NCBI RefSeq assembly: GCF_034008635.1
Contig: NZ_CP125378.1
Location: 6,076,501 to 6,140,500, forward strand
Origin: Pseudomonas sp. P8_229
Lineage (GTDB): Bacteria; Pseudomonadota; Gammaproteobacteria; Pseudomonadales; Pseudomonadaceae
Direction of reading: 5' to 3'
DNA: 64,000 nt
Numbering within the stretch: position 1 is the first letter of the stretch; each line of letters opens with the position of its first letter. Below are positions 1 through 64,000 of the stretch, in pieces. The translations under genes were made by a program, and so were the position numbers. Below the pieces are notes generated by a model. The model was not told the origin of the DNA and ran no database searches. It saw only the letters and a program-made list of their open reading frames with translations.

Positions 1-112
1 GTTGTCGCAAACAGAGATGTCGGCTGCAGCCATCCACTTTGAGGTTGGCTATAAATTGATGGCTCAAAACGAAGAGCAGCCGCTTTGGGATGCGTCGTTC
101 AAGCCATCAGTG
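1..112. other. Left edge, no confident gene
   Basis: The minus-strand operon could continue past the left edge. A minus-strand ATG at 33-31 and an overlapping open frame with a TTG at about 66 both run off the window, but neither has a convincing ribosome binding site. Nothing more can be said from 112 bases. Confidence 0.3.
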
Positions 113-688
113 TTACTCGCTCTGTGATTCGAGGGCTTTGGGCGGTAAGGACGTCGCAGTTTGGGGTTGTGCCCGGGGGCGTATTACCCAATCCTTGATG
201 GAATCGGGCACGGCTGGACGTTCAGGGCATTCACCGATCAGTGCAAATATTCGGGCAGGCTCAACAGTTTTGCGCGAGCGGTCGATCAAGAGTGCCTTGA
301 CGTTGGCCACTGCCGACACCTTCGATCCAAGCATGAAGACATGCTGGAAGTAAAACCATTTTTCATCCCAGTAAAGAAGTTCGGTTTTAACTTCAAACCG
401 TTGAAAAAGTTTTATCGACTTTCTGTATTCAATATCCACGTTGCCTACCAGAGGCATCCAGCCGTTTTTCAGAATCCCCCCAAGCGTGCCGACAGACCAC
501 AGGAAATGCAGCCTGCCGAGATCTGCAAGCGATAAGAAACGCCCGTTATTAATGTGCATGTTCAAATCGATATCGAGCGGTGCGGCGGTGAATTTAATGG
601 TTGTCGCGCTCCTGAAATTGGCAGGTTTGCGCCATCGCATTACAGCACCCGCCAACGACATGATGAATAATCTGAAAAACAGGTTCAT
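113..688 (-). CDS. Hotdog-fold acyl-thioesterase (THEM/4HBT-like)
   Basis: A 191-residue protein that probably hydrolyses an acyl thioester in the cytoplasm or at the membrane face. The first 15 or so residues are hydrophobic. They are followed by a hotdog-like start, DIDLNMHINNGRFLSLADLG at about residues 39-58, where D..MH.NN resembles the catalytic/CoA-binding opening of the 4HBT and THEM families. Its ATG overlaps the stop of the acyl-AMP ligase gene upstream by four bases (ATGA), so the two are probably translationally coupled. It is the last complete gene of the minus-strand lipid operon in this window. It could release the finished acyl chain from the carrier protein or act as an editing thioesterase. 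The substrate is unknown. Confidence 0.7.
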   Translation of the reverse strand: MNLFFRLFIMSLAGAVMRWRKPANFRSATTIKFTAAPLDIDLNMHINNGRFLSLADLGRLHFLWSVGTLGGILKNGWMPLVGNVDIEYRKSIKLFQRFEVKTELLYWDEKWFYFQHVFMLGSKVSAVANVKALLIDRSRKTVEPARIFALIGECPERPAVPDSIKDWVIRPRAQPQTATSLPPKALESQSE

Positions 689-2358
689 GGGTTAACGGCC
701 TCGGCGGATCGTGAGAAGTTTTCGTTGTAGAGTGATTTCATTTTCGCTCGATCAATCTTTCCACTGGTCGTTTTGAACAGCTGCCCGGCAGCAATGATAT
801 CGATACTCGCGATGTGGATTCCCAGTTCGTCATTGATCTTTCTGCGAACGATTTTAGTCAGATTGTCTGGGTCACTGCCTTTTGCCGGAACGATGAGTAA
901 CGCGCACTCTTCGCTGTCCGATCCGATCTGCGCAACGGCCACAACGCCTCGAACGCCATCGACTTCAGAGGTATAACTTTCAATGTCATTGGCGAAGTAA
1001 TTGGCGCCGTTGATAATGATGACTTCCTTGCTTCGCCCCACAACATATAACTCCTCCTCAAGCAAGAAGCCTATATCGCCAGTCAAGAACCAGCCATTTT
1101 CAAGCATCGCCGTGGTGTTTTTCTGATCGTTGTCATATGCGCTGCATACAGAGTGGCCTTTCAGCGCAATTTCACCCAGCAGGAGCGGGGTATTCATAAA
1201 CTGCAGGTTGTCGGCACGAATGCTAACTTCTACATGGCGAATGGGCTTCCCGCACGAGACGATCTCTTTGTTTCCGGGGGCATCGTTGTCTGTCCGCACA
1301 ACCAGACCTTTGTTCAAGGCCTCACGGTCGACATAGATACTTTGCATGCCTGCGCCGACGGCGCTGAACGTTGCCCCGAGCGTCGCTTCGGCCATTCCAT
1401 ACAGAGGCATGATCGAATCTGCAGAGAAGCCATAAGGAGCGAAAGCCTGCGCAAAGGCTCGCATGACTTTGGGGTTGATGGGTTCCGCTCCGCTTGTGGC
1501 GGAGCGCCAGGAGGTCAAGTTCAAGCCTGATAAAGAGTCGGCGTTGAATCGTTCCAGGCAATACTTATAGGCAAAGTTGGGCGCGGGTGAAATCTTCAAG
1601 GAAAAGTCGGAGATGGCCCTTAACCAGCTAAGCGGCGCTTTAACAAAGTCAGCGGTTCGCATGATGTAAGAGTCAGAGCCGGCAAACACAGGCAATAAAA
1701 GCCCCCCGATCAAACCCATGTCATGAAAGAACGGAAGCCACGTCACACCGGCAGACTCGGCATTCATTTCAAACGCTTCGCACATCGCGGCGACATTCAA
1801 GATCAGATTTTCTTGAGAGACCACGACCCCTTTCGGATCCGAAGTGCTGCCGGAAGTGTACTGGATCAACGCGGTATCACTGATTGCGTTGGGGGCAGCA
1901 AGTGGAACCACTGCATCGCTCTCATCCAGAGCGCAGAACTCATCAAGCGTTTGCACGATCGAGGAGGTATGAATGCCGAGAGATTCTTTGACCTCATCGC
2001 TGATCGATTCGGAAACCAGAATTCTGTGGATATTGGATTGCCTGGCAATTAGCCCGACCCGCCGGAAGAAACCGTGCAGCGGGGAGAACGGTTGCGGCGG
2101 TGCGATGGGGACGGGGACGCCACCCGCAAACAGGATGGCGAAGAAGCTTTCGATAAAGCTGAGTTCGTTGAAAAATATCAACCCGACTCGTTCGTTTAGC
2201 CTTACCTGCCCACGCATTGAACTGGCGTTGGCCAGTGCGCTTTCATGCAGGCTGGCATAGCTCAAAAATGACGTAACCTTGCCATTTTTAATAACGTGAA
2301 ATCCGCGCTCTGGTGACAGCTTGGCTGTACGTGAAAGTGCAGTCAATATCGTAATCAC
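685..2358 (-). CDS. Fatty acyl-AMP ligase (FAAL-type AMP-binding enzyme)
   Basis: A 557-residue adenylate-forming enzyme expected to activate a fatty acid as acyl-AMP and load it onto the nearby acyl carrier protein. Motifs seen are YTSGSTSDPKG at 167-177, the FAAL-like WLPFFHDMGLIGG at 207-219, YGMAEATL at 320-327, a GDIG motif, GRSKEVIIINGANYF, and a C-terminal KTTSGKIDR carrying the adenylation lysine. The start is GTG at 2358, since the ATGs just upstream are out of frame or run into a stop, and an AGGGA lies five bases ahead of it. A strong hairpin sits between the carrier-protein stop and this start. The pairing with a stand-alone ACP favours FAAL over acyl-CoA ligase. Confidence 0.88.
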   Translation of the reverse strand: MITILTALSRTAKLSPERGFHVIKNGKVTSFLSYASLHESALANASSMRGQVRLNERVGLIFFNELSFIESFFAILFAGGVPVPIAPPQPFSPLHGFFRRVGLIARQSNIHRILVSESISDEVKESLGIHTSSIVQTLDEFCALDESDAVVPLAAPNAISDTALIQYTSGSTSDPKGVVVSQENLILNVAAMCEAFEMNAESAGVTWLPFFHDMGLIGGLLLPVFAGSDSYIMRTADFVKAPLSWLRAISDFSLKISPAPNFAYKYCLERFNADSLSGLNLTSWRSATSGAEPINPKVMRAFAQAFAPYGFSADSIMPLYGMAEATLGATFSAVGAGMQSIYVDREALNKGLVVRTDNDAPGNKEIVSCGKPIRHVEVSIRADNLQFMNTPLLLGEIALKGHSVCSAYDNDQKNTTAMLENGWFLTGDIGFLLEEELYVVGRSKEVIIINGANYFANDIESYTSEVDGVRGVVAVAQIGSDSEECALLIVPAKGSDPDNLTKIVRRKINDELGIHIASIDIIAAGQLFKTTSGKIDRAKMKSLYNENFSRSAEAVNP

Positions 2359-2391
2359 ATCATTCCCTGATTTTTAAAATTGGCGAATAAA

Positions 2392-2423
2392 CGCCTTGCC
2401 GTCTATTGATCTACGGCAAGGCG
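2392..2423 (-). terminator. Perfect 11-bp hairpin between ACP and FAAL genes
   Basis: Arms CGCCTTGCCGT (2392-2402) and ACGGCAAGGCG (2413-2423) are perfectly complementary around a 10-base loop. Read on the minus strand, the stem is followed by TTTATT, a weak U-tract. It could be a partial intrinsic terminator or attenuator that lowers FAAL transcription relative to the carrier protein, or an mRNA-stabilising structure. Confidence 0.6.
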
Positions 2424-2438
2424 CAACCTATTGGCCGA

Positions 2439-2729
2439 TCAACTAATAACGAGCGACTCAACTTGATTGGCTTCAACCAACACCTGCACGGTTGCAATCA
2501 GCTGTCCCGCAGTTTCAATAGTGTATGTTGCGTCATCAGGCATTTCGATGTTGTATTTCTTCTCGATCATCAAAATCATTTCGACGATCTTCATCGATGT
2601 CACGCCAAGATCTCTGATGCTGGTACTTGTCGTTACCGAGCCGACGTCCAGGCCAACGACCTTGGTTATAATGTCCAACACATCGAATTCAATTTCGTTC
2701 ACAAGCAGCTCCATTGCGGTTAACTTCAT
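2439..2729 (-). CDS. Stand-alone acyl carrier protein
   Basis: A 96-residue acidic protein with the carrier-protein motif DLGVTSMK at about 40-47. Ser45 is the expected phosphopantetheine attachment site, in the place of the usual DSL serine. It probably carries the acyl group activated by the adjacent FAAL and presents it to the diiron desaturase-like protein. Its first codons overlap the 3' end of the upstream PaaI-type thioesterase gene by 41 bases. A second in-frame ATG at 2714 would shorten the protein by five residues and the overlap to 26 bases, and neither start has a strong ribosome binding site. A carrier protein for a small polyketide or amino-acid pathway cannot be excluded. Confidence 0.85.
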   Translation of the reverse strand: MKLTAMELLVNEIEFDVLDIITKVVGLDVGSVTTSTSIRDLGVTSMKIVEMILMIEKKYNIEMPDDATYTIETAGQLIATVQVLVEANQVESLVIS

Positions 2730-3201
2730 TTTCTATATAAAGAGATGTTCTATGTGGGACTTTAGTCTGCCCACTGATGACCGACTCAGGCTCAATCACA
2801 ATCCACGATGCCTCACCCAAGGCAACCAGATCGCCTGCTGGGGTCAAGAGTCGTGCTTCAGCTTTAATCATGTTGCCGGTCATGGAGATGATTTTGCCGG
2901 TGACTCGGTATGCTGCAAATGACTCGCAGATACTGATGAAGCGCACTCGCAGCCCCATCGTCACCGCCATTTTGCCAGTGAAGACCATAATGGCTCTTCC
3001 CATGGACTCATCCAGAACCGTAGAAACAATTCCACCGTGAACTATGCCGGGGTACGATTCATACTCACGCCCCAGAGATACGGGGGCAGACACCTCGTCC
3101 AAGCCGTCATCAAACACTAATTTCAAGCCAATATCGTTTTGAACGCTGCAACCAAAACAATTCGATGCTACATCTACCGCATCTACAAGAGCGTTTTTCA
3201 T
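2689..3201 (-). CDS. PaaI-type hotdog thioesterase
   Basis: A 170-residue single-domain hotdog protein. The segment YPGIVHGGIVSTVLDESMG at about 50-68 is the typical PaaI/YdiI helix start, with the HGG loop and the conserved acidic residue of the active site (D or E in LDE). An N-terminal NCFGCSVQN segment resembles the Cys-containing start of several PaaI-like proteins. It lies ten bases after the desaturase-like gene and overlaps the carrier-protein gene, so it belongs to the same operon. It is one of three hotdog proteins in 5 kb, and probably acts on acyl-ACP or acyl-CoA. The actual substrate is not evident. Confidence 0.78.
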   Translation of the reverse strand: MKNALVDAVDVASNCFGCSVQNDIGLKLVFDDGLDEVSAPVSLGREYESYPGIVHGGIVSTVLDESMGRAIMVFTGKMAVTMGLRVRFISICESFAAYRVTGKIISMTGNMIKAEARLLTPAGDLVALGEASWIVIEPESVISGQTKVPHRTSLYIENEVNRNGAACERN

Positions 3202-3211
3202 GAAGCATGAC

Positions 3212-4393
3212 CTACATTCTGGCGCGGATCTCGGATTTCAGTGAGCGCGTATCGACGATGGCTTTATTGCCGGTGAGATTACGCAAGGCGCGATAGACGT
3301 TGGCATCACCGCGTTCATTGTCATCATCGCCCACCACGTCCTGCTCAATGGTCTTGACCGAGTCGGGTGAGTCCGCGTTCGGGAAAAACAAGCCGGCAGG
3401 ATGCTTGACGCCATAGGACGCATCAATCAGCCAGACATAAGCCATCTTGAGGGCTTCCAACATGTTGACATCGCTTTCCTCACACAACTCTTTGCAGAAA
3501 ACATAGAACGCCTTGGCATGACGAGATTCGTCCTTGCTGAGCAAGCGCCAGATTTTCTTCAGTGTGGGCTCATTCGTGCGATGTGCACGCAGGTTGTAGT
3601 AGTTCGCCGCCCGGTACTCAGAGATCACGTTCATCATTAGAGTAGCGGAAGGGTAGTCACCCACCTCATACGGCTTACGCGTAAACATGGCGTGTTTTGA
3701 GCGAACCTCAATACCCAATTGCTTCAGGTATTTGGCCTGAACCAAAGCATGCCTGGCTTCTTCCGCGCCCCACATCAATGACCAGGTGGAAAACCCGAAT
3801 TCATCACGCCATTCGTTGAGGAAGTTGTGTGAGCCGGGAAGTGTCGTATGCTCTACAACAGCACCGTCATGCAGAAGCTGAATGTCTTCATCAGTCAACA
3901 GGCTTCTATCGATATTTGAAAGATCCCCGATTTCCGACCATTCCCATCGTGATTGCTCGAACCAGTCAAAGACTTCGTTAAACTTATTATCTAGATAGAA
4001 CTCCTTGATGTTGTGCTTTGATTGAAGGGTCGTAAAAGCAAAAATCGCTTTCTCGATAACTTTCTCAATGTCGGCTATTGACGTTTCAGGCGAGATGACA
4101 CCTTGAATGTCGTATTTTACCGAATCTCCGAGGGTGCACACTTTCGGGTCATCGCTGACCAGTAAAACCCGTGTACTGACCAGCAGGCCTGGTTTTTTGA
4201 CGGCTTCCAGCACCTGTTCTACTTCATGCAATTGGTCAGAGGCGATCAGAATAACCGAGCAACCGGAATCCTCTAAGTCAACGTCATTAACAAACTCATG
4301 AATGGCTTTTTCGACGACAGCATAACCCTTGCGGTCAACTAGCGAGATAGCGGACGAGTTAATGTCACCGGAATGAAGGTAAAAGATATTCAT
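3212..4393 (-). CDS. Diiron acyl-ACP desaturase-like protein with N-terminal pseudo-receiver domain
   Basis: A 393-residue fusion. Residues 1-120 read as a response-regulator-like alpha/beta domain, with beta strands VILIASD near 47-53 and RVLLVSDD near 75-82 and a final helix near 105-120. The usual lysine of the fifth strand is missing (GVISPE instead), so phosphorylation is doubtful. Residues about 135-330 carry the ferritin-like diiron signature of soluble acyl-ACP desaturases: EEARH at 211-215 and DESRH at 288-292, with Glu181 and Glu259 placed as the other ligands. It would oxidise or desaturate the chain on the neighbouring ACP. The start is ATG at 4393 with AAGGA six bases upstream. 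A TTG five codons earlier was rejected. An N-oxygenase role is an alternative. Confidence 0.75.
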   Translation of the reverse strand: MNIFYLHSGDINSSAISLVDRKGYAVVEKAIHEFVNDVDLEDSGCSVILIASDQLHEVEQVLEAVKKPGLLVSTRVLLVSDDPKVCTLGDSVKYDIQGVISPETSIADIEKVIEKAIFAFTTLQSKHNIKEFYLDNKFNEVFDWFEQSRWEWSEIGDLSNIDRSLLTDEDIQLLHDGAVVEHTTLPGSHNFLNEWRDEFGFSTWSLMWGAEEARHALVQAKYLKQLGIEVRSKHAMFTRKPYEVGDYPSATLMMNVISEYRAANYYNLRAHRTNEPTLKKIWRLLSKDESRHAKAFYVFCKELCEESDVNMLEALKMAYVWLIDASYGVKHPAGLFFPNADSPDSVKTIEQDVVGDDDNERGDANVYRALRNLTGNKAIVDTRSLKSEIRARM

Positions 4394-4408
4394 GGAAGTC
4401 CTTTGCAA

Positions 4409-4675
4409 TGTTTACATCTCCATATCGACACCTGAGCGTGTCGCGCCAGAACCATGACTGTAAGGTCAGTTTTTAGACCATAAATCCAGTCTTGGTCACG
4501 GCGGGGCCCAGTATATAGACGTTGGATCCAAAAAAAAGAAGTGAATCAGGCGCTGATCACAAGACCTTGGTCTGATTGCTAATCCGGTATTTTTGTGATA
4601 AATGGGCTTCAAGAAGGTGAGGCTTAAGGCAAGCTGCCGGCCGCTTGGTCAGGCAATAACTACAGGGATGGACTA
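4409..4675. promoter_or_regulatory. Divergent promoter region of the lipid cluster
   Basis: This gap separates the divergently read desaturase-like gene and the plus-strand thioesterase gene. It holds an inverted repeat CGACAC/GTGTCG (4426-4443, six-base spacer) and a palindrome AGACCTTGGTCT (4562-4573). CTTGGTC occurs again near 4491-4497, with GGTC/GACC half-elements around 4463-4480. The repeated half-sites suggest a dimeric regulator, but no regulator gene is adjacent. Confidence 0.4.
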
Positions 4676-5080
4676 ATGCCGGATGCGGTTTTTGTAAATC
4701 GAACTGTTTTGTTCGGCGATTGTGATCCGGCAGGGGTGGTTTACACCCCGCGGTTCTCATATTTTGCTGTAGAGGCTATTGGTATAGCGCTCGATAGGTG
4801 GGTAGGAGCGCCTGGGCTTAGAACTTTAATGGGTTTTAATATATTGCCGCCGGTGCGCGCGATGTCGATAGAGTTGCTGGCCCCGGTGACGTGGGATGAC
4901 GAAATGATTATCAAGGTTGGTGTGGCTAAGCTTGGAGAGCACTCTTTCACCTTCTTGGTTGAGGGTTTTTCAGGTAAAGGCGTATTGTCTTTTACAGCGA
5001 ATATCACACATGTATGTATCTCACCAGACAGTAAAGAAGTTGTACCCATTCCCGCGCCATTGAGAGTGCTTCTTTCATAG
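4676..5080 (+). CDS. 4-hydroxybenzoyl-CoA thioesterase-like hotdog protein
   Basis: A 134-residue protein with the YbgC/4HBT opening FGDCDPAGVVYTPRFSYF at about 12-29. The Asp of DCDPAGVVY is the expected catalytic residue, followed by the tyrosine/arginine pattern of this family. It probably hydrolyses an acyl- or aroyl-thioester in the cytoplasm. It is read on the plus strand, divergent from the FAAL/ACP/desaturase operon, and shares its promoter region, which suggests a common pathway. It converges on the siderophore importer genes. The ATG at 4676 has only a weak AGGGATGG ahead. It gives the usual family length. Confidence 0.78.
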   Translation: MPDAVFVNRTVLFGDCDPAGVVYTPRFSYFAVEAIGIALDRWVGAPGLRTLMGFNILPPVRAMSIELLAPVTWDDEMIIKVGVAKLGEHSFTFLVEGFSGKGVLSFTANITHVCISPDSKEVVPIPAPLRVLLS

Positions 5081-5211
5081 GCGCCAGTCGCTATGTGTCT
5101 CGTGATCCAATCGGATACTCAGGTCCGGCACCGACTCGCGCGAAGCTTCAACGCATTATTCCAAGGTGTGCCCATCTGCCAGCACGATGCACATCAAAGA
5201 CACGTGGACAC

Positions 5212-5967
5212 TCAACTGACATCGTCGATGAGTATGTGTCGCAACCCGAGGCTGCATTGTTCGATACGGGCTTTCACCTTGTAGACGCTGCGCAGCATCT
5301 GTTCGGTTATCACCTCATTTGTGGGACCACTTCCTTGAGTGGTGCCATCGGCAATGACCAGCACTTGATCGGCAAATCGCAGTGCCTGGTTCAAGTCGTG
5401 GATGGCGATAAACACAATCACTTGCCGTTGACGGGCCAGTGTGCGCATGAAGTTCAGCACCTGCACCTGACGGTGCATGTCGAGCGCACTGGTCGGTTCG
5501 TCCATAAGCAGGATTTCCGGCTCCCGCACCAAGGTTTGTGCGATGGACACCAACTGTTGCTGGCCACCGCTGAGTTCACCCAGGTTGCGAAAGGACAGTT
5601 CACTGATGCCCAGCGCCGCGAGAATTTCGTCGACCAGTTTCAGTTCGTCATCATTCACGGCCCAACCGGGCGTCAACTGCTTGCGGGCCAGCAAAACCGA
5701 CTCGTAGACCGTCAAACGTGCACTGGCATTCAAGCCCTGAGGCATGTAGCTGATGCTCGCCGAACTTTTTTTCGAGTCCTGCAGTATCACCTGTCCGGGG
5801 CCGTCGATCAGCCCGGCCATGCGTTTGAACAGCGTCGATTTACCGGCAGCATTGGGGCCGACCACAGCCACCACCTGACCACCGAAAAACATCGATGTCG
5901 ACACGTCACGAATGATTTCGCGCTGGCCGTAACGGGCGCCGATATTGTCCAGTTGCAGCTTCACCAT
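5212..5967 (-). CDS. Siderophore ABC importer, ATP-binding protein (FecE-like)
   Basis: A 251-residue cytoplasmic ATPase that powers import of a ferric siderophore across the inner membrane. It has Walker A GPNAAGKST at about 37-45, a Q-loop in SYMPQG, the signature LSGGQQQ, Walker B LLMDEPTSALD and the switch histidine in IAIHDLNQ. The gene overlaps the permease gene by seven bases and is the last of the minus-strand operon sigma factor, anti-sigma, receptor, binding protein, permease, ATPase. Family length and gene order match FecE/FepC-type proteins. The substrate is inferred to be the siderophore made by the operon upstream. Confidence 0.9.
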   Translation of the reverse strand: MVKLQLDNIGARYGQREIIRDVSTSMFFGGQVVAVVGPNAAGKSTLFKRMAGLIDGPGQVILQDSKKSSASISYMPQGLNASARLTVYESVLLARKQLTPGWAVNDDELKLVDEILAALGISELSFRNLGELSGGQQQLVSIAQTLVREPEILLMDEPTSALDMHRQVQVLNFMRTLARQRQVIVFIAIHDLNQALRFADQVLVIADGTTQGSGPTNEVITEQMLRSVYKVKARIEQCSLGLRHILIDDVS

Positions 5968-7022
5968 GAGTTTTTCTTCCCGCCCAGAATCAGAGATATG
6001 AAGAACGGCACGCCGATCAACGAAGTGACCACGCCAATGGGAAAGATCGCGCCGGGGATCAGGGTTTTGCTGACCACGGAACTGGCCGAGAGAATCAGCG
6101 CGCCAGTCAGCAGCGAGGCGGGCAGGAAGAACCGTTGGTCTTCACCGATCAGCATGCGCGCAATGTGTGGGCCGACCAGCCCGATGAAGCCGATGGTGCC
6201 GACGAATGCCACGGGAAACGAGGCGAGCAGGCTGACCATGATCAGCGTCTGAAAGCGCAGGCTGCGCACGTTGATGCCGAAACTGGCGGCCTTGTCGTCG
6301 CCAAGACGCAGGGCCGTCAAGGCCCACGCGCGTTTGGCGAAGATCGGCAGGGTGATCAGGATTACCACGCAGATCACCCCCAGTTTTGGCCAGGTGGCTT
6401 TGGTCAGGCTACCCATGGTCCAGAACACCACGGCGGCTACCGCCTGTTCGGTGGCGAAAAACTGCACCAGTGCCAACAACGCATTGAAGGTGAACACCAG
6501 CGCAATACCGAGCAGCACGATGGTTTCAGCAGTGACGCCGCGACGCATGCTCAGAAAATGGATCAATAGCGCCGAGAGCATGGCCATGATGAACGCATTG
6601 AGCGGCACCATGAATTGTGCGGCCAGCGGAAACAGCGCGACACCGAACGCCAGGCCCAGTGCAGCGCCGAAACCGGCGGCAGCGGAAATGCCCAGGGTAA
6701 ACGGGCTGGCCAGCGGGTTATTGAGGATGGTCTGCATCTGCGCGCCCGCCAGTGACAGCGCGGCACCCACGGCCACCGCCATCAGCGCCACCGGCAGACG
6801 AATGTCCCACATCACCACACGCACCTGCGGCGAGGCACTGTCCGGTGAAATCAGCGCACCAAGCACTTCGCCGAGGCTGTAACTCGCGGGCCCCAGCGCC
6901 AGGTCGAGTAGCACACTGCACAGCAACAGGAACACCAGCCCTGCGAGGATCAGACGTTTGCGCAGCACCAGCCGACGATAGGCTTCGCGCTGCACGACCA
7001 CTACGTCAGTCAATGAGCTCAT
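5961..7022 (-). CDS. Siderophore ABC importer, permease (FecCD/BtuC family)
   Basis: A 353-residue integral membrane protein with about ten hydrophobic segments and the FecCD landmarks LAGAQMQTILNNPLASPFTLG near 90-110 and FIGLVGPHIARML near 275. A single permease gene is present, so it probably works as a homodimer like BtuC rather than as a FecC/FecD pair. It overlaps the binding-protein gene by four bases (ATGA) and the ATPase gene by seven, giving tight translational coupling. Confidence 0.9.
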   Translation of the reverse strand: MSSLTDVVVVQREAYRRLVLRKRLILAGLVFLLLCSVLLDLALGPASYSLGEVLGALISPDSASPQVRVVMWDIRLPVALMAVAVGAALSLAGAQMQTILNNPLASPFTLGISAAAGFGAALGLAFGVALFPLAAQFMVPLNAFIMAMLSALLIHFLSMRRGVTAETIVLLGIALVFTFNALLALVQFFATEQAVAAVVFWTMGSLTKATWPKLGVICVVILITLPIFAKRAWALTALRLGDDKAASFGINVRSLRFQTLIMVSLLASFPVAFVGTIGFIGLVGPHIARMLIGEDQRFFLPASLLTGALILSASSVVSKTLIPGAIFPIGVVTSLIGVPFFISLILGGKKNSW

Positions 7023-8206
7023 GGTTTGACCTCAGGCGCGCGCAGGCTGACAAAGTAGCCAGACTCATAAGGCACCGGCAGGAAGCGCTCATGCAGTTCG
7101 CGAAATGACGCATCCGGATCGAGATCGGCAAACAGTTCGGGGTGGAACCATTTCGCCAATTGCTGGATAGCGACGAACTGATACGGGCTGTTGTAGAACT
7201 GATGCCAGATGGCGTGGAAGGCTTGCGTGTCCTGCGCCTTGATACCCGCATACGCTGGCCGTTGGGTGTACCACGCCAGTTTCTTGCGCGCCTCGGCCAT
7301 GTCGGCACCCGGGCCGACGCCGACCCAATGACCACCAGGAGCAAAAGCCTCCCAGTTGGCGGTGGTGACCACCACGTGGGCCGGATTGGCGACGATCACT
7401 TGCTCGGGATTCAACTGGCCGAACGTGGTCGCAATGATGCGCCGGGCGATGTTATTGCCACCGGCCATATCGACGAACAGGCCGAAGTTCTCGTTGCCGA
7501 AACTCAGACAGCAATCGTCGGTGTAGCCACCGATGCGCTCGATGAACACGCTGGGCCGGGCCGGGTGTTGCTTTTCGATGACGTCGGTGACGCGGTGAAT
7601 CTGCTGGTTGCGAAAGTCGATGAACGCTTGCGCGCGTTGTTCTTTGCCAAACAGTTGGCCGAACAGGTGCATGGTCGGTTCGGTGTTCTGCATCGGGTTG
7701 TTGCGAAAGTCGACATACACCACTGGAATGCCCAGTGCGTCGAGTTTTTCGATGTAGCGCGCATCCTCGGTGGCGTGCTGTGCCTCGACATTGAGGATGA
7801 TCACGTCCGGGCGCTGCGAGATCGCCTGCTCGATGTCGAAGGTGCCGTCTTCAAAGCCGCCGAAGGTCGGGATTTTGGCAATGTCGGGAAATTTGCGCAG
7901 GTAGGCGTTGTAGGTGTCCGGGTCCGACTGAATCAGGTCCTTGCGCCAGCCGACGATGCGTTCGATGGGATTTTGCGTGTCGAGGGCGGCGACCAGATAC
8001 AACTGCCGTCCTTCGCCAAGAATGACGCGCCTGACCGGCAGATGAACCTTGACCTTGCGCCCCAGCAGATCGGTGACCTCGGTGCGCGCCGGATCTGCCT
8101 CGGCGGCGTGCGCCGTGCGCGGCACCAGAGAAAACACAGCCAGCACGCCTGCCATTAGCAGCGCCGCCAGCGCGTAGCTGCGTCGATCGAAAATCACCAT
8201 GCTCAA
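7019..8206 (-). CDS. Periplasmic ferric-siderophore-binding protein
   Basis: A 395-residue class III substrate-binding protein. An N-terminal hydrophobic segment (about residues 9-34, ending PRTAHAA) is a signal peptide. The FepB/BtuF-type fold is indicated by PVRRVILGEGRQ, the ISQRPDVIILN strand and conserved C-terminal helices. At 395 residues it is somewhat longer than the usual 300-340. It should receive the ferric complex from the TonB receptor encoded next door and pass it to the permease. A second ATG two codons in is equally possible as start. Confidence 0.87.
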   Translation of the reverse strand: MSMVIFDRRSYALAALLMAGVLAVFSLVPRTAHAAEADPARTEVTDLLGRKVKVHLPVRRVILGEGRQLYLVAALDTQNPIERIVGWRKDLIQSDPDTYNAYLRKFPDIAKIPTFGGFEDGTFDIEQAISQRPDVIILNVEAQHATEDARYIEKLDALGIPVVYVDFRNNPMQNTEPTMHLFGQLFGKEQRAQAFIDFRNQQIHRVTDVIEKQHPARPSVFIERIGGYTDDCCLSFGNENFGLFVDMAGGNNIARRIIATTFGQLNPEQVIVANPAHVVVTTANWEAFAPGGHWVGVGPGADMAEARKKLAWYTQRPAYAGIKAQDTQAFHAIWHQFYNSPYQFVAIQQLAKWFHPELFADLDPDASFRELHERFLPVPYESGYFVSLRAPEVKP

Positions 8207-8261
8207 AGCCTTTGCAAAGTCAGTTCGGCCAACGGCTCACACCGCCACCCGGCTGAACGTT

Positions 8262-10676
8262 TCAGAAATCGACAGTTGCCGACAGTAATAAAGTGCGCGG
8301 TGAGCCTTGGGAGAACGCGCCGTAGGAGGCGACGCCCGACCAGTACTCGTGATCGAACACGTTCTGCACGGTGGCGCGAAACGTGGTCGGTCGTTCGTCG
8401 ATGCGTGTGGTGTAGCGCGCGCCGACGTCGAAGCGGGTCCAGTCATCGAGTTTCTGCGTGTTGGCCTGGTTGACGTACTGGCTGCCGGTATGGATCGCCC
8501 CTCCGGTGAGCGTCAGTCCCTCGACCCACGAGGTGTCCCATTCGGCCCACAGATTGGCTTGCACCTCGGGTACGCCCACGGGTTTATTGCCACGGTTGCC
8601 GGCCACCGAGGTTTTGCTCAGTTGTGCGTCAAGCAGGGTCACGCCACCGAGCAGTCGCGTGCCCGGCACGACTTCGCCGAACACATTCAGCTCAAGCCCG
8701 CGATTGCGTTGCTCGCCCTGCACCGAAAACACCCCGCAAGCCAGTTCGCCGCTGGGTTTGGTGATCTGAAACAGGGAGAGGGTGGACGTGAAGGTGCCGT
8801 AATCGGCCTTGACCCCGAGTTCGTGCTGACGGGAGATGTAGGGGGCAAAGATTTCGCCGGCGTTCGATGCCGTGGAGGGGGCAATGTCGCCCTTGCTCAG
8901 GCCTTCGATGTAGTTGTAGTAAAACGAAACGTGGTCCCATGGCTTGATCACCGCGCCATAGAGCGGCGTGGCCCGGCCGTCGTCGTAGGACGTGGTGACG
9001 ACCCCGGCGGCGTTGTAGTTGTCGGACTTGATGTGCTGCTGGCGTACGCCGACGGTCAGTTGTACCCGGTCATCGAGTACCGACAGGGTGTCGGCCAGCG
9101 CCACGCCGGTCAGTTCGCTGTCGGAGACTTTTGGCGTGTCCGGCTTGGGGATGTACGGTTTTGGGCGATCCACCGGGTGATAGATATTCGACAGGATCGG
9201 CGCACCGGAAATGATCCCGCGCGACAGCACATCGCGATAACGGCTGACCTGCAGGGATGTGCGGTGACTGATCGGCCCGGTGTCGAATCGCAGGCGCGCA
9301 CCGGCGTCAACGGTGTAGCGCTCGACTTCGAACTTGTAATAGCCGGGAATCGACGAGGTATCGCCCGCCGCGTTGATGATGGTCGGGGTCTGGTCGGACA
9401 TCCGCGCGACATCCGACTTGCCGCCGCCGGCATGGGCGAACACCGTGAGGGCGTCGCTGAGGTCGTATTCGCCACTGAGCAGCGCGGATTTGTCACGGGT
9501 TCGCGACCAGCCCCAGTCCTGGCTGACATTGATGCGGCCATTGGCTGCCGACGGAATGTCCACGCCCGGGGCGATCAGGAAGGGCCGTGATGCGGCGTCG
9601 AAGCGTTCTTCCTGATTGAGCCAGTCGAAGCTGGTGCGCAGGCGTTCGCCTTGATAGTCAAGGGACAGGGCGCCGATATCGACATGGCGCGATTGATCGT
9701 CGATGGCGGCATCGCCCAGTTGCGTGCTGCCATTGAGGCGCACGCCGAATCGACGCTCCTCGCCAAAACGCCGGCTGACGTCGAGGTGGCCGCCCAGCTG
9801 TGAGTTCATCGCGTAGCTGGTGGTGACACGGGTCAGGTCCTCATCAAGGGAACGCTTGGGTACCACGTTGATCACACCGCCGACCGCGTTGTTCGGCGAC
9901 ATGCCGTAGAGCAGGGCGCCGGGGCCCTTGACCAGCTCGATACGCTCGGCGTATTCGGTGAACACCCGGTAGTTGGGCGCCACGCCGTACACGCCGTCGA
10001 ATGCCAGTTCACCGAGGTTGCCTTCACCGACGGGAAAACCACGGATGAAAAACGAGTCGACGATGCCCCCGGTCTGGCCCGTGGAGCGCACCGAAGAATC
10101 GCGCTCCAGAACATCACCCACGGTGACCGCCTGTTGGTCCTTGATCAGTGTCGAGGTGTAGGTGCTGATGCTGAAAGGCGCGTCCATCACATCGGTATTG
10201 CCGAGGATCCCCAGGCGCCCGCCATTGGCCACCTGGCCGCCGGCGTACACCGGTGGCAAGGCATCGGCGGTTTTTTCGCTGCCGATCACGGCGGTTTCGT
10301 CCAGGGTCAGTCGGCGCTGTACCAGGGTGTAGCTGCCGTCGCTGCGCAACACCATGTCCAGACCACTGCCCTCGAGCAAGCGATTGACCGCGTCCCGGGT
10401 CGAGAACTGGCCGATCAGCGCAGGGCTGTTCAGGCCCTCGGTCAACGTTGGCTGAAACGACAGGGCAATACCGGCATCCACGGCAAAGTTCGACAGGGTC
10501 GCGCCCAGCGGCCCTGCGGGAATGTTGTAGGCACGCACCGCAACAGTGTCCAGTTGCACCGGCATGCCTGCCACAACCAGCGGGCTGACGGCCGCGATCA
10601 GGGCAAGGCTGAGCAACGCACTGCGAATAACTGGTTTGAACTGACGATCCGGACGCAGAGGGCGTGCAGCGAGCAT
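8262..10676 (-). CDS. TonB-dependent siderophore receptor with STN signalling domain
   Basis: An 804-residue outer-membrane receptor. A signal peptide near residues 18-36 is followed by an STN domain (about 50-120, YNIPAGPLGATLSNFAVDAG to DGSYTLVQ), the plug (about 150-280) and a 22-strand-type barrel ending in the aromatic SATVDF. The STN domain means it reports ligand binding to the FecR anti-sigma factor encoded just upstream. The plug and barrel are very similar to the second receptor at 22385-24625, which lacks STN. A bipartite element shared by both promoters lies 48 bases upstream. The ribosome binding site at 10676 is weak, but the signal peptide fits this start. Confidence 0.92.
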   Translation of the reverse strand: MLAARPLRPDRQFKPVIRSALLSLALIAAVSPLVVAGMPVQLDTVAVRAYNIPAGPLGATLSNFAVDAGIALSFQPTLTEGLNSPALIGQFSTRDAVNRLLEGSGLDMVLRSDGSYTLVQRRLTLDETAVIGSEKTADALPPVYAGGQVANGGRLGILGNTDVMDAPFSISTYTSTLIKDQQAVTVGDVLERDSSVRSTGQTGGIVDSFFIRGFPVGEGNLGELAFDGVYGVAPNYRVFTEYAERIELVKGPGALLYGMSPNNAVGGVINVVPKRSLDEDLTRVTTSYAMNSQLGGHLDVSRRFGEERRFGVRLNGSTQLGDAAIDDQSRHVDIGALSLDYQGERLRTSFDWLNQEERFDAASRPFLIAPGVDIPSAANGRINVSQDWGWSRTRDKSALLSGEYDLSDALTVFAHAGGGKSDVARMSDQTPTIINAAGDTSSIPGYYKFEVERYTVDAGARLRFDTGPISHRTSLQVSRYRDVLSRGIISGAPILSNIYHPVDRPKPYIPKPDTPKVSDSELTGVALADTLSVLDDRVQLTVGVRQQHIKSDNYNAAGVVTTSYDDGRATPLYGAVIKPWDHVSFYYNYIEGLSKGDIAPSTASNAGEIFAPYISRQHELGVKADYGTFTSTLSLFQITKPSGELACGVFSVQGEQRNRGLELNVFGEVVPGTRLLGGVTLLDAQLSKTSVAGNRGNKPVGVPEVQANLWAEWDTSWVEGLTLTGGAIHTGSQYVNQANTQKLDDWTRFDVGARYTTRIDERPTTFRATVQNVFDHEYWSGVASYGAFSQGSPRTLLLSATVDF

Positions 10677-10723
10677 GAATGGATGGACCTATAAACAGGA
10701 CGGTAGAGTGCTTCTCCCTACAA

Positions 10724-10751
10724 GCCAGTCGAGATCAGAAAAAGTATCACC
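10724..10751 (-). promoter_or_regulatory. Candidate FecI-type ECF promoter, receptor 1
   Basis: Read on the minus strand, GGTGATACTTTTTC, six variable bases and CGACTGGC stand upstream of the STN receptor gene. The same 28-base layout, identical outside the six-base spacer, occurs upstream of the second receptor at 22311-22338. Conservation of both blocks with fixed spacing fits the -35 and -10 parts of a promoter read by the adjacent ECF sigma factor. Confidence 0.7.
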
Positions 10752-10774
10752 GGATCGGTAAATGTTTTTTTGAT

Positions 10775-11752
10775 TCAGGCGGGGGAAAGCATGACCCAGA
10801 AGCCATTCAAATGGCCGCTGACAAGGATCGGGTAGGTTTGCGCGAGCATGTTCAAGGTGCGCTGGGTGTCGCTGATGGGGTAGGCGCCGGACACACGCAG
10901 ATCGGCAATCGCCGGGTCGAGGCGCACAAACCCACGGCGATAGCGCGTCAACTCGCCGACGAAGTCCGCCAAGCGCATTTTGTCGGCCATCAGCATGCCC
11001 TGCGCCCAGGCGCCGACGTAGCGCTCGGCGACGCTGACCTGGCCGAAGGTATGCGCCGAAAAATCGGTACGTTGCCCGGCATTGACAATCAGTGGCGTCC
11101 CTTGGCGATTTTCCGCCAGCTCGACTTTTACCGCGCCTTCGAGTACCGCAAGGTGAGTGCGCGGTTCCAGCTCTCGAACGGTGAAGCGCGTGCCCAGCGC
11201 CTGCATGCGGCCCTGGCGGGTGCTGACCAGGAATGGACGGGGCTTCGGCGATTTGTCCGTTGCGGTTTGCACCAGTATTTCGCCTTCGCGCAGATGAATG
11301 AGCCGTTGATTGGCATCGAACAGGACGTCGATGGCGGTGGCGGTATTCAAAGTGATTTTCGAACCGTCGGCCAGGGTCAGCGCGCGTTGCTGGCCAACAG
11401 CGGTGCGATAGTCGGCCGACCATTGCTGAGACTCTGCCAGCTTCCAGCTGCCCCAGCCGACCGGCAGGATCGCCAGGATCATCGCCAGTTTGCCCAGTGC
11501 CGCACGGCGCTCAGGGCTGCTCGGACGATCAAGCGACGACATCGCCAACGACGGTGGCAGCCCACCGAGTTTGCTCTGCAGCAACTGCGCCCGCGCCCAG
11601 GCGCGACTGCGTTCAGGGGTGCTGGTTTTCCAGTATTCCCATTCGGCTCGCTCAGTGTCGCTGAGTTCGCCTTCACTAAAGCGGATCAGCCAGTCGGCCG
11701 CCTCCTCAAGGGCTTGTTGATCGGGATGAGGCTGACTGCGCAGGGTGAGCAT
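10775..11752 (-). CDS. fecR: FecR-type anti-sigma/sigma regulator
   Basis: A 325-residue inner-membrane protein. The N-terminal cytoplasmic DUF4880-type part (ALEEAADWLIRFSEGELSDTERAEWEYW, split here as residues 14-25 and onward) binds the sigma factor. One membrane segment lies near 88-106. The periplasmic FecR domain follows, with GQQRALTLADGSKITLNTAT and a C-terminal region that should contact the receptor's STN domain. It begins directly after the sigma-factor stop codon (TGA then ATG), so the two are co-translated. It is expected to release or activate FecI when the loaded receptor signals. Confidence 0.92.
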   Translation of the reverse strand: MLTLRSQPHPDQQALEEAADWLIRFSEGELSDTERAEWEYWKTSTPERSRAWARAQLLQSKLGGLPPSLAMSSLDRPSSPERRAALGKLAMILAILPVGWGSWKLAESQQWSADYRTAVGQQRALTLADGSKITLNTATAIDVLFDANQRLIHLREGEILVQTATDKSPKPRPFLVSTRQGRMQALGTRFTVRELEPRTHLAVLEGAVKVELAENRQGTPLIVNAGQRTDFSAHTFGQVSVAERYVGAWAQGMLMADKMRLADFVGELTRYRRGFVRLDPAIADLRVSGAYPISDTQRTLNMLAQTYPILVSGHLNGFWVMLSPA

Positions 11753-12280
11753 TCACTCCACCAGCAGCAGGCATTGCACGAAGGCTTGCTTCATGTAGCG
11801 TTTGACGGTGATCAGCGACACGCCCAACTGTTCGGCGATGTCGTCGTATTTGAGGCCGCTGATCTGCGAAAGCAGGAACGCACGTTTGACCAATGGCGGC
11901 AGCGCATCGAGCATCGCGTCGATTTCGTGCAGGGTCTCCAGCACCATGAAACGCAATTCCGGCGAAGGTACTTCCTGCGCAGGTACGTGGGCGAGAGCGT
12001 CCAGATAGGCGCGTTCCAGCGCCTTGCGCTGATACCAGTTGACCAGAATGCCCTTGGCCACACAGCTCAGATAGGCCCGCGGTTGCTCGATGACGGTGAC
12101 TTGCGAGGCGAGGATGCGTGTGAAGGTGTCCTGCGCCAGGTCCGCCGCATCCATGGCGTTACCCAGTTTTTTTCTCAGCGTCGCGTACAGCCAGCCATGA
12201 TGGCCGCTGTACAGGGCTTCGATCGCGCGCAGGTGATTGTCGTTGTTCGCGGGAAGGGTTTGGCTCATGGCTGCAGGCAT
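11753..12280 (-). CDS. fecI: FecI-type ECF sigma factor
   Basis: A 175-residue ECF sigma-70 factor. Region 2 is recognisable by DAADLAQDTFTRIL near 43-56, and region 4 by LSQISGLKYDDIAEQLGVSL with the helix-turn-helix and the terminal SLITVKRYMKQA. It should direct transcription of the adjacent receptor gene and, given the shared element, of the second receptor at 22385. A Fur-box-like palindrome 8-26 bases upstream of the start suggests iron repression. A second ATG four codons in (12268) is an alternative start. Confidence 0.93.
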   Translation of the reverse strand: MPAAMSQTLPANNDNHLRAIEALYSGHHGWLYATLRKKLGNAMDAADLAQDTFTRILASQVTVIEQPRAYLSCVAKGILVNWYQRKALERAYLDALAHVPAQEVPSPELRFMVLETLHEIDAMLDALPPLVKRAFLLSQISGLKYDDIAEQLGVSLITVKRYMKQAFVQCLLLVE

Positions 12281-12287
12281 TCATGCA

Positions 12288-12306
12288 ATTGAGAAGTATT
12301 CCCAAT
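12288..12306 (-). promoter_or_regulatory. Fur-box-like palindrome upstream of fecI
   Basis: On the minus strand ATTGGGAATACTTCTCAAT forms an inverted repeat (ATTG.GAA / TTC.CAAT) close to the Pseudomonas Fur-box pattern. It sits in the 73-base gap between the PLP-enzyme gene and fecI, the expected place for iron control of the sigma factor. Confidence 0.6.
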
Positions 12307-12353
12307 GCTAGTTTACAAACTGGCTCTGACGCAAGCGCCGATTGGTGTCCTGT

Positions 12354-13538
12354 TCAGGCGTATGGCAGTTGCCGCAGGGCTGCAATCATCGTGTCGATTT
12401 CCGCCTCGGTGTTGTACGCGTGCAGTGATGCGCGACTGACTTCAAGCAAGTCTCTGTGCTGCATGTCGAGCAGGGTCGAACCGCAGGTCGAGGTTGTGAC
12501 GTTGATGCGTTTACCTTGAGCAGCCAGCCACTGCTGAACCTGCACGGCGCTGCTATCGCGATGCGTGAAGGTGACGATGCCGGACTTGACCGCGCCGAGG
12601 TCTCGCGGGGTGATGCCCGGAACGTCGGACAGTTGCTGGCGCAGGTACTCCGCCAGGTGCTGAATTCGCAACCACATCGGTTCGATACCTTGCGCCAGCG
12701 CGTATTCCACCGCCGCACCAAGGCCCAGTTTGGCCGCGACGTTGCATTCCCAGTTTTCGAAACGCCGCGCGTCCGGGCGGATTTCGAAACTGTCAGCGGT
12801 TTGCAAAGAAGCCGCATGCAAGTCGAGGAATGCCGGCTCAAGGTTCTGACACAACCCGCGTTCGACATACAGAAATCCCATGCCACGCGGCCCGCGCAAG
12901 TATTTGCGGCTGGTGGCGGCGAGCATGTGGCAACCGATTTTCTGCACATCGATCGGCATCTGCCCGACACCCTGGCAGGCATCGAGCAGAAACAGCACGC
13001 CGGCCGCACGAGCGAGGGCGCCTATCTGTTCGATGGGTTGCACCGGCCCACCATTGGTGGCGATCACGGGCAGGGAAATCAGTGCGACCCGATCATCGGC
13101 AAGCATGTCCTTGAGCGACGATAACGAGACCTGGCCCCGTTCATCATTGGGAATGACGCGTATCTCGATGCCACGCTGCTGCTGCAATTGCAGGTATGGA
13201 ATATAGTTGCCGGCGTACTCGGTGGTCGAGGTCAGCACCACATCGCCCGGTCGCAATGGCAACGAATAGAACGCCATGTCCCAGGCGCGCGTCGCGTTTT
13301 CGATGACCGCGATTTCATCGGGTTGTGCGTTGATCAGGCGGCCAATGGTGCCATAGACATTTTCCACTTCGGCTGAGCACTGTCCGGCGGCTTCGTACCC
13401 GCCAAGATTCGCTTCAAGATGAATGTGCCGGGTCATGGCCTCGATCACCGGCGCGGGCATCAGCGCCGCACCGGCATTGTTGAAATGGATCAGATGCGCG
13501 ACAGCGGGGGTGTCGGCGCGCAGTTGTTCAATGTTCAA
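12354..13538 (-). CDS. Class V PLP-dependent aminotransferase-fold enzyme
   Basis: A 394-residue fold-type I PLP enzyme. HFNNAGAALMPAPVI near 18-32, the aspartate strand LLDACQGVGQMPIDV, and the Schiff-base lysine in ATSRKYLRGPRG near 208-219 place it with cysteine desulfurase-like, EgtE-like and isopenicillin N epimerase-like proteins. It is the last gene of the siderophore biosynthetic operon, 16 bases after the MFS gene. Its chemistry is not predictable: C-S or C-N lyase, racemase or transaminase are all possible in this superfamily. It may supply an amino-acid precursor or tailor the siderophore. Confidence 0.75.
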   Translation of the reverse strand: MNIEQLRADTPAVAHLIHFNNAGAALMPAPVIEAMTRHIHLEANLGGYEAAGQCSAEVENVYGTIGRLINAQPDEIAVIENATRAWDMAFYSLPLRPGDVVLTSTTEYAGNYIPYLQLQQQRGIEIRVIPNDERGQVSLSSLKDMLADDRVALISLPVIATNGGPVQPIEQIGALARAAGVLFLLDACQGVGQMPIDVQKIGCHMLAATSRKYLRGPRGMGFLYVERGLCQNLEPAFLDLHAASLQTADSFEIRPDARRFENWECNVAAKLGLGAAVEYALAQGIEPMWLRIQHLAEYLRQQLSDVPGITPRDLGAVKSGIVTFTHRDSSAVQVQQWLAAQGKRINVTTSTCGSTLLDMQHRDLLEVSRASLHAYNTEAEIDTMIAALRQLPYA

Positions 13539-13553
13539 AAGCAGACTCCTTGA

Positions 13554-14798
13554 TCAGTCCCCCGGCGGGGCTGCACTCGGTTGCATCACCGCGGGCCAGT
13601 AACGCAGGGCGACAATCGGGATCAGCGCCACCACGTAGGCCAGGCAAACGAACAGATAGGTGTATTGCAAGCCGTAGACCTGACTGAGCAGGCCACCGGC
13701 GGAAATCCCGGCAATCGAGGCAAACTGCGCAGTGCCCTGTGCGATTCCTAGCACATGACCCTGCTGCGAACTGTCAGCGGTTTTCGAGATCAAGGCCATC
13801 AGCACTGGCGTGGTAGCCCCCAGCAATACGCCCCAGATGAAGTAGGCGACCACAAACACCAGCGGATTGCGCGTGACGCCCGCCACAGCAGTGAGGGCGA
13901 TGCAGCCGATGACGATGTAAGTGATGCGGTGCAGGGTGTCCTGCTGGCTCCGGTGTTCGAAATAGCGCGACCAGGCCGTGGCCGACAGAATAAAACCCAG
14001 TGCCAGCAAGCCGTAGCACAGGCCGACCACCGAATTGCTGACCTCGAACACCGAGCTGACATACAGCGAGAACGAGGTCTGCGGCAGCATCCGCGCCAAC
14101 AGCAGTATGCCCATTACCCCGAGCAGCGACAGCAATGGCGAACCTTGCCAGAGATTGCCGGAACGGCGCACAGGGGCGGCGTTGTCCGCGACCGGCGCTT
14201 TTTTCACCGGCGGTACGTCCGGCAAGGTCACAGCAGCGATCACCGTGCACACGGCGCACAGTACCGAAGCAATGATGTTGATCCAGAAGAACGTCGCGTA
14301 GTCGAGAATCAACCCGCCGACCACCGCGCCGAGCAACGAGCCGACGTTGGTGGAGATTTGCAGGATGGCGAACAATCGCGCTCGCCGCGAAGGGGCCTCG
14401 ATACTGACCCCGTAAGCCTGTGCCGGGGCAATGTAGCCGGCGAAGGCGCCCTGCAGAAAACGCAGGATCAGAATGACCCAGATATCACTGAAGAGGGCCA
14501 GCCCAAGCTGGGTCAATGACAAGCCGGCGAGGGCGCGGATCATCATCAACTTGTGGCCGTAGCGATCGCCGATACGGCCCCAGAATGCACTGGTCAGAAT
14601 AATGCCCAGCATCGGTCCGACATACACGGCGATGCTGGCGAAGCTGAAAACCGACTCCGAAGTCGTCAGTCCACGCAGGTGGACAGGCCAGAACGGCCCG
14701 CTCATTTCCATCGCGCCCATGGACACTAACTGGATCGCAAATAGAAGATAAATCAGGATTCTTACTCTCGAACCCTGGATGACACCTGCATGGGACAT
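13554..14798 (-). CDS. MFS transporter, probable siderophore exporter (y4xM-like)
   Basis: A 414-residue membrane protein with about twelve hydrophobic segments and the MFS loop motif GRIGDRYGHKLMM near 73-85. It lies between the NIS synthetase gene and the class V PLP-enzyme gene in the biosynthetic operon, with 13- and 15-base gaps. The same position is held by the MFS gene y4xM next to y4xN in Sinorhizobium NGR234, as I recall that region. Export of the finished siderophore is the most likely role. Precursor transport is possible. Confidence 0.82.
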   Translation of the reverse strand: MSHAGVIQGSRVRILIYLLFAIQLVSMGAMEMSGPFWPVHLRGLTTSESVFSFASIAVYVGPMLGIILTSAFWGRIGDRYGHKLMMIRALAGLSLTQLGLALFSDIWVILILRFLQGAFAGYIAPAQAYGVSIEAPSRRARLFAILQISTNVGSLLGAVVGGLILDYATFFWINIIASVLCAVCTVIAAVTLPDVPPVKKAPVADNAAPVRRSGNLWQGSPLLSLLGVMGILLLARMLPQTSFSLYVSSVFEVSNSVVGLCYGLLALGFILSATAWSRYFEHRSQQDTLHRITYIVIGCIALTAVAGVTRNPLVFVVAYFIWGVLLGATTPVLMALISKTADSSQQGHVLGIAQGTAQFASIAGISAGGLLSQVYGLQYTYLFVCLAYVVALIPIVALRYWPAVMQPSAAPPGD

Positions 14799-14811
14799 GA
14801 GTCTGCCTCGG

Positions 14812-16662
14812 TTAAACGCTAGCGAGCGGGTTGGTCAGGGTGTGCTGCAAACGATAGTTGCTGTACTGCATCATGTGCATGCGCAACAACGACCGGGTCG
14901 GCCATGGATCTTCGACGAACGCCTTGTGCTCGACTTCCCACAGAGCCGGCGCGACACGATCGCGCACAGCCTCGAAGGCCAGGTCGGTTTCCTCGCGCAA
15001 TACCTGCCACAACCGCGTGTTGTTCAAGCCGTATTCCTTGGTCAGCCACAGGGCCATTTCGTGCAGGTGCGTGAGGAACGCCGCATCCAGGACGAACATG
15101 CGCACCGGCTCGATATCGCCCGAGAATACGGTCGGCAGAATGCCCGGCTGCACATGCGGTTGCAGGCTGTAGCCGCGCTCTTCAAGCAGCGGCGCGTAAG
15201 TGCGGCCATCGCCGAAATCGCGGATCAGCAGACTACGTGCTTTGCCGTCGAGGGAAAACAGCACCATGGTGTTCTGCTGATGGGCTTCGAGGGCCACGCC
15301 GTACATCAGATAGATCGCCACCACCGGGTGAGTGACCACTTTCGCGTACTCACGGAACCAGCGCTCGACTTGTGCAGCGTCGGCGCGCACGCCATCACGC
15401 TCGATCAGATCGGTGAACAGCGGACGACCACTGCCCGGTAAACGGGTGAACAGCGACGCCACGGTAATCGGCAGGCAATCGTCGTTGCGTTGGAACGCAG
15501 GGGCACTGGCGCGATACACCACGGACAAGTGCCGGCCCGGATGATCGTCCTGAGTGACTGCGTTTTTGTAACGCACGCCGATTTCTTCCGGGAAGATTTC
15601 CAGGCGCTGATCAAAGCCGTTTTCAACCTCAAGAATCTTGCTGATCACAGTGCTGATGCGCGGGCCCATGTGAATCGATTTGGCTTGCAGGCTGCGCAGT
15701 TCGCTGGTCATCCACACGGCAATCGGCAGCTTGATCAGCGGCGCGCATTCATCCAGCAGCGGCATCATCGTGCGGTATGACATGGTCGGCAGGGCAGGAA
15801 GGACCGGGCCGTCGGTAATCAAAATGCCGTCGGCGATTTCTTGCGCGAAGTTTTTCAGCACGTAGGCCTGCAAATGCCAACCGTGGATTGGCAATGGCAA
15901 CCACTGGTTTTCGTCCAGCCCCTTGTTGTTCAGCGAGGATTTCCATTGTTCCCATTGCGCCGGGAAGTTTGCGGCGAACCAGGCGCGGTAATCGATCACG
16001 TGCGGCATGCTTTCGCTTTTCGCGTTGTCGGCGCGCAGTGCGGCGATGCGCAGCGGCACCTGCGCATTGAACTCGGGTGACAGTTGCTCGACTTCCTCAT
16101 CGCTCAGGCCCGGGCGCGCTTTCCATGTCGGGTAGTACGGATGGCCTTCCAGCGAACCCCACTGATCCAGAAGAATGGCAGCGTCCTTGGTTCTGGCGTG
16201 CTGGCGCAGGTAGTCGGTGAAGCTGTTGAGCCCGGCATCCGTGGTGGCCTGCTGCAGTCGTGCATTCCATTGCTGGCGATGTTGACGGGCGTGAGCGTCG
16301 TTGGTCAGGCTGTTTTCCATGTCGGCCTTGAGCCCGGCCACGCCTTCGTCAGTCGGTTCGAAGTCGAAGCTGTCGCGCAGCACATCGAGCATGTCCTGAT
16401 GGCTGGTGATGACCTGGCGAACGCCTTCGTCCGTCACCAGCACCACGTCACCGTCGTTGACCACCGTGTCGGCCGGGCCTTTGGCGATATCGGAAAAGGC
16501 CAGGTGAGCGCGGCCACCCTTGAGCGGGTAAGTGGCCTGGTTGCCCTCGACGCAAAAGCTCAGGGCCGAACGGTCGAGGATGTTTTCCGCAAAAAGGCAG
16601 CGAATCAGGCGGCGCATGGCGTTTTTGCGGGAGTAGGCGATCAGTGTCTTGAAGTCATCCAT
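14812..16662 (-). CDS. IucA/IucC-family NIS siderophore synthetase (y4xN-like)
   Basis: A 616-residue ATP-dependent synthetase that condenses a carboxylate such as malate or citrate with an amine. Family landmarks are EGHPYYPTWKARPGLS near 180-195, where the second histidine of the usual GHPxHPxxK is tyrosine, GISTV-type strands around MGPRISTVISKI, EAHQQNTMV near 452-460 and the FerriC-like C-terminus. It is the only NIS synthetase here, whereas staphyloferrin B and achromobactin each need three. That points to a product with one such amide bond, or to another synthetase elsewhere. It lies 36 bases downstream of the opine dehydrogenase gene. Confidence 0.9.
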   Translation of the reverse strand: MDDFKTLIAYSRKNAMRRLIRCLFAENILDRSALSFCVEGNQATYPLKGGRAHLAFSDIAKGPADTVVNDGDVVLVTDEGVRQVITSHQDMLDVLRDSFDFEPTDEGVAGLKADMENSLTNDAHARQHRQQWNARLQQATTDAGLNSFTDYLRQHARTKDAAILLDQWGSLEGHPYYPTWKARPGLSDEEVEQLSPEFNAQVPLRIAALRADNAKSESMPHVIDYRAWFAANFPAQWEQWKSSLNNKGLDENQWLPLPIHGWHLQAYVLKNFAQEIADGILITDGPVLPALPTMSYRTMMPLLDECAPLIKLPIAVWMTSELRSLQAKSIHMGPRISTVISKILEVENGFDQRLEIFPEEIGVRYKNAVTQDDHPGRHLSVVYRASAPAFQRNDDCLPITVASLFTRLPGSGRPLFTDLIERDGVRADAAQVERWFREYAKVVTHPVVAIYLMYGVALEAHQQNTMVLFSLDGKARSLLIRDFGDGRTYAPLLEERGYSLQPHVQPGILPTVFSGDIEPVRMFVLDAAFLTHLHEMALWLTKEYGLNNTRLWQVLREETDLAFEAVRDRVAPALWEVEHKAFVEDPWPTRSLLRMHMMQYSNYRLQHTLTNPLASV

Positions 16663-16698
16663 ATCAGCGGTCTGCTCGTCGAAAGTTGAGTAAAGAGA

Positions 16699-17859
16699 TC
16701 ACGCGGCGGCGCTTGTCGTGCGAGGCCAGTGGCTTGGGAAATAGTCGAGTGCCGAGTCGCGCAGGCCTTGCATGTAGTCAACGCTCCAGTGCAAGACCTC
16801 TTCGATGTAGGGCACCTTGAGGTCGAATCGCTTGGCCATTTCCACCAACAGCACCAGGCCGTAGGCGACGTCTTCGTTGAAGGCCCGGCTCTCGCGTTCG
16901 ATCACGTAACCGGCGCGGTTGTCGGCGGCGGGCACCATCGGCGCGAGAATGTCGTTGTAGGCCTGATTGGTGCGCAGAATCGACAACATGCTGCTCTGGT
17001 CACGGATCTGTTCGCCATAGGCCTCGACGATTTCCTGTTTCAGTGACTTGACCGAGGACAGGTCGACGCCCATGCGCTGGCTGATGACCGCGCACAAATC
17101 CTGGCTTTCCTGGTCCATGCGCTCGAGGAAGTAGGCGCCGAGTTCCGGGCATTCGGTCCACCAGCACATGCGCTGCGGAAAAATCTTGCGATGCCACTGG
17201 CCGTAGGGGCCGATCAATCCATAAATCACCGAGCTGTGCATGATCGGGTTGCCCGGCGTCAGGGTGATCTCCAGGTAATTTTCCAGCATCGTCACGCAGG
17301 GGCCGTACAGTCTGGTGAGTATTTTCTCCAGTTGTCGGCGGGCGGTTTGCGGCTCTCTGGCGTGGGTCGCCACATACAACTGGCTTTTGCCGCCACCCAT
17401 TTTGATCGAGCGGCCCGGCGTCAGCTCGAACGCGGTATGCGGGACGTCCTTCATGCCCCAGATCACCAGGTTCGGGCGGTCGGGCAGGGTGGCTTCGGCC
17501 AGCCAGTCGAAACCGCAGAAACCGGGAATCGCGCCGATGTACACCGGCTTGCTCGCGTTCAGATGCGGGGCGATGTCCTTGAGGATTTGCGCGCGGGCAT
17601 GGGCCGGCACGGTGATGATGACGATGTCGGCATCCTCGACGGCAGCTCTGGCATCGGTGGTCACCCGATCCAGTCGGGCACTCAGGGTCGAACCGTCAGG
17701 CAGCAGCGCCTGCATTGGCGTCTGACGGGCGTGTTGTTCGATGATCTCCAGGTTGCTGGTAAGCATCGAAACCTGAACATCGGGCAGCTGTTTGAACAGG
17801 ATGGCGTTGAGGTGACCGGTCCTGCCACCACCGCAAATGGCGACTTTCAACAGATTCAT
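16699..17859 (-). CDS. Octopine/opine dehydrogenase-family protein (y4xO position)
   Basis: A 386-residue dehydrogenase. The N-terminus has the dinucleotide fold VAICGGGRTGHLNAILF at about 6-22, and the C-terminal helical domain is of the NAD/NADP octopine-dehydrogenase type. Members join an amino group and an alpha-keto acid reductively, or run the reverse oxidative cleavage. In this operon it could add pyruvate to an amine to give an opine-type carboxylate, or it could replace SbnB and cleave the SbnA product to diaminopropionate and 2-oxoglutarate. It lies between the SbnA-like and IucA/IucC-like genes. No nicotianamine-synthase-like gene is present, so this is not a staphylopine/pseudopaline locus. 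Confidence 0.82.
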   Translation of the reverse strand: MNLLKVAICGGGRTGHLNAILFKQLPDVQVSMLTSNLEIIEQHARQTPMQALLPDGSTLSARLDRVTTDARAAVEDADIVIITVPAHARAQILKDIAPHLNASKPVYIGAIPGFCGFDWLAEATLPDRPNLVIWGMKDVPHTAFELTPGRSIKMGGGKSQLYVATHAREPQTARRQLEKILTRLYGPCVTMLENYLEITLTPGNPIMHSSVIYGLIGPYGQWHRKIFPQRMCWWTECPELGAYFLERMDQESQDLCAVISQRMGVDLSSVKSLKQEIVEAYGEQIRDQSSMLSILRTNQAYNDILAPMVPAADNRAGYVIERESRAFNEDVAYGLVLLVEMAKRFDLKVPYIEEVLHWSVDYMQGLRDSALDYFPSHWPRTTSAAA

Positions 17860-17887
17860 CGAGAGGCGTTCCTGTGTGAAGGATGGG

Positions 17888-18937
17888 TCATGCGACGCTC
17901 AGTTGCAGCGGCGCGGAAACGGAATCCAGCCATTGGGTCTTGCCCAGCCAGGCGTCCAGTTGCGGGGCGATGCTCGCGTCGATCAGGTCGCGTTCCTGCA
18001 GCCATTTGTCGTCGAACACGGTGTGCAGGTATTTTTCACCACCGTCGGCAATCGGCACGACGACGTTGCCGCGCAGCGCACCTTTGTGGATCAGCTCCAG
18101 TGCCTTGAAAATCGCACCGCCGGTCGAACCGCCCACCAGCAGGGCGAAATTGCGCGCGATGTAGCGGGCCGTTTCAAACGCTTGAGAGTCGGTGACCTGC
18201 ACACCCAGATCGATGCAGCTGTAATCGAGCACCAGGCCCACGGTGTCGCCGGCTGGCGTGCCGGTGCCCGATTGATAGTAGGGATAACCGGGATGGCCGA
18301 AGACGATCGAGCCGGCGGGTTCCACCGCGACGGTGACGGTGTCCGGGTTGTGCACTTTCAAGCCGCGAGCGATTCCGGTCATCGAGCCGCCGGTGCCGAC
18401 ACATCCGACATAAGCACCGATAGCGCCTTCAGCCTGAGCGACGGTTTCGCGGACGAAATCACTGTAGCCGCCGGCATTGGCTGCGTTGTCGGACTGGTTC
18501 ATGAACACGGCGCCGGGAATCTCGGTCGCCAGTTCCGCGGCCATCTGTTGGCGCTCGACCACTGCGACTTCGTCTTCGCGGTAGGTGCCTTTGACGAAGC
18601 GAATGTCGGCACCGAGGGCTTTCATCACGGCAATCTTGTCTTGCGCGGCGTGATGATCGACCACAGCAATGAAATGCAGACCGAACTCGACCGCTGCCAT
18701 CGCCAGACCGATCCCGGTATTGCCGGATGACGACTCGACAACCACGCCGCCGGGTTTCAATCGACCGGACTTGAGAGCGGCCAGCACCATGTTGCGCGCC
18801 ATGCGGTCTTTGATGCTGCCGCCGGGATTGTTTTTTTCAATCTTCAACAACAAACGGGCGTTGGTGTCCGGAACATCAATACCCAACATCGGTGTATTAC
18901 CAATAAGGTCCGAGACTTTGGTCAATATCATTTTCAA
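17888..18937 (-). CDS. SbnA-type PLP synthase (cysteine-synthase fold, y4xP-like)
   Basis: A 349-residue fold-type II PLP enzyme. The Schiff-base lysine is Lys43 in GGSIKDR, with the substrate loop SSSGNTG near 70-76 and phosphate cup GTGGSMTG near 185-192. In staphyloferrin B biosynthesis SbnA joins O-phosphoserine to the amino group of glutamate. This protein probably does the same type of beta-replacement with an amino acid as nucleophile. The SerK/SbnI-like kinase encoded across the divergent region could supply O-phosphoserine. It starts nine bases after the decarboxylase stop. Ordinary cysteine synthesis is unlikely in this context. Confidence 0.85.
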   Translation of the reverse strand: MKMILTKVSDLIGNTPMLGIDVPDTNARLLLKIEKNNPGGSIKDRMARNMVLAALKSGRLKPGGVVVESSSGNTGIGLAMAAVEFGLHFIAVVDHHAAQDKIAVMKALGADIRFVKGTYREDEVAVVERQQMAAELATEIPGAVFMNQSDNAANAGGYSDFVRETVAQAEGAIGAYVGCVGTGGSMTGIARGLKVHNPDTVTVAVEPAGSIVFGHPGYPYYQSGTGTPAGDTVGLVLDYSCIDLGVQVTDSQAFETARYIARNFALLVGGSTGGAIFKALELIHKGALRGNVVVPIADGGEKYLHTVFDDKWLQERDLIDASIAPQLDAWLGKTQWLDSVSAPLQLSVA

Positions 18938-18946
18938 TTGTTCCCT

Positions 18947-20341
18947 TTAGTAGTCAGGTGAAAACACATAGTTACCTTCCGTACAGCAGGTCGCCGTCAA
19001 CCGCCGGGGCAGGGGGTGGCGATGAAACTCGTTCTCCAGCAGGTCCATCTGATAACCGGCAGTATTGACGTAGATCAATAAGTCGCCGGCCTTGGGTGCG
19101 GTGGCAAAGTTGATCAGGCGATGAGTTATTACGTCATCGTCCAGACAACTATGGCCAGCGATATAGGCTTGGGTGGGTGTGTCGGGTAGTTCTTGGGTAC
19201 TGATCAGTATTGGATCGACCAGGTATTCAGAGGCGAACCATGTTTCACAGGCGCTGAAACTGCTGCCCTCGACAAACAGAACGGTTTTGTTGTCGGCGAG
19301 CTGTTTGCTTCGGGTCACGCGGAATATTGAAATGGCCGCTTGATCGACGAGGCTTCGGCCGGGCTCGAGTGCCAGGGTTATATTGTGAAGTTTCAAGTAA
19401 TTGGCGATCGACAAGCCTTGTGAATGCTCGGCCTCGAGCAATAATGCCAACCATTGTGGGGCTGTCAGGTCACCGCCGTAGGGATAATAAGCGGTCGGAA
19501 CTTTGTGGTTGTAATAATTGCCGGGATTGTTGTCGTTCTGCAGGAACCGGGCATAGGCCTGAGGCTCGACATAGCGGATCGGCAAGCCCCCGCCGATGTC
19601 GATCATCTGCGGATGCAGGCCCATTTCTCTGGCCGCTTCGACGAACCCGGTCACCTCACGAAAGGCTTGTGCGCGGGATTCGTATCCATAGCCACCGAGA
19701 TGGAAGTGGAAACCTTCGAAGTGAAAAAGCGCCGGCTGCCCGGTCAGACGTTGCAGGCATTCAAGCAAGTCCTCGGTGCCCATTCCAAATCGGCTTTTCA
19801 GACTGCTTTTCGGCCTGTAACGCAGTAAAACTCGGGCCTTTATCGGCGTTGGCTGTGAGGCAATCACGCTGGCCAGGTGGTCGAATTCTTCCAGCGAGTC
19901 CACGCAAATCAACGAGCCGGCGCTCACCAGTGCCTGGTGAAATTCAGTGGTTTTGGCCGGTCCCGTGGCGCAGATTCTGCCTGCCGGTGTACCGGCCCGC
20001 CGTGCGGCGTGCAACTCGTGGATGCTCGATACATCGACGCCGATGCCCAAATTTGCCGCAGCAGCGAGCAGGCTCTGAGACTTGTTGGCCTTGGCTCCGT
20101 AGAAGAGCGCATGAGCCACGTTGTATTGCTTCAATACGGCCAACAACGCTTGTGTATTCAATTCAAAGGCGTGGGGCCAGACCAGGTTCAACGGCGAACC
20201 GTGTCGTTTAACCAGGTTTTCAAGCTTGCTCGGGAAATCATTGATAAATGTGGAGATAAGAGGATCAATCAGCGGATTTAACAGTCCCGGTTGATGAACG
20301 TTGTTTTGCTGTTCAACAGGTGCTGCATTTGTTGTAGGCAT
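18947..20341 (-). CDS. Y4yA/SbnH-type PLP-dependent decarboxylase
   Basis: A 464-residue fold-type III (alanine-racemase/ornithine-decarboxylase-like) enzyme. The PLP lysine is Lys84 in FYGAKANKS. HFHLGGYGYESR, the glycine-rich IDIGGGLPIRY and EPGRSLV follow in the expected order, and a C-terminal CxxxY-type active-site region is replaced by HSCLDDDVI. It is the first gene of the biosynthetic operon and probably decarboxylates the diaminopropionyl-derived unit to an ethylenediamine unit, as SbnH does in staphyloferrin B. A Fur-like palindrome lies 42 bases upstream of its start. The family name Y4yA comes from the Sinorhizobium homologue in a syntenic cluster. Confidence 0.85.
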   Translation of the reverse strand: MPTTNAAPVEQQNNVHQPGLLNPLIDPLISTFINDFPSKLENLVKRHGSPLNLVWPHAFELNTQALLAVLKQYNVAHALFYGAKANKSQSLLAAAANLGIGVDVSSIHELHAARRAGTPAGRICATGPAKTTEFHQALVSAGSLICVDSLEEFDHLASVIASQPTPIKARVLLRYRPKSSLKSRFGMGTEDLLECLQRLTGQPALFHFEGFHFHLGGYGYESRAQAFREVTGFVEAAREMGLHPQMIDIGGGLPIRYVEPQAYARFLQNDNNPGNYYNHKVPTAYYPYGGDLTAPQWLALLLEAEHSQGLSIANYLKLHNITLALEPGRSLVDQAAISIFRVTRSKQLADNKTVLFVEGSSFSACETWFASEYLVDPILISTQELPDTPTQAYIAGHSCLDDDVITHRLINFATAPKAGDLLIYVNTAGYQMDLLENEFHRHPLPRRLTATCCTEGNYVFSPDY

Positions 20342-20382
20342 AGTTGACCCCTGGCGTCGAAAACAACCTCGCCATTAATGTT

Positions 20383-20403
20383 TCGATAACCGATCGTTAT
20401 CGA
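20383..20403. promoter_or_regulatory. Fur-like palindrome
   Basis: Arms TCGATAAC (20383-20390) and GTTATCGA (20396-20403) flank CGATC. The arms GATAAC/GTTATC match the outer parts of the Fur consensus. The position upstream of the biosynthetic operon fits iron repression, though the centre departs from the consensus and another regulator is possible. Confidence 0.5.
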
Positions 20404-20775
20404 TGGATGTGGTCTTTTTTTACTCGTCAGTCACGAGACTTTAAACGCAATGCTGGCGGCGGCCAGATGAAAAATGAAGATAAGTCCGCAGCATCGATCG
20501 TAATAAATGGCTCACAAAAAAACGGCATGAGAACCCCATTCCCTAAGGCTTGTACGGATGTGCTAACTGACCACTAGTTGAGTGGTCAATTTCCAGTTGC
20601 GGGACAGTAACTGACATTCAAATGACATCAGTAATATGTACTTCCCGTGACGCTGATTACCGGCTTTGAAACGAGGATAGTTCCTCTTGGCGGCGTGAAC
20701 AATATTGCGAACAGGAACGATTATCAAGTAAGGTTTTCAAATATTTTTGAATAAAGACCTGCGAAAGGCGAATCA

Positions 20776-20913
20776 ATGAACGTGTATTTACACGCTCAAG
20801 GACGCGTTCGCCCCGAGATAAAAAAGACCCTTGATTCCTTGATCAACAAGGCGTTGAGGGTTGTTGCGAGAAGCCCGGGCAGCGCCGCGAAAATCGCTGT
20901 CGGCAGGGCCTGA
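20776..20913 (+). CDS. Possible 45-residue small protein
   Basis: An ATG with GAAAGG about ten bases upstream opens a 45-codon frame rich in Lys and Arg. It starts MNVYLHAQG and continues with a short amphipathic stretch ALRVVARS. It lies 44 bases before the CitE-like gene on the same strand. A 14-base palindrome overlaps its fourth to eighth codons. I do not recognise a family. It could be a leader peptide or chance. Confidence 0.25.
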   Translation: MNVYLHAQGRVRPEIKKTLDSLINKALRVVARSPGSAAKIAVGRA

Positions 20914-20957
20914 AATTTTTCAGAAATCACGACTGGTTCACGCCAAGGAGCAACGCC

Positions 20958-21848
20958 ATGCAATCCGATCGACTCAGCCGCAAAACCCCACCCGCGATCA
21001 GCTACCTGTTCGTGCCGGGCAACCGCCCCGAGCGGTTTTCCAAAGCCGTGGAGGCTGGCCCGGACGCGATCATTCTCGACCTTGAGGATGCCGTTCACCC
21101 CGACAGCAAAGCCGCCGCTCGCGCCGCCATCCGCGCGTGGCAGGAGAGCACGCCGAAGGTCGCCTGCGAGCGTTACATTCGCCTGAACAGCGTCAACAGC
21201 ACGCTGTTTCGCCAGGACCTGGCCTGGCTCGGCGACATGCGCCATCCCGAACGATGCGACGGAATATTCCTGCCCAAGGCCGAATGCCCCGAAACCCTGG
21301 CGCGGGTGGTTGAACACCTGCTGGAGTGGCAGCCACGACTGCAGATCGTGGCGATCATCGAGACCGCCAAAGGCCTGCAGCAGGTCGAGTCGATTGCCGC
21401 TATTGCGGGCCTGGCGCGGCTGGCGTTCGGTTCGCTGGATTTCTCGCTGGATATCGACTGCAGCCAGACTCCCGAAGCGTTTCTGTTTGCCCGCAACCGC
21501 ATTGTGCTGGCTTCGCGGACAGCGGATTTGCCGTCACCGATCGACGGCGTTACTCCGGCCATCAGCGACCTGGCGGTGGTCGCTCAAGACTCGCACTACG
21601 CACGCTCGCTGGGCTTCGGCGCCAAGCTGTGCATCCATCCTGCGCAACTGGTGTCGGTACAACGCGCCTTCCTGCCGGACTCGCGTCAACTGGCCTGGGC
21701 TGGCCGGGTGATGAGGGCGGTCGCCACGGGCAGCCACGCTGTGCAAGTGGATGGCGAGATGGTCGACTTGCCGCTGATCGAACACGCCCAGCGGCTGCTC
21801 GATGTGGCCAGCCAATACGCGCCGGCTCCCCGCGCCGACGCCTGCTGA
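20958..21848 (+). CDS. CitE-like aldolase/lyase (HpcH/HpaI family)
   Basis: A 296-residue TIM-barrel protein with CitE landmarks: SYLFVPGNRPERF near 15-27, the metal/acid segment ILDLEDAVHPDSK near 39-51, IIETAKG near 133-139, and GSLDFSLDID near 156-165. Relatives make or cleave malyl-CoA, citramalyl-CoA or citryl-CoA. The siderophore enzyme SbnG, which makes citrate for staphyloferrin B, belongs to the same superfamily. It probably supplies the hydroxycarboxylate (malate or citrate) used by the NIS synthetase. It has a good AAGGAG ribosome binding site and starts the plus-strand operon with the kinase-like and receptor genes. Confidence 0.8.
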   Translation: MQSDRLSRKTPPAISYLFVPGNRPERFSKAVEAGPDAIILDLEDAVHPDSKAAARAAIRAWQESTPKVACERYIRLNSVNSTLFRQDLAWLGDMRHPERCDGIFLPKAECPETLARVVEHLLEWQPRLQIVAIIETAKGLQQVESIAAIAGLARLAFGSLDFSLDIDCSQTPEAFLFARNRIVLASRTADLPSPIDGVTPAISDLAVVAQDSHYARSLGFGAKLCIHPAQLVSVQRAFLPDSRQLAWAGRVMRAVATGSHAVQVDGEMVDLPLIEHAQRLLDVASQYAPAPRADAC

Positions 21849-21873
21849 AAACCGCTCAATCAGGAGACCCACC

Positions 21874-22275
21874 ATGGAACACGGTTATCAGATTGCGTTG
21901 CGGCCGCTGTGTGAAGTGCTGCAGTCGGAGCAGGTCGACCCGGCCAACGTGACGATGCTGCGCGAGTCGATTGTCCGCGCCGGTCACTGGCTGGAGCCGA
22001 TCATCGTCGAGCGTTCGCAAGGCATCGTCATGGACGGCAATCACCGCTTCAACGCGGCGTTGCAGTTGGGCCTCAAGCGCGTGCCGTGCATCCAGCTCGA
22101 CTACGCCGATCCGCGAGTGTGTGTGCGGCATTGGCAGACCGGGCAAGCGTTCGAAGTGGCGCGGATTTTCAGCACCATCGCCCGGGGCGAGATCTTCCCG
22201 TACAAGACCACCCGGCACGCGTTTGACCCCGCGTTGCCGGTGGTCGCGATCCCGCTGGAACGCCTCTACGACTGA
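21874..22275 (+). CDS. SerK/SbnI-like free serine kinase (ParB/sulfiredoxin fold)
   Basis: A 133-residue ParB/Srx-fold protein. The motif MDGNHRFNAA, with Asp54-Gly-Asn-His-Arg58, corresponds to the DGHHR motif of the ADP-dependent serine kinase SerK and of SbnI, the free serine kinase of the staphyloferrin B cluster. Glu14 and Glu19 are candidates for the catalytic glutamate. It lacks the long C-terminal part of SbnI and is close to the single catalytic domain. Its likely job is to make O-phospho-L-serine for the SbnA-type synthase. The start at 21874 has AGGAG eight bases upstream and lies 25 bases after the CitE-like stop. Confidence 0.75.
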   Translation: MEHGYQIALRPLCEVLQSEQVDPANVTMLRESIVRAGHWLEPIIVERSQGIVMDGNHRFNAALQLGLKRVPCIQLDYADPRVCVRHWQTGQAFEVARIFSTIARGEIFPYKTTRHAFDPALPVVAIPLERLYD

Positions 22276-22310
22276 TCCCGGGCCGGGCCAAAACAAAAAA
22301 ATTTGCTGCA

Positions 22311-22338
22311 GGTGATACTTTTTCGCAGATCGACTGGC
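22311..22338 (+). promoter_or_regulatory. Candidate FecI-type ECF promoter, receptor 2
   Basis: GGTGATACTTTTTC, six variable bases, then CGACTGGC, located 46 bases upstream of the second receptor gene. The block pattern and length equal those at 10724-10751 on the other strand. It suggests that the second receptor has its own sigma-dependent promoter inside the plus-strand operon. Confidence 0.7.
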
Positions 22339-22384
22339 AATAGGAGTGATTACCATTTTCTCTCGATGAAAGGATCCTCTCGTC

Positions 22385-24625
22385 ATGCCTGTTGTCAGTC
22401 GTCCTAGCGGTGAGCGAGTGCTAACACTCGCCGTGCGTACCGCCATGTTGAATTTCGTTCTGGTCGCAGGTAGCGCCAACGCCTGGGCCGCCGGCCCCGA
22501 GCAACAAGACGTTGCCGCCGATAAAACCTCGAACGCTACGCCAGTCACCCTGGCCGACGACAGCACCGACGCGCTGACCCTCGACACCACCAACATCAAC
22601 GCCCGTTACAACGGCGCCACGGCGTTGCCGGAAACCCTCGCCGGTGGCCAGGTTGCACGGGGCGCGCGGCTGGGCATGATGGGCAACAAAGACGTGATGG
22701 ACACGCCGTTCAGCGTCACCAGTTACACCGCCAAAACCCTCGCTGATCTGCAAACCGTCACCGTCGCCGACGCGCTGGAGCGTGATCCCTCGGTGCGCTC
22801 CACCGGCCAGACGGGCGGCATCGTCGACTCGTTTTACATCCGTGGCTTCCCGGTTGGCGAAGGCAACCTGGGAGAGTTGGCGTTCGATGGCGTGTACGGC
22901 GTCGCGCCTAATTACCGGGTGTTCACCGAGTACGCCGAGCGTGTCGAAGTGCTCAAGGGGCCGGGCGCATTGATGTACGGCATCTCGCCGAACAGTGGCG
23001 TAGGCGGGGTGATCAACATCGTTCCCAAGCGTCCGCTGGACGAAGACCTGACACGGGTCACTACCACCTACGCCTCGGATTCCCAGGTCGGTGGTCATCT
23101 GGACCTCAGCCGTCGTTTCGGCTCGGAAAACCAGTTCGGTGTGCGCTTCAACGGTAACCTGCAGGGCGGCGACACGGCCATCGACGATCAGCACCGAGAC
23201 CTGGGGATCGGTGCAATCGCCCTGGATTATCGCGGTGAGCGCTTGCGCCTGAACCTGGACTACATCAGCCAGAAAGAAAGCTGGGAGGGCGCCTCGCGAC
23301 CTTTCACCATCGCGCCGGGCGTCGATGTACCGTCCGCGCCGAATGGCCGCACCAACCTGTCGCAGGACTGGGGCTGGTCGGACACCAAAGAGCAGTCGGC
23401 GTTGCTCGGCGGTGAATATGACCTGAGCGATACGGTCACCGTGTTTGCCCATGCCGGTGGCGGCAAGTCGGACGTCAAGCGCATGTCCGACCAGGTGCCG
23501 CGCATCCTCAATGAGGCAGGGGACACCAGCAACATTCCGGGCTACTACAAATTCAACGTCGACCGTTCCACCGCCGATGTCGGCATCCGTGGCGTGTTCG
23601 CCACCGGGCCGATCACCCATACGACCACATTGATGGCGACCCAGTACCAGGATGAGTTGTCCCGCGGCATCAACAACGGCACGGAAATCCGTTCGAACAT
23701 CTATCACCCGATCGATGTACCCAAGCAATACATCAGCTCACCGAAAGTGCTGCGGGTTTCCGAATCGGATCTGTCCGGCGTTGCGTTCACCGACACGCTG
23801 TCGATGCTCGACGACCGTTTCCAGTTGACGCTCGGCGTGCGCCGTCAAGACATCGAGTCGCGCAACTACAACGCTTCGGGCTCCGTCAGTTCGAAGTACA
23901 ACGACAGCGCGACGACACCGCTGGTGGGTGTCGTGGTCAAGCCCTGGGAAGACGTTTCCCTCTACTACAACTATGTCGAAGGCTTGAGCAAAGGCGACAT
24001 TGCCCCCGGCACAGCGGCCAACGCCGGCGAGACATTCGCACCTTACGAATCGAAACAGCATGAACTCGGCGTGAAGTACGAGCACGGCACGTTCATGACC
24101 ACCCTGGCGTTGTTCCAGATAGAGAAGCCAAGCGGAGAAGTCGGCACTGACAACGTGTTCTCGGTGCAGGCCGAACAACGCAATCGGGGGATCGAATTGA
24201 GCATGTTCGGCGAAGTGGCGACGGGCACGCGCTTGATGGGCGGCGTGACGGTGCTCGATGGCAAGTTGACCGATTCAGCGACAGCGGCCAACAAAGGTAA
24301 CAAGCCTGTCGGTGTGCCAGATGTGCAGGCCAATCTGTGGGCTGAATGGGACACGCCATGGCTGGAGGGTTTCACCCTGACGGGCGGCGCCATTTATACC
24401 GACAGTCAGTACGTCAACCAAGCCAATACCCAGGAACTGGATTCCTGGACCCGTTTCGATGCCGGCGCACGCTACGCAACGAAAATCGAAGGCCGGCCGA
24501 CGACCTTCCGCGCCACGGTGCAGAACGTGTTTGATCGTGAGTACTGGTCGGGCGTTGCTTCTTACGGCGCGTTCTCGCCGGGTTATCCGCGCACCTTGCA
24601 GTTGTCGGCTACGGTCGATTTCTGA
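22385..24625 (+). CDS. TonB-dependent siderophore receptor without STN domain
   Basis: A 746-residue outer-membrane receptor. A signal peptide (about 1-36, ending ANAWAA) is followed by a short linker with no STN domain, then a plug containing IRGFPVGEGNLGELAFDG and a barrel ending SATVDF. Plug and barrel are nearly the same as in the STN receptor at 8262-10676, so both probably bind the same or closely related ferric siderophores. This one would import without signalling. The ATG has AGGATCCTCTCGTC upstream. It sits between the kinase-like gene and the Fur-like gene. Confidence 0.92.
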   Translation: MPVVSRPSGERVLTLAVRTAMLNFVLVAGSANAWAAGPEQQDVAADKTSNATPVTLADDSTDALTLDTTNINARYNGATALPETLAGGQVARGARLGMMGNKDVMDTPFSVTSYTAKTLADLQTVTVADALERDPSVRSTGQTGGIVDSFYIRGFPVGEGNLGELAFDGVYGVAPNYRVFTEYAERVEVLKGPGALMYGISPNSGVGGVINIVPKRPLDEDLTRVTTTYASDSQVGGHLDLSRRFGSENQFGVRFNGNLQGGDTAIDDQHRDLGIGAIALDYRGERLRLNLDYISQKESWEGASRPFTIAPGVDVPSAPNGRTNLSQDWGWSDTKEQSALLGGEYDLSDTVTVFAHAGGGKSDVKRMSDQVPRILNEAGDTSNIPGYYKFNVDRSTADVGIRGVFATGPITHTTTLMATQYQDELSRGINNGTEIRSNIYHPIDVPKQYISSPKVLRVSESDLSGVAFTDTLSMLDDRFQLTLGVRRQDIESRNYNASGSVSSKYNDSATTPLVGVVVKPWEDVSLYYNYVEGLSKGDIAPGTAANAGETFAPYESKQHELGVKYEHGTFMTTLALFQIEKPSGEVGTDNVFSVQAEQRNRGIELSMFGEVATGTRLMGGVTVLDGKLTDSATAANKGNKPVGVPDVQANLWAEWDTPWLEGFTLTGGAIYTDSQYVNQANTQELDSWTRFDAGARYATKIEGRPTTFRATVQNVFDREYWSGVASYGAFSPGYPRTLQLSATVDF

Positions 24626-24691
24626 TGCGCGAGGGCAGGCACAGCCAGTAGCTGCTGCCTGCCTTGTCAATGGGTGAACAGGAGTACTCAC

Positions 24692-25141
24692 ATGCTGGAA
24701 AACCCGGGATTTATCTCGACAATCAAGGCTCGCCCGAGTCAAGTCACGAGCCACCCACTTGCCCTCGAATATGATTGCAGCGGCAACCGCCATATCCGCG
24801 AGATGTTGCGGGTTTACGGACTGCGCACCAGCCTCTTTCGGCTGAAGGTGATCAATGCACTGATCCTCGCGGCACAAGAGGGACGCTTGATCGGCGTGCA
24901 CGGTGTGCATGCTTATATAGAAGCGTCTTTTTCCCAGCTGCCGATCGTCAGTGTGCGCGAAGTACTCAAGCGTCTTGCCGAGGTGGGCGTCATCACCGCT
25001 CAAACGGACCGAAGTTACAGCTTTACTCCCGAGGCGTGGGACATGCTCGAGCCGTATCTCGCACAGCGCGACTCGAACAGTCAGATCCCGGCGACTGCGT
25101 CGCATCGCTGCCTCAATTCGCTTGCAACGTCAGCACCGTAA
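24692..25141 (+). CDS. Fur-like winged-helix regulator, short form
   Basis: A 149-residue protein whose central part (about 36-115) reads as a Fur-type winged helix: GLRTSLFRLKVINAL, a recognition-helix region VSVREVLKRLAEVGVI and a wing with SYSFTPEAW. The His- and Cys-rich metal sites and the C-terminal dimerisation domain of true Fur are absent. It probably adjusts expression of the adjacent receptor or the siderophore genes. The start at 24692 has AGGAG seven bases upstream. A GTG six codons earlier lacks such a site. The 3' end overlaps the convergent propeller gene by 29 bases. Assignment to the Fur superfamily rests on the helix pattern only. Confidence 0.6.
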   Translation: MLENPGFISTIKARPSQVTSHPLALEYDCSGNRHIREMLRVYGLRTSLFRLKVINALILAAQEGRLIGVHGVHAYIEASFSQLPIVSVREVLKRLAEVGVITAQTDRSYSFTPEAWDMLEPYLAQRDSNSQIPATASHRCLNSLATSAP

Positions 25142-26180
25142 ACGTGTCGGGATGGAACACCGGGTCCGGTTTGGGTTGATCCGGACTCGGGGCCGGCTGC
25201 GTGAAGTCGGCACTGAACAGGTAGGCTTGCCCGCGCTTGGCATCCAGTACCATGTTGTGTGCCCAGGGCCGGGTGCCGATCGAACCAAGCAATCGATAGC
25301 TACCCTGAGCGCTGCGCTGAATCACTGCCAGACTCGCATCGGCGCCGCTGGGAGCCAGCAGTTGGTCGCGTTGATGGTCGTAGGCCAGTGTGTTTACCGC
25401 GTGACCGATGGGCAGGGTATCCAGGGATTTGCCGGTCGCGAGGTCGGCGATGACCAGGCGAGGCTTGTCACCCCGGCAGGCCACGAACAAACGCTGATGC
25501 ACCTGATCGGCCGCAATGGCGCCGGGCTTGCGGCAGCCTTCGAACCTCCAGAATTGCTGCTGCGCCAGCGTGGCGCCGGACAGCACGGCCACCTGGTCTT
25601 CATCACGCATGGGCACTATAAAGGTGCCGTTATCCAGCACCAGTGGGCCATCGAGCTTTTGTGCCGGGACATCGACAGAGCCCGTCAGCCGATCGCTTTT
25701 CGGATCGATCAGGTAGAGCGTCGAATGATCCCCACGGCGACCGCTGGTGACAATCACCCGGTCACGACTGGCGTCGTAGAGCAGATTGTTCAGATTGCCT
25801 GAGTCCAGCTCCAGCCGCTGCAGCACCTCCAGCCGATCCAGCGCCACGATGCTCAGCGAGCCGTCCATGTTCGCCACATACAGGCGGTTATGCCGAGGCA
25901 CGAAGGTGACTGCATTGGCGCCGGCGGAGTTGTCGAGTGTTTTCAGCAACCGTTGCTGCTCGACGTCGAACACCGCCAGCCCGTTCTCCCGGCGCGCAAT
26001 GAACAAGTAAGGCCGTTGCGGATCAAGTGCGCCAAAGCCCCAACTGTGGCCTTCACCCGCCAAGGCCCGGGTAGCGCTGAGGGTGTACAGCAACGGTTCG
26101 CTGGCCTCGGTCATCTGGACGCTGAGCAGGCAGGTAGCAAGGCTCGCAAGGGCCAGCAGGTTTTTTCGCAACGGCATCAA
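25113..26180 (-). CDS. Secreted YncE-like beta-propeller protein
   Basis: A 355-residue protein with a signal peptide (about 1-26, ending TEASEP) and repeated blade units such as NGLAVFDVEQQRLLKTL, DGSLSIVALDRLEVLQ and KPRLVIADLATGKSLDTL, typical of seven-bladed YVTN/YncE propellers. It probably acts in the periplasm as a binding or scaffold protein. It lies 72 bases downstream of the sensor kinase gene on the same strand, so it may be co-transcribed with that two-component pair. Its tail overlaps the Fur-like gene. No enzymatic residues are apparent. Confidence 0.7.
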   Translation of the reverse strand: MMPLRKNLLALASLATCLLSVQMTEASEPLLYTLSATRALAGEGHSWGFGALDPQRPYLFIARRENGLAVFDVEQQRLLKTLDNSAGANAVTFVPRHNRLYVANMDGSLSIVALDRLEVLQRLELDSGNLNNLLYDASRDRVIVTSGRRGDHSTLYLIDPKSDRLTGSVDVPAQKLDGPLVLDNGTFIVPMRDEDQVAVLSGATLAQQQFWRFEGCRKPGAIAADQVHQRLFVACRGDKPRLVIADLATGKSLDTLPIGHAVNTLAYDHQRDQLLAPSGADASLAVIQRSAQGSYRLLGSIGTRPWAHNMVLDAKRGQAYLFSADFTQPAPSPDQPKPDPVFHPDTFTVLTLQAN

Positions 26181-26252
26181 TGTTCTTCACATCCAAAGGT
26201 ATCTAGAGGTGTGGGCGCGGCCCGAGTGTCAAAACGGGGTGCATCATAGCAA

Positions 26253-27629
26253 TCACGCGAGGGCGTTTGCTCCGGTCTTGCCGAGCAGATCAATCCGGCA
26301 GCCCGGAGACGCATCGCTGACGCTGAGTTTCATATCATGCAGGCGTGCAACGGCCGCTACCATGCTTAGCCCCAGACCGTTGCCCGGTGTATGACGGCTC
26401 GATTCGGCCCGGTAAAGCCGGCGCAACACCGCTTCACGTTCCGCCGGCGCAATGCCCGGGCCGTTGTCGGCTACCTGAATGCCTGTCGACTCCTGATCAG
26501 CGATAACGCTCAGGCGCACCTGGCTGTGATCCGGGCAGAACTTGATGGCGTTATCGAGCAAGTTGCAGACAGCATCGAACAATAGCTGCGCGTCGCCGGC
26601 AATCATCGCCGGAAGTCGGCTTTCAGCAAGCGTCAGGCTGATACCGCGCTCTTCGGCCAAGGGCTCATAGAGCTCGGCGGCATCGGCGCAGATCAGGTTC
26701 AGGTCCAGCGTCGCGAAGTGGCTGCGGCGTGCACTGTTTTCGATTTCAGAGATACGCAACAGTGCCTTGAACGTCAGCAACAGCGCCTTGGCTTCAGTCA
26801 ACGCAGCATTGATGCTGGCGGCGTATTGCGCTTCATCCAGCCCGCGTCGCTGGGCGCGTTCAAGCCCGGCGATCAGCCGGGTCAGCGGTGTACGCAAGTC
26901 GTGAGCAATGTCGTCGCACACGCCTTTGACCTCGCTCATCAGGCGCTCCAGTTCATCCAGCATGCCGTTGACCACATCGGCAAGGCGGTCGATATCGTCG
27001 TTGGTCCCTTGAATGGGCAGTCGCCCGGTGAGATCGCCTTCGATGATGCCTTTGATCGAGCGACTGACTTTGTCCAGACGCCGGTGGGCCGAATAACCCA
27101 GGACGACCGCTCCGCACAGACCGACGACCAGTAACAGCACACCGCCGGAAATCAGCGCATTGATCAGCAGTTCATCGAACTCCCGGATGTCATGAACATC
27201 TTGGGCCACCATCAGGATCTTGCCGTCGGCCTGGCGGTGCACGATGAACCGCACAGGGCGGTGGTGACCATTGGCCTTGAGCCAGCGAAACTCTTGCGGC
27301 TTGTCAAAAGCGGAGTAGGGCGGCAGTTCCTGTATTGCACCGGCGATGAACTTGCCCTGCGCGTCGAACAGACTATGCGGCAAGCGCGCTTCGGCATCCT
27401 GCACGGCATGCTTGCGGATTTCCTGCAACTGCAACTCGGGGGGCTGCGCGCTGCGGTTTTCCACCTGGCGGTAAAGCGCGGTATCGGCTTCGGTTTTCAG
27501 GTAGAACGCGGTTTGCCAGTAGATGTAGCCGAACAAGGCCAGGAACGATGCGCCGAACAGGCCGAGAAACAGCAGCGCGGTGCGAAAACTGATGGTGCGC
27601 GGAATTTCACTCAGGTGAACGCAGAACAT
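26253..27629 (-). CDS. Two-component sensor histidine kinase
   Basis: A 458-residue inner-membrane kinase. Membrane segments lie near 17-37 and 160-182, with a periplasmic sensor of about 120 residues between them. A HAMP domain (about 183-235) precedes the H-box DDIAHDLRTPLTRL with the phospho-acceptor histidine, then the N box NLLDNAIKF, the D/G boxes DNGPGIAP and GLGLSMV. It overlaps the response regulator gene by 23 bases, the usual sign of a cognate pair. The signal is unknown. It may also serve the second, kinase-less regulator encoded divergently. Confidence 0.88.
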   Translation of the reverse strand: MFCVHLSEIPRTISFRTALLFLGLFGASFLALFGYIYWQTAFYLKTEADTALYRQVENRSAQPPELQLQEIRKHAVQDAEARLPHSLFDAQGKFIAGAIQELPPYSAFDKPQEFRWLKANGHHRPVRFIVHRQADGKILMVAQDVHDIREFDELLINALISGGVLLLVVGLCGAVVLGYSAHRRLDKVSRSIKGIIEGDLTGRLPIQGTNDDIDRLADVVNGMLDELERLMSEVKGVCDDIAHDLRTPLTRLIAGLERAQRRGLDEAQYAASINAALTEAKALLLTFKALLRISEIENSARRSHFATLDLNLICADAAELYEPLAEERGISLTLAESRLPAMIAGDAQLLFDAVCNLLDNAIKFCPDHSQVRLSVIADQESTGIQVADNGPGIAPAEREAVLRRLYRAESSRHTPGNGLGLSMVAAVARLHDMKLSVSDASPGCRIDLLGKTGANALA

Positions 27630-28338
27630 AACCGGCTCCCCGAATGGTATGGATCATCGGCGGTTCGCCTTCACCGTCGATCTTGCGGCGCAGACGACTC
27701 ATGTGAACTTCAATCACGTTGGTACGTTCGTCGTAGCTGTAATTCCACACGGCCTCGAACAGCATGGTGCGCGTGACGACCTGGCCGGCGTTGCGGATCA
27801 AGTGTTCGAGCAAGGCGTACTCGCGCGGGACCAGATCGATGACCCGCTCACCGCGTCGCACGGTCCGGCTCAGCAGGTCGACTTCCAGGCTGGCAACCCG
27901 CAGACGGGTTTCGCGGGCCTGCGTCGGCACTTCGTTGCGACGACGATTCAAGGCATCCAGGCGAGCGGTCAACTCGATGAACTCGAACGGTTTGGTCAGG
28001 TAATCGTCACCGCCGGCGCGCAAGCCACGCACGCGCTCGTCGAGCGCACTGAGGGCGCTGAGAATCAGCACCGGCGTGGTCACACTCGCGGCGCGCAAGG
28101 ACGTCAGCACGCCCAGGCCGTCGAGGCCGCCGGGCAACATTCGATCAAGCACGATCAGGTCGAACGGTTCACTCAAGGCCTTGAGCAAGCCTTCGCGTCC
28201 ATTGTTGACGCAACTCACCGTAAAGCCGTGATCAGACAGCGCCGCTTCGATTTCACGGCAGGTAGGCAAGTCGTCCTCGACGACCAGAACATGGGTCATG
28301 GCAGTTGAACCGCTCACATTGTCAGACTGAGATGGCAT
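27607..28338 (-). CDS. OmpR-family response regulator
   Basis: A 243-residue regulator with a receiver domain (VLVVEDDLPT, phosphorylatable Asp in VLDRMLPGG, Lys in DDYLTKPFE) and a C-terminal winged helix ending RLRRKIDGEGEPPMIHTIRGAGYVL in two halves. It precedes and overlaps its kinase gene. A start at the internal ATG 28299 (MTHVLVVEDD) would give the more usual receiver N-terminus, and neither start has a strong ribosome binding site. It is divergent from another response regulator gene. The common gap holds an OmpR-type direct repeat at 28375-28390 that either regulator could bind. Confidence 0.88.
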   Translation of the reverse strand: MPSQSDNVSGSTAMTHVLVVEDDLPTCREIEAALSDHGFTVSCVNNGREGLLKALSEPFDLIVLDRMLPGGLDGLGVLTSLRAASVTTPVLILSALSALDERVRGLRAGGDDYLTKPFEFIELTARLDALNRRRNEVPTQARETRLRVASLEVDLLSRTVRRGERVIDLVPREYALLEHLIRNAGQVVTRTMLFEAVWNYSYDERTNVIEVHMSRLRRKIDGEGEPPMIHTIRGAGYVLRSPE

Positions 28339-28374
28339 AGTGTGGCAAAGCTTGCCGGGGCGCCACGTTCCCGC

Positions 28375-28390
28375 CAGTTAAATAAAAGTT
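28375..28390 (+). promoter_or_regulatory. OmpR-type direct repeat, copy 1
   Basis: CAGTTAAATAAAAGTT contains two AGTT half-sites 11 bases apart, one helical turn, which is the spacing used by PhoB/OmpR-family dimers. The identical 16 bases recur at 29122-29137 ahead of the efflux operon. This copy lies between the two divergent response regulator genes. Confidence 0.6.
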
Positions 28391-28416
28391 CAGGTTCGAT
28401 CGATGGAGAGTTTTCC

Positions 28417-29106
28417 TTGCGCATTCTAGTGGTTGAAGACGACGCCCAGACGGCGGCTTATCTGGAGCGCGGATTGAGTGAAAGTGGCCACGTGGTGGAT
28501 ATCGCCAGCGATGGCAACAGCGGTCTGGACATGGCTCTTGAGCAGATTCACGACGCCTTGATTGTCGATCGGCGCCTGCCCGGTCTGGATGGCATTGGCT
28601 TGATCAAAGCCGTCCGCGCACAGCAGTTGCGCGTACCGATCCTGATGCTCAGCGCACAATCGACCACTGCGCAAAAGGTTGAAGGCCTGCAAGCCGGTTG
28701 CGATGACTACCTGGGCAAACCTTATGCATTCGCCGAAGTGCTGGCGCGTCTGGATGCCTTGTTGCGCGGTCGCGATCAGGTCAGCGGCCCGGCGCGGCAA
28801 CTGGCGGTTGGCGAACTGCAACTGGACTGCGCCACGCGTACCGCCGTGCGCGGCGGGCGGGTCATTGCCCTGCAGCACCGCGAAGCCTTGTTGCTGGAAA
28901 AACTGATGCGCCACAGCGGGCAGGTGGTAACGCGCGACATGTTGCTCGACAGTGCCTGGAACTACGACTTCGACCCCAACGACAACGTCATCGATAAACA
29001 CATCCACCGCTTGCGCCGCAAACTTGATGAGGGCTTCGAGCACTCGCTGATCAGGACGGTGCCGGGCGCCGGGTACAGTTTTCAGGTCGAGCCGGTCGAG
29101 GAGTGA
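28417..29106 (+). CDS. Second OmpR-family response regulator, no adjacent kinase
   Basis: A 229-residue regulator. The receiver has ILVVEDDAQTAAYLERGL, the phosphorylatable Asp in IVDRRLPGLDG and Lys in YLGKPYAF. The winged helix ends KHIHRLRRKLDEG and VPGAGYSF. The best start is TTG at 28417, preceded by GGAGAG at six bases and giving the standard MRILVVEDD opening. Upstream in-frame codons have no such site. No kinase gene follows. The RND efflux operon lies downstream with the same 16-base direct repeat in its promoter, so this protein probably controls itself and the pump. Confidence 0.88.
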   Translation: MRILVVEDDAQTAAYLERGLSESGHVVDIASDGNSGLDMALEQIHDALIVDRRLPGLDGIGLIKAVRAQQLRVPILMLSAQSTTAQKVEGLQAGCDDYLGKPYAFAEVLARLDALLRGRDQVSGPARQLAVGELQLDCATRTAVRGGRVIALQHREALLLEKLMRHSGQVVTRDMLLDSAWNYDFDPNDNVIDKHIHRLRRKLDEGFEHSLIRTVPGAGYSFQVEPVEE

Positions 29107-29121
29107 ACCCCGGGACTGTGG

Positions 29122-29137
29122 CAGTTAAATAAAAGTT
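29122..29137 (+). promoter_or_regulatory. OmpR-type direct repeat, copy 2
   Basis: An exact second copy of CAGTTAAATAAAAGTT, about 90-95 bases ahead of the outer-membrane efflux gene. Its presence here and ahead of the response regulator links that regulator to the RND operon. Confidence 0.6.
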
Positions 29138-29225
29138 TATCTGCCGGCGAACGCTCTGGCAGGCGCCCCTCGCTATCTTCCCCGCATTCGTGGAGCAGTC
29201 CACAGAGGCTCAAGCGGGGGATAGC

Positions 29226-30650
29226 GTGCCCATGTCAGTTACAACCTTGCCGACGCGCAGTGCGCGCCGGGCGTTGCATCTATCGGTTTTGTTGCTGCTC
29301 GTCGGCGCGATGACGCTCGGCGGATGCTCGATGGTGCCCGAATACCGGCGACCGGATTTACCGTTGGCTCAGCAATGGGACGGCACTGCTGACCCGTCGG
29401 CAGCGGGAGGAGGGCAGTGGTGGCTGCAGTTTCACAGTGCTGAACTGGATGCGTTGATCGACCGGGGCCTGACATCCAATTACACCCTCAAAGCGGCGGC
29501 CAGCCGCATCGACGAGGCGCGAGCGTCGGCACAAGTGGTCGGGGCAGGGCAGTACCCGGCGCTGAACCTGGGCGGCAACTTTCAACGCCAGAACAATTAC
29601 GGCACCACGCAGAAACGCAGTGTATTTGCCGAGGCCACTTATGAAGTGGACTTCTGGGGCAAGCAACGCGCTGCCGCCGATTCCGCTGATGCGCTGGCGA
29701 AAGCGACGGTATTTGATGCCCATATTTTGCGCATGAGTCTGGGTGCGAGTATCGCCGACAGTTACTTTCAGGTGCTGTCGCTGGAGGATCGGCTGCGGTT
29801 GGCGCAGTCGATTGCCGACGATGCCCGACAGGTTCTGCAACTGGTGGAAGTCCAGGCCAGCCAGGGCGCTGTGTCGAACCTCGAAGTCGAGCAGCAGCGC
29901 AACGCCATGCAGACTTTCGAAGCCGCCATGCCTGCGTTGCGTCAGCAGCGCGATCTGGCCCTGTATCAATTGGCGGTGCTGGTCGGCGCGCAGCCCCAGG
30001 GTTTTCATGTGCAAGGCAACGGTCTGGACGCTCTGCAAGTGCCGCACCCGGCATCGGGGCTGCCGATCGGTCTGCTGCGCCAGCGTCCGGACATTCAAGC
30101 TGCCGAGGCGCGGCTGGTGTCGGCCAATTTCGATGTCGGGGTGGCTCGCGCGGCGTTCCTGCCGAATCTGTCACTGGACTTGCTCGGTGGTATCGACACG
30201 ATCGCCGGTGGAAAAATCTGGAGTGCCATCGGCACCCTCAGCCAGCCCGTATTCGCCGGCGGCCAGCTCAAGGGACAGCTGCATTTTGATCAGGCGCATG
30301 TCGAGGAGCTGACCGCCAGTTACCGCGAATCGATCATCGAAGCCTTGCAAGACGTCGAAACCCAGCTCAGCGCCGCGCGCGAACTGGATAAAAGCTACGC
30401 GCTGAACCAGTCGGCCGTGGCGTCGGCGCGCGAAGCCGCGCGGTTGGCGCAAGTGCGTTATCGCCTGGGCTCAACCGATTTCCAGACGCTGCTGATCGTC
30501 GAACGCACTCAATATCAGGCCGAAGACACGCTGTTGCAGGTGCACCTGCAACACCTGCAAGCCGCCGTCGGACTGTTCCGCGCGCTGGGCGGGGACTTCG
30601 CGCCGAACACCCTCGCTTCTCTATCTCCTGCCCAGGTGGCTTACCCATGA
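29226..30650 (+). CDS. RND efflux outer-membrane lipoprotein (OprM/NodT family)
   Basis: A protein of about 474 residues forming the outer-membrane channel of a tripartite pump. A hydrophobic signal ends in a lipobox (TLGGCS), followed by the OprM opening PEYRRPDLPLAQQW and two OEP repeats with typical coiled-coil stretches (for example near RLAQSIADDARQVLQLVEVQ). The start is either GTG 29226, with a GGGGG site six or seven bases upstream, or ATG 29232. It overlaps the next gene by four bases (ATGA) and is the first gene of the operon. Confidence 0.88.
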   Translation: MPMSVTTLPTRSARRALHLSVLLLLVGAMTLGGCSMVPEYRRPDLPLAQQWDGTADPSAAGGGQWWLQFHSAELDALIDRGLTSNYTLKAAASRIDEARASAQVVGAGQYPALNLGGNFQRQNNYGTTQKRSVFAEATYEVDFWGKQRAAADSADALAKATVFDAHILRMSLGASIADSYFQVLSLEDRLRLAQSIADDARQVLQLVEVQASQGAVSNLEVEQQRNAMQTFEAAMPALRQQRDLALYQLAVLVGAQPQGFHVQGNGLDALQVPHPASGLPIGLLRQRPDIQAAEARLVSANFDVGVARAAFLPNLSLDLLGGIDTIAGGKIWSAIGTLSQPVFAGGQLKGQLHFDQAHVEELTASYRESIIEALQDVETQLSAARELDKSYALNQSAVASAREAARLAQVRYRLGSTDFQTLLIVERTQYQAEDTLLQVHLQHLQAAVGLFRALGGDFAPNTLASLSPAQVAYP

Positions 30651-31813
30651 ATCTCTCCTACTCACGTCGTCCGATTGTTTTGGGCAGTCTGGTGTTGGTC
30701 GTGCTGGCCACTGTCTTCAGTACTGCGCAATGGGTCCGACATGCCCAGGCCGCACCGGTAAAAACCGACGCCGGCGCGGTGCCCGTACAAATGGCCCGGG
30801 TCAGCGTCGAGGACTTGCCGATCTGGATCAGTGCCATCGGCAATGTACAGGCACTCAACAGCGTCAATGTGCGGGTGAGGGTCGACGGCGAGCTGCAGAA
30901 AGTGCTGTTCAACGAAGGGCAGACAGTCAATGCCGGCAGCCTGCTGGCAGTGATCGACCCGCGTGTCTATCAAGCCCAGGTGGCTCAGGCCCAGGCGCTG
31001 GTCGCCAAGGATCAGGCCCAGTTGGCCAACCTGCGGGTCAATCTCGACCGAGCCGGGAAACTCGCCGCCGCCAAGGCCGGGCCGACCCAGGACGTCGACA
31101 CGTATCGCGCGCAATTGGCGGCCCAGCAGGCCACGGTGCAGGCCGATCAGGCAGCGCTGGACAATGCGCGCCTGCAACTGGAGTTCACTCAGGTCAAGGC
31201 TCCGCTGACCGGCCGAACCGGGCAGCGCTTGCTGGATGTCGGCGCCATTGCTCACGGTGCCGAAGCTTCCGGGCTGGTAACGATCACGCAGATGAACCCG
31301 ATTTCCGTGGCTTTCGCCGTGTCGCAGGACGACCTTGCAGAAATCCTCGAAGAGAACGCCAAGGGCGCGTTGCAAGTGGTTGCGATGACCCGCGACGGTC
31401 AACAGGAAATCGCCCGTGGTCAACTGAGTTTCATCGACAGTCAGGTGACCGCCGCCAGTGGTCAGATCCAGCTCAAGGCACAGTTCGACAATGCTGCTGC
31501 AAAACTCTGGCCCGGTGAACTGGTAAGCGCGCGTCTGCTGGTACAAACCCGGCGCAATGTGGCGGTCGTGCCGGCGGAAGCCGTGCAGTTGGGACGTCAG
31601 GGCAATTTCGTTTATGTGGTCGATGCGCAGCAACGCGTGCAACCGCGACGGGTGGATGCTGCGACTGTGGTCGGCGGCAAACAATGGATACGCGAGGGAT
31701 TGACGGCCGGCGAAACGGTGGTTGTGCAGGGCCAATCCCGCGTTGCACCGGGATTGAAAGTCATGCCGGTCAAGACCGATGCCAATGCTGATCTGGCGCA
31801 GGTGAACCCATGA
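30647..31813 (+). CDS. RND membrane fusion protein (MdtA-like)
   Basis: A 388-residue periplasmic adaptor. An N-terminal membrane anchor (about 9-28) is followed by the lipoyl half-motif VRVRVDGELQKVLFNEGQ, a coiled-coil hairpin (about 105-170) and beta-barrel segments such as ITQMNPISVAFAVSQDDL. It joins the OprM-like channel to the RND pump encoded on either side. It overlaps both neighbours by four bases, so the three subunits are made together. Confidence 0.9.
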   Translation: MNLSYSRRPIVLGSLVLVVLATVFSTAQWVRHAQAAPVKTDAGAVPVQMARVSVEDLPIWISAIGNVQALNSVNVRVRVDGELQKVLFNEGQTVNAGSLLAVIDPRVYQAQVAQAQALVAKDQAQLANLRVNLDRAGKLAAAKAGPTQDVDTYRAQLAAQQATVQADQAALDNARLQLEFTQVKAPLTGRTGQRLLDVGAIAHGAEASGLVTITQMNPISVAFAVSQDDLAEILEENAKGALQVVAMTRDGQQEIARGQLSFIDSQVTAASGQIQLKAQFDNAAAKLWPGELVSARLLVQTRRNVAVVPAEAVQLGRQGNFVYVVDAQQRVQPRRVDAATVVGGKQWIREGLTAGETVVVQGQSRVAPGLKVMPVKTDANADLAQVNP

Positions 31814-34800
31814 ACGCCCTGGCCGGTTTGATTCAACGACGGGTAGGCCTGAGTCTGTTGGCCCTGGGGGTGATGCTGCTCGGTGCTTTCGCCTACTTTC
31901 AATTGCCGGTGGCGCCATTGCCGACAGTGGATTTCCCGACCATTCAGGTCACGGCAAAACTCTCCGGCGCCAGTGCAGAAACCATGGCGTCGTCGGTTGC
32001 CACGCCGCTGGAGCGCGCGTTTGCCGCCGTGCCGCAAGTCACCTCGATGACCTCTTCGAGTGCCGCCGGCAAGACCCAGATCGTGCTGCAATTCGATCTG
32101 TCCCGGGACATCGATGGCGCTGCGCAGGACGTGCAGACGGCGATCAACACCGCCACCCCCAACCTGCCAAAAACCATGTCAAGCGCGCCGACCTTCAACA
32201 AGGTCAACCCGGCCGAAGGCACTGTGCTGTCACTGGCGGTAACGTCGCCAACGCGCACCTTGCCGGAGCTCGATCGCTACGCCGACAACTACATCGCTCA
32301 GCGTCTGTCGCAGATGCCCGGGGTGGGCCTGGTGGATTTCCACGGCGAACAGAAACCGGCGGTGCGCGTACAGATTGATCCTGATGCACTCGCTGCCCGA
32401 GGACTGACCCTTGAAGACGTGCGCAGCGTCATCGGCGTCAGCACGCTGGATCAGCCCAAGGGCAGCCTCGATGGCCCGAGCCGTTCGATCACGCTGGGCG
32501 CAACCGATCAGTTGCTGGACCCACAGCATTATCGCGATCAGGTCATTGCCTACAAGAACGGCATGCCGATCAAACTGGGCGACCTCGGCCGGGTGATCGC
32601 CGGGGCCGAGGACACCCAGCAGGCGGCGCAACTGGGCGCCGACCCGACCGTCATCGTCGACATTCACAAGCAACCGGGTTTCAACCTGTTGTCGACCATT
32701 GCCACGATCAAGGCCAAATTGCCCGAGTTGACCGCCTCGTTGCCGCGAGACGTGCAAGTGCAGGTGGTGGGTGACCGCACCCAGACCATCGAAGCGTCGG
32801 TCAATGACATGCAGTTCACTTTGCTGTTGTCCGTCGCCCTGGTGGTCGTGGTGATCTTTGTTTTCCTGCGCAAAGCCACGGCGACACTGATTCCGAGCCT
32901 GACGATTCCGCTGTCGCTGGTGGCCACGTTCGGCGTCATGTACCTGCTGGGCTACAGCCTCGACAATCTGTCGATCATGGGCCTGGCGATTGCCGTCGGG
33001 TTCGTGGTGGACGACGCCATCGTGGTCATGGAGAACATTGTCCGGCATCTGGAAACGGGTAAATCGCGACTGCAAGCGGCCGTTGACGGGATGCGAGAAG
33101 TGGCTTTCACCATTGTTTCGATGACGGTGTCGCTGATTGCGGTGTTCCTGCCGATCCTGTTGATGTCAGGGATTGTCGGGCGCCTGATGCGCGAATTTGC
33201 GGTCACGGTCAGCGTGGCAATCATCATGTCGTGCATCGTCTCGCTGACCCTTACGCCAATGCTTTGTGCCTGGTTGCTCAAACCCCATGACGACCGGGCA
33301 GAGAGTCGTTTTGCCCAGGCTTGCGAACGAGGGTTCGAGCACTTGCACAACGGATACCGTCGCAGCCTGGATTGGGTGCTCGATCATCAGCGCACGACCC
33401 TGGCCGTCGCCATCGCAACGGTAGTTGCGACGGCAATCCTGTATGTCGGCATCCCCAAGGGCTTCTTTCCACAACAGGACAACGGTTTGATTCAGGGCGT
33501 GGCCGAAGCGGCGGCGGATATTTCTCCGCTCGCCATGCGCGCGCAGGTCAATCGCGCCGCGCAAGTGATCGGTAAGGATCCGGCGGTCGCCCGCGTCTAC
33601 TTCTGGATCGGCCCGAATCCGACCGTCAGCCAGGGCAAGGTGATGATCAACCTCAAGCCGTTCAGCGAGCGCACAGTCAGCGCCGCCGAAGTCATCCGGC
33701 GCCTGCAACCGGCGCTCGACGAGTTGTCCGGGATCAAGGTGTACATGCAGGCCAACCAGGATATCCAGATTGGCGGTCGGGCCAGTAAAACCCAGTATCA
33801 ATACACCTTGCAGGACCCGGACAGCGCCGAGCTGGATCACTGGAGCGGGGTGCTGCTGGCTAAACTCAAGACCCTGCCTCAGTTGCAACATGTGACGTCC
33901 GATCAGCAGCAGGCCATTGCGCAATCGACTCTGGTCATTGACCGTCCGACGGCGGCGCGTCTGGGGGTGACGGTGCAGGCGATCGACGATGTGCTGTATG
34001 ACGCTTTCGGTCAGCGGCAGATTGCGACGATGTTCACGCAACTGGATCAGAACCATGTGATTCTGGAACTCGACCCGGCCTGGCAGACATCCACTGCGAC
34101 GCTCGAACACCTGTTCGTCCGCGTCGGTTCCGGAGCGCTGGTGCCGCTGAACATGCTGGCTAGCGTCAAGACCGAACAGGTGCCGATCATCATCAACCAC
34201 CAGGGCGTATTCCCGGCCATTACCCTGTCGTTCGATCTCGCTCCCGGCCATGCCTTGAGTGACGCGGTCACTGCAATCAACCAGGCCTCTCTGGCGGTCG
34301 CGCTGCCCGATACAGTGACGGGCAGTTTCCAGGGCACGGCCCAGGCGTTTCAGGACTCGCTCAAGTCGCAACCCTGGCTGATTCTGGCGGCGATCCTGAC
34401 GGTCTACATCGTGCTTGGCGTGCTATACGAAAATGCCATCCACCCGCTGACGATCATCTCCACACTGCCTTCTGCCGGGTTTGGTGCGCTGCTGGCACTG
34501 ATGCTCTGCGGCCAGGATCTGTCAGTCCTGGGCATGATCGGCATCATTCTGCTGATCGGGATCGTCAAGAAGAACGCGATCATGATCGTCGACTTCACGC
34601 TGCAGGCGCAGCAGCGAGGGCTGTCAGCCCGCGAAGCGGTCAGGGAAGGGTGCCTGCTGCGACTGCGGCCGATTCTGATGACGTCACTTGCTGCGCTTCT
34701 GGGCGCAGTACCCTTGGCGTTCGGGCATGGCGCCGGTGCCGAATTGCGGCAGCCATTGGGTATTGCGATTGTTGGCGGCCTATTGGTATCGCAAGTGCTG

Positions 34801-34950
34801 ACGCTGTATACCACGCCCGTGGTCTATCTCTGGTTTGAGCGTCGACGCCGCAAGACACAGCCCGACGCCACCGGGGTGAGTGGCCCGATCACCGCACTCC
34901 ATCCGGTTTTCCCGGGAGCGCCGGCGCCAGACAACCCGGTCTCTAAATAA
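31810..34950 (+). CDS. RND efflux transporter (MdtB/MdtC/MuxB-like)
   Basis: A 1046-residue inner-membrane proton/drug antiporter. The N-terminal FAYFQLPVAPLPTVDFPTI pattern, porter domains, and the transmembrane motif GLAIAVGFVVDDAIVVMENI, with the two adjacent aspartates of the proton relay near 396-397, are all present. Twelve hydrophobic segments are expected from the length and spacing. Only one pump subunit is encoded, unlike MdtBC or MuxBC pairs, so it should work as a homotrimer. The stop overlaps the convergent aminotransferase gene by eight bases. The substrate range is unknown. Confidence 0.92.
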   Translation: MNALAGLIQRRVGLSLLALGVMLLGAFAYFQLPVAPLPTVDFPTIQVTAKLSGASAETMASSVATPLERAFAAVPQVTSMTSSSAAGKTQIVLQFDLSRDIDGAAQDVQTAINTATPNLPKTMSSAPTFNKVNPAEGTVLSLAVTSPTRTLPELDRYADNYIAQRLSQMPGVGLVDFHGEQKPAVRVQIDPDALAARGLTLEDVRSVIGVSTLDQPKGSLDGPSRSITLGATDQLLDPQHYRDQVIAYKNGMPIKLGDLGRVIAGAEDTQQAAQLGADPTVIVDIHKQPGFNLLSTIATIKAKLPELTASLPRDVQVQVVGDRTQTIEASVNDMQFTLLLSVALVVVVIFVFLRKATATLIPSLTIPLSLVATFGVMYLLGYSLDNLSIMGLAIAVGFVVDDAIVVMENIVRHLETGKSRLQAAVDGMREVAFTIVSMTVSLIAVFLPILLMSGIVGRLMREFAVTVSVAIIMSCIVSLTLTPMLCAWLLKPHDDRAESRFAQACERGFEHLHNGYRRSLDWVLDHQRTTLAVAIATVVATAILYVGIPKGFFPQQDNGLIQGVAEAAADISPLAMRAQVNRAAQVIGKDPAVARVYFWIGPNPTVSQGKVMINLKPFSERTVSAAEVIRRLQPALDELSGIKVYMQANQDIQIGGRASKTQYQYTLQDPDSAELDHWSGVLLAKLKTLPQLQHVTSDQQQAIAQSTLVIDRPTAARLGVTVQAIDDVLYDAFGQRQIATMFTQLDQNHVILELDPAWQTSTATLEHLFVRVGSGALVPLNMLASVKTEQVPIIINHQGVFPAITLSFDLAPGHALSDAVTAINQASLAVALPDTVTGSFQGTAQAFQDSLKSQPWLILAAILTVYIVLGVLYENAIHPLTIISTLPSAGFGALLALMLCGQDLSVLGMIGIILLIGIVKKNAIMIVDFTLQAQQRGLSAREAVREGCLLRLRPILMTSLAALLGAVPLAFGHGAGAELRQPLGIAIVGGLLVSQVLTLYTTPVVYLWFERRRRKTQPDATGVSGPITALHPVFPGAPAPDNPVSK

Positions 34951-36070
34951 CCTCATCCAGTACCTGCTCAAGCGTACTGACCGTGCGCTCGATATTCTGC
35001 AGCTTCTCAAGTCCGAACAGGCCGATGCGGAAGGTCTGGAAGTCGGCCGGTTCGTCACATTGCAACGGCACTCCGGCGGCGATCTGCAGGCCGTGATCGG
35101 CAAATTTCCTGCCGCTCTTGATGTCGGCATCATCGGTGTAGCTCACCACGACACCGGGGGCCTGAAAGCCGGCAGCGGCCACACTTTTGATGCCTTTGCC
35201 GGTCAACATCGCGCGTACCCGATCACCCAGTGCCTGTTGTTCGTCGCGGATCCTGTCGAAGCCGTAGGCTTGCGTTTCCTTCATCACGTCGTTAAAGCGC
35301 GCGAGGGCATCGCTGGGCATGGTTGCGTGGTAGGCATGTCCGCCCTGTTCGTAGGCCTGCATGATCTGCAGCCACTTTTTCAGGTCGCAGGCGAAGCTGC
35401 TGCTTTGCGTCTGCTCGATGCGTTCGAGGGCCAAAGCACTGAACATCACCAGAGCGCAGCAAGGGGAGGCGCTCCAGCCTTTCTGCGGAGCGCTGATCAG
35501 CAGGTCGACTGCGCATTTGTGCATATCCACCCAAATCGTGCCCGAGGCGATGCAGTCCAACACGAACAAGCCACCCACCGCATGCACGGCATCGCCAACC
35601 GCCCGCAGGTACTCGTCGGGCAGGATGATCCCGGATGAAGTTTCAACGTGGGGCGCGAAGACCACCTGCGGCTTCTGTGCCGCAATGGCTGCCAACACTT
35701 CGTCCAGCGGCGGCGGGGCGTAGGCCGCCTGGCGATCAGTGTCGACCGGTCGGGCCTTGAGCACCGTGGTCGCTGCCGGAATGTTGCCCATATCGAGGAT
35801 CTGGCTCCAGCGATAACTGAACCAGCCGTTGCGTATCACCAGGCATTGCTGGCCAGTGGCGAACTGTCGCGCGACAGCTTCCATGCCGAATGTGCCGCTG
35901 CCCGGGACCACCGCAACCGATTCGGCGTTGTAGACCTGTTTCAGGGTCTTGGAAACGTTCTTCATCACGCCTTGGAAGGACTGCGACATGTGGTTGAGCG
36001 AGCGGTCGGTGTAGACCACTGAATACTCGACCAGGCCCTCAGGATCGATACCGGGATAGAGCTTTGACAT
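34943..36070 (-). CDS. Class V aminotransferase (alanine-glyoxylate/serine-type)
   Basis: A 375-residue PLP enzyme. VVPGSGTFGMEAVARQF near 54-70, the aspartate strand VLDCIASGTIWVD and the Schiff-base lysine in SAPQKGWSASP near 200-210 fit the alanine-glyoxylate, serine-pyruvate and phosphonate transaminase group. The start at 36070 has AAAGGAG upstream and gives MSKLYPGID, so a longer reading from 36124 was rejected. It stands alone on the minus strand between the RND operon and a P-loop kinase-like gene. The substrate is not inferable from neighbours. Confidence 0.78.
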   Translation of the reverse strand: MSKLYPGIDPEGLVEYSVVYTDRSLNHMSQSFQGVMKNVSKTLKQVYNAESVAVVPGSGTFGMEAVARQFATGQQCLVIRNGWFSYRWSQILDMGNIPAATTVLKARPVDTDRQAAYAPPPLDEVLAAIAAQKPQVVFAPHVETSSGIILPDEYLRAVGDAVHAVGGLFVLDCIASGTIWVDMHKCAVDLLISAPQKGWSASPCCALVMFSALALERIEQTQSSSFACDLKKWLQIMQAYEQGGHAYHATMPSDALARFNDVMKETQAYGFDRIRDEQQALGDRVRAMLTGKGIKSVAAAGFQAPGVVVSYTDDADIKSGRKFADHGLQIAAGVPLQCDEPADFQTFRIGLFGLEKLQNIERTVSTLEQVLDEVI

Positions 36071-36257
36071 GGCGTAACTCCTTTGGCAGAGATGTAGTGA
36101 TATCGACCCTAGCCTCGGCAGCACTTGCTTTCAAGCATGGCGGTACAAGACGACAGGGGAACAGTGATGCACAATCATCCTTCAGCCGGATCAATGTGTT
36201 TATCGATTTTCTCATCGAGACTCTCGGTCCGGCGGCCACAACCAAGCGATGTGAACA

Positions 36258-36869
36258 ATGAATCGTCCGCTGTTTGTTTCTCTCGATGGGCCCAAGGGCA
36301 CCGGCAAAACCACGCTGTTGGAGGCCGTTACGAAAGTACTGAGGGCGGGCAACAAGAAAGTCATCCGGCTTTGCGAGAGAAAAAGCGATCCTTTCAGGGG
36401 GGAAACCATGGCCCTGGTTAACACGCTTGCCAGAAATCCATCCATGGATCTGGAATGGGCTGTGTGTCAGCGCCTGGCTGATAGTCGTCGCTGGATTTCC
36501 CGGCACGTACTGACGAAGCAGCCGCTGGACAGCATTATCTTGATCGATCGCTGGTATCCATCTGATGCCGCATTTCGCCAATCCATCCCGTTTGCCGAGA
36601 TTCTCCAGTTAAACCTGGAGCGGGACGTGCGAGTGCCGGACTTGCATGTCGGCGTCGTTACCGATGCGGATATTTCATGGGCAAGGGCTACGGCGAGATC
36701 TCGAGGATTGGGCGGCACTGTGATCCAGAAGCACGCAGAGCATGTGCGATGCACGGAGATGTTCGAACAAGCGGTCAAGGAGCATGGTTGGGTTCTATGT
36801 CGTAATGAGGGAACGATTGAGGACGCCACGATGCAGATGGTTTCTGAAATCTATAGGGTGTTGGGGTGA
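36258..36869 (+). CDS. dTMP-kinase-like P-loop protein
   Basis: A 203-residue protein with the P-loop GPKGTGKTT at about 11-19, and DRWYPSDAAF near 97-106 matching the DRY/DRW motif of thymidylate kinase-like enzymes. A lid-like RATARSRGLGG region lies near 144-154. Length fits the family, but essential Tmk is normally encoded with holB, and this copy has no such neighbour. It may be a nucleotide or antibiotic kinase of related fold. It is read away from the aminotransferase gene, with a 187-base gap. Confidence 0.65.
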   Translation: MNRPLFVSLDGPKGTGKTTLLEAVTKVLRAGNKKVIRLCERKSDPFRGETMALVNTLARNPSMDLEWAVCQRLADSRRWISRHVLTKQPLDSIILIDRWYPSDAAFRQSIPFAEILQLNLERDVRVPDLHVGVVTDADISWARATARSRGLGGTVIQKHAEHVRCTEMFEQAVKEHGWVLCRNEGTIEDATMQMVSEIYRVLG

Positions 36870-37087
36870 TTGCTTGAATGGAGACAGGCGGTGATGCAGG
36901 GGCGCGCAACGTAATACATGATTTAACATAATATACATTACACGTAACAAAGTGTTTCAGGGTCAGCCCAGTTGCGCGCAGGTTTAGAATCTCCAGCAGC
37001 TGCTATAAAACGTCTTCCCCTGATGCTTGGCCATCCTTGAAATCTACGTCGCTCAATCCTCAATCCTCAATCCTCAATCCTCAATCC
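36870..37087. other. Convergent intergenic stretch
   Basis: A gap between the convergent kinase-like and cupin genes. It has an AT-rich stretch near 36915-36950 and ends in the heptamer repeat array described separately. No gene or clear terminator was seen. Confidence 0.4.
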
Positions 37088-37100
37088 TCAATCCTCAATT
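37053..37100. repeat. Heptamer tandem repeat (TCAATCC)n
   Basis: Six perfect copies of TCAATCC run from 37053 to 37094, followed by a partial TCAATT. The first copies met on the minus strand encode the end of the cupin protein and its TGA stop, so copy-number change beyond that point would not alter the protein. Slippage is likely at such a tract. Confidence 0.9.
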
Positions 37101-37603
37101 CGCGTCAGCTCTTCAATCAGATTTCGATGCTGCGGAAATTGCGCCGTGAGTTTCTGACGCCCACCCATTTGCATGTCCGCGAAATCAAATCCTGGTGAAA
37201 CCGCTTCACTGATCAAACCAAATCCATTCGTGCCATTCAGCAACCGTGAAGCTTTCCAGATTCCACCTGGCACGTGTAATTGCAATTGCTGACCTGCAAG
37301 CATGTCGTTGCCCATGATCAATGTCTGCAGTGAACCGTCCGCATGGATCAGGCTGTACTCGATGGGATCACCCAGGTGGAAATAATGCAGGATGTCGGAC
37401 TGGTTGAAATGAAACTGACCCACCGGCGATTGCTCGGTCAGCAGATAATAAATCGACGTCATCAGATAGCGCGGACCGGATGCTGTTTGCAGCATGCCGC
37501 GTTGATCGGCTTGAAAGGTTCGACGCAAATAACCGCCTTCAACGTGAGCCTCCAGATTCAGCTCGGCAATCAAGGCCTCGACGGTGATTTTGCGTTGATT
37601 CAT
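37088..37603 (-). CDS. DUF985-type cupin
   Basis: A 171-residue single-domain cupin of the DUF985 type. EGGYLRRTFQAD near 21-32, SIYYLLTEQSPVGQFHFNQSD in two halves near 50-70, and HVPGGIWKASRL give the double-stranded beta-helix strands. FHFNQSDILHYFHLGD supplies possible metal-binding His residues. The function of the family is not established. The start at 37603 has AAGGAG upstream, so a reading beginning at 37645 was rejected. The end of the gene runs into the heptamer repeat array. Confidence 0.8.
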   Translation of the reverse strand: MNQRKITVEALIAELNLEAHVEGGYLRRTFQADQRGMLQTASGPRYLMTSIYYLLTEQSPVGQFHFNQSDILHYFHLGDPIEYSLIHADGSLQTLIMGNDMLAGQQLQLHVPGGIWKASRLLNGTNGFGLISEAVSPGFDFADMQMGGRQKLTAQFPQHRNLIEELTRIED

Positions 37604-37643
37604 GGCCTGCTCCTTCGATCTAGCGCCATTCACTTGATAGCTC

Positions 37644-37662
37644 AACTAAACGGCTATTTAGT
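37644..37662. promoter_or_regulatory. Inverted repeat upstream of the cupin gene
   Basis: ACTAAA and TTTAGT flank CGGCTA. Read on the minus strand the site is AAATAGCCGTTTAGTT, which differs by one base insertion from AAATAGCCGTTTTAGTT at 62877-62893 upstream of the orphan kinase. It may be an operator. Confidence 0.4.
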
Positions 37663-38185
37663 GTAGTTAACCTAAAATAGCACCCTAATCGAAGACGTAT
37701 GCCTCATTTCGCCTCGCCATTCCCGTCGCGAATAGCCGATACCCCGAGAGAAAGATAACAAGCATTCATAGCGGGAAATACCTTGTGCATGTTGTTTGAG
37801 TCAGCGATCAAAACCACTTATAGCCAGAGGCAATAAATTAAATAACAAAATAATACCACCTGGCCACTATCTAATTAGCTTGCTAACTAAGCCCATTGAA
37901 AGTCCTCCTCGTTTCGAATATTAAGCAGCCTCTGATTCACAACAACAAAGGCCCTCATCACCTTGAATACATTGAATAAACAACTCACCCGTAGATGCCC
38001 GATTTCGATGCTTGCCTATCGACTCAATAACGCCTGAAAAACGCCACTTCGTATTTTATTTGCAAAACGACAACAACCGTCTAGGTTCATGAATATCTTC
38101 ACAGGCACATCACTCAAATAATAAGAACAGCCTTCAAGGCGGGAGAACTCATTCCGCTGAAATAATTAAGACTCTGCTTTTAGTT
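37663..38185. other. Long AT-rich gap ahead of the ebo cluster
   Basis: No open frame with a ribosome binding site was found in these bases, which are clearly AT-richer than the flanking genes. The stretch presumably contains the ebo promoter and 5' leader. The end of the leader carries the two GGA-loop hairpins listed next. Confidence 0.5.
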
Positions 38186-38202
38186 ACTGAACGGAACTCA
38201 GT
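38186..38202 (+). promoter_or_regulatory. RsmA/RsmE-type hairpin 1 in the ebo leader
   Basis: ACTGA and TCAGT form a five-base-pair stem closing the loop ACGGAAC. An ACGGA in a small loop is the core of CsrA/RsmA recognition sites. It stands 25 bases upstream of the ebo start codon, next to the second hairpin. Confidence 0.6.
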
Positions 38203-38209
38203 CATCACA

Positions 38210-38228
38210 ATCAAGAGGGATGCTTGAT
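38210..38228 (+). promoter_or_regulatory. RsmA/RsmE-type hairpin 2 over the ebo ribosome binding site
   Basis: ATCAAG-AGGGATG-CTTGAT folds into a perfect six-base-pair stem with a seven-base loop. The loop contains the Shine-Dalgarno GGGA and a core ANGGAT-type RsmA motif, and the first two bases of the eboD start codon (38227-38228) lie in the stem. Binding here would block translation directly. Confidence 0.68.
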
Positions 38229-40101
38229 GAAGCACAGCCGTTGGTATCGTGCGCTCTCGAAAAAGGCGCCAGCCGAACATTTTTGGCTGTCATTGTTTTG
38301 CTTTTCAGGTCTGGTGATCGCCAGCTTCGTCTTGTTCGAACAGCAGATCCAGGATTTCCTGACTCATCTCGACCTGTACCTTCCGTCCTCCCCCACCCAG
38401 AAACTCAACCTCGCGCTGCTACTGATCGCCTTGCTGGCGCTGGATGTGGTGCTGCCCGTGCCTTCCAGTGTGGTCGCGCTACTGGCCGTGGCCATGCTGG
38501 GCAGTGTCGGCGGTTATCTGGTGATTTTCATTGGCCTGTGCCTGGGGGCCGGGTTGGGGTATGCGCTAGGGGCCGGCTATTTCCGGATGCTTTCGAGTCG
38601 CCTCGGTTTGCATCAACGCCGGCCCGGGCAACTCGGGTATCGATTGGGCACGCTGTCATTGATCTGCCTGCGCGGCGTGCCCGTGCTGGCTGAAACCTCA
38701 GTGGTGGCGGCTGGCATGCAACGTTATCCGCTACGCTCGTTCTTGCTGGTCACCACCCTGGCTAACGCCGGTCTGGCACTGGCCTACAGCGCCATTGGCG
38801 CGTTCCTCGTCGAAGAGAACGCGCTGCTGGTGACTATCCTCGCCAGTATGGTGTTGCCGGGACTGTTCATCGCCGGGTACAGCCTGTTCAAGACCTTGCG
38901 CAAGCACGGCGCCGAGCAGACGCTCCGCGGACGTTTCGAGGTCAGTTACGACTACCCGGTGGTGTTCACCGATCATCTGTTCGATCCGTCCAATGCCTGC
39001 CTGCATCAGCAACTCACCGCTCGGCAAAGTGGCCGCGTGACCGTACTGGTGTTCGCCGATGAACAACTGCTGAAAAGCGCCCCGCAATTGCTGGAACAGA
39101 TCGATGGCTATTTTGCTGCCTATACAGTGGATGTGCATTTGCAGGCACCGCCGATTGCCGTTCCGGCCGGTGAACTGAGCAAGGATTCACAGGTGTTACA
39201 GCAGCTCTACACCGACATGATGAGACATGGGCTGGACCGGCACTGCTATGTCCTCGCCCTCGGTGGTGGCGCTGTACTGGACTCCGTGGGCTACGCCTGT
39301 GCCACCTTCCACCGTGGCATTCGCCTGATTCGCGTGCCGAGCACCGTACTGGCCCAGAACGATGCCGGCATCGGGGTGAAAAACGGCATCAATGCCTTCG
39401 GCCAGAAGAATCTGCTCGGGACCTTCTACCCCGCCACGGCCGTGATCAATGACTTCCAGTTGCTGACCAGCCTTACCCGCCGTGACCAGATCGCCGGGCT
39501 GGCCGAGGCGGTGAAAGTCGCGCTGATCAAGGACCAGGCATTCTTCCAATGGATGGAGCAACAGGCCGACGCCCTCGCCCGCTTCGATCACCCGGCAAGC
39601 CGCTATGCGATTCGCCGCTGCGCCGAACTGCACCTGGGGCACATCACCGGTGCCGGCGACCCTTTCGAGCGCGCAAATGGGCGGCCGCTGGATTACGGAC
39701 ACTGGGCGGCGCACAAACTGGAAAACCTCAGCCACCACCGGTTGCGCCATGGCGAAGCGGTCGCCGTGGGCATGGCCCTCGACGGACTCTACGCCAATGC
39801 CCTCGGGCTTCTGAGCGATGCTGACAGTGAGCGGGTGATGAGCTTGTTGACCAAGCTCGGTTTCAACCTGAGCCCACCGGAATTGAACCTGAAAGATGTG
39901 CAAGGTCGTTCGCAGGTATTGCTCGGGTTGGAAGAGTTCCGCCAGCACCTGGGCGGACAACTTTCCATCCCGATGCTCAGCGGAATCGGCCAATCGGTAG
40001 ACCTGCATGAAATCGACGACGCGCGGATGGAGCAGGCGCTGATGCGGCTGTCTACCTGCAGCGCTGCGGCCAGCAGCCTGAGCGAGGGCTTCGCGAAATG
40101 A
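38227..40101 (+). CDS. eboD: EboD-type sugar-phosphate cyclase fused to an N-terminal VTT membrane domain
   Basis: A 624-residue fusion. Residues about 15-230 form a VTT/DedA-like (SNARE-associated) membrane domain with several hydrophobic segments. Residues about 240-600 are a 3-dehydroquinate-synthase-like cyclase: LALGGGAVLDSVGYA, PSTVLAQNDAGIGVKNGIN, the metal ligands in GLAEAVKVALI, YGHWAAHKLE and RHGEAVAVGM are kept. It is not housekeeping AroB. It is the first gene of the ebo operon and probably makes or modifies a cyclitol-type moiety at the membrane. The ATG at 38227 has GAGGG at seven bases. The VTT fusion would anchor the enzyme next to the prenyltransferase EboC. Confidence 0.85.
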   Translation: MKHSRWYRALSKKAPAEHFWLSLFCFSGLVIASFVLFEQQIQDFLTHLDLYLPSSPTQKLNLALLLIALLALDVVLPVPSSVVALLAVAMLGSVGGYLVIFIGLCLGAGLGYALGAGYFRMLSSRLGLHQRRPGQLGYRLGTLSLICLRGVPVLAETSVVAAGMQRYPLRSFLLVTTLANAGLALAYSAIGAFLVEENALLVTILASMVLPGLFIAGYSLFKTLRKHGAEQTLRGRFEVSYDYPVVFTDHLFDPSNACLHQQLTARQSGRVTVLVFADEQLLKSAPQLLEQIDGYFAAYTVDVHLQAPPIAVPAGELSKDSQVLQQLYTDMMRHGLDRHCYVLALGGGAVLDSVGYACATFHRGIRLIRVPSTVLAQNDAGIGVKNGINAFGQKNLLGTFYPATAVINDFQLLTSLTRRDQIAGLAEAVKVALIKDQAFFQWMEQQADALARFDHPASRYAIRRCAELHLGHITGAGDPFERANGRPLDYGHWAAHKLENLSHHRLRHGEAVAVGMALDGLYANALGLLSDADSERVMSLLTKLGFNLSPPELNLKDVQGRSQVLLGLEEFRQHLGGQLSIPMLSGIGQSVDLHEIDDARMEQALMRLSTCSAAASSLSEGFAK

Positions 40102-40988
40102 ACCAGACCCCGCAAAGCCTTAAAACCTGGATGACGCTGGGCCGGGTATCCAATCTGCCCACGGTCTGGACCAACACCCTGGCCGCCGCACTGCTGGCCA
40201 GCAGCGCCGGTGCACTGGCGCCGCCCTCATCGCTGGTGTGGGTTCTGCTGCTGGTCACCCTGTCGTTGCTGTATCTGGCCGGCATGTTGCTGAACGATCT
40301 ACTGGATGCAGACTGGGATCAGCAACACCACAATCCGCGGCCCATCACGCTGGGCCTGGTCAGTCGCCAACAAGTGCGCCTCGCCACGGTGTTGCTGCTG
40401 ACACTGGCCGCGGCCTCGGTACTCGGCCTGAGCCAACTGATCGATCAGCCGCATTGGCTGCTGGCCAGCGTCACGCTGTTGGTGGGCTGCATCATCGGTT
40501 ACAACGTGCTGCACAAAAGATACGCCCACAGCGTGTGGTTGATGGGCGCCTGCCGCTCGGCGCTGTACCTCACGGCAGCGGCCAGTCTGGCGGTGCCACC
40601 GGAGCCGATCTGGCTCTGCGCGATTTTGCTCGGCGTCTACATCAGCGGGCTGACTTATCTGGCCCGGCATGAGCATCACAACCAGTTGCTCAGCCGCCTG
40701 CCGTTGATCCTGATGCTGAGTCCTCTGGCCCTGGCGATCTACTCCGAGAACCTGTGGTTCTGGCCGGTGCTGTTGCTCTGGCTCGGCTGGCTGGGCTGGC
40801 ATTACTGGCACAACCTTGCCAGCCCGAAACACCGACAAGTCCGCGCCTTTATCGGTGCAGGTCTTGCGGCACTGCCACTGTTCGATGCGTTGGTGATGGC
40901 CGTGGCCAACCAACCGTTGGGCAGCCTGCTGTGTGTTCTGGTGTTTTTGCTGCTCCCACATTTCCAGCGCTGGATCAAACCGACATGA
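40098..40988 (+). CDS. eboC: EboC, UbiA-family prenyltransferase-like membrane protein
   Basis: A 296-residue membrane protein with about eight or nine hydrophobic segments. The first aspartate motif is NDLLDADWDQQ near 72-82, corresponding to the NDxxD of UbiA enzymes. The second, normally DxxxD, is weaker near the LARHEHHN loop. GRVSNLPTVWTN near 15-26 is the usual UbiA opening. It overlaps eboD and eboA by four bases each (ATGA). In ebo clusters it is thought to attach a polyprenyl group to a metabolite or carrier for export. Confidence 0.85.
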   Translation: MNQTPQSLKTWMTLGRVSNLPTVWTNTLAAALLASSAGALAPPSSLVWVLLLVTLSLLYLAGMLLNDLLDADWDQQHHNPRPITLGLVSRQQVRLATVLLLTLAAASVLGLSQLIDQPHWLLASVTLLVGCIIGYNVLHKRYAHSVWLMGACRSALYLTAAASLAVPPEPIWLCAILLGVYISGLTYLARHEHHNQLLSRLPLILMLSPLALAIYSENLWFWPVLLLWLGWLGWHYWHNLASPKHRQVRAFIGAGLAALPLFDALVMAVANQPLGSLLCVLVFLLLPHFQRWIKPT

Positions 40989-41755
40989 ACATGGACGTCA
41001 CTGCGCCGCCAACGGCGGCCCTCGGCATGCGCCACGATTGCCTTGCCGAACAGCATCAGGTGTTGACCGGGCAACTCGATGAGAACGAGCTGCACTGGTG
41101 GCGTCAGGCGCAGGCGCAACTTGCCCGCCAGCCGGACGCCAGTACCGCGTCGCTCCTGAGCGGCCAGTGCAGGCGTCATCTGCGTGATCGTGCACTGCCC
41201 GACAGTCGCTGGAACCTGATCCAGCTGGCCCGCGCCTTGTTGCTGGCGCAAGTCCTTGAGCAATCACCGCCAGTCGGGCAACGGCCTCTGCTGCGTCAGC
41301 TATTTCTGTGGGGTGACGATCAGGAAAAGGTCGCCACCCTGAAAGCCTTCGACTGGTTCGACGGTCATGGGCTGTGCGTGGAACTGGCGTTGCAGGCCGG
41401 ACGCACCAGCAACAGCCAGGTGTTTGCCGCCCTCGCCCTCGACACGCTCTACCCGTCGCGTCACTACCCGGAACGAGCCTTCCACCAACTGGTGCTGAAA
41501 GCGCTGGGCATGGGGCTCGACGTGCGACGCCTGATCGGTCTGGCGCAACGACGCAGCGTCACCCTCAATCAATTGGCCCTCGACCTGCTGGAAGAGCAAC
41601 TCGCCGCTGACCGAACGGTGTCCGCCGGCTTGCCCCTGGCGATTGCCTTCGACCAGCTCGGCCCTGTGCAACGTCAGCGACTTATCGGCCTGAACCAGCA
41701 GCGACGTTTGCCGCCGGAATGGCGCGATCACCTGACCGACACGCCATCGAACTGA
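40985..41755 (+). CDS. eboA: EboA-domain protein
   Basis: A 256-residue, mostly helical, soluble protein with no signal peptide or recognised catalytic motif. WWRQAQAQLARQ, the LTLRQ-like LLRQLFLWGDDQEKVATLKA stretch and RTSNSQVFAALALDTLYPSRHYP fit the EboA domain, whose function is unknown. Its ATG overlaps the eboC stop, and a second ATG lies two codons on. It lies between eboC and eboB, an order that differs from the alphabetical A-F order in cyanobacteria. The call relies on context as much as on sequence. Confidence 0.75.
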   Translation: MNMDVTAPPTAALGMRHDCLAEQHQVLTGQLDENELHWWRQAQAQLARQPDASTASLLSGQCRRHLRDRALPDSRWNLIQLARALLLAQVLEQSPPVGQRPLLRQLFLWGDDQEKVATLKAFDWFDGHGLCVELALQAGRTSNSQVFAALALDTLYPSRHYPERAFHQLVLKALGMGLDVRRLIGLAQRRSVTLNQLALDLLEEQLAADRTVSAGLPLAIAFDQLGPVQRQRLIGLNQQRRLPPEWRDHLTDTPSN

Positions 41756-41791
41756 TGCCCAACGACTCCTTTCCCTCAACGAGGATTCATC

Positions 41792-42676
41792 ATGCCCAAG
41801 TATTTCGACCCGCACATTCATATGGTCAGCCGCACCACTGATGACTACCAGAACATGGCCGCCGCCGGAATTACCGGGGTGATCGAGCCAGCCTTCTGGC
41901 AAGGTCAGGCCAGAACCAGTGTCGGCAGTTTCATTGATTACTTCGACACCCTGTTGGGCTGGGAGCGCTTTCGCGCCAGCATGTTTGGCATCCATCACTT
42001 CTGCACCATCGGTCTCAATCCCAAGGAGGCCAATGACTTGTCGGTGGCCAACGAGGTGCTGGAGATTCTGCCGCGTTATCTGGTGAAGGACGGCGTCGTG
42101 GCGGTCGGCGAAATCGGCTACGACGACATCACGCCCGAGGAAGATCGTTTTCTCGCGGCGCAGTTGGAGCTGGCCAGACAATTCAATCTGCCGGTGCTGG
42201 TACACACGCCGCACCGCGACAAGATCGGCGGTACCAAGCGGACGTTGGCGGTGATTCGCGAGGTGGGGATCAACGAGAGTCTGGTGATCATCGATCACCT
42301 CAATGAACTGACCCTGCCGTTGGTGCTGGACAGCGACTGCTGGCGCGGTCACTCGATCTATCCCAACACCAAAATGTCGGAACAACGGATGGTCGCCCTG
42401 CTCCAGCAATACGGCACCGAGAAAATGGTGGTCAACAGTGCTGCCGACTGGGGCATCAGCGATCCGCTCAAAGTGCCGAAAACCGGTCAGGCGATGTTGG
42501 CGGCCGGCTTCAGTGAAGCCCAGGTCGAGCAGGTGCTGTTCCACAACCCCGTCGATTTTTTCGCCCAGAGCGGCCAACTGGATAAAACCTTGGTCAGCAC
42601 CCCGCTGCCCATCGATCAGCGCCGGCAGTATCAGGAAAACTCCGCCCTGCGTGGCCAGGAACCGGTGATCAAATGA
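41792..42676 (+). CDS. eboB: EboB, TatD-like metal-dependent hydrolase
   Basis: A 294-residue amidohydrolase-fold protein. Metal-binding motifs appear in order: DPHIHM at 6-11, GEIGYDD near 110-116, VHTPHRDK near 138-145, IDHLNE near 168-173 and the final Asp in NSAADWGISDP. It is a cytoplasmic hydrolase of the TatD/urease superfamily. Its substrate in ebo clusters is unknown. The ribosome binding region has ACGAGGATTCATC ahead of the ATG, and the stop overlaps the eboE start by four bases. Confidence 0.85.
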   Translation: MPKYFDPHIHMVSRTTDDYQNMAAAGITGVIEPAFWQGQARTSVGSFIDYFDTLLGWERFRASMFGIHHFCTIGLNPKEANDLSVANEVLEILPRYLVKDGVVAVGEIGYDDITPEEDRFLAAQLELARQFNLPVLVHTPHRDKIGGTKRTLAVIREVGINESLVIIDHLNELTLPLVLDSDCWRGHSIYPNTKMSEQRMVALLQQYGTEKMVVNSAADWGISDPLKVPKTGQAMLAAGFSEAQVEQVLFHNPVDFFAQSGQLDKTLVSTPLPIDQRRQYQENSALRGQEPVIK

Positions 42677-43899
42677 ACGCCGGCAAGGGCTGGACGCCCG
42701 GACAGATCGGCTATTGCAGCAATGTGCACCCTACCCGCGACCTGGCCGGGTTGCAGTCTTCGATCGAGCAGCACTTTCAGGGCGTGCGGACCCTGCGCGG
42801 GCTGCAAGCGCAGAACAGCGGACTGTGGATCAGCGCCCTTGCCGCGTCCAGGCTGCAGCAGAAATCGGCGCGTTCGGCGTTTCTGAACCTGCTGCAACGC
42901 AGCGGACTGCGGCTGACATCGCTGAACGGTTTTCCCTACGGCCAATTTCATGACCGTGCGATAAAAGCCGAGGTCTACCTGCCCAATTGGGCCGAGCCGA
43001 AACGCCTGGCGTACAGCCTGAATCTGGCGCACATCCTCGCGCAGGCGTTGCCGCCGGATTGTCATCAAGGGGTGATCTCCACCGTGCCGCTCGGCTATGC
43101 CGCCACCTGGACCCCGACGCTGCAACAACGGGCCGAGCAGCAACTGCGCGAACTCACCGCTTCGCTGGCCCAACTGCATCGGGAAACCGGCAAGAAGATC
43201 GTGTTCTGCCTGGAGATGGAGCCGGATTGCGTGCTGGAAACCACTGACCAGGCCATCGCCTTCTTCCGCCGCTGGCAAACCACAGACCCGAACCATCCCT
43301 ATCTGGCGCTGTGCTTTGATGTCTGCCATCAGGCGGTGATGTTCGAAGACTGCTTTCAGTCGTTGGCAAAGCTGCGTCAGGCACAGGTAGCCATCGGCAA
43401 GATCCAGCTGTCCAACGCATTGATTTGTCGTCTACCTGACGACGGGCGCCGCGAACAGGTGCTCAAGACGTTGAGTGACTTCTGCGAAACCACCTACCTG
43501 CATCAAGTGAAGGCGCGCGATGCGCAGGGTCGCCTGCAGGCCTGGGCGGATCTGCCCGCCGCCCTCGTCGAATGCGCAAAACTCCCGGGGCGTTACCCCG
43601 AACTGAGGATTCATTTCCACATCCCGTTGTTCAGCGAACAGCTGTTGTTGCCCGATCTGAGCGGCAGTCAGATCGCCCTGTCGCAGACCTTCGATTTTCT
43701 CGCCAGCCACGAGGACTTTCGTCCGGTGCTGGAGGTGGAAACCTACAGCTGGGGCGTCCTGCCCGCGCAACTGCGGCCGACGACCGAGTCCGCCCAGCTT
43801 CAGGGGATCGCCGCAGAACTGAACTGGGTCGAGGACCAGTTGCGGCAACGGCGACTGCTGCAATCACAAGCACAGGAGGCGTACGCCGATGCGCTCTGA
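42673..43899 (+). CDS. eboE: EboE, xylose-isomerase-like TIM-barrel protein
   Basis: A 408-residue protein of the sugar-phosphate isomerase/AP-endonuclease 2 fold. IGYCSNVHPTRDLAGL near 13-28 is the typical EboE opening. Metal-site residues are seen in FCLEMEPDCVLETT near 177-190, CFDVCHQAV near 216-224 and the HFHIPLF strand near 315-321. The product name metabolite traffic protein EboE is used for the family. It overlaps eboB by four and eboF by eleven bases, so it is part of a single tightly packed operon. Confidence 0.87.
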   Translation: MNAGKGWTPGQIGYCSNVHPTRDLAGLQSSIEQHFQGVRTLRGLQAQNSGLWISALAASRLQQKSARSAFLNLLQRSGLRLTSLNGFPYGQFHDRAIKAEVYLPNWAEPKRLAYSLNLAHILAQALPPDCHQGVISTVPLGYAATWTPTLQQRAEQQLRELTASLAQLHRETGKKIVFCLEMEPDCVLETTDQAIAFFRRWQTTDPNHPYLALCFDVCHQAVMFEDCFQSLAKLRQAQVAIGKIQLSNALICRLPDDGRREQVLKTLSDFCETTYLHQVKARDAQGRLQAWADLPAALVECAKLPGRYPELRIHFHIPLFSEQLLLPDLSGSQIALSQTFDFLASHEDFRPVLEVETYSWGVLPAQLRPTTESAQLQGIAAELNWVEDQLRQRRLLQSQAQEAYADAL

Positions 43900-45334
43900 C
43901 CCTGCGCGTCAACCACTGCTGCTGATCAACGTGGTCGGGTTGACGCCGTCGTTGCTTGGAGAAGCGACGCCGCACATCAATGCCCTGCTGAAAGTCGCAA
44001 AAATGGCCAGCCTGCAACCGGTGTTTCCGGCCGTCACATCGTCGGTGCAAGCCTCGATTCTCACCGGGCGTCCACCGTCCGAGCACGGCATCGTCGGCAA
44101 TGGCTGGTATTTTCGCGACCAGGCTGAAGTGCGTTTCTGGCTGCAACCCAATGCGCTGATTCAGGGCGAAAAGGTCTGGGAGACGCTCAAACGCGAGTTG
44201 CCCGGGTTTCGCTGCAGCCAGTTGTTCTGGTGGTACAACATGTACGCCGACGTGGATGCTGCCATCACCCCGCGCCCTCACTACCCGGCCGATGGCCGGA
44301 AAATGTTCGGTCTGTATTCGTCACCGGCTGCGCTGCACGAGCGTATCGAGCAACTGATTGGCGAGTTTCCGTTTCCGGGCTTCTGGGGCCCGGCGGCCGG
44401 CATTGCCTCGAGCCGCTGGATCGTCGATTGCGCCATCGCCGAATTTCAGCTCAATCGGCCCGACCTGCAATTGATCTACCTGCCGCATCTCGACTACAGC
44501 CTTCAGCGCGTGGGGCCGGAGCATCCGTCGATTGCCGACGAGGTTCGGGCCATCGACAAGGAAGTCGGCCGCCTGCTGGCGTTTGCCGAAGAACAGGGCG
44601 CGGCGGTGATGTTGCTGTCGGAATACGGGATCGAAGCGGTCAATCAATCGGTTTCAATCAACCGCCTGCTGCGCTCGGAAGGTTTGCTGGAGGTGCGCCA
44701 ATCGCTGACCTGGGAACTGCTCGACTCCGGCGCCAGTGCAGCGTTTGCCGTGGCCGATCATCAGATCGCGCATGTCTACGTGAAACGGACCCAGGACATT
44801 CCCCGCGTCAAAGCGCTGCTGCAGCGCCAGCCCGGTATCGAGCAGGTGCTGGACAAGGCCGAACAGCGGGCGTTTCAGCTGGATCACCCGCGCAGCGGCG
44901 AGCTGGTGGCCGTGGCCGCAGCCGGTTACTGGTTCGATTACTACTACTGGTTCGATGATCGCAAGGCGCCCGACTTTGCCCGCACCGTGGACATCCACCG
45001 CAAGCCCGGCTACGACCCGCTGGAACTGTTCATCGACCCGGCCATTCGTTTCCCGAAATTGAGAGTCGCGCGGCGCCTGCTGCAGAAGAAACTCGGCTTT
45101 CGCTACTACATGGACCTGATTCCACTGGACACCGGACTGGTCCGTGGCAGTCACGGTCGCCTGCCCGAGCGCGAGGAAACCGGCCCGCTGTTCATCACCA
45201 ATTGCGATCTGCCGTTGCCGCAAACCCTTGCGGCAACGGCAGTGAAACAACTGCTCCTTCAGCATTTTCTGGGGCACTCATACACCCACTCGGCCAATGC
45301 CAAGGAGCTTCCATGCGGCGAGCCATTTCTATAA
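43889..45334 (+). CDS. eboF: EboF, alkaline-phosphatase/nucleotide-pyrophosphatase-like protein
   Basis: A 481-residue protein of the type I phosphodiesterase/alkaline phosphatase superfamily. The nucleophile region FPAVTSSVQASILTGRPPSEHG near 46-67 (given here as FPAVTSSVQASI and LTGRPPSEHG) carries the threonine or serine of the family. YLPHLDYSLQRVGPEHPS near 191-208 supplies metal ligands, and LSEYGIEAV a third set. It has no signal peptide and is probably cytoplasmic. It is the last ebo gene. Its 3' end overlaps the start of the next gene, encoding a CxxCH protein, by 22 bases, tying the two blocks together. Confidence 0.85.
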   Translation: MRSDPARQPLLLINVVGLTPSLLGEATPHINALLKVAKMASLQPVFPAVTSSVQASILTGRPPSEHGIVGNGWYFRDQAEVRFWLQPNALIQGEKVWETLKRELPGFRCSQLFWWYNMYADVDAAITPRPHYPADGRKMFGLYSSPAALHERIEQLIGEFPFPGFWGPAAGIASSRWIVDCAIAEFQLNRPDLQLIYLPHLDYSLQRVGPEHPSIADEVRAIDKEVGRLLAFAEEQGAAVMLLSEYGIEAVNQSVSINRLLRSEGLLEVRQSLTWELLDSGASAAFAVADHQIAHVYVKRTQDIPRVKALLQRQPGIEQVLDKAEQRAFQLDHPRSGELVAVAAAGYWFDYYYWFDDRKAPDFARTVDIHRKPGYDPLELFIDPAIRFPKLRVARRLLQKKLGFRYYMDLIPLDTGLVRGSHGRLPEREETGPLFITNCDLPLPQTLAATAVKQLLLQHFLGHSYTHSANAKELPCGEPFL

Positions 45335-46455
45335 CTGTTCTCAGTGCACTGGCCGGTTTGGCTCAGGCACAGGACACCACCCCTTTCGATTGCAGCCAAT
45401 TTCTGAAGTTTGGGACTGACATCACCAAGACCCGGGCTGCGTTCGAGCAGAATCCCGAGACCATGGCCTGGAACTGGTTCGTCTGTCTGAACCAGCCCAG
45501 CGCCGCCCAGACCAGTAATCGGGTTTGGGAAACGATGAAGCCTTCGGACCAGGTCTACCTGCCCAATGGTGCTGCGCCCGGCCCTTATGCCAGTAACGCG
45601 CCGCTCCCGGCCGCCGTGGAGACGCAAGCCAAAGCCCAGGGTATGGACCTGTCCCGCGCGTTCCATAACATCAATGCCACCCAACAGGTCGATGGTCTGG
45701 CGCTGCATATGGGCGGCGCCGTGCCGGCGGCGCAAAAAGGCAACCCCGTACGCTTTCAACTGCTGATGGGGCAAGACACGTTCGACTACATCGTGCAGCG
45801 TCAGGTCTACAACATGAATGGTCAGGCCGCACTGCCCGACAACCTTCACTTCCCGGCGACTGCCTGGGAGTTGAAAGCCGCCTGGCTGTGGATCGGCTCG
45901 GACACGACCTACCGACAAACTCTGGTCAACGACGGCTACTACGTAGCCCAGGCCTATTTCCAGCAGGACGACGGCACTTATCAGGTTGGCTATGCGGCAT
46001 TGAGCGGGCTGCATGTCGTCAACAAACTGGACGACAGCTGGGTGTGGACCACCTTCGAAAACATCAACAACAGCAAATACACCGTGACCAACGCGCCGAC
46101 ACCGACGCCGATGACCAACACCACCGGGCCGACCCCGGCCGCCAAACCGGTGAATGTCAGCTTCCAGGCGAGTAATCCGACGCTGTCGAAGTACGAATTG
46201 ATCGGAGTCGAGTACCAGCCCGTCACCCAGGTACTGGCCAACTCGCAGCTGGAATCGGCTTTCCAGAACACCTCGTCCTGCCTGGCCTGCCATGGCACCG
46301 CCGCCTACTCGAACGACAAGGGCTACTTCAATTTCGCCCTCAAGCAAGGTGGCGGCATCGTCTACCCAACCACTCCGCTGCCGGCCTCCGACTTCGCAGG
46401 CTACAAAAAACTGGACTTTGTCTGGTCGCTGAAACGCGCCCAGTGGCAACGCTAA
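45313..46455 (+). CDS. Exported CxxCH (c-heme-type) protein, copy 1
   Basis: A 380-residue protein with a signal peptide (about 1-20, MRRAISI to LAQAQ) and one CLACH motif near residue 320, which could bind a c-type heme in the periplasm. The rest is not a standard small cytochrome. It is a large domain with segments such as LSGLHVVNKLDDSWVWTTFE that recur in the protein at 49842-51134 (LVGLHIITKANGYPQWIWST), so the two are paralogues. The start at 45313 has AAGGAG upstream and lies inside the end of eboF. It is followed after ten bases by a VioB-like gene. Possible role: periplasmic oxidase or electron-transfer step on an exported product. Confidence 0.7.
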   Translation: MRRAISITVLSALAGLAQAQDTTPFDCSQFLKFGTDITKTRAAFEQNPETMAWNWFVCLNQPSAAQTSNRVWETMKPSDQVYLPNGAAPGPYASNAPLPAAVETQAKAQGMDLSRAFHNINATQQVDGLALHMGGAVPAAQKGNPVRFQLLMGQDTFDYIVQRQVYNMNGQAALPDNLHFPATAWELKAAWLWIGSDTTYRQTLVNDGYYVAQAYFQQDDGTYQVGYAALSGLHVVNKLDDSWVWTTFENINNSKYTVTNAPTPTPMTNTTGPTPAAKPVNVSFQASNPTLSKYELIGVEYQPVTQVLANSQLESAFQNTSSCLACHGTAAYSNDKGYFNFALKQGGGIVYPTTPLPASDFAGYKKLDFVWSLKRAQWQR

Positions 46456-46465
46456 GGAGCATGAC

Positions 46466-48835
46466 ATGAGCGTATTGAACTTCCCCCGCATCTACCTCAA
46501 CGGCCATATGTTCTGGAACCCGCCGACGGCCAACAACAATGATGTGCTGCCGCTCTATGACGCGGTGAAGATGGATATCAACTGGCCGTTTACCAGCTAC
46601 TACGACATCACGCAGCAGAACGCTCCCACCACCCTGATGCCCTGGATCATTTCACCCGTGCAGCAGAATAATCTGCCGCCCTATGTGCAGCAGGTTCCGA
46701 CCAACGGAAGCCCAAACACCTTCCCGTTCATACCCGCCGAATGGGACCTGTTTGGCGACAACGCCTGCGGGACGGTGAGTTACCAGAGTACCCGCTCGAC
46801 CATTATTGGCGGCGAGTTGCAGGCCAACACCTACATTGCTCAGGACGCGCTGGTCGGCAGGGACTTCCAGCTGCTCGGCAATCCCTTTGGCAGTCAGAGC
46901 CCGACGGCCGCCCGCTTCGTCGATATCAGCCCGTGGCAGAACACCTTCACGGCGCTGTACTTCGACAAGCTGCAGCTGGGGGATGCCACCTGTGGCCTGA
47001 CCCTGAACCGTCAATACCGGATGCTCGACCGCTTCCTGACGTTCAATTGGGCCGGTGACTTTGGCGGTCTGGCGTATGTCACCACCACCTGGCAGACCTG
47101 TTTTCCCCGGGACAATCTGGAATGGGTCATCGGCGATTCCGTCCTGCTGAGTAATCTCCAGCAACAGATGGAGGCTCAAAACGCTCAGGGCCTGATGTTC
47201 AGGTTCGCCACGTACCTCACCTGTTACGACAGGAACGGTGTGTTCAACGACTTCCCGTACATCAACACCCGCAACAATGACCCATCGGCGCTGGCCCGTA
47301 TGACAGCGATGTATCAAAAGGGGCTGGACAACGTTTCCGATATTTTCTTCAACCCCGCCTACAACCGTACCGTAGCGACCCTGGGTCTATGGTTCGACCA
47401 CGAATACCCCACGGCGCCCGCCGGCCCGCGTCTGGTCACCGACCAGAAGATCATGGTCACTCGCCCCGGCATGTCTCAGCCGACAAGCACCAATCTGGGT
47501 GTGACATCGGCGCAGATCACCAACAACACGCTGTCGCTGGATCTGGCCAACACATTTCCGTTCTATCCGCTGGACAAGAACGCCGATGTCCTGACTGCCG
47601 AGAAGTTCCAGGCCGGCGACTATAAGCTGGGCGTATCGCAGAACGGGAATTTCGTGCCGGTGGTCGACATCGGTTTCGATCAGTACCAACAGTCGGCATT
47701 CGACAAGCGCTCGGGCCTGCTGGACCTACCCCTCAGCGCAGCGCAAACGGCCACCTTGCAATCCGGCCCGCTGGAACTGCAGCAACAGACTGCATCAGGC
47801 CCCGTGAAAGCCGCCACTCAGCAAGTGTGGACTGCGGAGGTAGTAGAGAGTGGCACCTTCGTCGACGTGAACGATCGCAAGACGCTGAACATCATGGTGC
47901 AGAAAAATGGTCAACCGGCCGCCAACACCACACTCTGGGTGGTGGAATACGGCAACCCTTACAACGTGACCACCAGCGACTACTACCTGACGTTCAGAAA
48001 CAACCCCGACTTCACGCTGTTCTACGACAACGCAGACCGCAACAAAAACACCGCCCACCTGCCACAGTTCAAGGGCACGGCACCTGTAGCGAACTACCTG
48101 GCCACCGGCAGCGGTCGTCGACTGGTCAATCTGGAAGCCAAAGACAAACCGGTGGGCGTTCCGGTCAGTTATCAGTCATTCATGAATGGCTCAAGTAAAC
48201 CGATCACGGTCCCCCTGACCCCTTGCCTGGAATTCGACGCCGGCGTCTACGTCAGCGGAACGCTGGATAACGATCAGACGGTGGATTACTCCTACGTCGC
48301 CACCACCACCGACGCCAATGGCATCGCCCAGGTGAGTTTCAAGGCTCTGGCCCCGGGTTTCCCTACGCTGCGCTTCATCGTCAAGGAAGGCACCAGCGAC
48401 CCGGTCATCCCCTTCAGCTTCGCGCTCACAAACGCCCAGACCGACTTCCTCGCGCCGCTGCGCGTCCTGCCTCTGGACCTGCCGCTGCAACAGGACTTCA
48501 TCAACTTCTGGAACACCATCTACAAGGAAAAGGACGCCCCAACGCAGGTGTGGGAAGGGTTTATCTACCCACGCATCCTGAAGACGTTCTATTACCTGTA
48601 CCCGATCATGAACAAGTTCATGCCGCTCAACTCCCAGAAGCGAGTGGAAGGCGCCGTCGACCAGTTGATCCGGCTGATCAGCAAGGAGTACCAGGAAGAA
48701 AGCACCCTCGCGATGCCCATCACCCGCGACCTGTCGCAAAGCCGGCGCGCCGTGCTGGAGTTGTGGGCGCAGAAACTGGTCAAGCGCAACTTCCCGCCCA
48801 TGCAACTCAAGATGAGTGATTACGACGACCTCTGA
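46466..48835 (+). CDS. VioB/RebD N-terminal-like protein, copy 1
   Basis: A 789-residue protein without signal peptide. It opens MSVLNFPRIYLNGHMFWN with PTANNND following. From memory this matches the start of Chromobacterium VioB (MSILDFPRI, G, N.PTAN), the iminophenylpyruvate/indole dimer synthase of violacein biosynthesis. Other shared points are TLGLWFDHEYPTAPAGPRLV, LLDLPL and the late FYYLYPIMNKF ... MPITRDLS segment. The C-terminal ferritin-like domain of VioB is absent; the protein ends after that segment. An Ig-like insert lies around residues 470-660. AAGGAG stands six bases before the ATG. The function is unknown. A structural or binding role in making an aromatic dimer is inferred. 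Confidence 0.68.
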   Translation: MSVLNFPRIYLNGHMFWNPPTANNNDVLPLYDAVKMDINWPFTSYYDITQQNAPTTLMPWIISPVQQNNLPPYVQQVPTNGSPNTFPFIPAEWDLFGDNACGTVSYQSTRSTIIGGELQANTYIAQDALVGRDFQLLGNPFGSQSPTAARFVDISPWQNTFTALYFDKLQLGDATCGLTLNRQYRMLDRFLTFNWAGDFGGLAYVTTTWQTCFPRDNLEWVIGDSVLLSNLQQQMEAQNAQGLMFRFATYLTCYDRNGVFNDFPYINTRNNDPSALARMTAMYQKGLDNVSDIFFNPAYNRTVATLGLWFDHEYPTAPAGPRLVTDQKIMVTRPGMSQPTSTNLGVTSAQITNNTLSLDLANTFPFYPLDKNADVLTAEKFQAGDYKLGVSQNGNFVPVVDIGFDQYQQSAFDKRSGLLDLPLSAAQTATLQSGPLELQQQTASGPVKAATQQVWTAEVVESGTFVDVNDRKTLNIMVQKNGQPAANTTLWVVEYGNPYNVTTSDYYLTFRNNPDFTLFYDNADRNKNTAHLPQFKGTAPVANYLATGSGRRLVNLEAKDKPVGVPVSYQSFMNGSSKPITVPLTPCLEFDAGVYVSGTLDNDQTVDYSYVATTTDANGIAQVSFKALAPGFPTLRFIVKEGTSDPVIPFSFALTNAQTDFLAPLRVLPLDLPLQQDFINFWNTIYKEKDAPTQVWEGFIYPRILKTFYYLYPIMNKFMPLNSQKRVEGAVDQLIRLISKEYQEESTLAMPITRDLSQSRRAVLELWAQKLVKRNFPPMQLKMSDYDDL

Positions 48836-48856
48836 TCCATCAGGAAAGATGAGCCG

Positions 48857-48878
48857 CTGCGGGCGTTCAGGCCCGCAG
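48857..48878 (+). other. Intercistronic hairpin
   Basis: CTGCGGGC and GCCCGCAG form a perfect eight-base-pair stem around GTTCAG in the 66-base gap after the first VioB-like gene. There is no T-tract, so it is more likely an mRNA-stability or attenuation element than a terminator. Confidence 0.55.
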
Positions 48879-48901
48879 TGCGCCTTGCCAGGGAGTGACC
48901 C

Positions 48902-49822
48902 ATGAACGTCAGCCTCTTGAACCGTCTGTTGCTGTTGATCCTGTTGTTCTGTCCATCCGCATTCGCCCAGGACAGCGGCGCCGTCTACTTCACCAATGGC
49001 GTACACAACACGCTGGGGTGCAATGAACAGAACGGCAACTGCATCGCCAAACGCAATCCGGGTGAGCCTTCCGATCCGTTCTTCCCGGCATTCTGGATCA
49101 GCAACTGGACCCTGTACCGGGTGATGCACAACTACGAAAACAACCCGCCGCCCTACAGCAACCCGCCAACGACCCTGACGCCTGCGGACTACACCGTCTC
49201 CCACGGGACCAGCTACTACGACACAACCTACATCCCGCCGGATGGCGACGGCTTCGGCGCCATGATGGAGCACTACGAGAAATACTGTCTGCCGATCTTC
49301 CCGATCAAGAACAACAACTACACCTGCTCGTTCGTCTCCCTTGGCAACAAGGCGTACTTCCTGACGTATCCGCAAGACCGCCCGAAAGACATGCCGGCCT
49401 GCTGCATGTTTTCCCCGATGAATCATCCGCCACGGCAGGACTTCATCGAGCACCTGCCCTACAGCGCCGAGCGCAGTAAAAACCTCGATGGCAGCGTGCA
49501 GGCCTACGCCCTGGATCTTGATTCGCCGCAAGGTCCGATCCTGTTCGGCTATGCCTTCTACAAAAAAATGTCGGGACAACCGCCCTACCGGCCACCGCAA
49601 TCGTTCTTCTTTTCAGGCGATACCAGCGTCGCCAACGCACCGATCGTCAGCCAGAACTACACCGATTTCCGCATCGCCAAACCGAACCCGAAACAGACGT
49701 GGGCGCAGGTCGCCGCCATGTGCCCGTCGAATCCGCCACCCTGCCAGCTGTTCGAGCCACCAGAGTCGCAGAGCAATGGCCACAAGGCGCAGTGGAACAA
49801 ACTCATGCAGCGTAAACCGTGA
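48902..49822 (+). CDS. Exported cysteine-rich protein of unknown function
   Basis: A 306-residue protein with a clear signal peptide (MNVSLLNRLLLLILLFCPSA, cleaved near AFAQ). The mature part has eight cysteines, including a CC pair in MPACCMF, which suggests disulfides in the periplasm or outside. It is rich in Pro, Tyr and Asn and has no family I recognise. It lies between the two CxxCH/VioB-like pairs, with 66 and 19-base gaps, so it is co-transcribed with them. It may be a partner or substrate of the exported CxxCH proteins. Confidence 0.72.
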   Translation: MNVSLLNRLLLLILLFCPSAFAQDSGAVYFTNGVHNTLGCNEQNGNCIAKRNPGEPSDPFFPAFWISNWTLYRVMHNYENNPPPYSNPPTTLTPADYTVSHGTSYYDTTYIPPDGDGFGAMMEHYEKYCLPIFPIKNNNYTCSFVSLGNKAYFLTYPQDRPKDMPACCMFSPMNHPPRQDFIEHLPYSAERSKNLDGSVQAYALDLDSPQGPILFGYAFYKKMSGQPPYRPPQSFFFSGDTSVANAPIVSQNYTDFRIAKPNPKQTWAQVAAMCPSNPPPCQLFEPPESQSNGHKAQWNKLMQRKP

Positions 49823-49841
49823 TCAACGACGAAGGATCGCC

Positions 49842-51134
49842 ATGAAAACCACACTCCGTTATTCCGTGATGTTGCTGGGTCTGGCCAGCCTGCCGGTGCT
49901 GGCCAGGGAACAAGCCATGCCGTCGGTGCAGGCCAGCCAGTTGAACTGCCAGCCGCCCAGTACGGCACCGGCCGCCACGGCCGGACAGGATCAGTTCGAT
50001 CAATACAGCTGGCAGATGTTCATCGCCCTGAGCTGGCCGGCAAAGAGCGGGCAGCGCGGCAATCCCGACTGCACCCAACAGCCCGGTGCGGCCGGCTACA
50101 CCGTCTGGCAGACCTACAAGACCGTAGGCGAAATCTTTCTGCCGAACGCCACCAATCCGGGGCCGTGGAATTCCCCGCAGATCGCAAAAAGTTTCAACAT
50201 CATCAACATCGCCTCTTTGAAAAACAGCGCTCAGGTGAATGCCGTCGATCAGGCGGTCGGCGGCTGGTTGATCGATCAGGCGAAAAACCCGACCTATTAC
50301 GACATTTCGGCCAACGAGACCTCCTACAACTACATCGTGGGCAACAACTTCTATAACGCCGACGTCGTTTCCAAAGCCAACAACATCCAATTCCCCTGGG
50401 GCGTCATCGAGATCAAATCGAGCTGGCGCATCCTCACCTCCAATGACAACGCCAGCCGTTACCTGACCATGCTCGCCCGGGTGGCGACTTTCAATGATCA
50501 GGGCCAGAAGAACGGTGTCACCGAGGCGTATCTGGGGCTGGTCGGCCTGCACATCATCACCAAGGCCAACGGCTATCCGCAGTGGATCTGGTCGACATTT
50601 GAACAGGTCGACAACGTTCCGCCCAAGGCACTGGTAAACGGCAAATGGGTCGATCAACCAGTCGCGGGCACGGCCTATTCCTACTTCAACGCCGCCGCAC
50701 CCGCCGCGTCCCTCAACCAGTCACCGTGCGACTGGCAGACTCAGGGCCCGCATCAGGTCTGCGTTCCCAAGCCCGGCACCACGTTCCAGACCCCGAACCC
50801 GCTGAACCGGGTCACCCCGATCGCCGACATCACGAACCAGATCAACGCCAGTTACCAGACCGACCCGGGGTTGCAAAAAAGCGTGTTGAAGTACTACCAG
50901 CTCATCACCACCCAGCGCCCGCTGATGCCTGACAACCCGGGCAATCCGCTGGGTCAGCCGACGCCGGCACTCTCGGCCAATGTGACCATGGAAAGCTACA
51001 TCCAGCCCAACAGCAGCTGCATGAACTGCCATTCCATGGCGACGCCGGTCAAGAGTCCTTACAAGTCCGACTACTCCTATCTGTTCAAATTCGCCAATTC
51101 GCCGCTCGGCAAAACCATCAAGGACGGGAAATAA
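49842..51134 (+). CDS. Exported CxxCH (c-heme-type) protein, copy 2
   Basis: A 430-residue protein with a signal peptide (about 1-21, MKTTLRYSVMLLGLASLPVLA) and one CMNCH motif near residue 398. It is a paralogue of the protein at 45313-46455: both have a W-x-WF/F-x-AL start region, an aromatic-rich centre and a late CxxCH. An extended loop with CDWQTQGPHQVC may form a disulfide. The start at 49842 has GAAGGA upstream, so a longer reading starting inside the previous gene was rejected. It is followed four bases later by the second VioB-like gene. Confidence 0.7.
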   Translation: MKTTLRYSVMLLGLASLPVLAREQAMPSVQASQLNCQPPSTAPAATAGQDQFDQYSWQMFIALSWPAKSGQRGNPDCTQQPGAAGYTVWQTYKTVGEIFLPNATNPGPWNSPQIAKSFNIINIASLKNSAQVNAVDQAVGGWLIDQAKNPTYYDISANETSYNYIVGNNFYNADVVSKANNIQFPWGVIEIKSSWRILTSNDNASRYLTMLARVATFNDQGQKNGVTEAYLGLVGLHIITKANGYPQWIWSTFEQVDNVPPKALVNGKWVDQPVAGTAYSYFNAAAPAASLNQSPCDWQTQGPHQVCVPKPGTTFQTPNPLNRVTPIADITNQINASYQTDPGLQKSVLKYYQLITTQRPLMPDNPGNPLGQPTPALSANVTMESYIQPNSSCMNCHSMATPVKSPYKSDYSYLFKFANSPLGKTIKDGK

Positions 51135-51137
51135 ATC

Positions 51138-52955
51138 ATGAGCATCCTCAATGGCCCGCGACTGAATTTCTGGGGTGGTATCCGCACGGATGTCAGCCTG
51201 CCGAACAACTCACCGACCATGCAGTACAACGGCATCAAGAACTGGCCGATCTTCGACCTGACTACCTCGACCCTCGCACCGACTGCCCAGTCCTACACCG
51301 ATGATCAGTTGAACAGCATGATCAATGCGCCCACGGGCGACTACTACACCGCCGGCGGCTGGAATCATTACGGGCAGCATGTCGTCGACATGCAAAACGC
51401 GCTGATCAGTTCTCAGGGCAGCCCGGGCAGCGTCAGTACCACTGGGGATATGGTGGGCCAGCCGGTCTATCTGCTGGGTTCTGTGGACCCGGTGACCGGA
51501 CAAGGGCCGGTATCGGGCCCGATGATGGTGGACCTCGACCCCACCTCGACAACCACCACCCAGATATTTGTCGGTGGTCTGCAAATCGGTGGCAGTGACA
51601 ATATCCAATTGCTGATTCGCGCCAATACGGTTTGCAGCAGTCTGGATCTCGGCATGCGGGTGCTGCAGCCACTACCGAAGGAGATGGATGCACCCGGCTC
51701 TTGCCGTATCAGTGGCACATTCCAGCTGACCTTTGCGCTGAGCAGTATTGTCAGTTGGAACCAGAACAGCAGCGGTTTGCGATCGATCATCCAGGCACCG
51801 GGGGCCACCGGTATCGTCCTGCGCTTCGTGATGTTCGAAATGTGTCCGACGATGACCACTCCCCAGTTGCAAGCCGATTATGCCGCCGGCAGAGACACCC
51901 CGAACCCGAGCATTGGCCGGGTCATCGGTACATTGGCTCCGGCTTTCGCAAATGAGCCGCTGAACTGTCAGGTGGGCCGTCAGATCGTCAATCAGGACAC
52001 GGGCGGCACCGGCTACGCAGACCTGAGCAACCCGGCAATGCTGAGCGTCGACATGGTCAACATCATTCCGAAAGAGACGTTCAGGACCGTCAGGGATGAC
52101 ATCACCAGCCCAATCGGACCTAACGGGAATTACGGTCCTGTGACCCTGGCAGCCGGTACGACCACCCTGACCACACTCGATCCGACCAGCAGTCCACTGC
52201 TCGATTATTACGTGTATGGCGGCATTGTCGATCTGCCGCTCGATACAACTCAACAGTCTGCGGTCAGATCCTCAGCGTTGGCCATCAACGCCCCCGGCAC
52301 GGTCGCCGGGACTACGTTGCAGGCAACAGAGTCCGTCTATCGGATCTATGCAGATCAACGCAGTGTCTATACCGAGGACTACCCACAGGGACTGTCGATT
52401 ACGCTGCAGGTCCGGTATCTGGGTGCTGCGGTGACCAGGACAACTGAAATCGATCTCACCGCCGCGCCCTCGGGACCGTATTACACGCAACAGCGGTACT
52501 GCGACTTCCTTTATTTCCCCCCTGCCCTGACGGTGAGCCCCGGTCAGTTGTCCGTCACGTTCTCCGTCAACGTAAAACCCGCAGCGGCGCCCCTCGCCGG
52601 TTTCGTCGCCCTGACCTACACCGTCAACGGTCAGGACAGCGGCACCTATTTCACCAACTTCCGCAAATACGCCCAGACCGACTTCGGCATCCCCAAAGGC
52701 ACCACCATCACATGGGAACTGATGTATCCGAATGTCCTGCGTTTTCACTACCTGGCCTTCCCCGCCATGTCTCGCTACATCCCGCTGAACCAGCCCGACG
52801 CGATCATGGGCGCGAAGAACCCGATCCTCGCCCGAACCTCGGATGCCTATAAAGGCACCACGCTGTTCATGCCGGTTGTGCGGTCGATGTCGCCCTCTCA
52901 GCGGGCGTTGTTGCGGGCCTATCTCACGGGCGAGCCGTGGCAACCGCCGCTGTGA
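51138..52955 (+). CDS. VioB/RebD N-terminal-like protein, copy 2
   Basis: A 605-residue protein without signal peptide, paralogous to the 789-residue protein. It opens MSILNGPRLNFWGG. MVDLDPTSTTTTQIFVGGL resembles the VioB stretch VDSDP...QIYAG, and GGIVDLPLDT resembles VioB GIVDLPL. It ends in WELMYPNVLRFHYLAFPAMS with MPVVRSMSPSQRA, equivalent to the MPSTRELS region of VioB. It also lacks the C-terminal ferritin-like domain. Being shorter, it represents the core domain without the Ig-like insert. It directly follows its CxxCH partner gene, repeating the pattern of copy 1. Confidence 0.68.
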   Translation: MSILNGPRLNFWGGIRTDVSLPNNSPTMQYNGIKNWPIFDLTTSTLAPTAQSYTDDQLNSMINAPTGDYYTAGGWNHYGQHVVDMQNALISSQGSPGSVSTTGDMVGQPVYLLGSVDPVTGQGPVSGPMMVDLDPTSTTTTQIFVGGLQIGGSDNIQLLIRANTVCSSLDLGMRVLQPLPKEMDAPGSCRISGTFQLTFALSSIVSWNQNSSGLRSIIQAPGATGIVLRFVMFEMCPTMTTPQLQADYAAGRDTPNPSIGRVIGTLAPAFANEPLNCQVGRQIVNQDTGGTGYADLSNPAMLSVDMVNIIPKETFRTVRDDITSPIGPNGNYGPVTLAAGTTTLTTLDPTSSPLLDYYVYGGIVDLPLDTTQQSAVRSSALAINAPGTVAGTTLQATESVYRIYADQRSVYTEDYPQGLSITLQVRYLGAAVTRTTEIDLTAAPSGPYYTQQRYCDFLYFPPALTVSPGQLSVTFSVNVKPAAAPLAGFVALTYTVNGQDSGTYFTNFRKYAQTDFGIPKGTTITWELMYPNVLRFHYLAFPAMSRYIPLNQPDAIMGAKNPILARTSDAYKGTTLFMPVVRSMSPSQRALLRAYLTGEPWQPPL

Positions 52956-52984
52956 TCGCGCCCCCCGCCCATGGAGAGAAATCT

Positions 52985-54034
52985 ATGACTGTTGATATTC
53001 CTGCGCACCCACGCGAAACCTTGCGCCCCAGCACAATCATCGCCGAAGGTTTGCTGAACCCACGCGGCGCCTGCGTGCAGGCCGATGGCAGCCTGCTGCT
53101 GGTCGAAGCCGGTTCAGGCCTGCCAGACCAGACGTTCAGCGGTCGCATCAGCCGACTACGACCGGACCCGCTCAAGCACGGCGCCTGGCTCGCCCGCGAA
53201 ACCCTGGCACAAGGTTTTCGCGCCATGAACATGCAGGCCCGCATGCTGCGCGATGAAATCATGGGGCTGTCGGACATCGCCTGTGGTGACGGGCGTTGCC
53301 TGGTCAGCCAGACCGATTATGTCGAGGGCTCAAAACTGCTGGACCTGCAATACACCCCGCCCGAGCCGGTCTTCCACAGCCGGGGCAATCTGAATGCGCT
53401 GTGTTATCACCCGACCCGCCGCAGTTGGCTGGCGGTCAAACCCGATACCAATCAGTTGGTGGAATTCAGCACCGGCGAAGTTGAGCAGGTTCTGGTGCAG
53501 TTGCCCGAACTGGACAGGGGCCAGGAAGCCGTCCCCGTCACGTTGGTGTATGAACCGGCGACGGACGCCATACTGATCAGCCTGTTCTCCGGAGAGCTGC
53601 AAAGCGACCCGGGCCGCAAAGGCATCGATTTTGCCGATCAGGCCGGCCAGGTAATCCGGGTCTGGCCCGACACCGGCCGGATCGAAGTGCTGATTCGCGG
53701 CCTGCAGCTGCCCACCGGGCTGGCGCTGTGTCCGCAAGGGAACGTGCTGGTGCTGGAACTCTGCAGCCACTTGCAACAGCCGTTGCCGCCTGACTGGAAT
53801 GGCGAGCCCATGCATGGCGGCTTCAGCCGGTTCAGCGGGCGACTGTTGAGTTGCAACCTGCAAACCGCCGAGGTGACTGTGCTTGCCCGCGACCTCGATA
53901 CCCCGTCCAACCTGTGCCTGTTGCAGGATGCGGTGCTGGTGAGCGAAGGCATGGGGTTGACAGGTCGGCCGCTGCCCACCCCTGACAATAAAGTGGTTGC
54001 GTTGAGCGGCAGGTTGCGTCGAGTACAGCTCTGA
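52985..54034 (+). CDS. ScyD/ScyE-like beta-propeller protein
   Basis: A 349-residue NHL/SMP-30-type propeller without signal peptide. IIAEGLLNPRGACVQADGSLLLVEAGSGL (read as IIAEGLLNPRGA and DGSLLLVEAGSGL) is close to the opening of ScyD/ScyE proteins of the scytonemin cluster. Further blades are RVWPDTGRIEVLIRGLQLPT and TVLARDLDTPSNLCL. The start at 52985 has GGAGAG upstream. It lies 29 bases after the second VioB-like gene and ends the ebo-linked block. ScyD/ScyE have unclear roles, possibly in monomer handling, and a lactonase-like activity is an alternative. Confidence 0.65.
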   Translation: MTVDIPAHPRETLRPSTIIAEGLLNPRGACVQADGSLLLVEAGSGLPDQTFSGRISRLRPDPLKHGAWLARETLAQGFRAMNMQARMLRDEIMGLSDIACGDGRCLVSQTDYVEGSKLLDLQYTPPEPVFHSRGNLNALCYHPTRRSWLAVKPDTNQLVEFSTGEVEQVLVQLPELDRGQEAVPVTLVYEPATDAILISLFSGELQSDPGRKGIDFADQAGQVIRVWPDTGRIEVLIRGLQLPTGLALCPQGNVLVLELCSHLQQPLPPDWNGEPMHGGFSRFSGRLLSCNLQTAEVTVLARDLDTPSNLCLLQDAVLVSEGMGLTGRPLPTPDNKVVALSGRLRRVQL

Positions 54035-54043
54035 AAACAGATG

Positions 54044-54076
54044 AAAAAAGGTGCGGCCCTGTCAAGGACGCACCTT
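54044..54076 (-). terminator. Intrinsic terminator of the AraC-type gene
   Basis: AAGGTGCG and CGCACCTT form an eight-base-pair stem. On the minus strand the stem is followed by six T residues. It lies just beyond the stop of the regulator gene. Confidence 0.75.
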
Positions 54077-54106
54077 CTGTGTATTGGGTGAGCACAATCT
54101 TGCCGA

Positions 54107-55018
54107 TCAATACGCCAGGCACGCTCGCTTCAACGTTTCGCTCGGCAACTCATTGAACAGCGCCCGATAGCTGCTGGAAAACCGCCCCAGATGCCAGAAC
54201 GACCAGTTCATCGCCACTTCGGCCACTGTGGTTTCTGTCGGCCCGCGTTTGCGCAACTCGCGATGTGCGCTGTTCAACCGTCGCAAGCGCAGCCAGTGGC
54301 TCGGCGTCATGCCGGTGAAGTCTTTGAATGCATGCTGCAACTGCCGTAGCGAGACGCCCGCCACCTGAGCCAGTTCCAACAAATTGACAGTCTCTTCCGG
54401 CGAATCGGCCGCCCACTCCCCTACTCGCTTCATGATCGTCCGCTCCTCGCTACGACGCTGCAAACCGTCGCGATCCAGGTGCACGCGAGCGTTATCGAGG
54501 ATAAACAGACAGTCTTCCAGCAACTGCTGAGTCAGCGCTTCTTTACTAGGCGGATCAAGGGTTTGCGTCAACTTCGTGAGCGTCGAGCTTAACCAGCGAC
54601 TGAACAAGGCGTTCTGTCCGCCGTTCAGCGGCGCCATGAACAATCCCTCGAGTCTCGCCACATCCAGACCGTGCTGACGGACAAATTCCGGGCCAAACAC
54701 CACGGCGATTTCCTGGTAGTTCTCCGGGGTGATCCAGATGTTGCGGCTCTCTTCGTTGAGCAGATACAGCGCGTTGTCACTACGGTCGAAACAGAACGCC
54801 AAGGCACCCGGCGGTGCGCTGAAATTCTGCTCGACGCGGGTGTTCATCTGTTCTTCGTAAACCTGCACGCCCTGCAAATCCAGATAGCGAATCTGCCCGG
54901 CGAAATGCCCGGGAGACATCTGCTGGTAATGCTGAACCCAACCCGGCGTGGCGCGGATTTGCTCGGTGACATCAGCGGTATTGAAAGCCTGAACCTGTAG
55001 CGGATTGCACGTTGTCAT
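54107..55018 (-). CDS. AraC-family transcriptional regulator
   Basis: A 303-residue regulator with a ligand-sensing N-terminal half and a C-terminal AraC DNA-binding domain: LLELAQVAGVSLRQLQHAFK near 217-236 and HFxTGMTPSHWLRLRRLNSAHREL with a second helix-turn-helix at TTVAEVAMNWSFWHLGRFSSSYR (given in parts). It is divergent from the polyamine synthetase gene, with a 161-base gap, and probably controls those genes in response to a polyamine or related amine. The domain layout resembles EutR-like regulators, but no ethanolamine genes are present. Confidence 0.85.
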   Translation of the reverse strand: MTTCNPLQVQAFNTADVTEQIRATPGWVQHYQQMSPGHFAGQIRYLDLQGVQVYEEQMNTRVEQNFSAPPGALAFCFDRSDNALYLLNEESRNIWITPENYQEIAVVFGPEFVRQHGLDVARLEGLFMAPLNGGQNALFSRWLSSTLTKLTQTLDPPSKEALTQQLLEDCLFILDNARVHLDRDGLQRRSEERTIMKRVGEWAADSPEETVNLLELAQVAGVSLRQLQHAFKDFTGMTPSHWLRLRRLNSAHRELRKRGPTETTVAEVAMNWSFWHLGRFSSSYRALFNELPSETLKRACLAY

Positions 55019-55179
55019 GGGAGACCTTGCGCACTCTTTTGGTGCGCTTTGGTGCTGCTTAAAGTGGATAGATGGAACTGCAAGGCACGCCCAAGATAGT
55101 CGTCAACGCGCCACAGGGGAAGGGGCGGAAGATGAAACCCGCCCTCCCCGGCGTCTATAAAACCAATAACGAGGTCTTT

Positions 55180-56538
55180 ATGAATGCCCCTTTCGATCAG
55201 CTGTTCACGTGGCTGAAAGATCACAAGATTACCGAAGTTGAATGTGTGGTCAGCGACCTGACCGGCATCGCCCGCGGCAAGATCGCACCGACCAACAAGT
55301 TCCTGCATGAGCGAGGCATGCGCCTGCCGGAAAGTGTGCTGCTGCAAACGGTAACCGGGGATTTTGTCGACGACGACATCTACTACGACCTGCTCGATCC
55401 TGCCGATATCGACATGGTCTGCAAGCCAGTGGCTGACGCGGTCTACGTGATTCCATGGGCGATCGAGCCGACTGCCATCGTCATCCACGACACCTTCGAC
55501 AAGTTCGGCAACCCGATCGAACTGTCGCCGCGCAACGTGCTGAAGAAAGTCCTGCAACTCTATACCGACAAAGGCTGGAAGCCGATTGTTGCGCCGGAAA
55601 TGGAGTTTTACCTGACCCAGCGCTGCGAAGACCCGGACCTGCCGCTCAAGGCGCCATTGGGCCGTTCGGGCCGTGCGGAAAGCGGTCGTCAGTCGTTTTC
55701 GATCGACGCCGCCAACGAGTTCGATCCGCTGTTCGAAGACGTCTACGACTGGTGCGAACTGCAAGGTCTGGATCTGGACACACTGATCCACGAAGACGGC
55801 CCGGCGCAGATGGAAATCAACTTCCGTCACGGCGACGCACTGGATCTGGCGGACCAGATCACCGTGTTCAAACGCACCCTGCGCGAAGCGGCGCTCAAAC
55901 ACAACGTCACCGCCACTTTCATGGCCAAGCCGATTGGCGACGAGCCCGGCAGCGCCATGCACCTGCATCAGAGTGTGGTGGAAATCGCCACCGGCAAGCC
56001 GATCTTCGCCAATGCCGACGGCACGATGAGCGACCTGTTCCGCCATCACATCGGCGGGCTGCAGAAATACATCCCGAAAGTACTGCCAATGTTCGCGCCC
56101 AACGTCAACTCGTTCCGCCGCTTCCTGCCGGACACTTCGGCACCGGTGAACGTCGAATGGGGCGAAGAAAACCGTACCGTCGGCTTGCGTGTGCCAACCT
56201 CCGGCCCGGAAGCGATGCGCGTGGAAAACCGCTTGCCGGGTGCCGACGCCAACCCGTACCTGGCGATCGCCGCGAGCTTGCTCTGCGGTTACATCGGCAT
56301 GATCGACAAGGTCGAGCCGAGTGCTGCCGTTGAAGGTCGGGCCTACGAGCGCCGCAATTTGCGCTTGCCGATCACCATCGAAGAAGCGCTGACGCAAATG
56401 GAAGAGTGCGACACCGTTGCCCAGTACCTGGGCAGCAAGTTCGTACGCGGTTACGTCGCCGTCAAACGCGCCGAGCACGAAAACTTCAAGCGCGTGATCA
56501 GTTCATGGGAACGCGAGTTCCTGCTGCTGAGCGTCTAA
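55180..56538 (+). CDS. Gamma-glutamylpolyamine synthetase (glutamine-synthetase-like, PuuA/SpuI)
   Basis: A 452-residue glutamine-synthetase-fold enzyme. MEFYLTQR near 145, AQMEINFRHGDALD near 211-224, the nucleotide site HLHQSV near 265-270 and NSFRRF near 309-314 match the family. GlnA itself is longer by about 15 residues and has a C-terminal adenylylation tyrosine pattern not seen here. With the polyamine-binding and oxidase genes next to it, ligation of glutamate to putrescine or spermidine is likely. The start at 55180 has GAGGT upstream and gives MNAPFDQLF. Longer readings from 55072 or 55132 are less likely. Confidence 0.85.
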   Translation: MNAPFDQLFTWLKDHKITEVECVVSDLTGIARGKIAPTNKFLHERGMRLPESVLLQTVTGDFVDDDIYYDLLDPADIDMVCKPVADAVYVIPWAIEPTAIVIHDTFDKFGNPIELSPRNVLKKVLQLYTDKGWKPIVAPEMEFYLTQRCEDPDLPLKAPLGRSGRAESGRQSFSIDAANEFDPLFEDVYDWCELQGLDLDTLIHEDGPAQMEINFRHGDALDLADQITVFKRTLREAALKHNVTATFMAKPIGDEPGSAMHLHQSVVEIATGKPIFANADGTMSDLFRHHIGGLQKYIPKVLPMFAPNVNSFRRFLPDTSAPVNVEWGEENRTVGLRVPTSGPEAMRVENRLPGADANPYLAIAASLLCGYIGMIDKVEPSAAVEGRAYERRNLRLPITIEEALTQMEECDTVAQYLGSKFVRGYVAVKRAEHENFKRVISSWEREFLLLSV

Positions 56539-56548
56539 ACCAATCCGC

Positions 56549-56581
56549 AAAGCCCCTTCACCCCCTGTGGGAGGGGCTTTT
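56549..56581 (+). terminator. Intrinsic terminator after the synthetase gene
   Basis: AAAGCCCC and GGGGCTTTT form the stem and T-tract, 11 bases after the synthetase stop. It implies that the downstream binding-protein gene has its own promoter or depends on read-through. Confidence 0.65.
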
Positions 56582-56670
56582 GTGGGAGGGGCTTGATCCC
56601 GAAAGCGGTGTGCCAGTCAACAGTAATGTTCAACGTGCCGGCCTCTTCGGGAGCAAGCCCCCTCCCGCAG
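56581..56670. repeat. REP-like palindromic repeat
   Basis: The left arm (56581-56605, TGTGGGAGGGGCTTGATCCC...) and the right arm (56645-56670, ...GGGAGCAAGCCCCCTCCCGC) are near-complementary inverted copies about 40 bases apart. This is the arrangement of Pseudomonas REP doublets in intergenic DNA. Confidence 0.7.
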
Positions 56671-56708
56671 AGGAACAATGAGCGACCTGAAAATCCAGAA
56701 CCACCTGA

Positions 56709-59125
<2,417 letters not shown>

Positions 59126-59168
59126 CGGCGTAACAGGAATTAATCCTTTCGGTTTGCTCTATCGCAAG

Positions 59169-59195
59169 GCACTTCTATATTGATGAAGTGCTTTT
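59169..59195 (+). terminator. Intrinsic terminator after the oxidase gene
   Basis: GCACTTC and GAAGTGC form a perfect seven-base-pair stem around a nine-base loop, followed by TTTT. It separates polyamine catabolism from the pqi genes. Confidence 0.85.
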
Positions 59196-59238
59196 GCGTT
59201 CCTGGCGCTCAGTGCCCAACAAACCGAGGAGGACATGG

Positions 59239-60894
59239 ATGAAGTCGTCAGCCGCCGATGAGCCGCGAGCACCGGGCCAAGCCCCGATCAAGACCCGACG
59301 TTTCAGCATTTCACTGGTGTGGATCGTCCCGATCGTGGCGGTGCTGGTCGGCGTTTCGCTGGTGGTGCACAACCTGATGCAGGAAGGCCCGACGATCATC
59401 GTCAACTTCAAGACCGGCAGCGGCCTGACCGCCAACAAGACCGAGGTCAAATACCGCAATGTGGTGATCGGTCAGGTGACAGACGTTGAGTTGAGCGGCG
59501 ATCAGAAAAGCGTCGACGCCACCATCAAACTGTCCAAACAGGCCGAAACCTTCACCCGCGAAGACTCGCAATTCTGGGTCGTGCGCCCCCGCATCGGCGC
59601 CGGCGGTGTGTCGGGCATCGACACACTGCTCTCCGGCGACTACATCGGCGCCGACATTGGTCAGGCCGACAACCGCGCCAAACACTTCAAGGGCCTGGAA
59701 AATCCACCCCCCATCACCTACGGCGAACCGGGCAAGCGCTTCATGCTTCACGCGCCGGATCTTGGCTCGCTGGACATCGGTTCTCCGGTTTATTACCGCA
59801 AGATTCCGGTCGGCCAGGTCGTCACCTACACCCTCAATTCCGAGGGCAAAGGGGTGGATATCGAAGTCTTCATTCACTCGCCGAACGACACGTTCGTCAC
59901 CGAGAACACCCGGTTCTGGAATGCCAGCGGCATCGATATCAATGTCGGCGCCAATGGCTTTGCGGTGAAGACCGAATCGCTGTCGACCCTGCTAGTGGGC
60001 GGCATCGCTTTCCGTGCTCCGGATTACAGCCCCAACGATGTCGCAGCCGCCGATGACAAGGATTTCGAGTTGTTCGCCGACCAGCAGACCGCCCTCGCCC
60101 CACCCAACGGCAAGGCGCAATACATGGTGCTGCGTTTCGACCAGTCGCTGCGCGGGCTCAAGGTCGACGCGCCGGTCGAGTTCCTCGGCATGGAGATCGG
60201 CCGGGTGGTGGGAATCAACCTGGATTTCGACGCGAAAAAGCGCACCTTTCCGCTTAATGTCGGGATCGTCATTTACCCGCAGCGCCTCGGCCAGGCCTAC
60301 AAAAAGATGCTGACCGAATTCAAGCATGATCCCAACGACGAAGCCGCCGGCATTCGCCTGCTCGGCACCTTCGTCGATAACGGCCTGCGCGCCCAGGCCC
60401 GTAGCGGTAACCTGCTGACCGGACAGCTGTACATCGCGCTGGATTTCTTCCCGAAAGCCGAGAAAGTCGCATTCGATGCAACGGTCCGGCCAGTGATCCT
60501 GCCAACCATTCCCGGCAGCCTCGAGCAACTGCAGGAAAAACTCGAGTCGGTGGTCGACAAGCTCAACAAACTGCCGGTCGACAGGATTGCCAGCAACCTC
60601 GACAGCAACCTCGTGGAGTTACGCAAAGGCCTGACCCAGTTCAACGCGAAAACCCTGCCGGGCGTGCAGAATACGCTGGCCGACGTGAGCAAGACCTTGC
60701 AGTCCGCCAGTTCGACATTGGCCGAAGACTCTCCACAGCGTGAGAAACTGACCGAAACCCTCGACGAACTAGGGCGCATGTCGCGTTCGCTGCGTGAGCT
60801 GTCGGATTACCTGGGGCGCCATCCGGAATCGCTGATCCGTGGTCGCCCGGACAACGCTGCACCGCTGGACCTGAAGGGACCACCGCGCAATTGA
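59239..60894 (+). CDS. pqiB: PqiB-type MCE protein
   Basis: A 551-residue inner-membrane-anchored MCE protein involved in lipid or hydrophobic-compound traffic between membranes. One membrane segment (about 25-47) precedes three MCE domains: GPTIIVNFKTGSGLTANKTEVKY (given in parts) near 54, a second near 170, and a third around LRFDQSLRGLKVDAPVEFLG. A C-terminal helical region forms the needle tip. The start at 59239 has GAGGAGGA upstream, so the reading from 59188 was rejected. No pqiA gene precedes it, unlike most loci. Confidence 0.88.
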   Translation: MKSSAADEPRAPGQAPIKTRRFSISLVWIVPIVAVLVGVSLVVHNLMQEGPTIIVNFKTGSGLTANKTEVKYRNVVIGQVTDVELSGDQKSVDATIKLSKQAETFTREDSQFWVVRPRIGAGGVSGIDTLLSGDYIGADIGQADNRAKHFKGLENPPPITYGEPGKRFMLHAPDLGSLDIGSPVYYRKIPVGQVVTYTLNSEGKGVDIEVFIHSPNDTFVTENTRFWNASGIDINVGANGFAVKTESLSTLLVGGIAFRAPDYSPNDVAAADDKDFELFADQQTALAPPNGKAQYMVLRFDQSLRGLKVDAPVEFLGMEIGRVVGINLDFDAKKRTFPLNVGIVIYPQRLGQAYKKMLTEFKHDPNDEAAGIRLLGTFVDNGLRAQARSGNLLTGQLYIALDFFPKAEKVAFDATVRPVILPTIPGSLEQLQEKLESVVDKLNKLPVDRIASNLDSNLVELRKGLTQFNAKTLPGVQNTLADVSKTLQSASSTLAEDSPQREKLTETLDELGRMSRSLRELSDYLGRHPESLIRGRPDNAAPLDLKGPPRN

Positions 60895-60910
60895 GCACAG
60901 GAGCTACCCC

Positions 60911-61462
60911 ATGGCTTTACCGCTGAAGATCACCGTGCTCGCTGCGTTTTTGCTCCTTGGCGCCTGCCGCAGCGAACCGATCAGCTTTCACACCCTGACC
61001 CCGGTGCAGTTGCCCACTTCCCGCGCCGGCACGCAGATTCCCATCGAGGGCATCAGCGTGCCGCCGCAAGTCGACCGCCCGCAAATCGTCATCCGTCAGG
61101 GCAACAACGGCCTGGCGATTCTGGAAACTCAATGGTGGGGCGCAAGTCTGGCGGATGAGTTACGCAGTGCGTTAAGCGATCAACTGAGCAATACCGGCAG
61201 TCGCGGCAATGTCTCGGTGCGCATCGATGTGCAGCGGTTTGATTCGATCCCCGGCCAATACGGACTGATCGACGTCAAATGGCGCCTGCGTCCGAGCGGT
61301 GCGGCGGACAATAGCCTGCTGACGTGCCATTCGACCTTGCAAACACCCTCCGGCCCGAGCATCGATGAGCTGGTGACGGCACAACAGAATAACGTCAGAC
61401 GCCTGGCGGCACTGATCAATCAGGCGGTGGGCAATTCACGCACTTGTCCGTCGGCAACTTGA
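60911..61462 (+). CDS. pqiC: PqiC outer-membrane lipoprotein
   Basis: A 183-residue lipoprotein with lipobox LLLGAC near 15-20, followed by ISFHTLTPV and PPQVDRPQIVIRQGNN, the pattern of the PqiC/DUF330 auxiliary transport family. It should sit in the outer membrane and dock the PqiB assembly. It is 16 bases downstream of pqiB with a GGAG site. Its 3' end overlaps the convergent sensor kinase gene by 43 bases. Confidence 0.85.
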   Translation: MALPLKITVLAAFLLLGACRSEPISFHTLTPVQLPTSRAGTQIPIEGISVPPQVDRPQIVIRQGNNGLAILETQWWGASLADELRSALSDQLSNTGSRGNVSVRIDVQRFDSIPGQYGLIDVKWRLRPSGAADNSLLTCHSTLQTPSGPSIDELVTAQQNNVRRLAALINQAVGNSRTCPSAT

Positions 61463-62829
61463 GTCGCCGCCGATAGCGTGACGGTGAAACGGCAACCGTT
61501 GGGTTCGCGAGTCACCAGTTGGACTTGCCAGCGTTGATGGCTGCAGATCCGCTGCACCAGCGACAACCCCAGTCCAAGCCCTTCACCGCGCTGTTCATCA
61601 CCGCGCACGAATGGCTGAAACATCGCGTGGCGTTTCTCTTCCGGTATTCCGATACCACTGTCCTCGACCACGAAGCTGTCCTTGAGCAATGACAACCGGA
61701 CAAAGCCGTGATCGGTGTAGTGCCAGGCATTACGCAAAAGATTGCCCATGACCGACTGCAAAAACGTCAGGTCATAGCGCGTGGTGCCAGCCAGTTGCGG
61801 CTCGTAGATAAACTCCAGACCCTTTTCGCGAATCAGTCGCCCCCAGATTTCCACCTGAGCATCGGCAATATCCTTGAGGGTGCAGGTGGCTGCGGTGCCA
61901 AGCTCTTCAGGCTTGCGCGCGAGCATCAAAAAGGTCTCGACCAGTTGGCGCATCTCGGCGCTGGCGCGGGCAATGCGTTTGACCTGCGCAGTGGAACGCG
62001 GATCAAGCGAAGGGTTGACCAGCAACAGCTCGCAGGAGCTGGCCAGAATCATCAATGGCGTGCGCAGTTCATGGCTCACGTCACTGGTGAAGAGCTTTTC
62101 CCGATTCAGGGTTTCTCGTAACCGGCCAAGGGTCTGGTCAAAAGACTGTGCCAACTCCCCTACCTCATCATCGGCATAATCGGGACGCAATGCCGGGGCA
62201 ACCGCAATCAACTGATCACGATGACGCACCTGCCCCGCCAGGCGAATCACCGGTGCCATGACCTGACGCGCCAACAACCTGCCGAGCGCGACAGCCAACA
62301 TGACGCTGAGGATGAAGCCGACGATCACCACGACGAACAGCAGGTGCTCCCGCTGTTCAAAGCTTTCCTGATTGCGCAGCAGCACATATTTGCGTCCGCC
62401 AACCGCGTCGACCATGGCGTAGAAGTCATCGCCGTTGAGCGATATCTCCTGGAAACCCAAGGGCAGGCTCGCCAATGGCTCCGTCAGCGCCATGGGACCC
62501 GGGCCGTTCTCGAAGAAAAACAATTCGCTTTTTTCCGGCTCATGCCGCCATTGGCTGATGTCGTCCATCGCCAGCAACCGGCGCAACCCACCGTTCAGGG
62601 CGGTCATGGTCAACTTGTGTTCCACGACATGTACGGTGGCGACAATGCCCATGGCGAACACACCGGCAACCAGAGCGCTCATCAAGGCGAACACAATCAC
62701 AATTCGATTGGCGAGGCTTTGCTTGAGGTCCATCCGGTTCAATGACTCCAGGGCTGATATCAGAACATAGGCAAGCTTGCGCGCGATGACGTTGCCCAAG
62801 GGGCGCAGCTTCGCCTCCATCGCTGCCAT
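61420..62829 (-). CDS. Orphan sensor histidine kinase
   Basis: A 469-residue inner-membrane kinase. Membrane segments lie near 43-66 and 163-185, with a periplasmic loop of about 95 residues rich in acidic side chains, and a HAMP domain. The H-box SDVSHELRTPLMIL carries the phospho-acceptor histidine. NLLRNAWHY, EDSGIGIPEEK and GLGLGLSLV are the N, G1 and G2 boxes. No response regulator gene is adjacent. The layout recalls ColS/PmrB-type kinases of cell-envelope stress, but that is inference. An internal ATG near residue 33 (MDLKQSLANR) would give a more usual N-terminus. Confidence 0.85.
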   Translation of the reverse strand: MAAMEAKLRPLGNVIARKLAYVLISALESLNRMDLKQSLANRIVIVFALMSALVAGVFAMGIVATVHVVEHKLTMTALNGGLRRLLAMDDISQWRHEPEKSELFFFENGPGPMALTEPLASLPLGFQEISLNGDDFYAMVDAVGGRKYVLLRNQESFEQREHLLFVVVIVGFILSVMLAVALGRLLARQVMAPVIRLAGQVRHRDQLIAVAPALRPDYADDEVGELAQSFDQTLGRLRETLNREKLFTSDVSHELRTPLMILASSCELLLVNPSLDPRSTAQVKRIARASAEMRQLVETFLMLARKPEELGTAATCTLKDIADAQVEIWGRLIREKGLEFIYEPQLAGTTRYDLTFLQSVMGNLLRNAWHYTDHGFVRLSLLKDSFVVEDSGIGIPEEKRHAMFQPFVRGDEQRGEGLGLGLSLVQRICSHQRWQVQLVTREPNGCRFTVTLSAATQVADGQVRELPTA

Positions 62830-62876
62830 TGTTAAGTAGCTCCGATAAACAAAACGCGTATTTGAGTTTGTTTATC

Positions 62877-62893
62877 AAATAGCCGTTTTAGTT
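62877..62893. promoter_or_regulatory. Motif shared with the cupin promoter
   Basis: AAATAGCCGTTTTAGTT lies in the divergent gap between the kinase and phosphatase genes. It matches the minus-strand site AAATAGCCGTTTAGTT at the cupin promoter but for one T. It may be a common regulator site. Confidence 0.35.
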
Positions 62894-63049
62894 AAAACAC
62901 GCTGCCCCTCGCAAATTTTTCACATGTTCTTCACTGCCCCGCCACGTGTCTGACCGTAGTGTTCAGCAGCCATTCAAGCAAACCACCGTAAAGTAACTAA
63001 CCTTCTCGAGCTTACGTTGCACTTTGTGTGCGCTGAATGGAACTCGGGA

Positions 63050-63730
63050 ATGACAAGGGGCAACGTTTTGGTTGAATTAATACAAGTACAATCAGCGTCC
63101 AAGCGATGGGATCTGTCTCGTCCGCGCACCTGGGCAATCATTGCTGCCGGTTTGCTGGTGATCGCACTCATTTGCGGCTTCGTCTGGATGCAACGCTCGC
63201 CCGCCAATCTGCGCTATGCCAGTGCGTCTGCCACCCAGGAATGGGTGAACGCCTGGCAGGCCGGCGAAGTCGTCGCGCTGGTGCGTCATACCGAGCGTTG
63301 CGACCGCTCGACCAATACCTGCCTGGGTCCGGCGGACGGTATCACTCAGGCTGGCAGTGTTGCTGCAGCTGGCGTAGGTCGTGGCTTCACGCAGCTGGGT
63401 CTGGAGAAAACCCAGTTCTTCAGCAGCCCGCTGACGCGCACCATGCAGACCGCGCATTACATGCTCGGCCACGATGCAGTCGCCCAGGAATGGCTGGAAA
63501 CCTGTGGCCCGTCACTGCGCGATGACGTGGTGGCGCACAAGACGCCCGGGCAGAACATGATCCTGGTGACTCACAGTGGCTGCATCGCCGACTTTGAAAG
63601 GCAAACCGGTTATCCCCGGGCAGTTGCTGCCGAATATGGCAGCGCTGTTTTAGTCCGGATAGACGCGCAAGGCCAGCTCAAAGTGATTGGCATCATGAAT
63701 CCCGAAGGCTGGCAACACATGAACAAATAA
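63050..63730 (+). CDS. Membrane-anchored histidine phosphatase-family protein (Ais-like)
   Basis: A protein of about 226 residues. A membrane segment (AIIAAGLLVIALICGFVWM) near 29-47 anchors a periplasmic histidine-phosphatase domain with the catalytic LVRHTERCD near 80-88 and the second histidine in LVTHSGC near 180-186. It is likely to remove phosphate from an envelope component, as Ais-like proteins act on lipopolysaccharide core heptose phosphate. The ATG at 63050 is taken as start. TTG codons at 63017 and about 63068 are alternatives. It is divergent from the orphan kinase, which may control it. Confidence 0.72.
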   Translation: MTRGNVLVELIQVQSASKRWDLSRPRTWAIIAAGLLVIALICGFVWMQRSPANLRYASASATQEWVNAWQAGEVVALVRHTERCDRSTNTCLGPADGITQAGSVAAAGVGRGFTQLGLEKTQFFSSPLTRTMQTAHYMLGHDAVAQEWLETCGPSLRDDVVAHKTPGQNMILVTHSGCIADFERQTGYPRAVAAEYGSAVLVRIDAQGQLKVIGIMNPEGWQHMNK

Positions 63731-64000
63731 ATAAGCAAGTTTTTTTGCGCAACTTTGCGGTATTGCGCAAACAAGCCTCTGGCCTGCGGGTTGGCGCCTG
63801 CCAATTTGTAATAAAACATGTTTTTTAGTTTCAAAAACTGGACATATTCCGTTTTAAAGCTTGTCTTTCCAGAGAGAACTTAGAGCTGGAGGCACGCCAG
63901 TTCTCTGAATACAGGAGACGTCCACCGGACGTGCTCGCACCTGCATTCATCCAACCCGGTGACACGCCTGCTACGGAAATCGCCAGGCGCGTCACTGAAA
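63731..64000. other. Right-end non-coding stretch with palindromes
   Basis: No gene start was recognised. Two copies of the palindrome TTGCGCAA (63745-63752 and 63763-63770) lie just after the phosphatase stop and could form a hairpin. ACGTCC-ACC-GGACGT (63918-63932) is a perfect inverted repeat. The stretch may be the leader of an operon to the right. Confidence 0.4.

Follow-up and report, generated by a model that had tools for sequence, protein, structure and literature searches.

The twelve-gene run at 38227–54034 of the window, the 64,000-nucleotide stretch analysed here, very probably represents the EDB (anti-grazing) cluster already in the literature, to which it was likened through the description of that cluster in Pseudomonas fluorescens NZI7. 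We give about an even chance to reading it as an EDB-type operon in which a conserved export chassis, eboD-C-A-B-E-F plus the ScyD/ScyE-related gene Scy, carries one or two exchangeable cassettes, each pairing a CxxCH-protein gene (Cx) with a VioB N-terminal-type gene (Vio).

All twelve genes lie on the + strand in the order eboD-C-A-B-E-F, Cx1, Vio1, Cys, Cx2, Vio2, Scy, and the largest intergenic gap is 66 bases, bearing out the continuous run, its coordinates and its strand as described in the initial annotation. With inner ATG starts chosen inside longer ORFs for EboD (38227), EboA (40985), Cx1 (45313) and Cx2 (49842), genes overlap at D/C, C/A and B/E (4 bases each), E/F (11), F/Cx1 (22) and Vio2/Scy (19), and are separated at A-B (36), Cx1-Vio1 (10), Vio1-Cys (66), Cys-Cx2 (19) and Cx2-Vio2 (3). 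Three terminator-like + strand sites were found inside 38227–54034, none of them intergenic, in a scan at chance level (16 found, 15.5 expected), and an Rfam search of 36000–56000 returned zero matches.

Homologues of eboA, B, C, D, E and F are contiguous. EboD (38227..40101) joins sugar-phosphate-cyclase-type (DHQS) domains (PF01761, PF24621, NF004852) to an N-terminal VTT (DedA-type) membrane domain (PF09335, residues 79–193; 44.8 bits, above the gathering score of 33.9), and this fusion, described from sequence, is counted among the new features. It is followed by the UbiA-type prenyltransferase EboC (40098..40988; PF01040; NF035940 at 87 bits, under the cut-off of 250), EboA (40985..41755; EboA domain NF035938 at 128 bits, cut-off 50), the TatD-type hydrolase EboB (41792..42676; PF01026), the TIM barrel EboE (42673..43899; NF035939 at 408 bits, cut-off 250) and EboF, of phosphodiesterase/pyrophosphatase type (43889..45334; PF01663, E 1e-61). 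At the other end of the operon, Scy (52937..54034) scored 49 bits against NF033206 (ScyE_fam), under the cut-off of 80, and by eye neither the window copy nor 16 relatives have a secretion-type N-terminus; in this it departs from ScyE (PMC6282210).

In 149 Pseudomonas genomes, Vio1 and EboE occurred in an identical set of 17, the window's own included. The same gene order in the 16 other genomes excludes chance as its origin; 11 have twelve genes and 5 are without Cys-Cx2-Vio2, that is, the operon exists in 9-gene and 12-gene forms, an observation new here. An overlapping sample of named loci was drawn from the best 80 of 87 stretches encoding a relative, and records from the window itself or very close to it are not part of it; it yielded 59 distinct loci and, after setting aside two cyanobacterial loci and L134, L136 and L138 (displaced or split pieces), 54. 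The ebo genes lie upstream of Vio1 in all 54 of these loci from the best 80 matches. The co-occurrence anticipated between the downstream block and ebo was thus found, and Vio1 without ebo appeared neither in the 149 genomes nor in the 54 loci from the matches listed. Against an exclusive tie of the downstream genes to ebo stands the Cx family, which is widespread without ebo.

Alignment of the region upstream of eboD (48 leaders minus L118, whose start codon is misplaced, plus L131 and L133) revealed two conserved + strand sites. Site 1 (38186..38202), ACGGA between ACTGA and TCAGT, is a possible RsmA-binding hairpin; its ANGGA is found in 47/49 loci, and a flanking stem of at least 4 bp in 42 of these 47, compared with 12.4 expected from shuffled flanks. 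Site 2 (38212..38226), CAAG-AGGGATG-CTTG, overlaps the eboD ribosome-binding site and has ANGGA in 49/49. RsmA/CsrA targets typically combine an ANGGA that sits in a hairpin loop with another at the ribosome-binding site. The double ANGGA precedes eboD in 41/47 loci and each of the other 11 genes in 0–2; eboD alone among the operon genes thus appears to have a conserved RsmA-like leader, a feature new here. The RsmA reading rests on motif position and stem counts, since the folding energy of four leaders was no better than that of shuffles and the longer RsmA consensus CANGGANG was present in 0/48 leaders. Translation of the first gene would be under Gac/Rsm control through these putative sites.

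Cx1 (45313..46455) and its paralogue Cx2 (49842..51134) contain one CxxCH each, and by eye both have secretion-type N-termini, as does Cys (48902..49822), a protein with 9 Cys, one of them in the signal peptide, and without a Pfam or NCBIfam match. The CxxCH is kept in 53/53 Cx1 from the best 80 of the 87 matching stretches and is invariant across a 50-member Cx alignment. One member has 1196 relatives at E ≤ 1e-5, and relatives sit in gene runs with oxidoreductases; Pfam gave nothing better than E 0.04 on the 50 members, and NCBIfam no convincing match on Cx1 and Cx2. The predicted fold of Cx is P460-like. This large CxxCH family, which Pfam does not match, counts as new here together with its predicted fold. 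As in cytochrome P460 and cytochrome c'-beta, the C-terminal CxxCH is followed, by eye, by an aromatic-rich stretch ending F-x-F or x-x-F, but Cx is about twice as large and the sequence-level match is weak and unconvincing. Motif conservation and predicted fold make the periplasmic heme proteins of the initial annotation plausible; their heme loading would follow from the motif.

Three comparisons of gene histories, restricted to complete genes (short EboD, Cx2 and Vio2 removed), were carried out, one on 45/54 loci and two, including third-position residuals, on 34/54, with EboB excluded from the 34-locus sets. The ebo genes and Scy have a single history in common, which we count as new. Third-position residuals were 0.73 and 0.64 for the two Cx-Vio pairs, and 0.13, 0.33 and 0.18 for the adjacent non-pair genes Vio1-Cys, Cys-Cx2 and Vio2-Scy (34/54 loci); adjacency was therefore rejected as the cause of co-inheritance. 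Cx1-Vio1 and Cx2-Vio2 tend to be inherited as pairs and in some strains have been replaced jointly, a pattern new here, and this swapping suggests that the identity of the exported product, probably a worm repellent, depends on them.

The VioB model TIGR04492 covers only residues 1–176 of Vio1 (46466..48835, 789 aa; E 9e-8) and 1–154 of Vio2 (51138..52955, 605 aa; E 2e-4), both far below the cut-off. When the Vio profile was aligned by hhalign to a VioB/StaD-type protein from a cyanobacterium, the match (probability 99.2%, over Vio1 1–779) indicated homology across nearly the whole N-terminal part, about 660 residues, and sequence alignment assigns Vio2 to the same type. Ferritin-like PF12902, which occupies 684–921 of the cyanobacterial protein and is present in L137, has no counterpart in either, and no His is conserved in at least 25/26 Vio1. 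Vio1 and Vio2 correspond to the N-terminal part of VioB minus its ferritin-like domain, which is new here; they share the N-terminal module of VioB, StaD and RebD but differ in the missing C-terminal domain and conserved His. Vio1 matched nothing clear among PDB sequences and folds, and Vio2 nothing among PDB sequences; no title among the literature matches listed concerned an ebo-VioB link, most searches having been aimed at other questions. That both are true VioB-type imine dimer synthases producing a violacein-like bis-indole is very unlikely. The extent of the N-terminal match favours it, as does Cys101, a potential ligand kept in 26/26 Vio1 though not in Vio2; moreover, PMC9705886 describes VioB as containing heme b and its structure as still unsolved in 2021, so the catalytic seat was not pinned down. 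Against it, the missing ferritin-like domain makes VioB-type dimerisation unlikely, neither Pfam nor NCBIfam revealed an oxidase of the VioA type among the cluster's genes, and the products named in a review (PMC9655573) are monomeric. VioB-type catalysis, implied initially, was dropped as the main reading on account of the absent domain and His.

The ebo half could instead suffice to make the active molecule, which would be a prenylated cyclitol, with the downstream block only decorating or storing it and the indoles obtained in E. coli being tryptophan shunt products. The transposon hits named as edible in PMC6282210 fall in eboA, eboD and eboE, ebo exists without the block (e.g., G332, locus L071), and the UbiA enzyme found in other ebo clusters attaches a farnesyl group to 8-HQA (PMC9235831). 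We consider this account unlikely, because ebo and Vio1 occur together in 17/17 Pseudomonas genomes, so that the block is not optional in that sample, and because in Nostoc every ebo mutant builds up one and the same cytoplasmic monomer, as reported in PMC6282210, which argues for transport. Less probable again is that the Cx-Vio pairs encode variable proteins for recognition or for the cell surface, which bind rather than metabolise, with ebo serving lipid anchoring and swapping providing escape from grazers or phages: Vio1 and Vio2 are without secretion-type N-termini (by eye) and homologous with a biosynthetic enzyme, and Cx has its invariant CxxCH and relatives beside oxidoreductases.

In the preferred reading of chassis and cassettes, Gac/Rsm would act on the first gene through the double-ANGGA leader, in which the pattern is observed and binding presumed. 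Vio1, Vio2 and Scy, placed in the cytosol because they have no secretion-type N-termini, would retain or shape an aromatic precursor, probably one derived from tryptophan. EboD and EboC would provide a prenylated cyclitol-type carrier, which the EboD-fused VTT domain, a relative of lipid-carrier flippases, may help across the inner membrane together with the precursor. Periplasmic Cx1 and Cx2, with their predicted P460-like heme site, would then convert the precursor by oxidation into a product that stays with the cell and keeps grazing nematodes away. Each Cx would work with its own Vio, the pair setting product specificity and being exchanged between strains by recombination; of this, co-inheritance and some joint replacements are observed. 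A more specific version is tentative: a Gac/Rsm-controlled ebo exporter with a cyclitol-synthase-fused flippase-type domain would carry interchangeable pairs of P460-like c-heme protein and VioB N-module as a new oxidative unit, and recombination would change the anti-grazer product by strain. The paired, exchangeable genes reveal working partners and suggest where the specificity part lies in an anti-grazing chemistry found in 17/149 sampled Pseudomonas genomes; the fusion is a concrete, removable part for testing how ebo proteins move small molecules, and for a large CxxCH family there is now a fold to test, along with a setting next to oxidoreductases.

Like the ebo and scytonemin cluster of Nostoc punctiforme, the operon links ebo genes to a ScyD/E-related gene, and we infer for it the indole-type product and export before periplasmic oxidation described there (PMC6282210). 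It differs in having no recognised scyABC and a Scy that lacks a signal peptide; instead it has Cx and Vio proteins, and its EboD is fused to VTT. The NZI7 locus was not among the best 80 of the 87 matching stretches, and its EDB ('edible') cluster was compared by description: a full ebo cluster with non-ebo ORFs bearing signal peptides (PMC6282210), as found here (signal peptides by eye), under GacS control and yielding an anti-grazing factor that diffuses poorly or stays with the cells (PMC6282210, PMC4406715, PMC5736907). The EDB link first proposed is supported and gains an RsmA-like leader, and the indole-type product agrees with a review reporting indoles from EDB expressed in E. coli (PMC9655573); the chemistry of the operon's own product is inferred from such parallels. 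The sequences analysed here furnish the Vio, Cx, VTT, leader and cassette features.

The ORFs of the window gave twelve genes on the + strand at 38227–54034, in the order eboD-C-A-B-E-F, Cx1, Vio1, Cys, Cx2, Vio2 and Scy, with a widest intergenic gap of 66 bases; some starts in this run are inner start codons chosen inside longer ORFs. Cx1 and Cx2 are exported CxxCH proteins, Vio1 and Vio2 are of the VioB N-terminal type, and Scy is related to ScyD/ScyE. The ebo half was backed by Pfam and NCBIfam matches, and Scy scored below the model cut-off for NF033206. Cys (48902–49822) encodes an exported protein of 306 aa with 9 cysteines and gave no Pfam or NCBIfam match; it is absent from the nine-gene form of the unit, which lacks Cys-Cx2-Vio2. 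The AraC, cupin and kinase neighbours of the unit in the window were absent from the 16 other loci of the Pseudomonas genus sample, and among the named loci (best 80 stretches) only L080 had this AraC gene, at a greater distance from the unit. Flanking ORFs fell into 26 groups on the 5′ side (47 loci) and 31 on the 3′ side (49 loci); thus the unit occupies many genomic places.

Vio1 was present in 17 of 149 Pseudomonas genomes, the window's genome counted, and EboE in the identical 17. The other 16 loci all carry the whole unit, 11 in the twelve-gene and 5 in the nine-gene form; the EboD match in one of them (L028) covers 65% only. Scanning of named genome contigs (best 80 stretches, giving 59 loci) revealed Vio1 in 54 loci, with ebo genes upstream in all 54; these comprised 40 twelve-gene and 10 nine-gene forms, 3 ending at contig ends and one rearranged locus (L122), and incomplete genes occur in some, chiefly L118 and L130. 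Four loci in this set carry names outside Pseudomonas (Azomonas agilis, Pantoea sp. Cy-639, a MAG named Paucimonas and Rheinheimera faecalis). Profile matches in 398 Pseudomonadota genomes numbered 2 for Vio, 3 for EboE and 18 for Cx. Within the genus sample, Cx1 orthologues (E ≤ 2.2e-181) were confined to the 17 unit-bearing genomes, and 21 more genomes carry distant Cx paralogues only. The Pseudomonadota and Pseudomonas counts therefore indicate that Vio accompanies ebo, that ebo can occur without Vio (genome G332), and that Cx is a broader family. The co-occurrence of the downstream genes with eboA-F, as proposed in the initial annotation, thus held for Vio1, but the Cx family extends more widely and ebo is not always joined by Vio.

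In G332, the ebo genes (L071, 6796–13011) are arranged A-B-D-E-F-C; EboD is shorter (381 aa), and neither Vio nor Cx adjoins the cluster. The Cx relative of this genome sits elsewhere (L070), in a gene run that includes a GMC oxidoreductase. In Pseudomonas sp. FEN (L134, 1–5200, and L122), a Cys-Cx2-Vio2 set lies beside an eboC-like gene, apart from a cluster in which eboC matched over 8% only; we read this as a rearranged unit. Runs of a Cx-family protein, a small protein and a GMC oxidoreductase (Pfam-checked in L149 only) occur in Pseudomonas at L149 (4773–8928), L151 (2107–6162; small protein FAD-SLDH-like, under cut-off) and L148 (2102–6188), and look like an undescribed dehydrogenase complex. 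Another Pseudomonas genome (L150, 3907–9207) has a tyrosinase-domain gene next but one to a Cx-family gene.

The most surprising result, beyond the reach of the first reading, was the paired behaviour of the Cx-Vio cassettes. Protein-distance correlations from 34 complete loci grouped ebo with Scy (0.86–0.97), Cx1 with Vio1 (0.83), and Cys, Cx2 and Vio2 with each other (0.89–0.95); Vio1 correlated with ebo at only 0.23–0.40, and Cx1 additionally with the Cys-Cx2-Vio2 group (0.68–0.76). Analysis of seven genes in 45 loci gave a similar picture, with EboB lower (0.60–0.69 with EboC, EboE, EboF and Scy). In these 45 loci, ebo and Cx1+Vio1 correlated at r 0.41, reached by 0 of 2000 permutations, so the uncoupling of Cx1-Vio1 from ebo is loose, not complete. 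Third-codon-position residuals (ebo mean subtracted) correlated at 0.73 for Cx1-Vio1 and 0.64 for Cx2-Vio2, versus 0.00–0.07 between pairs. Among 77 close locus pairs, which are not independent, identity fell at least 12 points under ebo 43 times in Vio1, 9 in Vio2, 7 in Cx1, 5 in Cx2 and 0–2 in other genes; Cx1 fell by at least 8 in 14 of the 43 cases of a Vio1 drop, Cx2 dropped in all 9 cases of a Vio2 drop, and Vio1 also diverges by itself. Clear joint replacements were seen in third-position identity between L083 and L086 (ten genes 84–90%, Cx1 68%, Vio1 64%) and between L112 and L113 (ten genes 68–88%, Cx2 65%, Vio2 53%). Breakpoints were placed for two pairs. In L083/L120 they fall about 130 nt into Cx1 and at the Vio1/Cys border, and some windows in between match better; in L112/L113 they fall about 270 nt into Cx2 and about 300 nt into Scy. 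Thus, a Cx can be exchanged jointly with its own Vio while the chassis of ebo genes and Scy is retained.

In the initial annotation, violacein and scytonemin were compared as aromatic dimers. TIGR04492 (VioB) matched residues 1–176 of Vio1 (E 9e-8) and 1–154 of Vio2 (E 2e-4) only, and a Vio profile of 19 sequences aligned over 1–779 with residues 1–664 of a VioB/StaD-type protein from a cyanobacterium (probability 99.2%); the ferritin-like domain of that protein (residues 684–921) has no Vio counterpart. No His was conserved in at least 25 of 26 Vio1 sequences; Cys101 was conserved in 26/26 Vio1, not in Vio2. Because the ferritin-like domain and a conserved His are missing, a binding or scaffold role is more probable than a dimerase role for these stand-alone N-modules. 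VioB itself is described in a review (PMC9705886) as having heme b and catalase activity, with no crystal structure as of 2021; our search with the Vio AlphaFold model (pLDDT 83) found no clear PDB relative. Full-length VioB/StaD-type genes were observed in MAGs of Scytonematopsis contorta (L137, 8116–19089; also with an amine oxidase and, on visual inspection, genes resembling those of FAD monooxygenases and P450s) and Richelia sp. UBA3308 (L135, 4429–9665), possibly in indolocarbazole-type clusters.

DedA-type proteins function in lipid-carrier flipping. EboD contains a VTT domain at residues 79–193 (PF09335, above cut-off), and residues 139–200 weakly match UptA, an undecaprenyl phosphate transporter (E 0.0065). 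EboD may therefore join a carrier-synthesis enzyme to a flippase-type domain, which would fit the lipid carrier for ebo export proposed by Klicki and colleagues (PMC6282210); the VTT domain would then act as the flippase. Counter to this fusion, EboD lacks VTT in L131 (435 aa) and L133 (412 aa), and L122 EboD matched in its C-terminal part only.

About 32 nt 5′ of the eboD start codon, 47 of 49 loci carry an ANGGA; in 42 of the 47 it is flanked by a stem of 4 bp or more (against 12.4 expected with shuffled flanks) whose letters vary from locus to locus, and a second ANGGA sits at the ribosome-binding site in 49/49. The double pattern occurred at eboD in 41/47 loci and, for any one of the remaining eleven genes, in 0–2. 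The double-ANGGA layout is like that of RsmA/CsrA targets. Two results speak against such a target: the longer consensus CANGGANG was found in 0 of 48 leaders, and folding energy gave no signal in four. Judged by its motifs, the eboD leader resembles such a target and accords with the control of EDB by GacS reported in PMC4406715, where PA23 is given as without homologues.

EDB, the "edible" anti-grazing cluster of Pseudomonas fluorescens NZI7, includes a full ebo cluster, and its eboA, eboD and eboE mutants are edible; the factor was absent from the supernatant, as PMC6282210 states, and PMC5736907 calls the product poorly diffusible or cell-associated. Escherichia coli with EDB gave two isoindole compounds, indole-3-aldehyde and an indolyl-oxoacetamide, the latter two moderate repellents and the isoindoles not tested there, according to the review PMC9655573, which cites Zhou 2022. 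Product chemistry, product specificity and heme content of the unit are what we infer. The locus is very probably an EDB-type ebo operon, in a well-defined variant.
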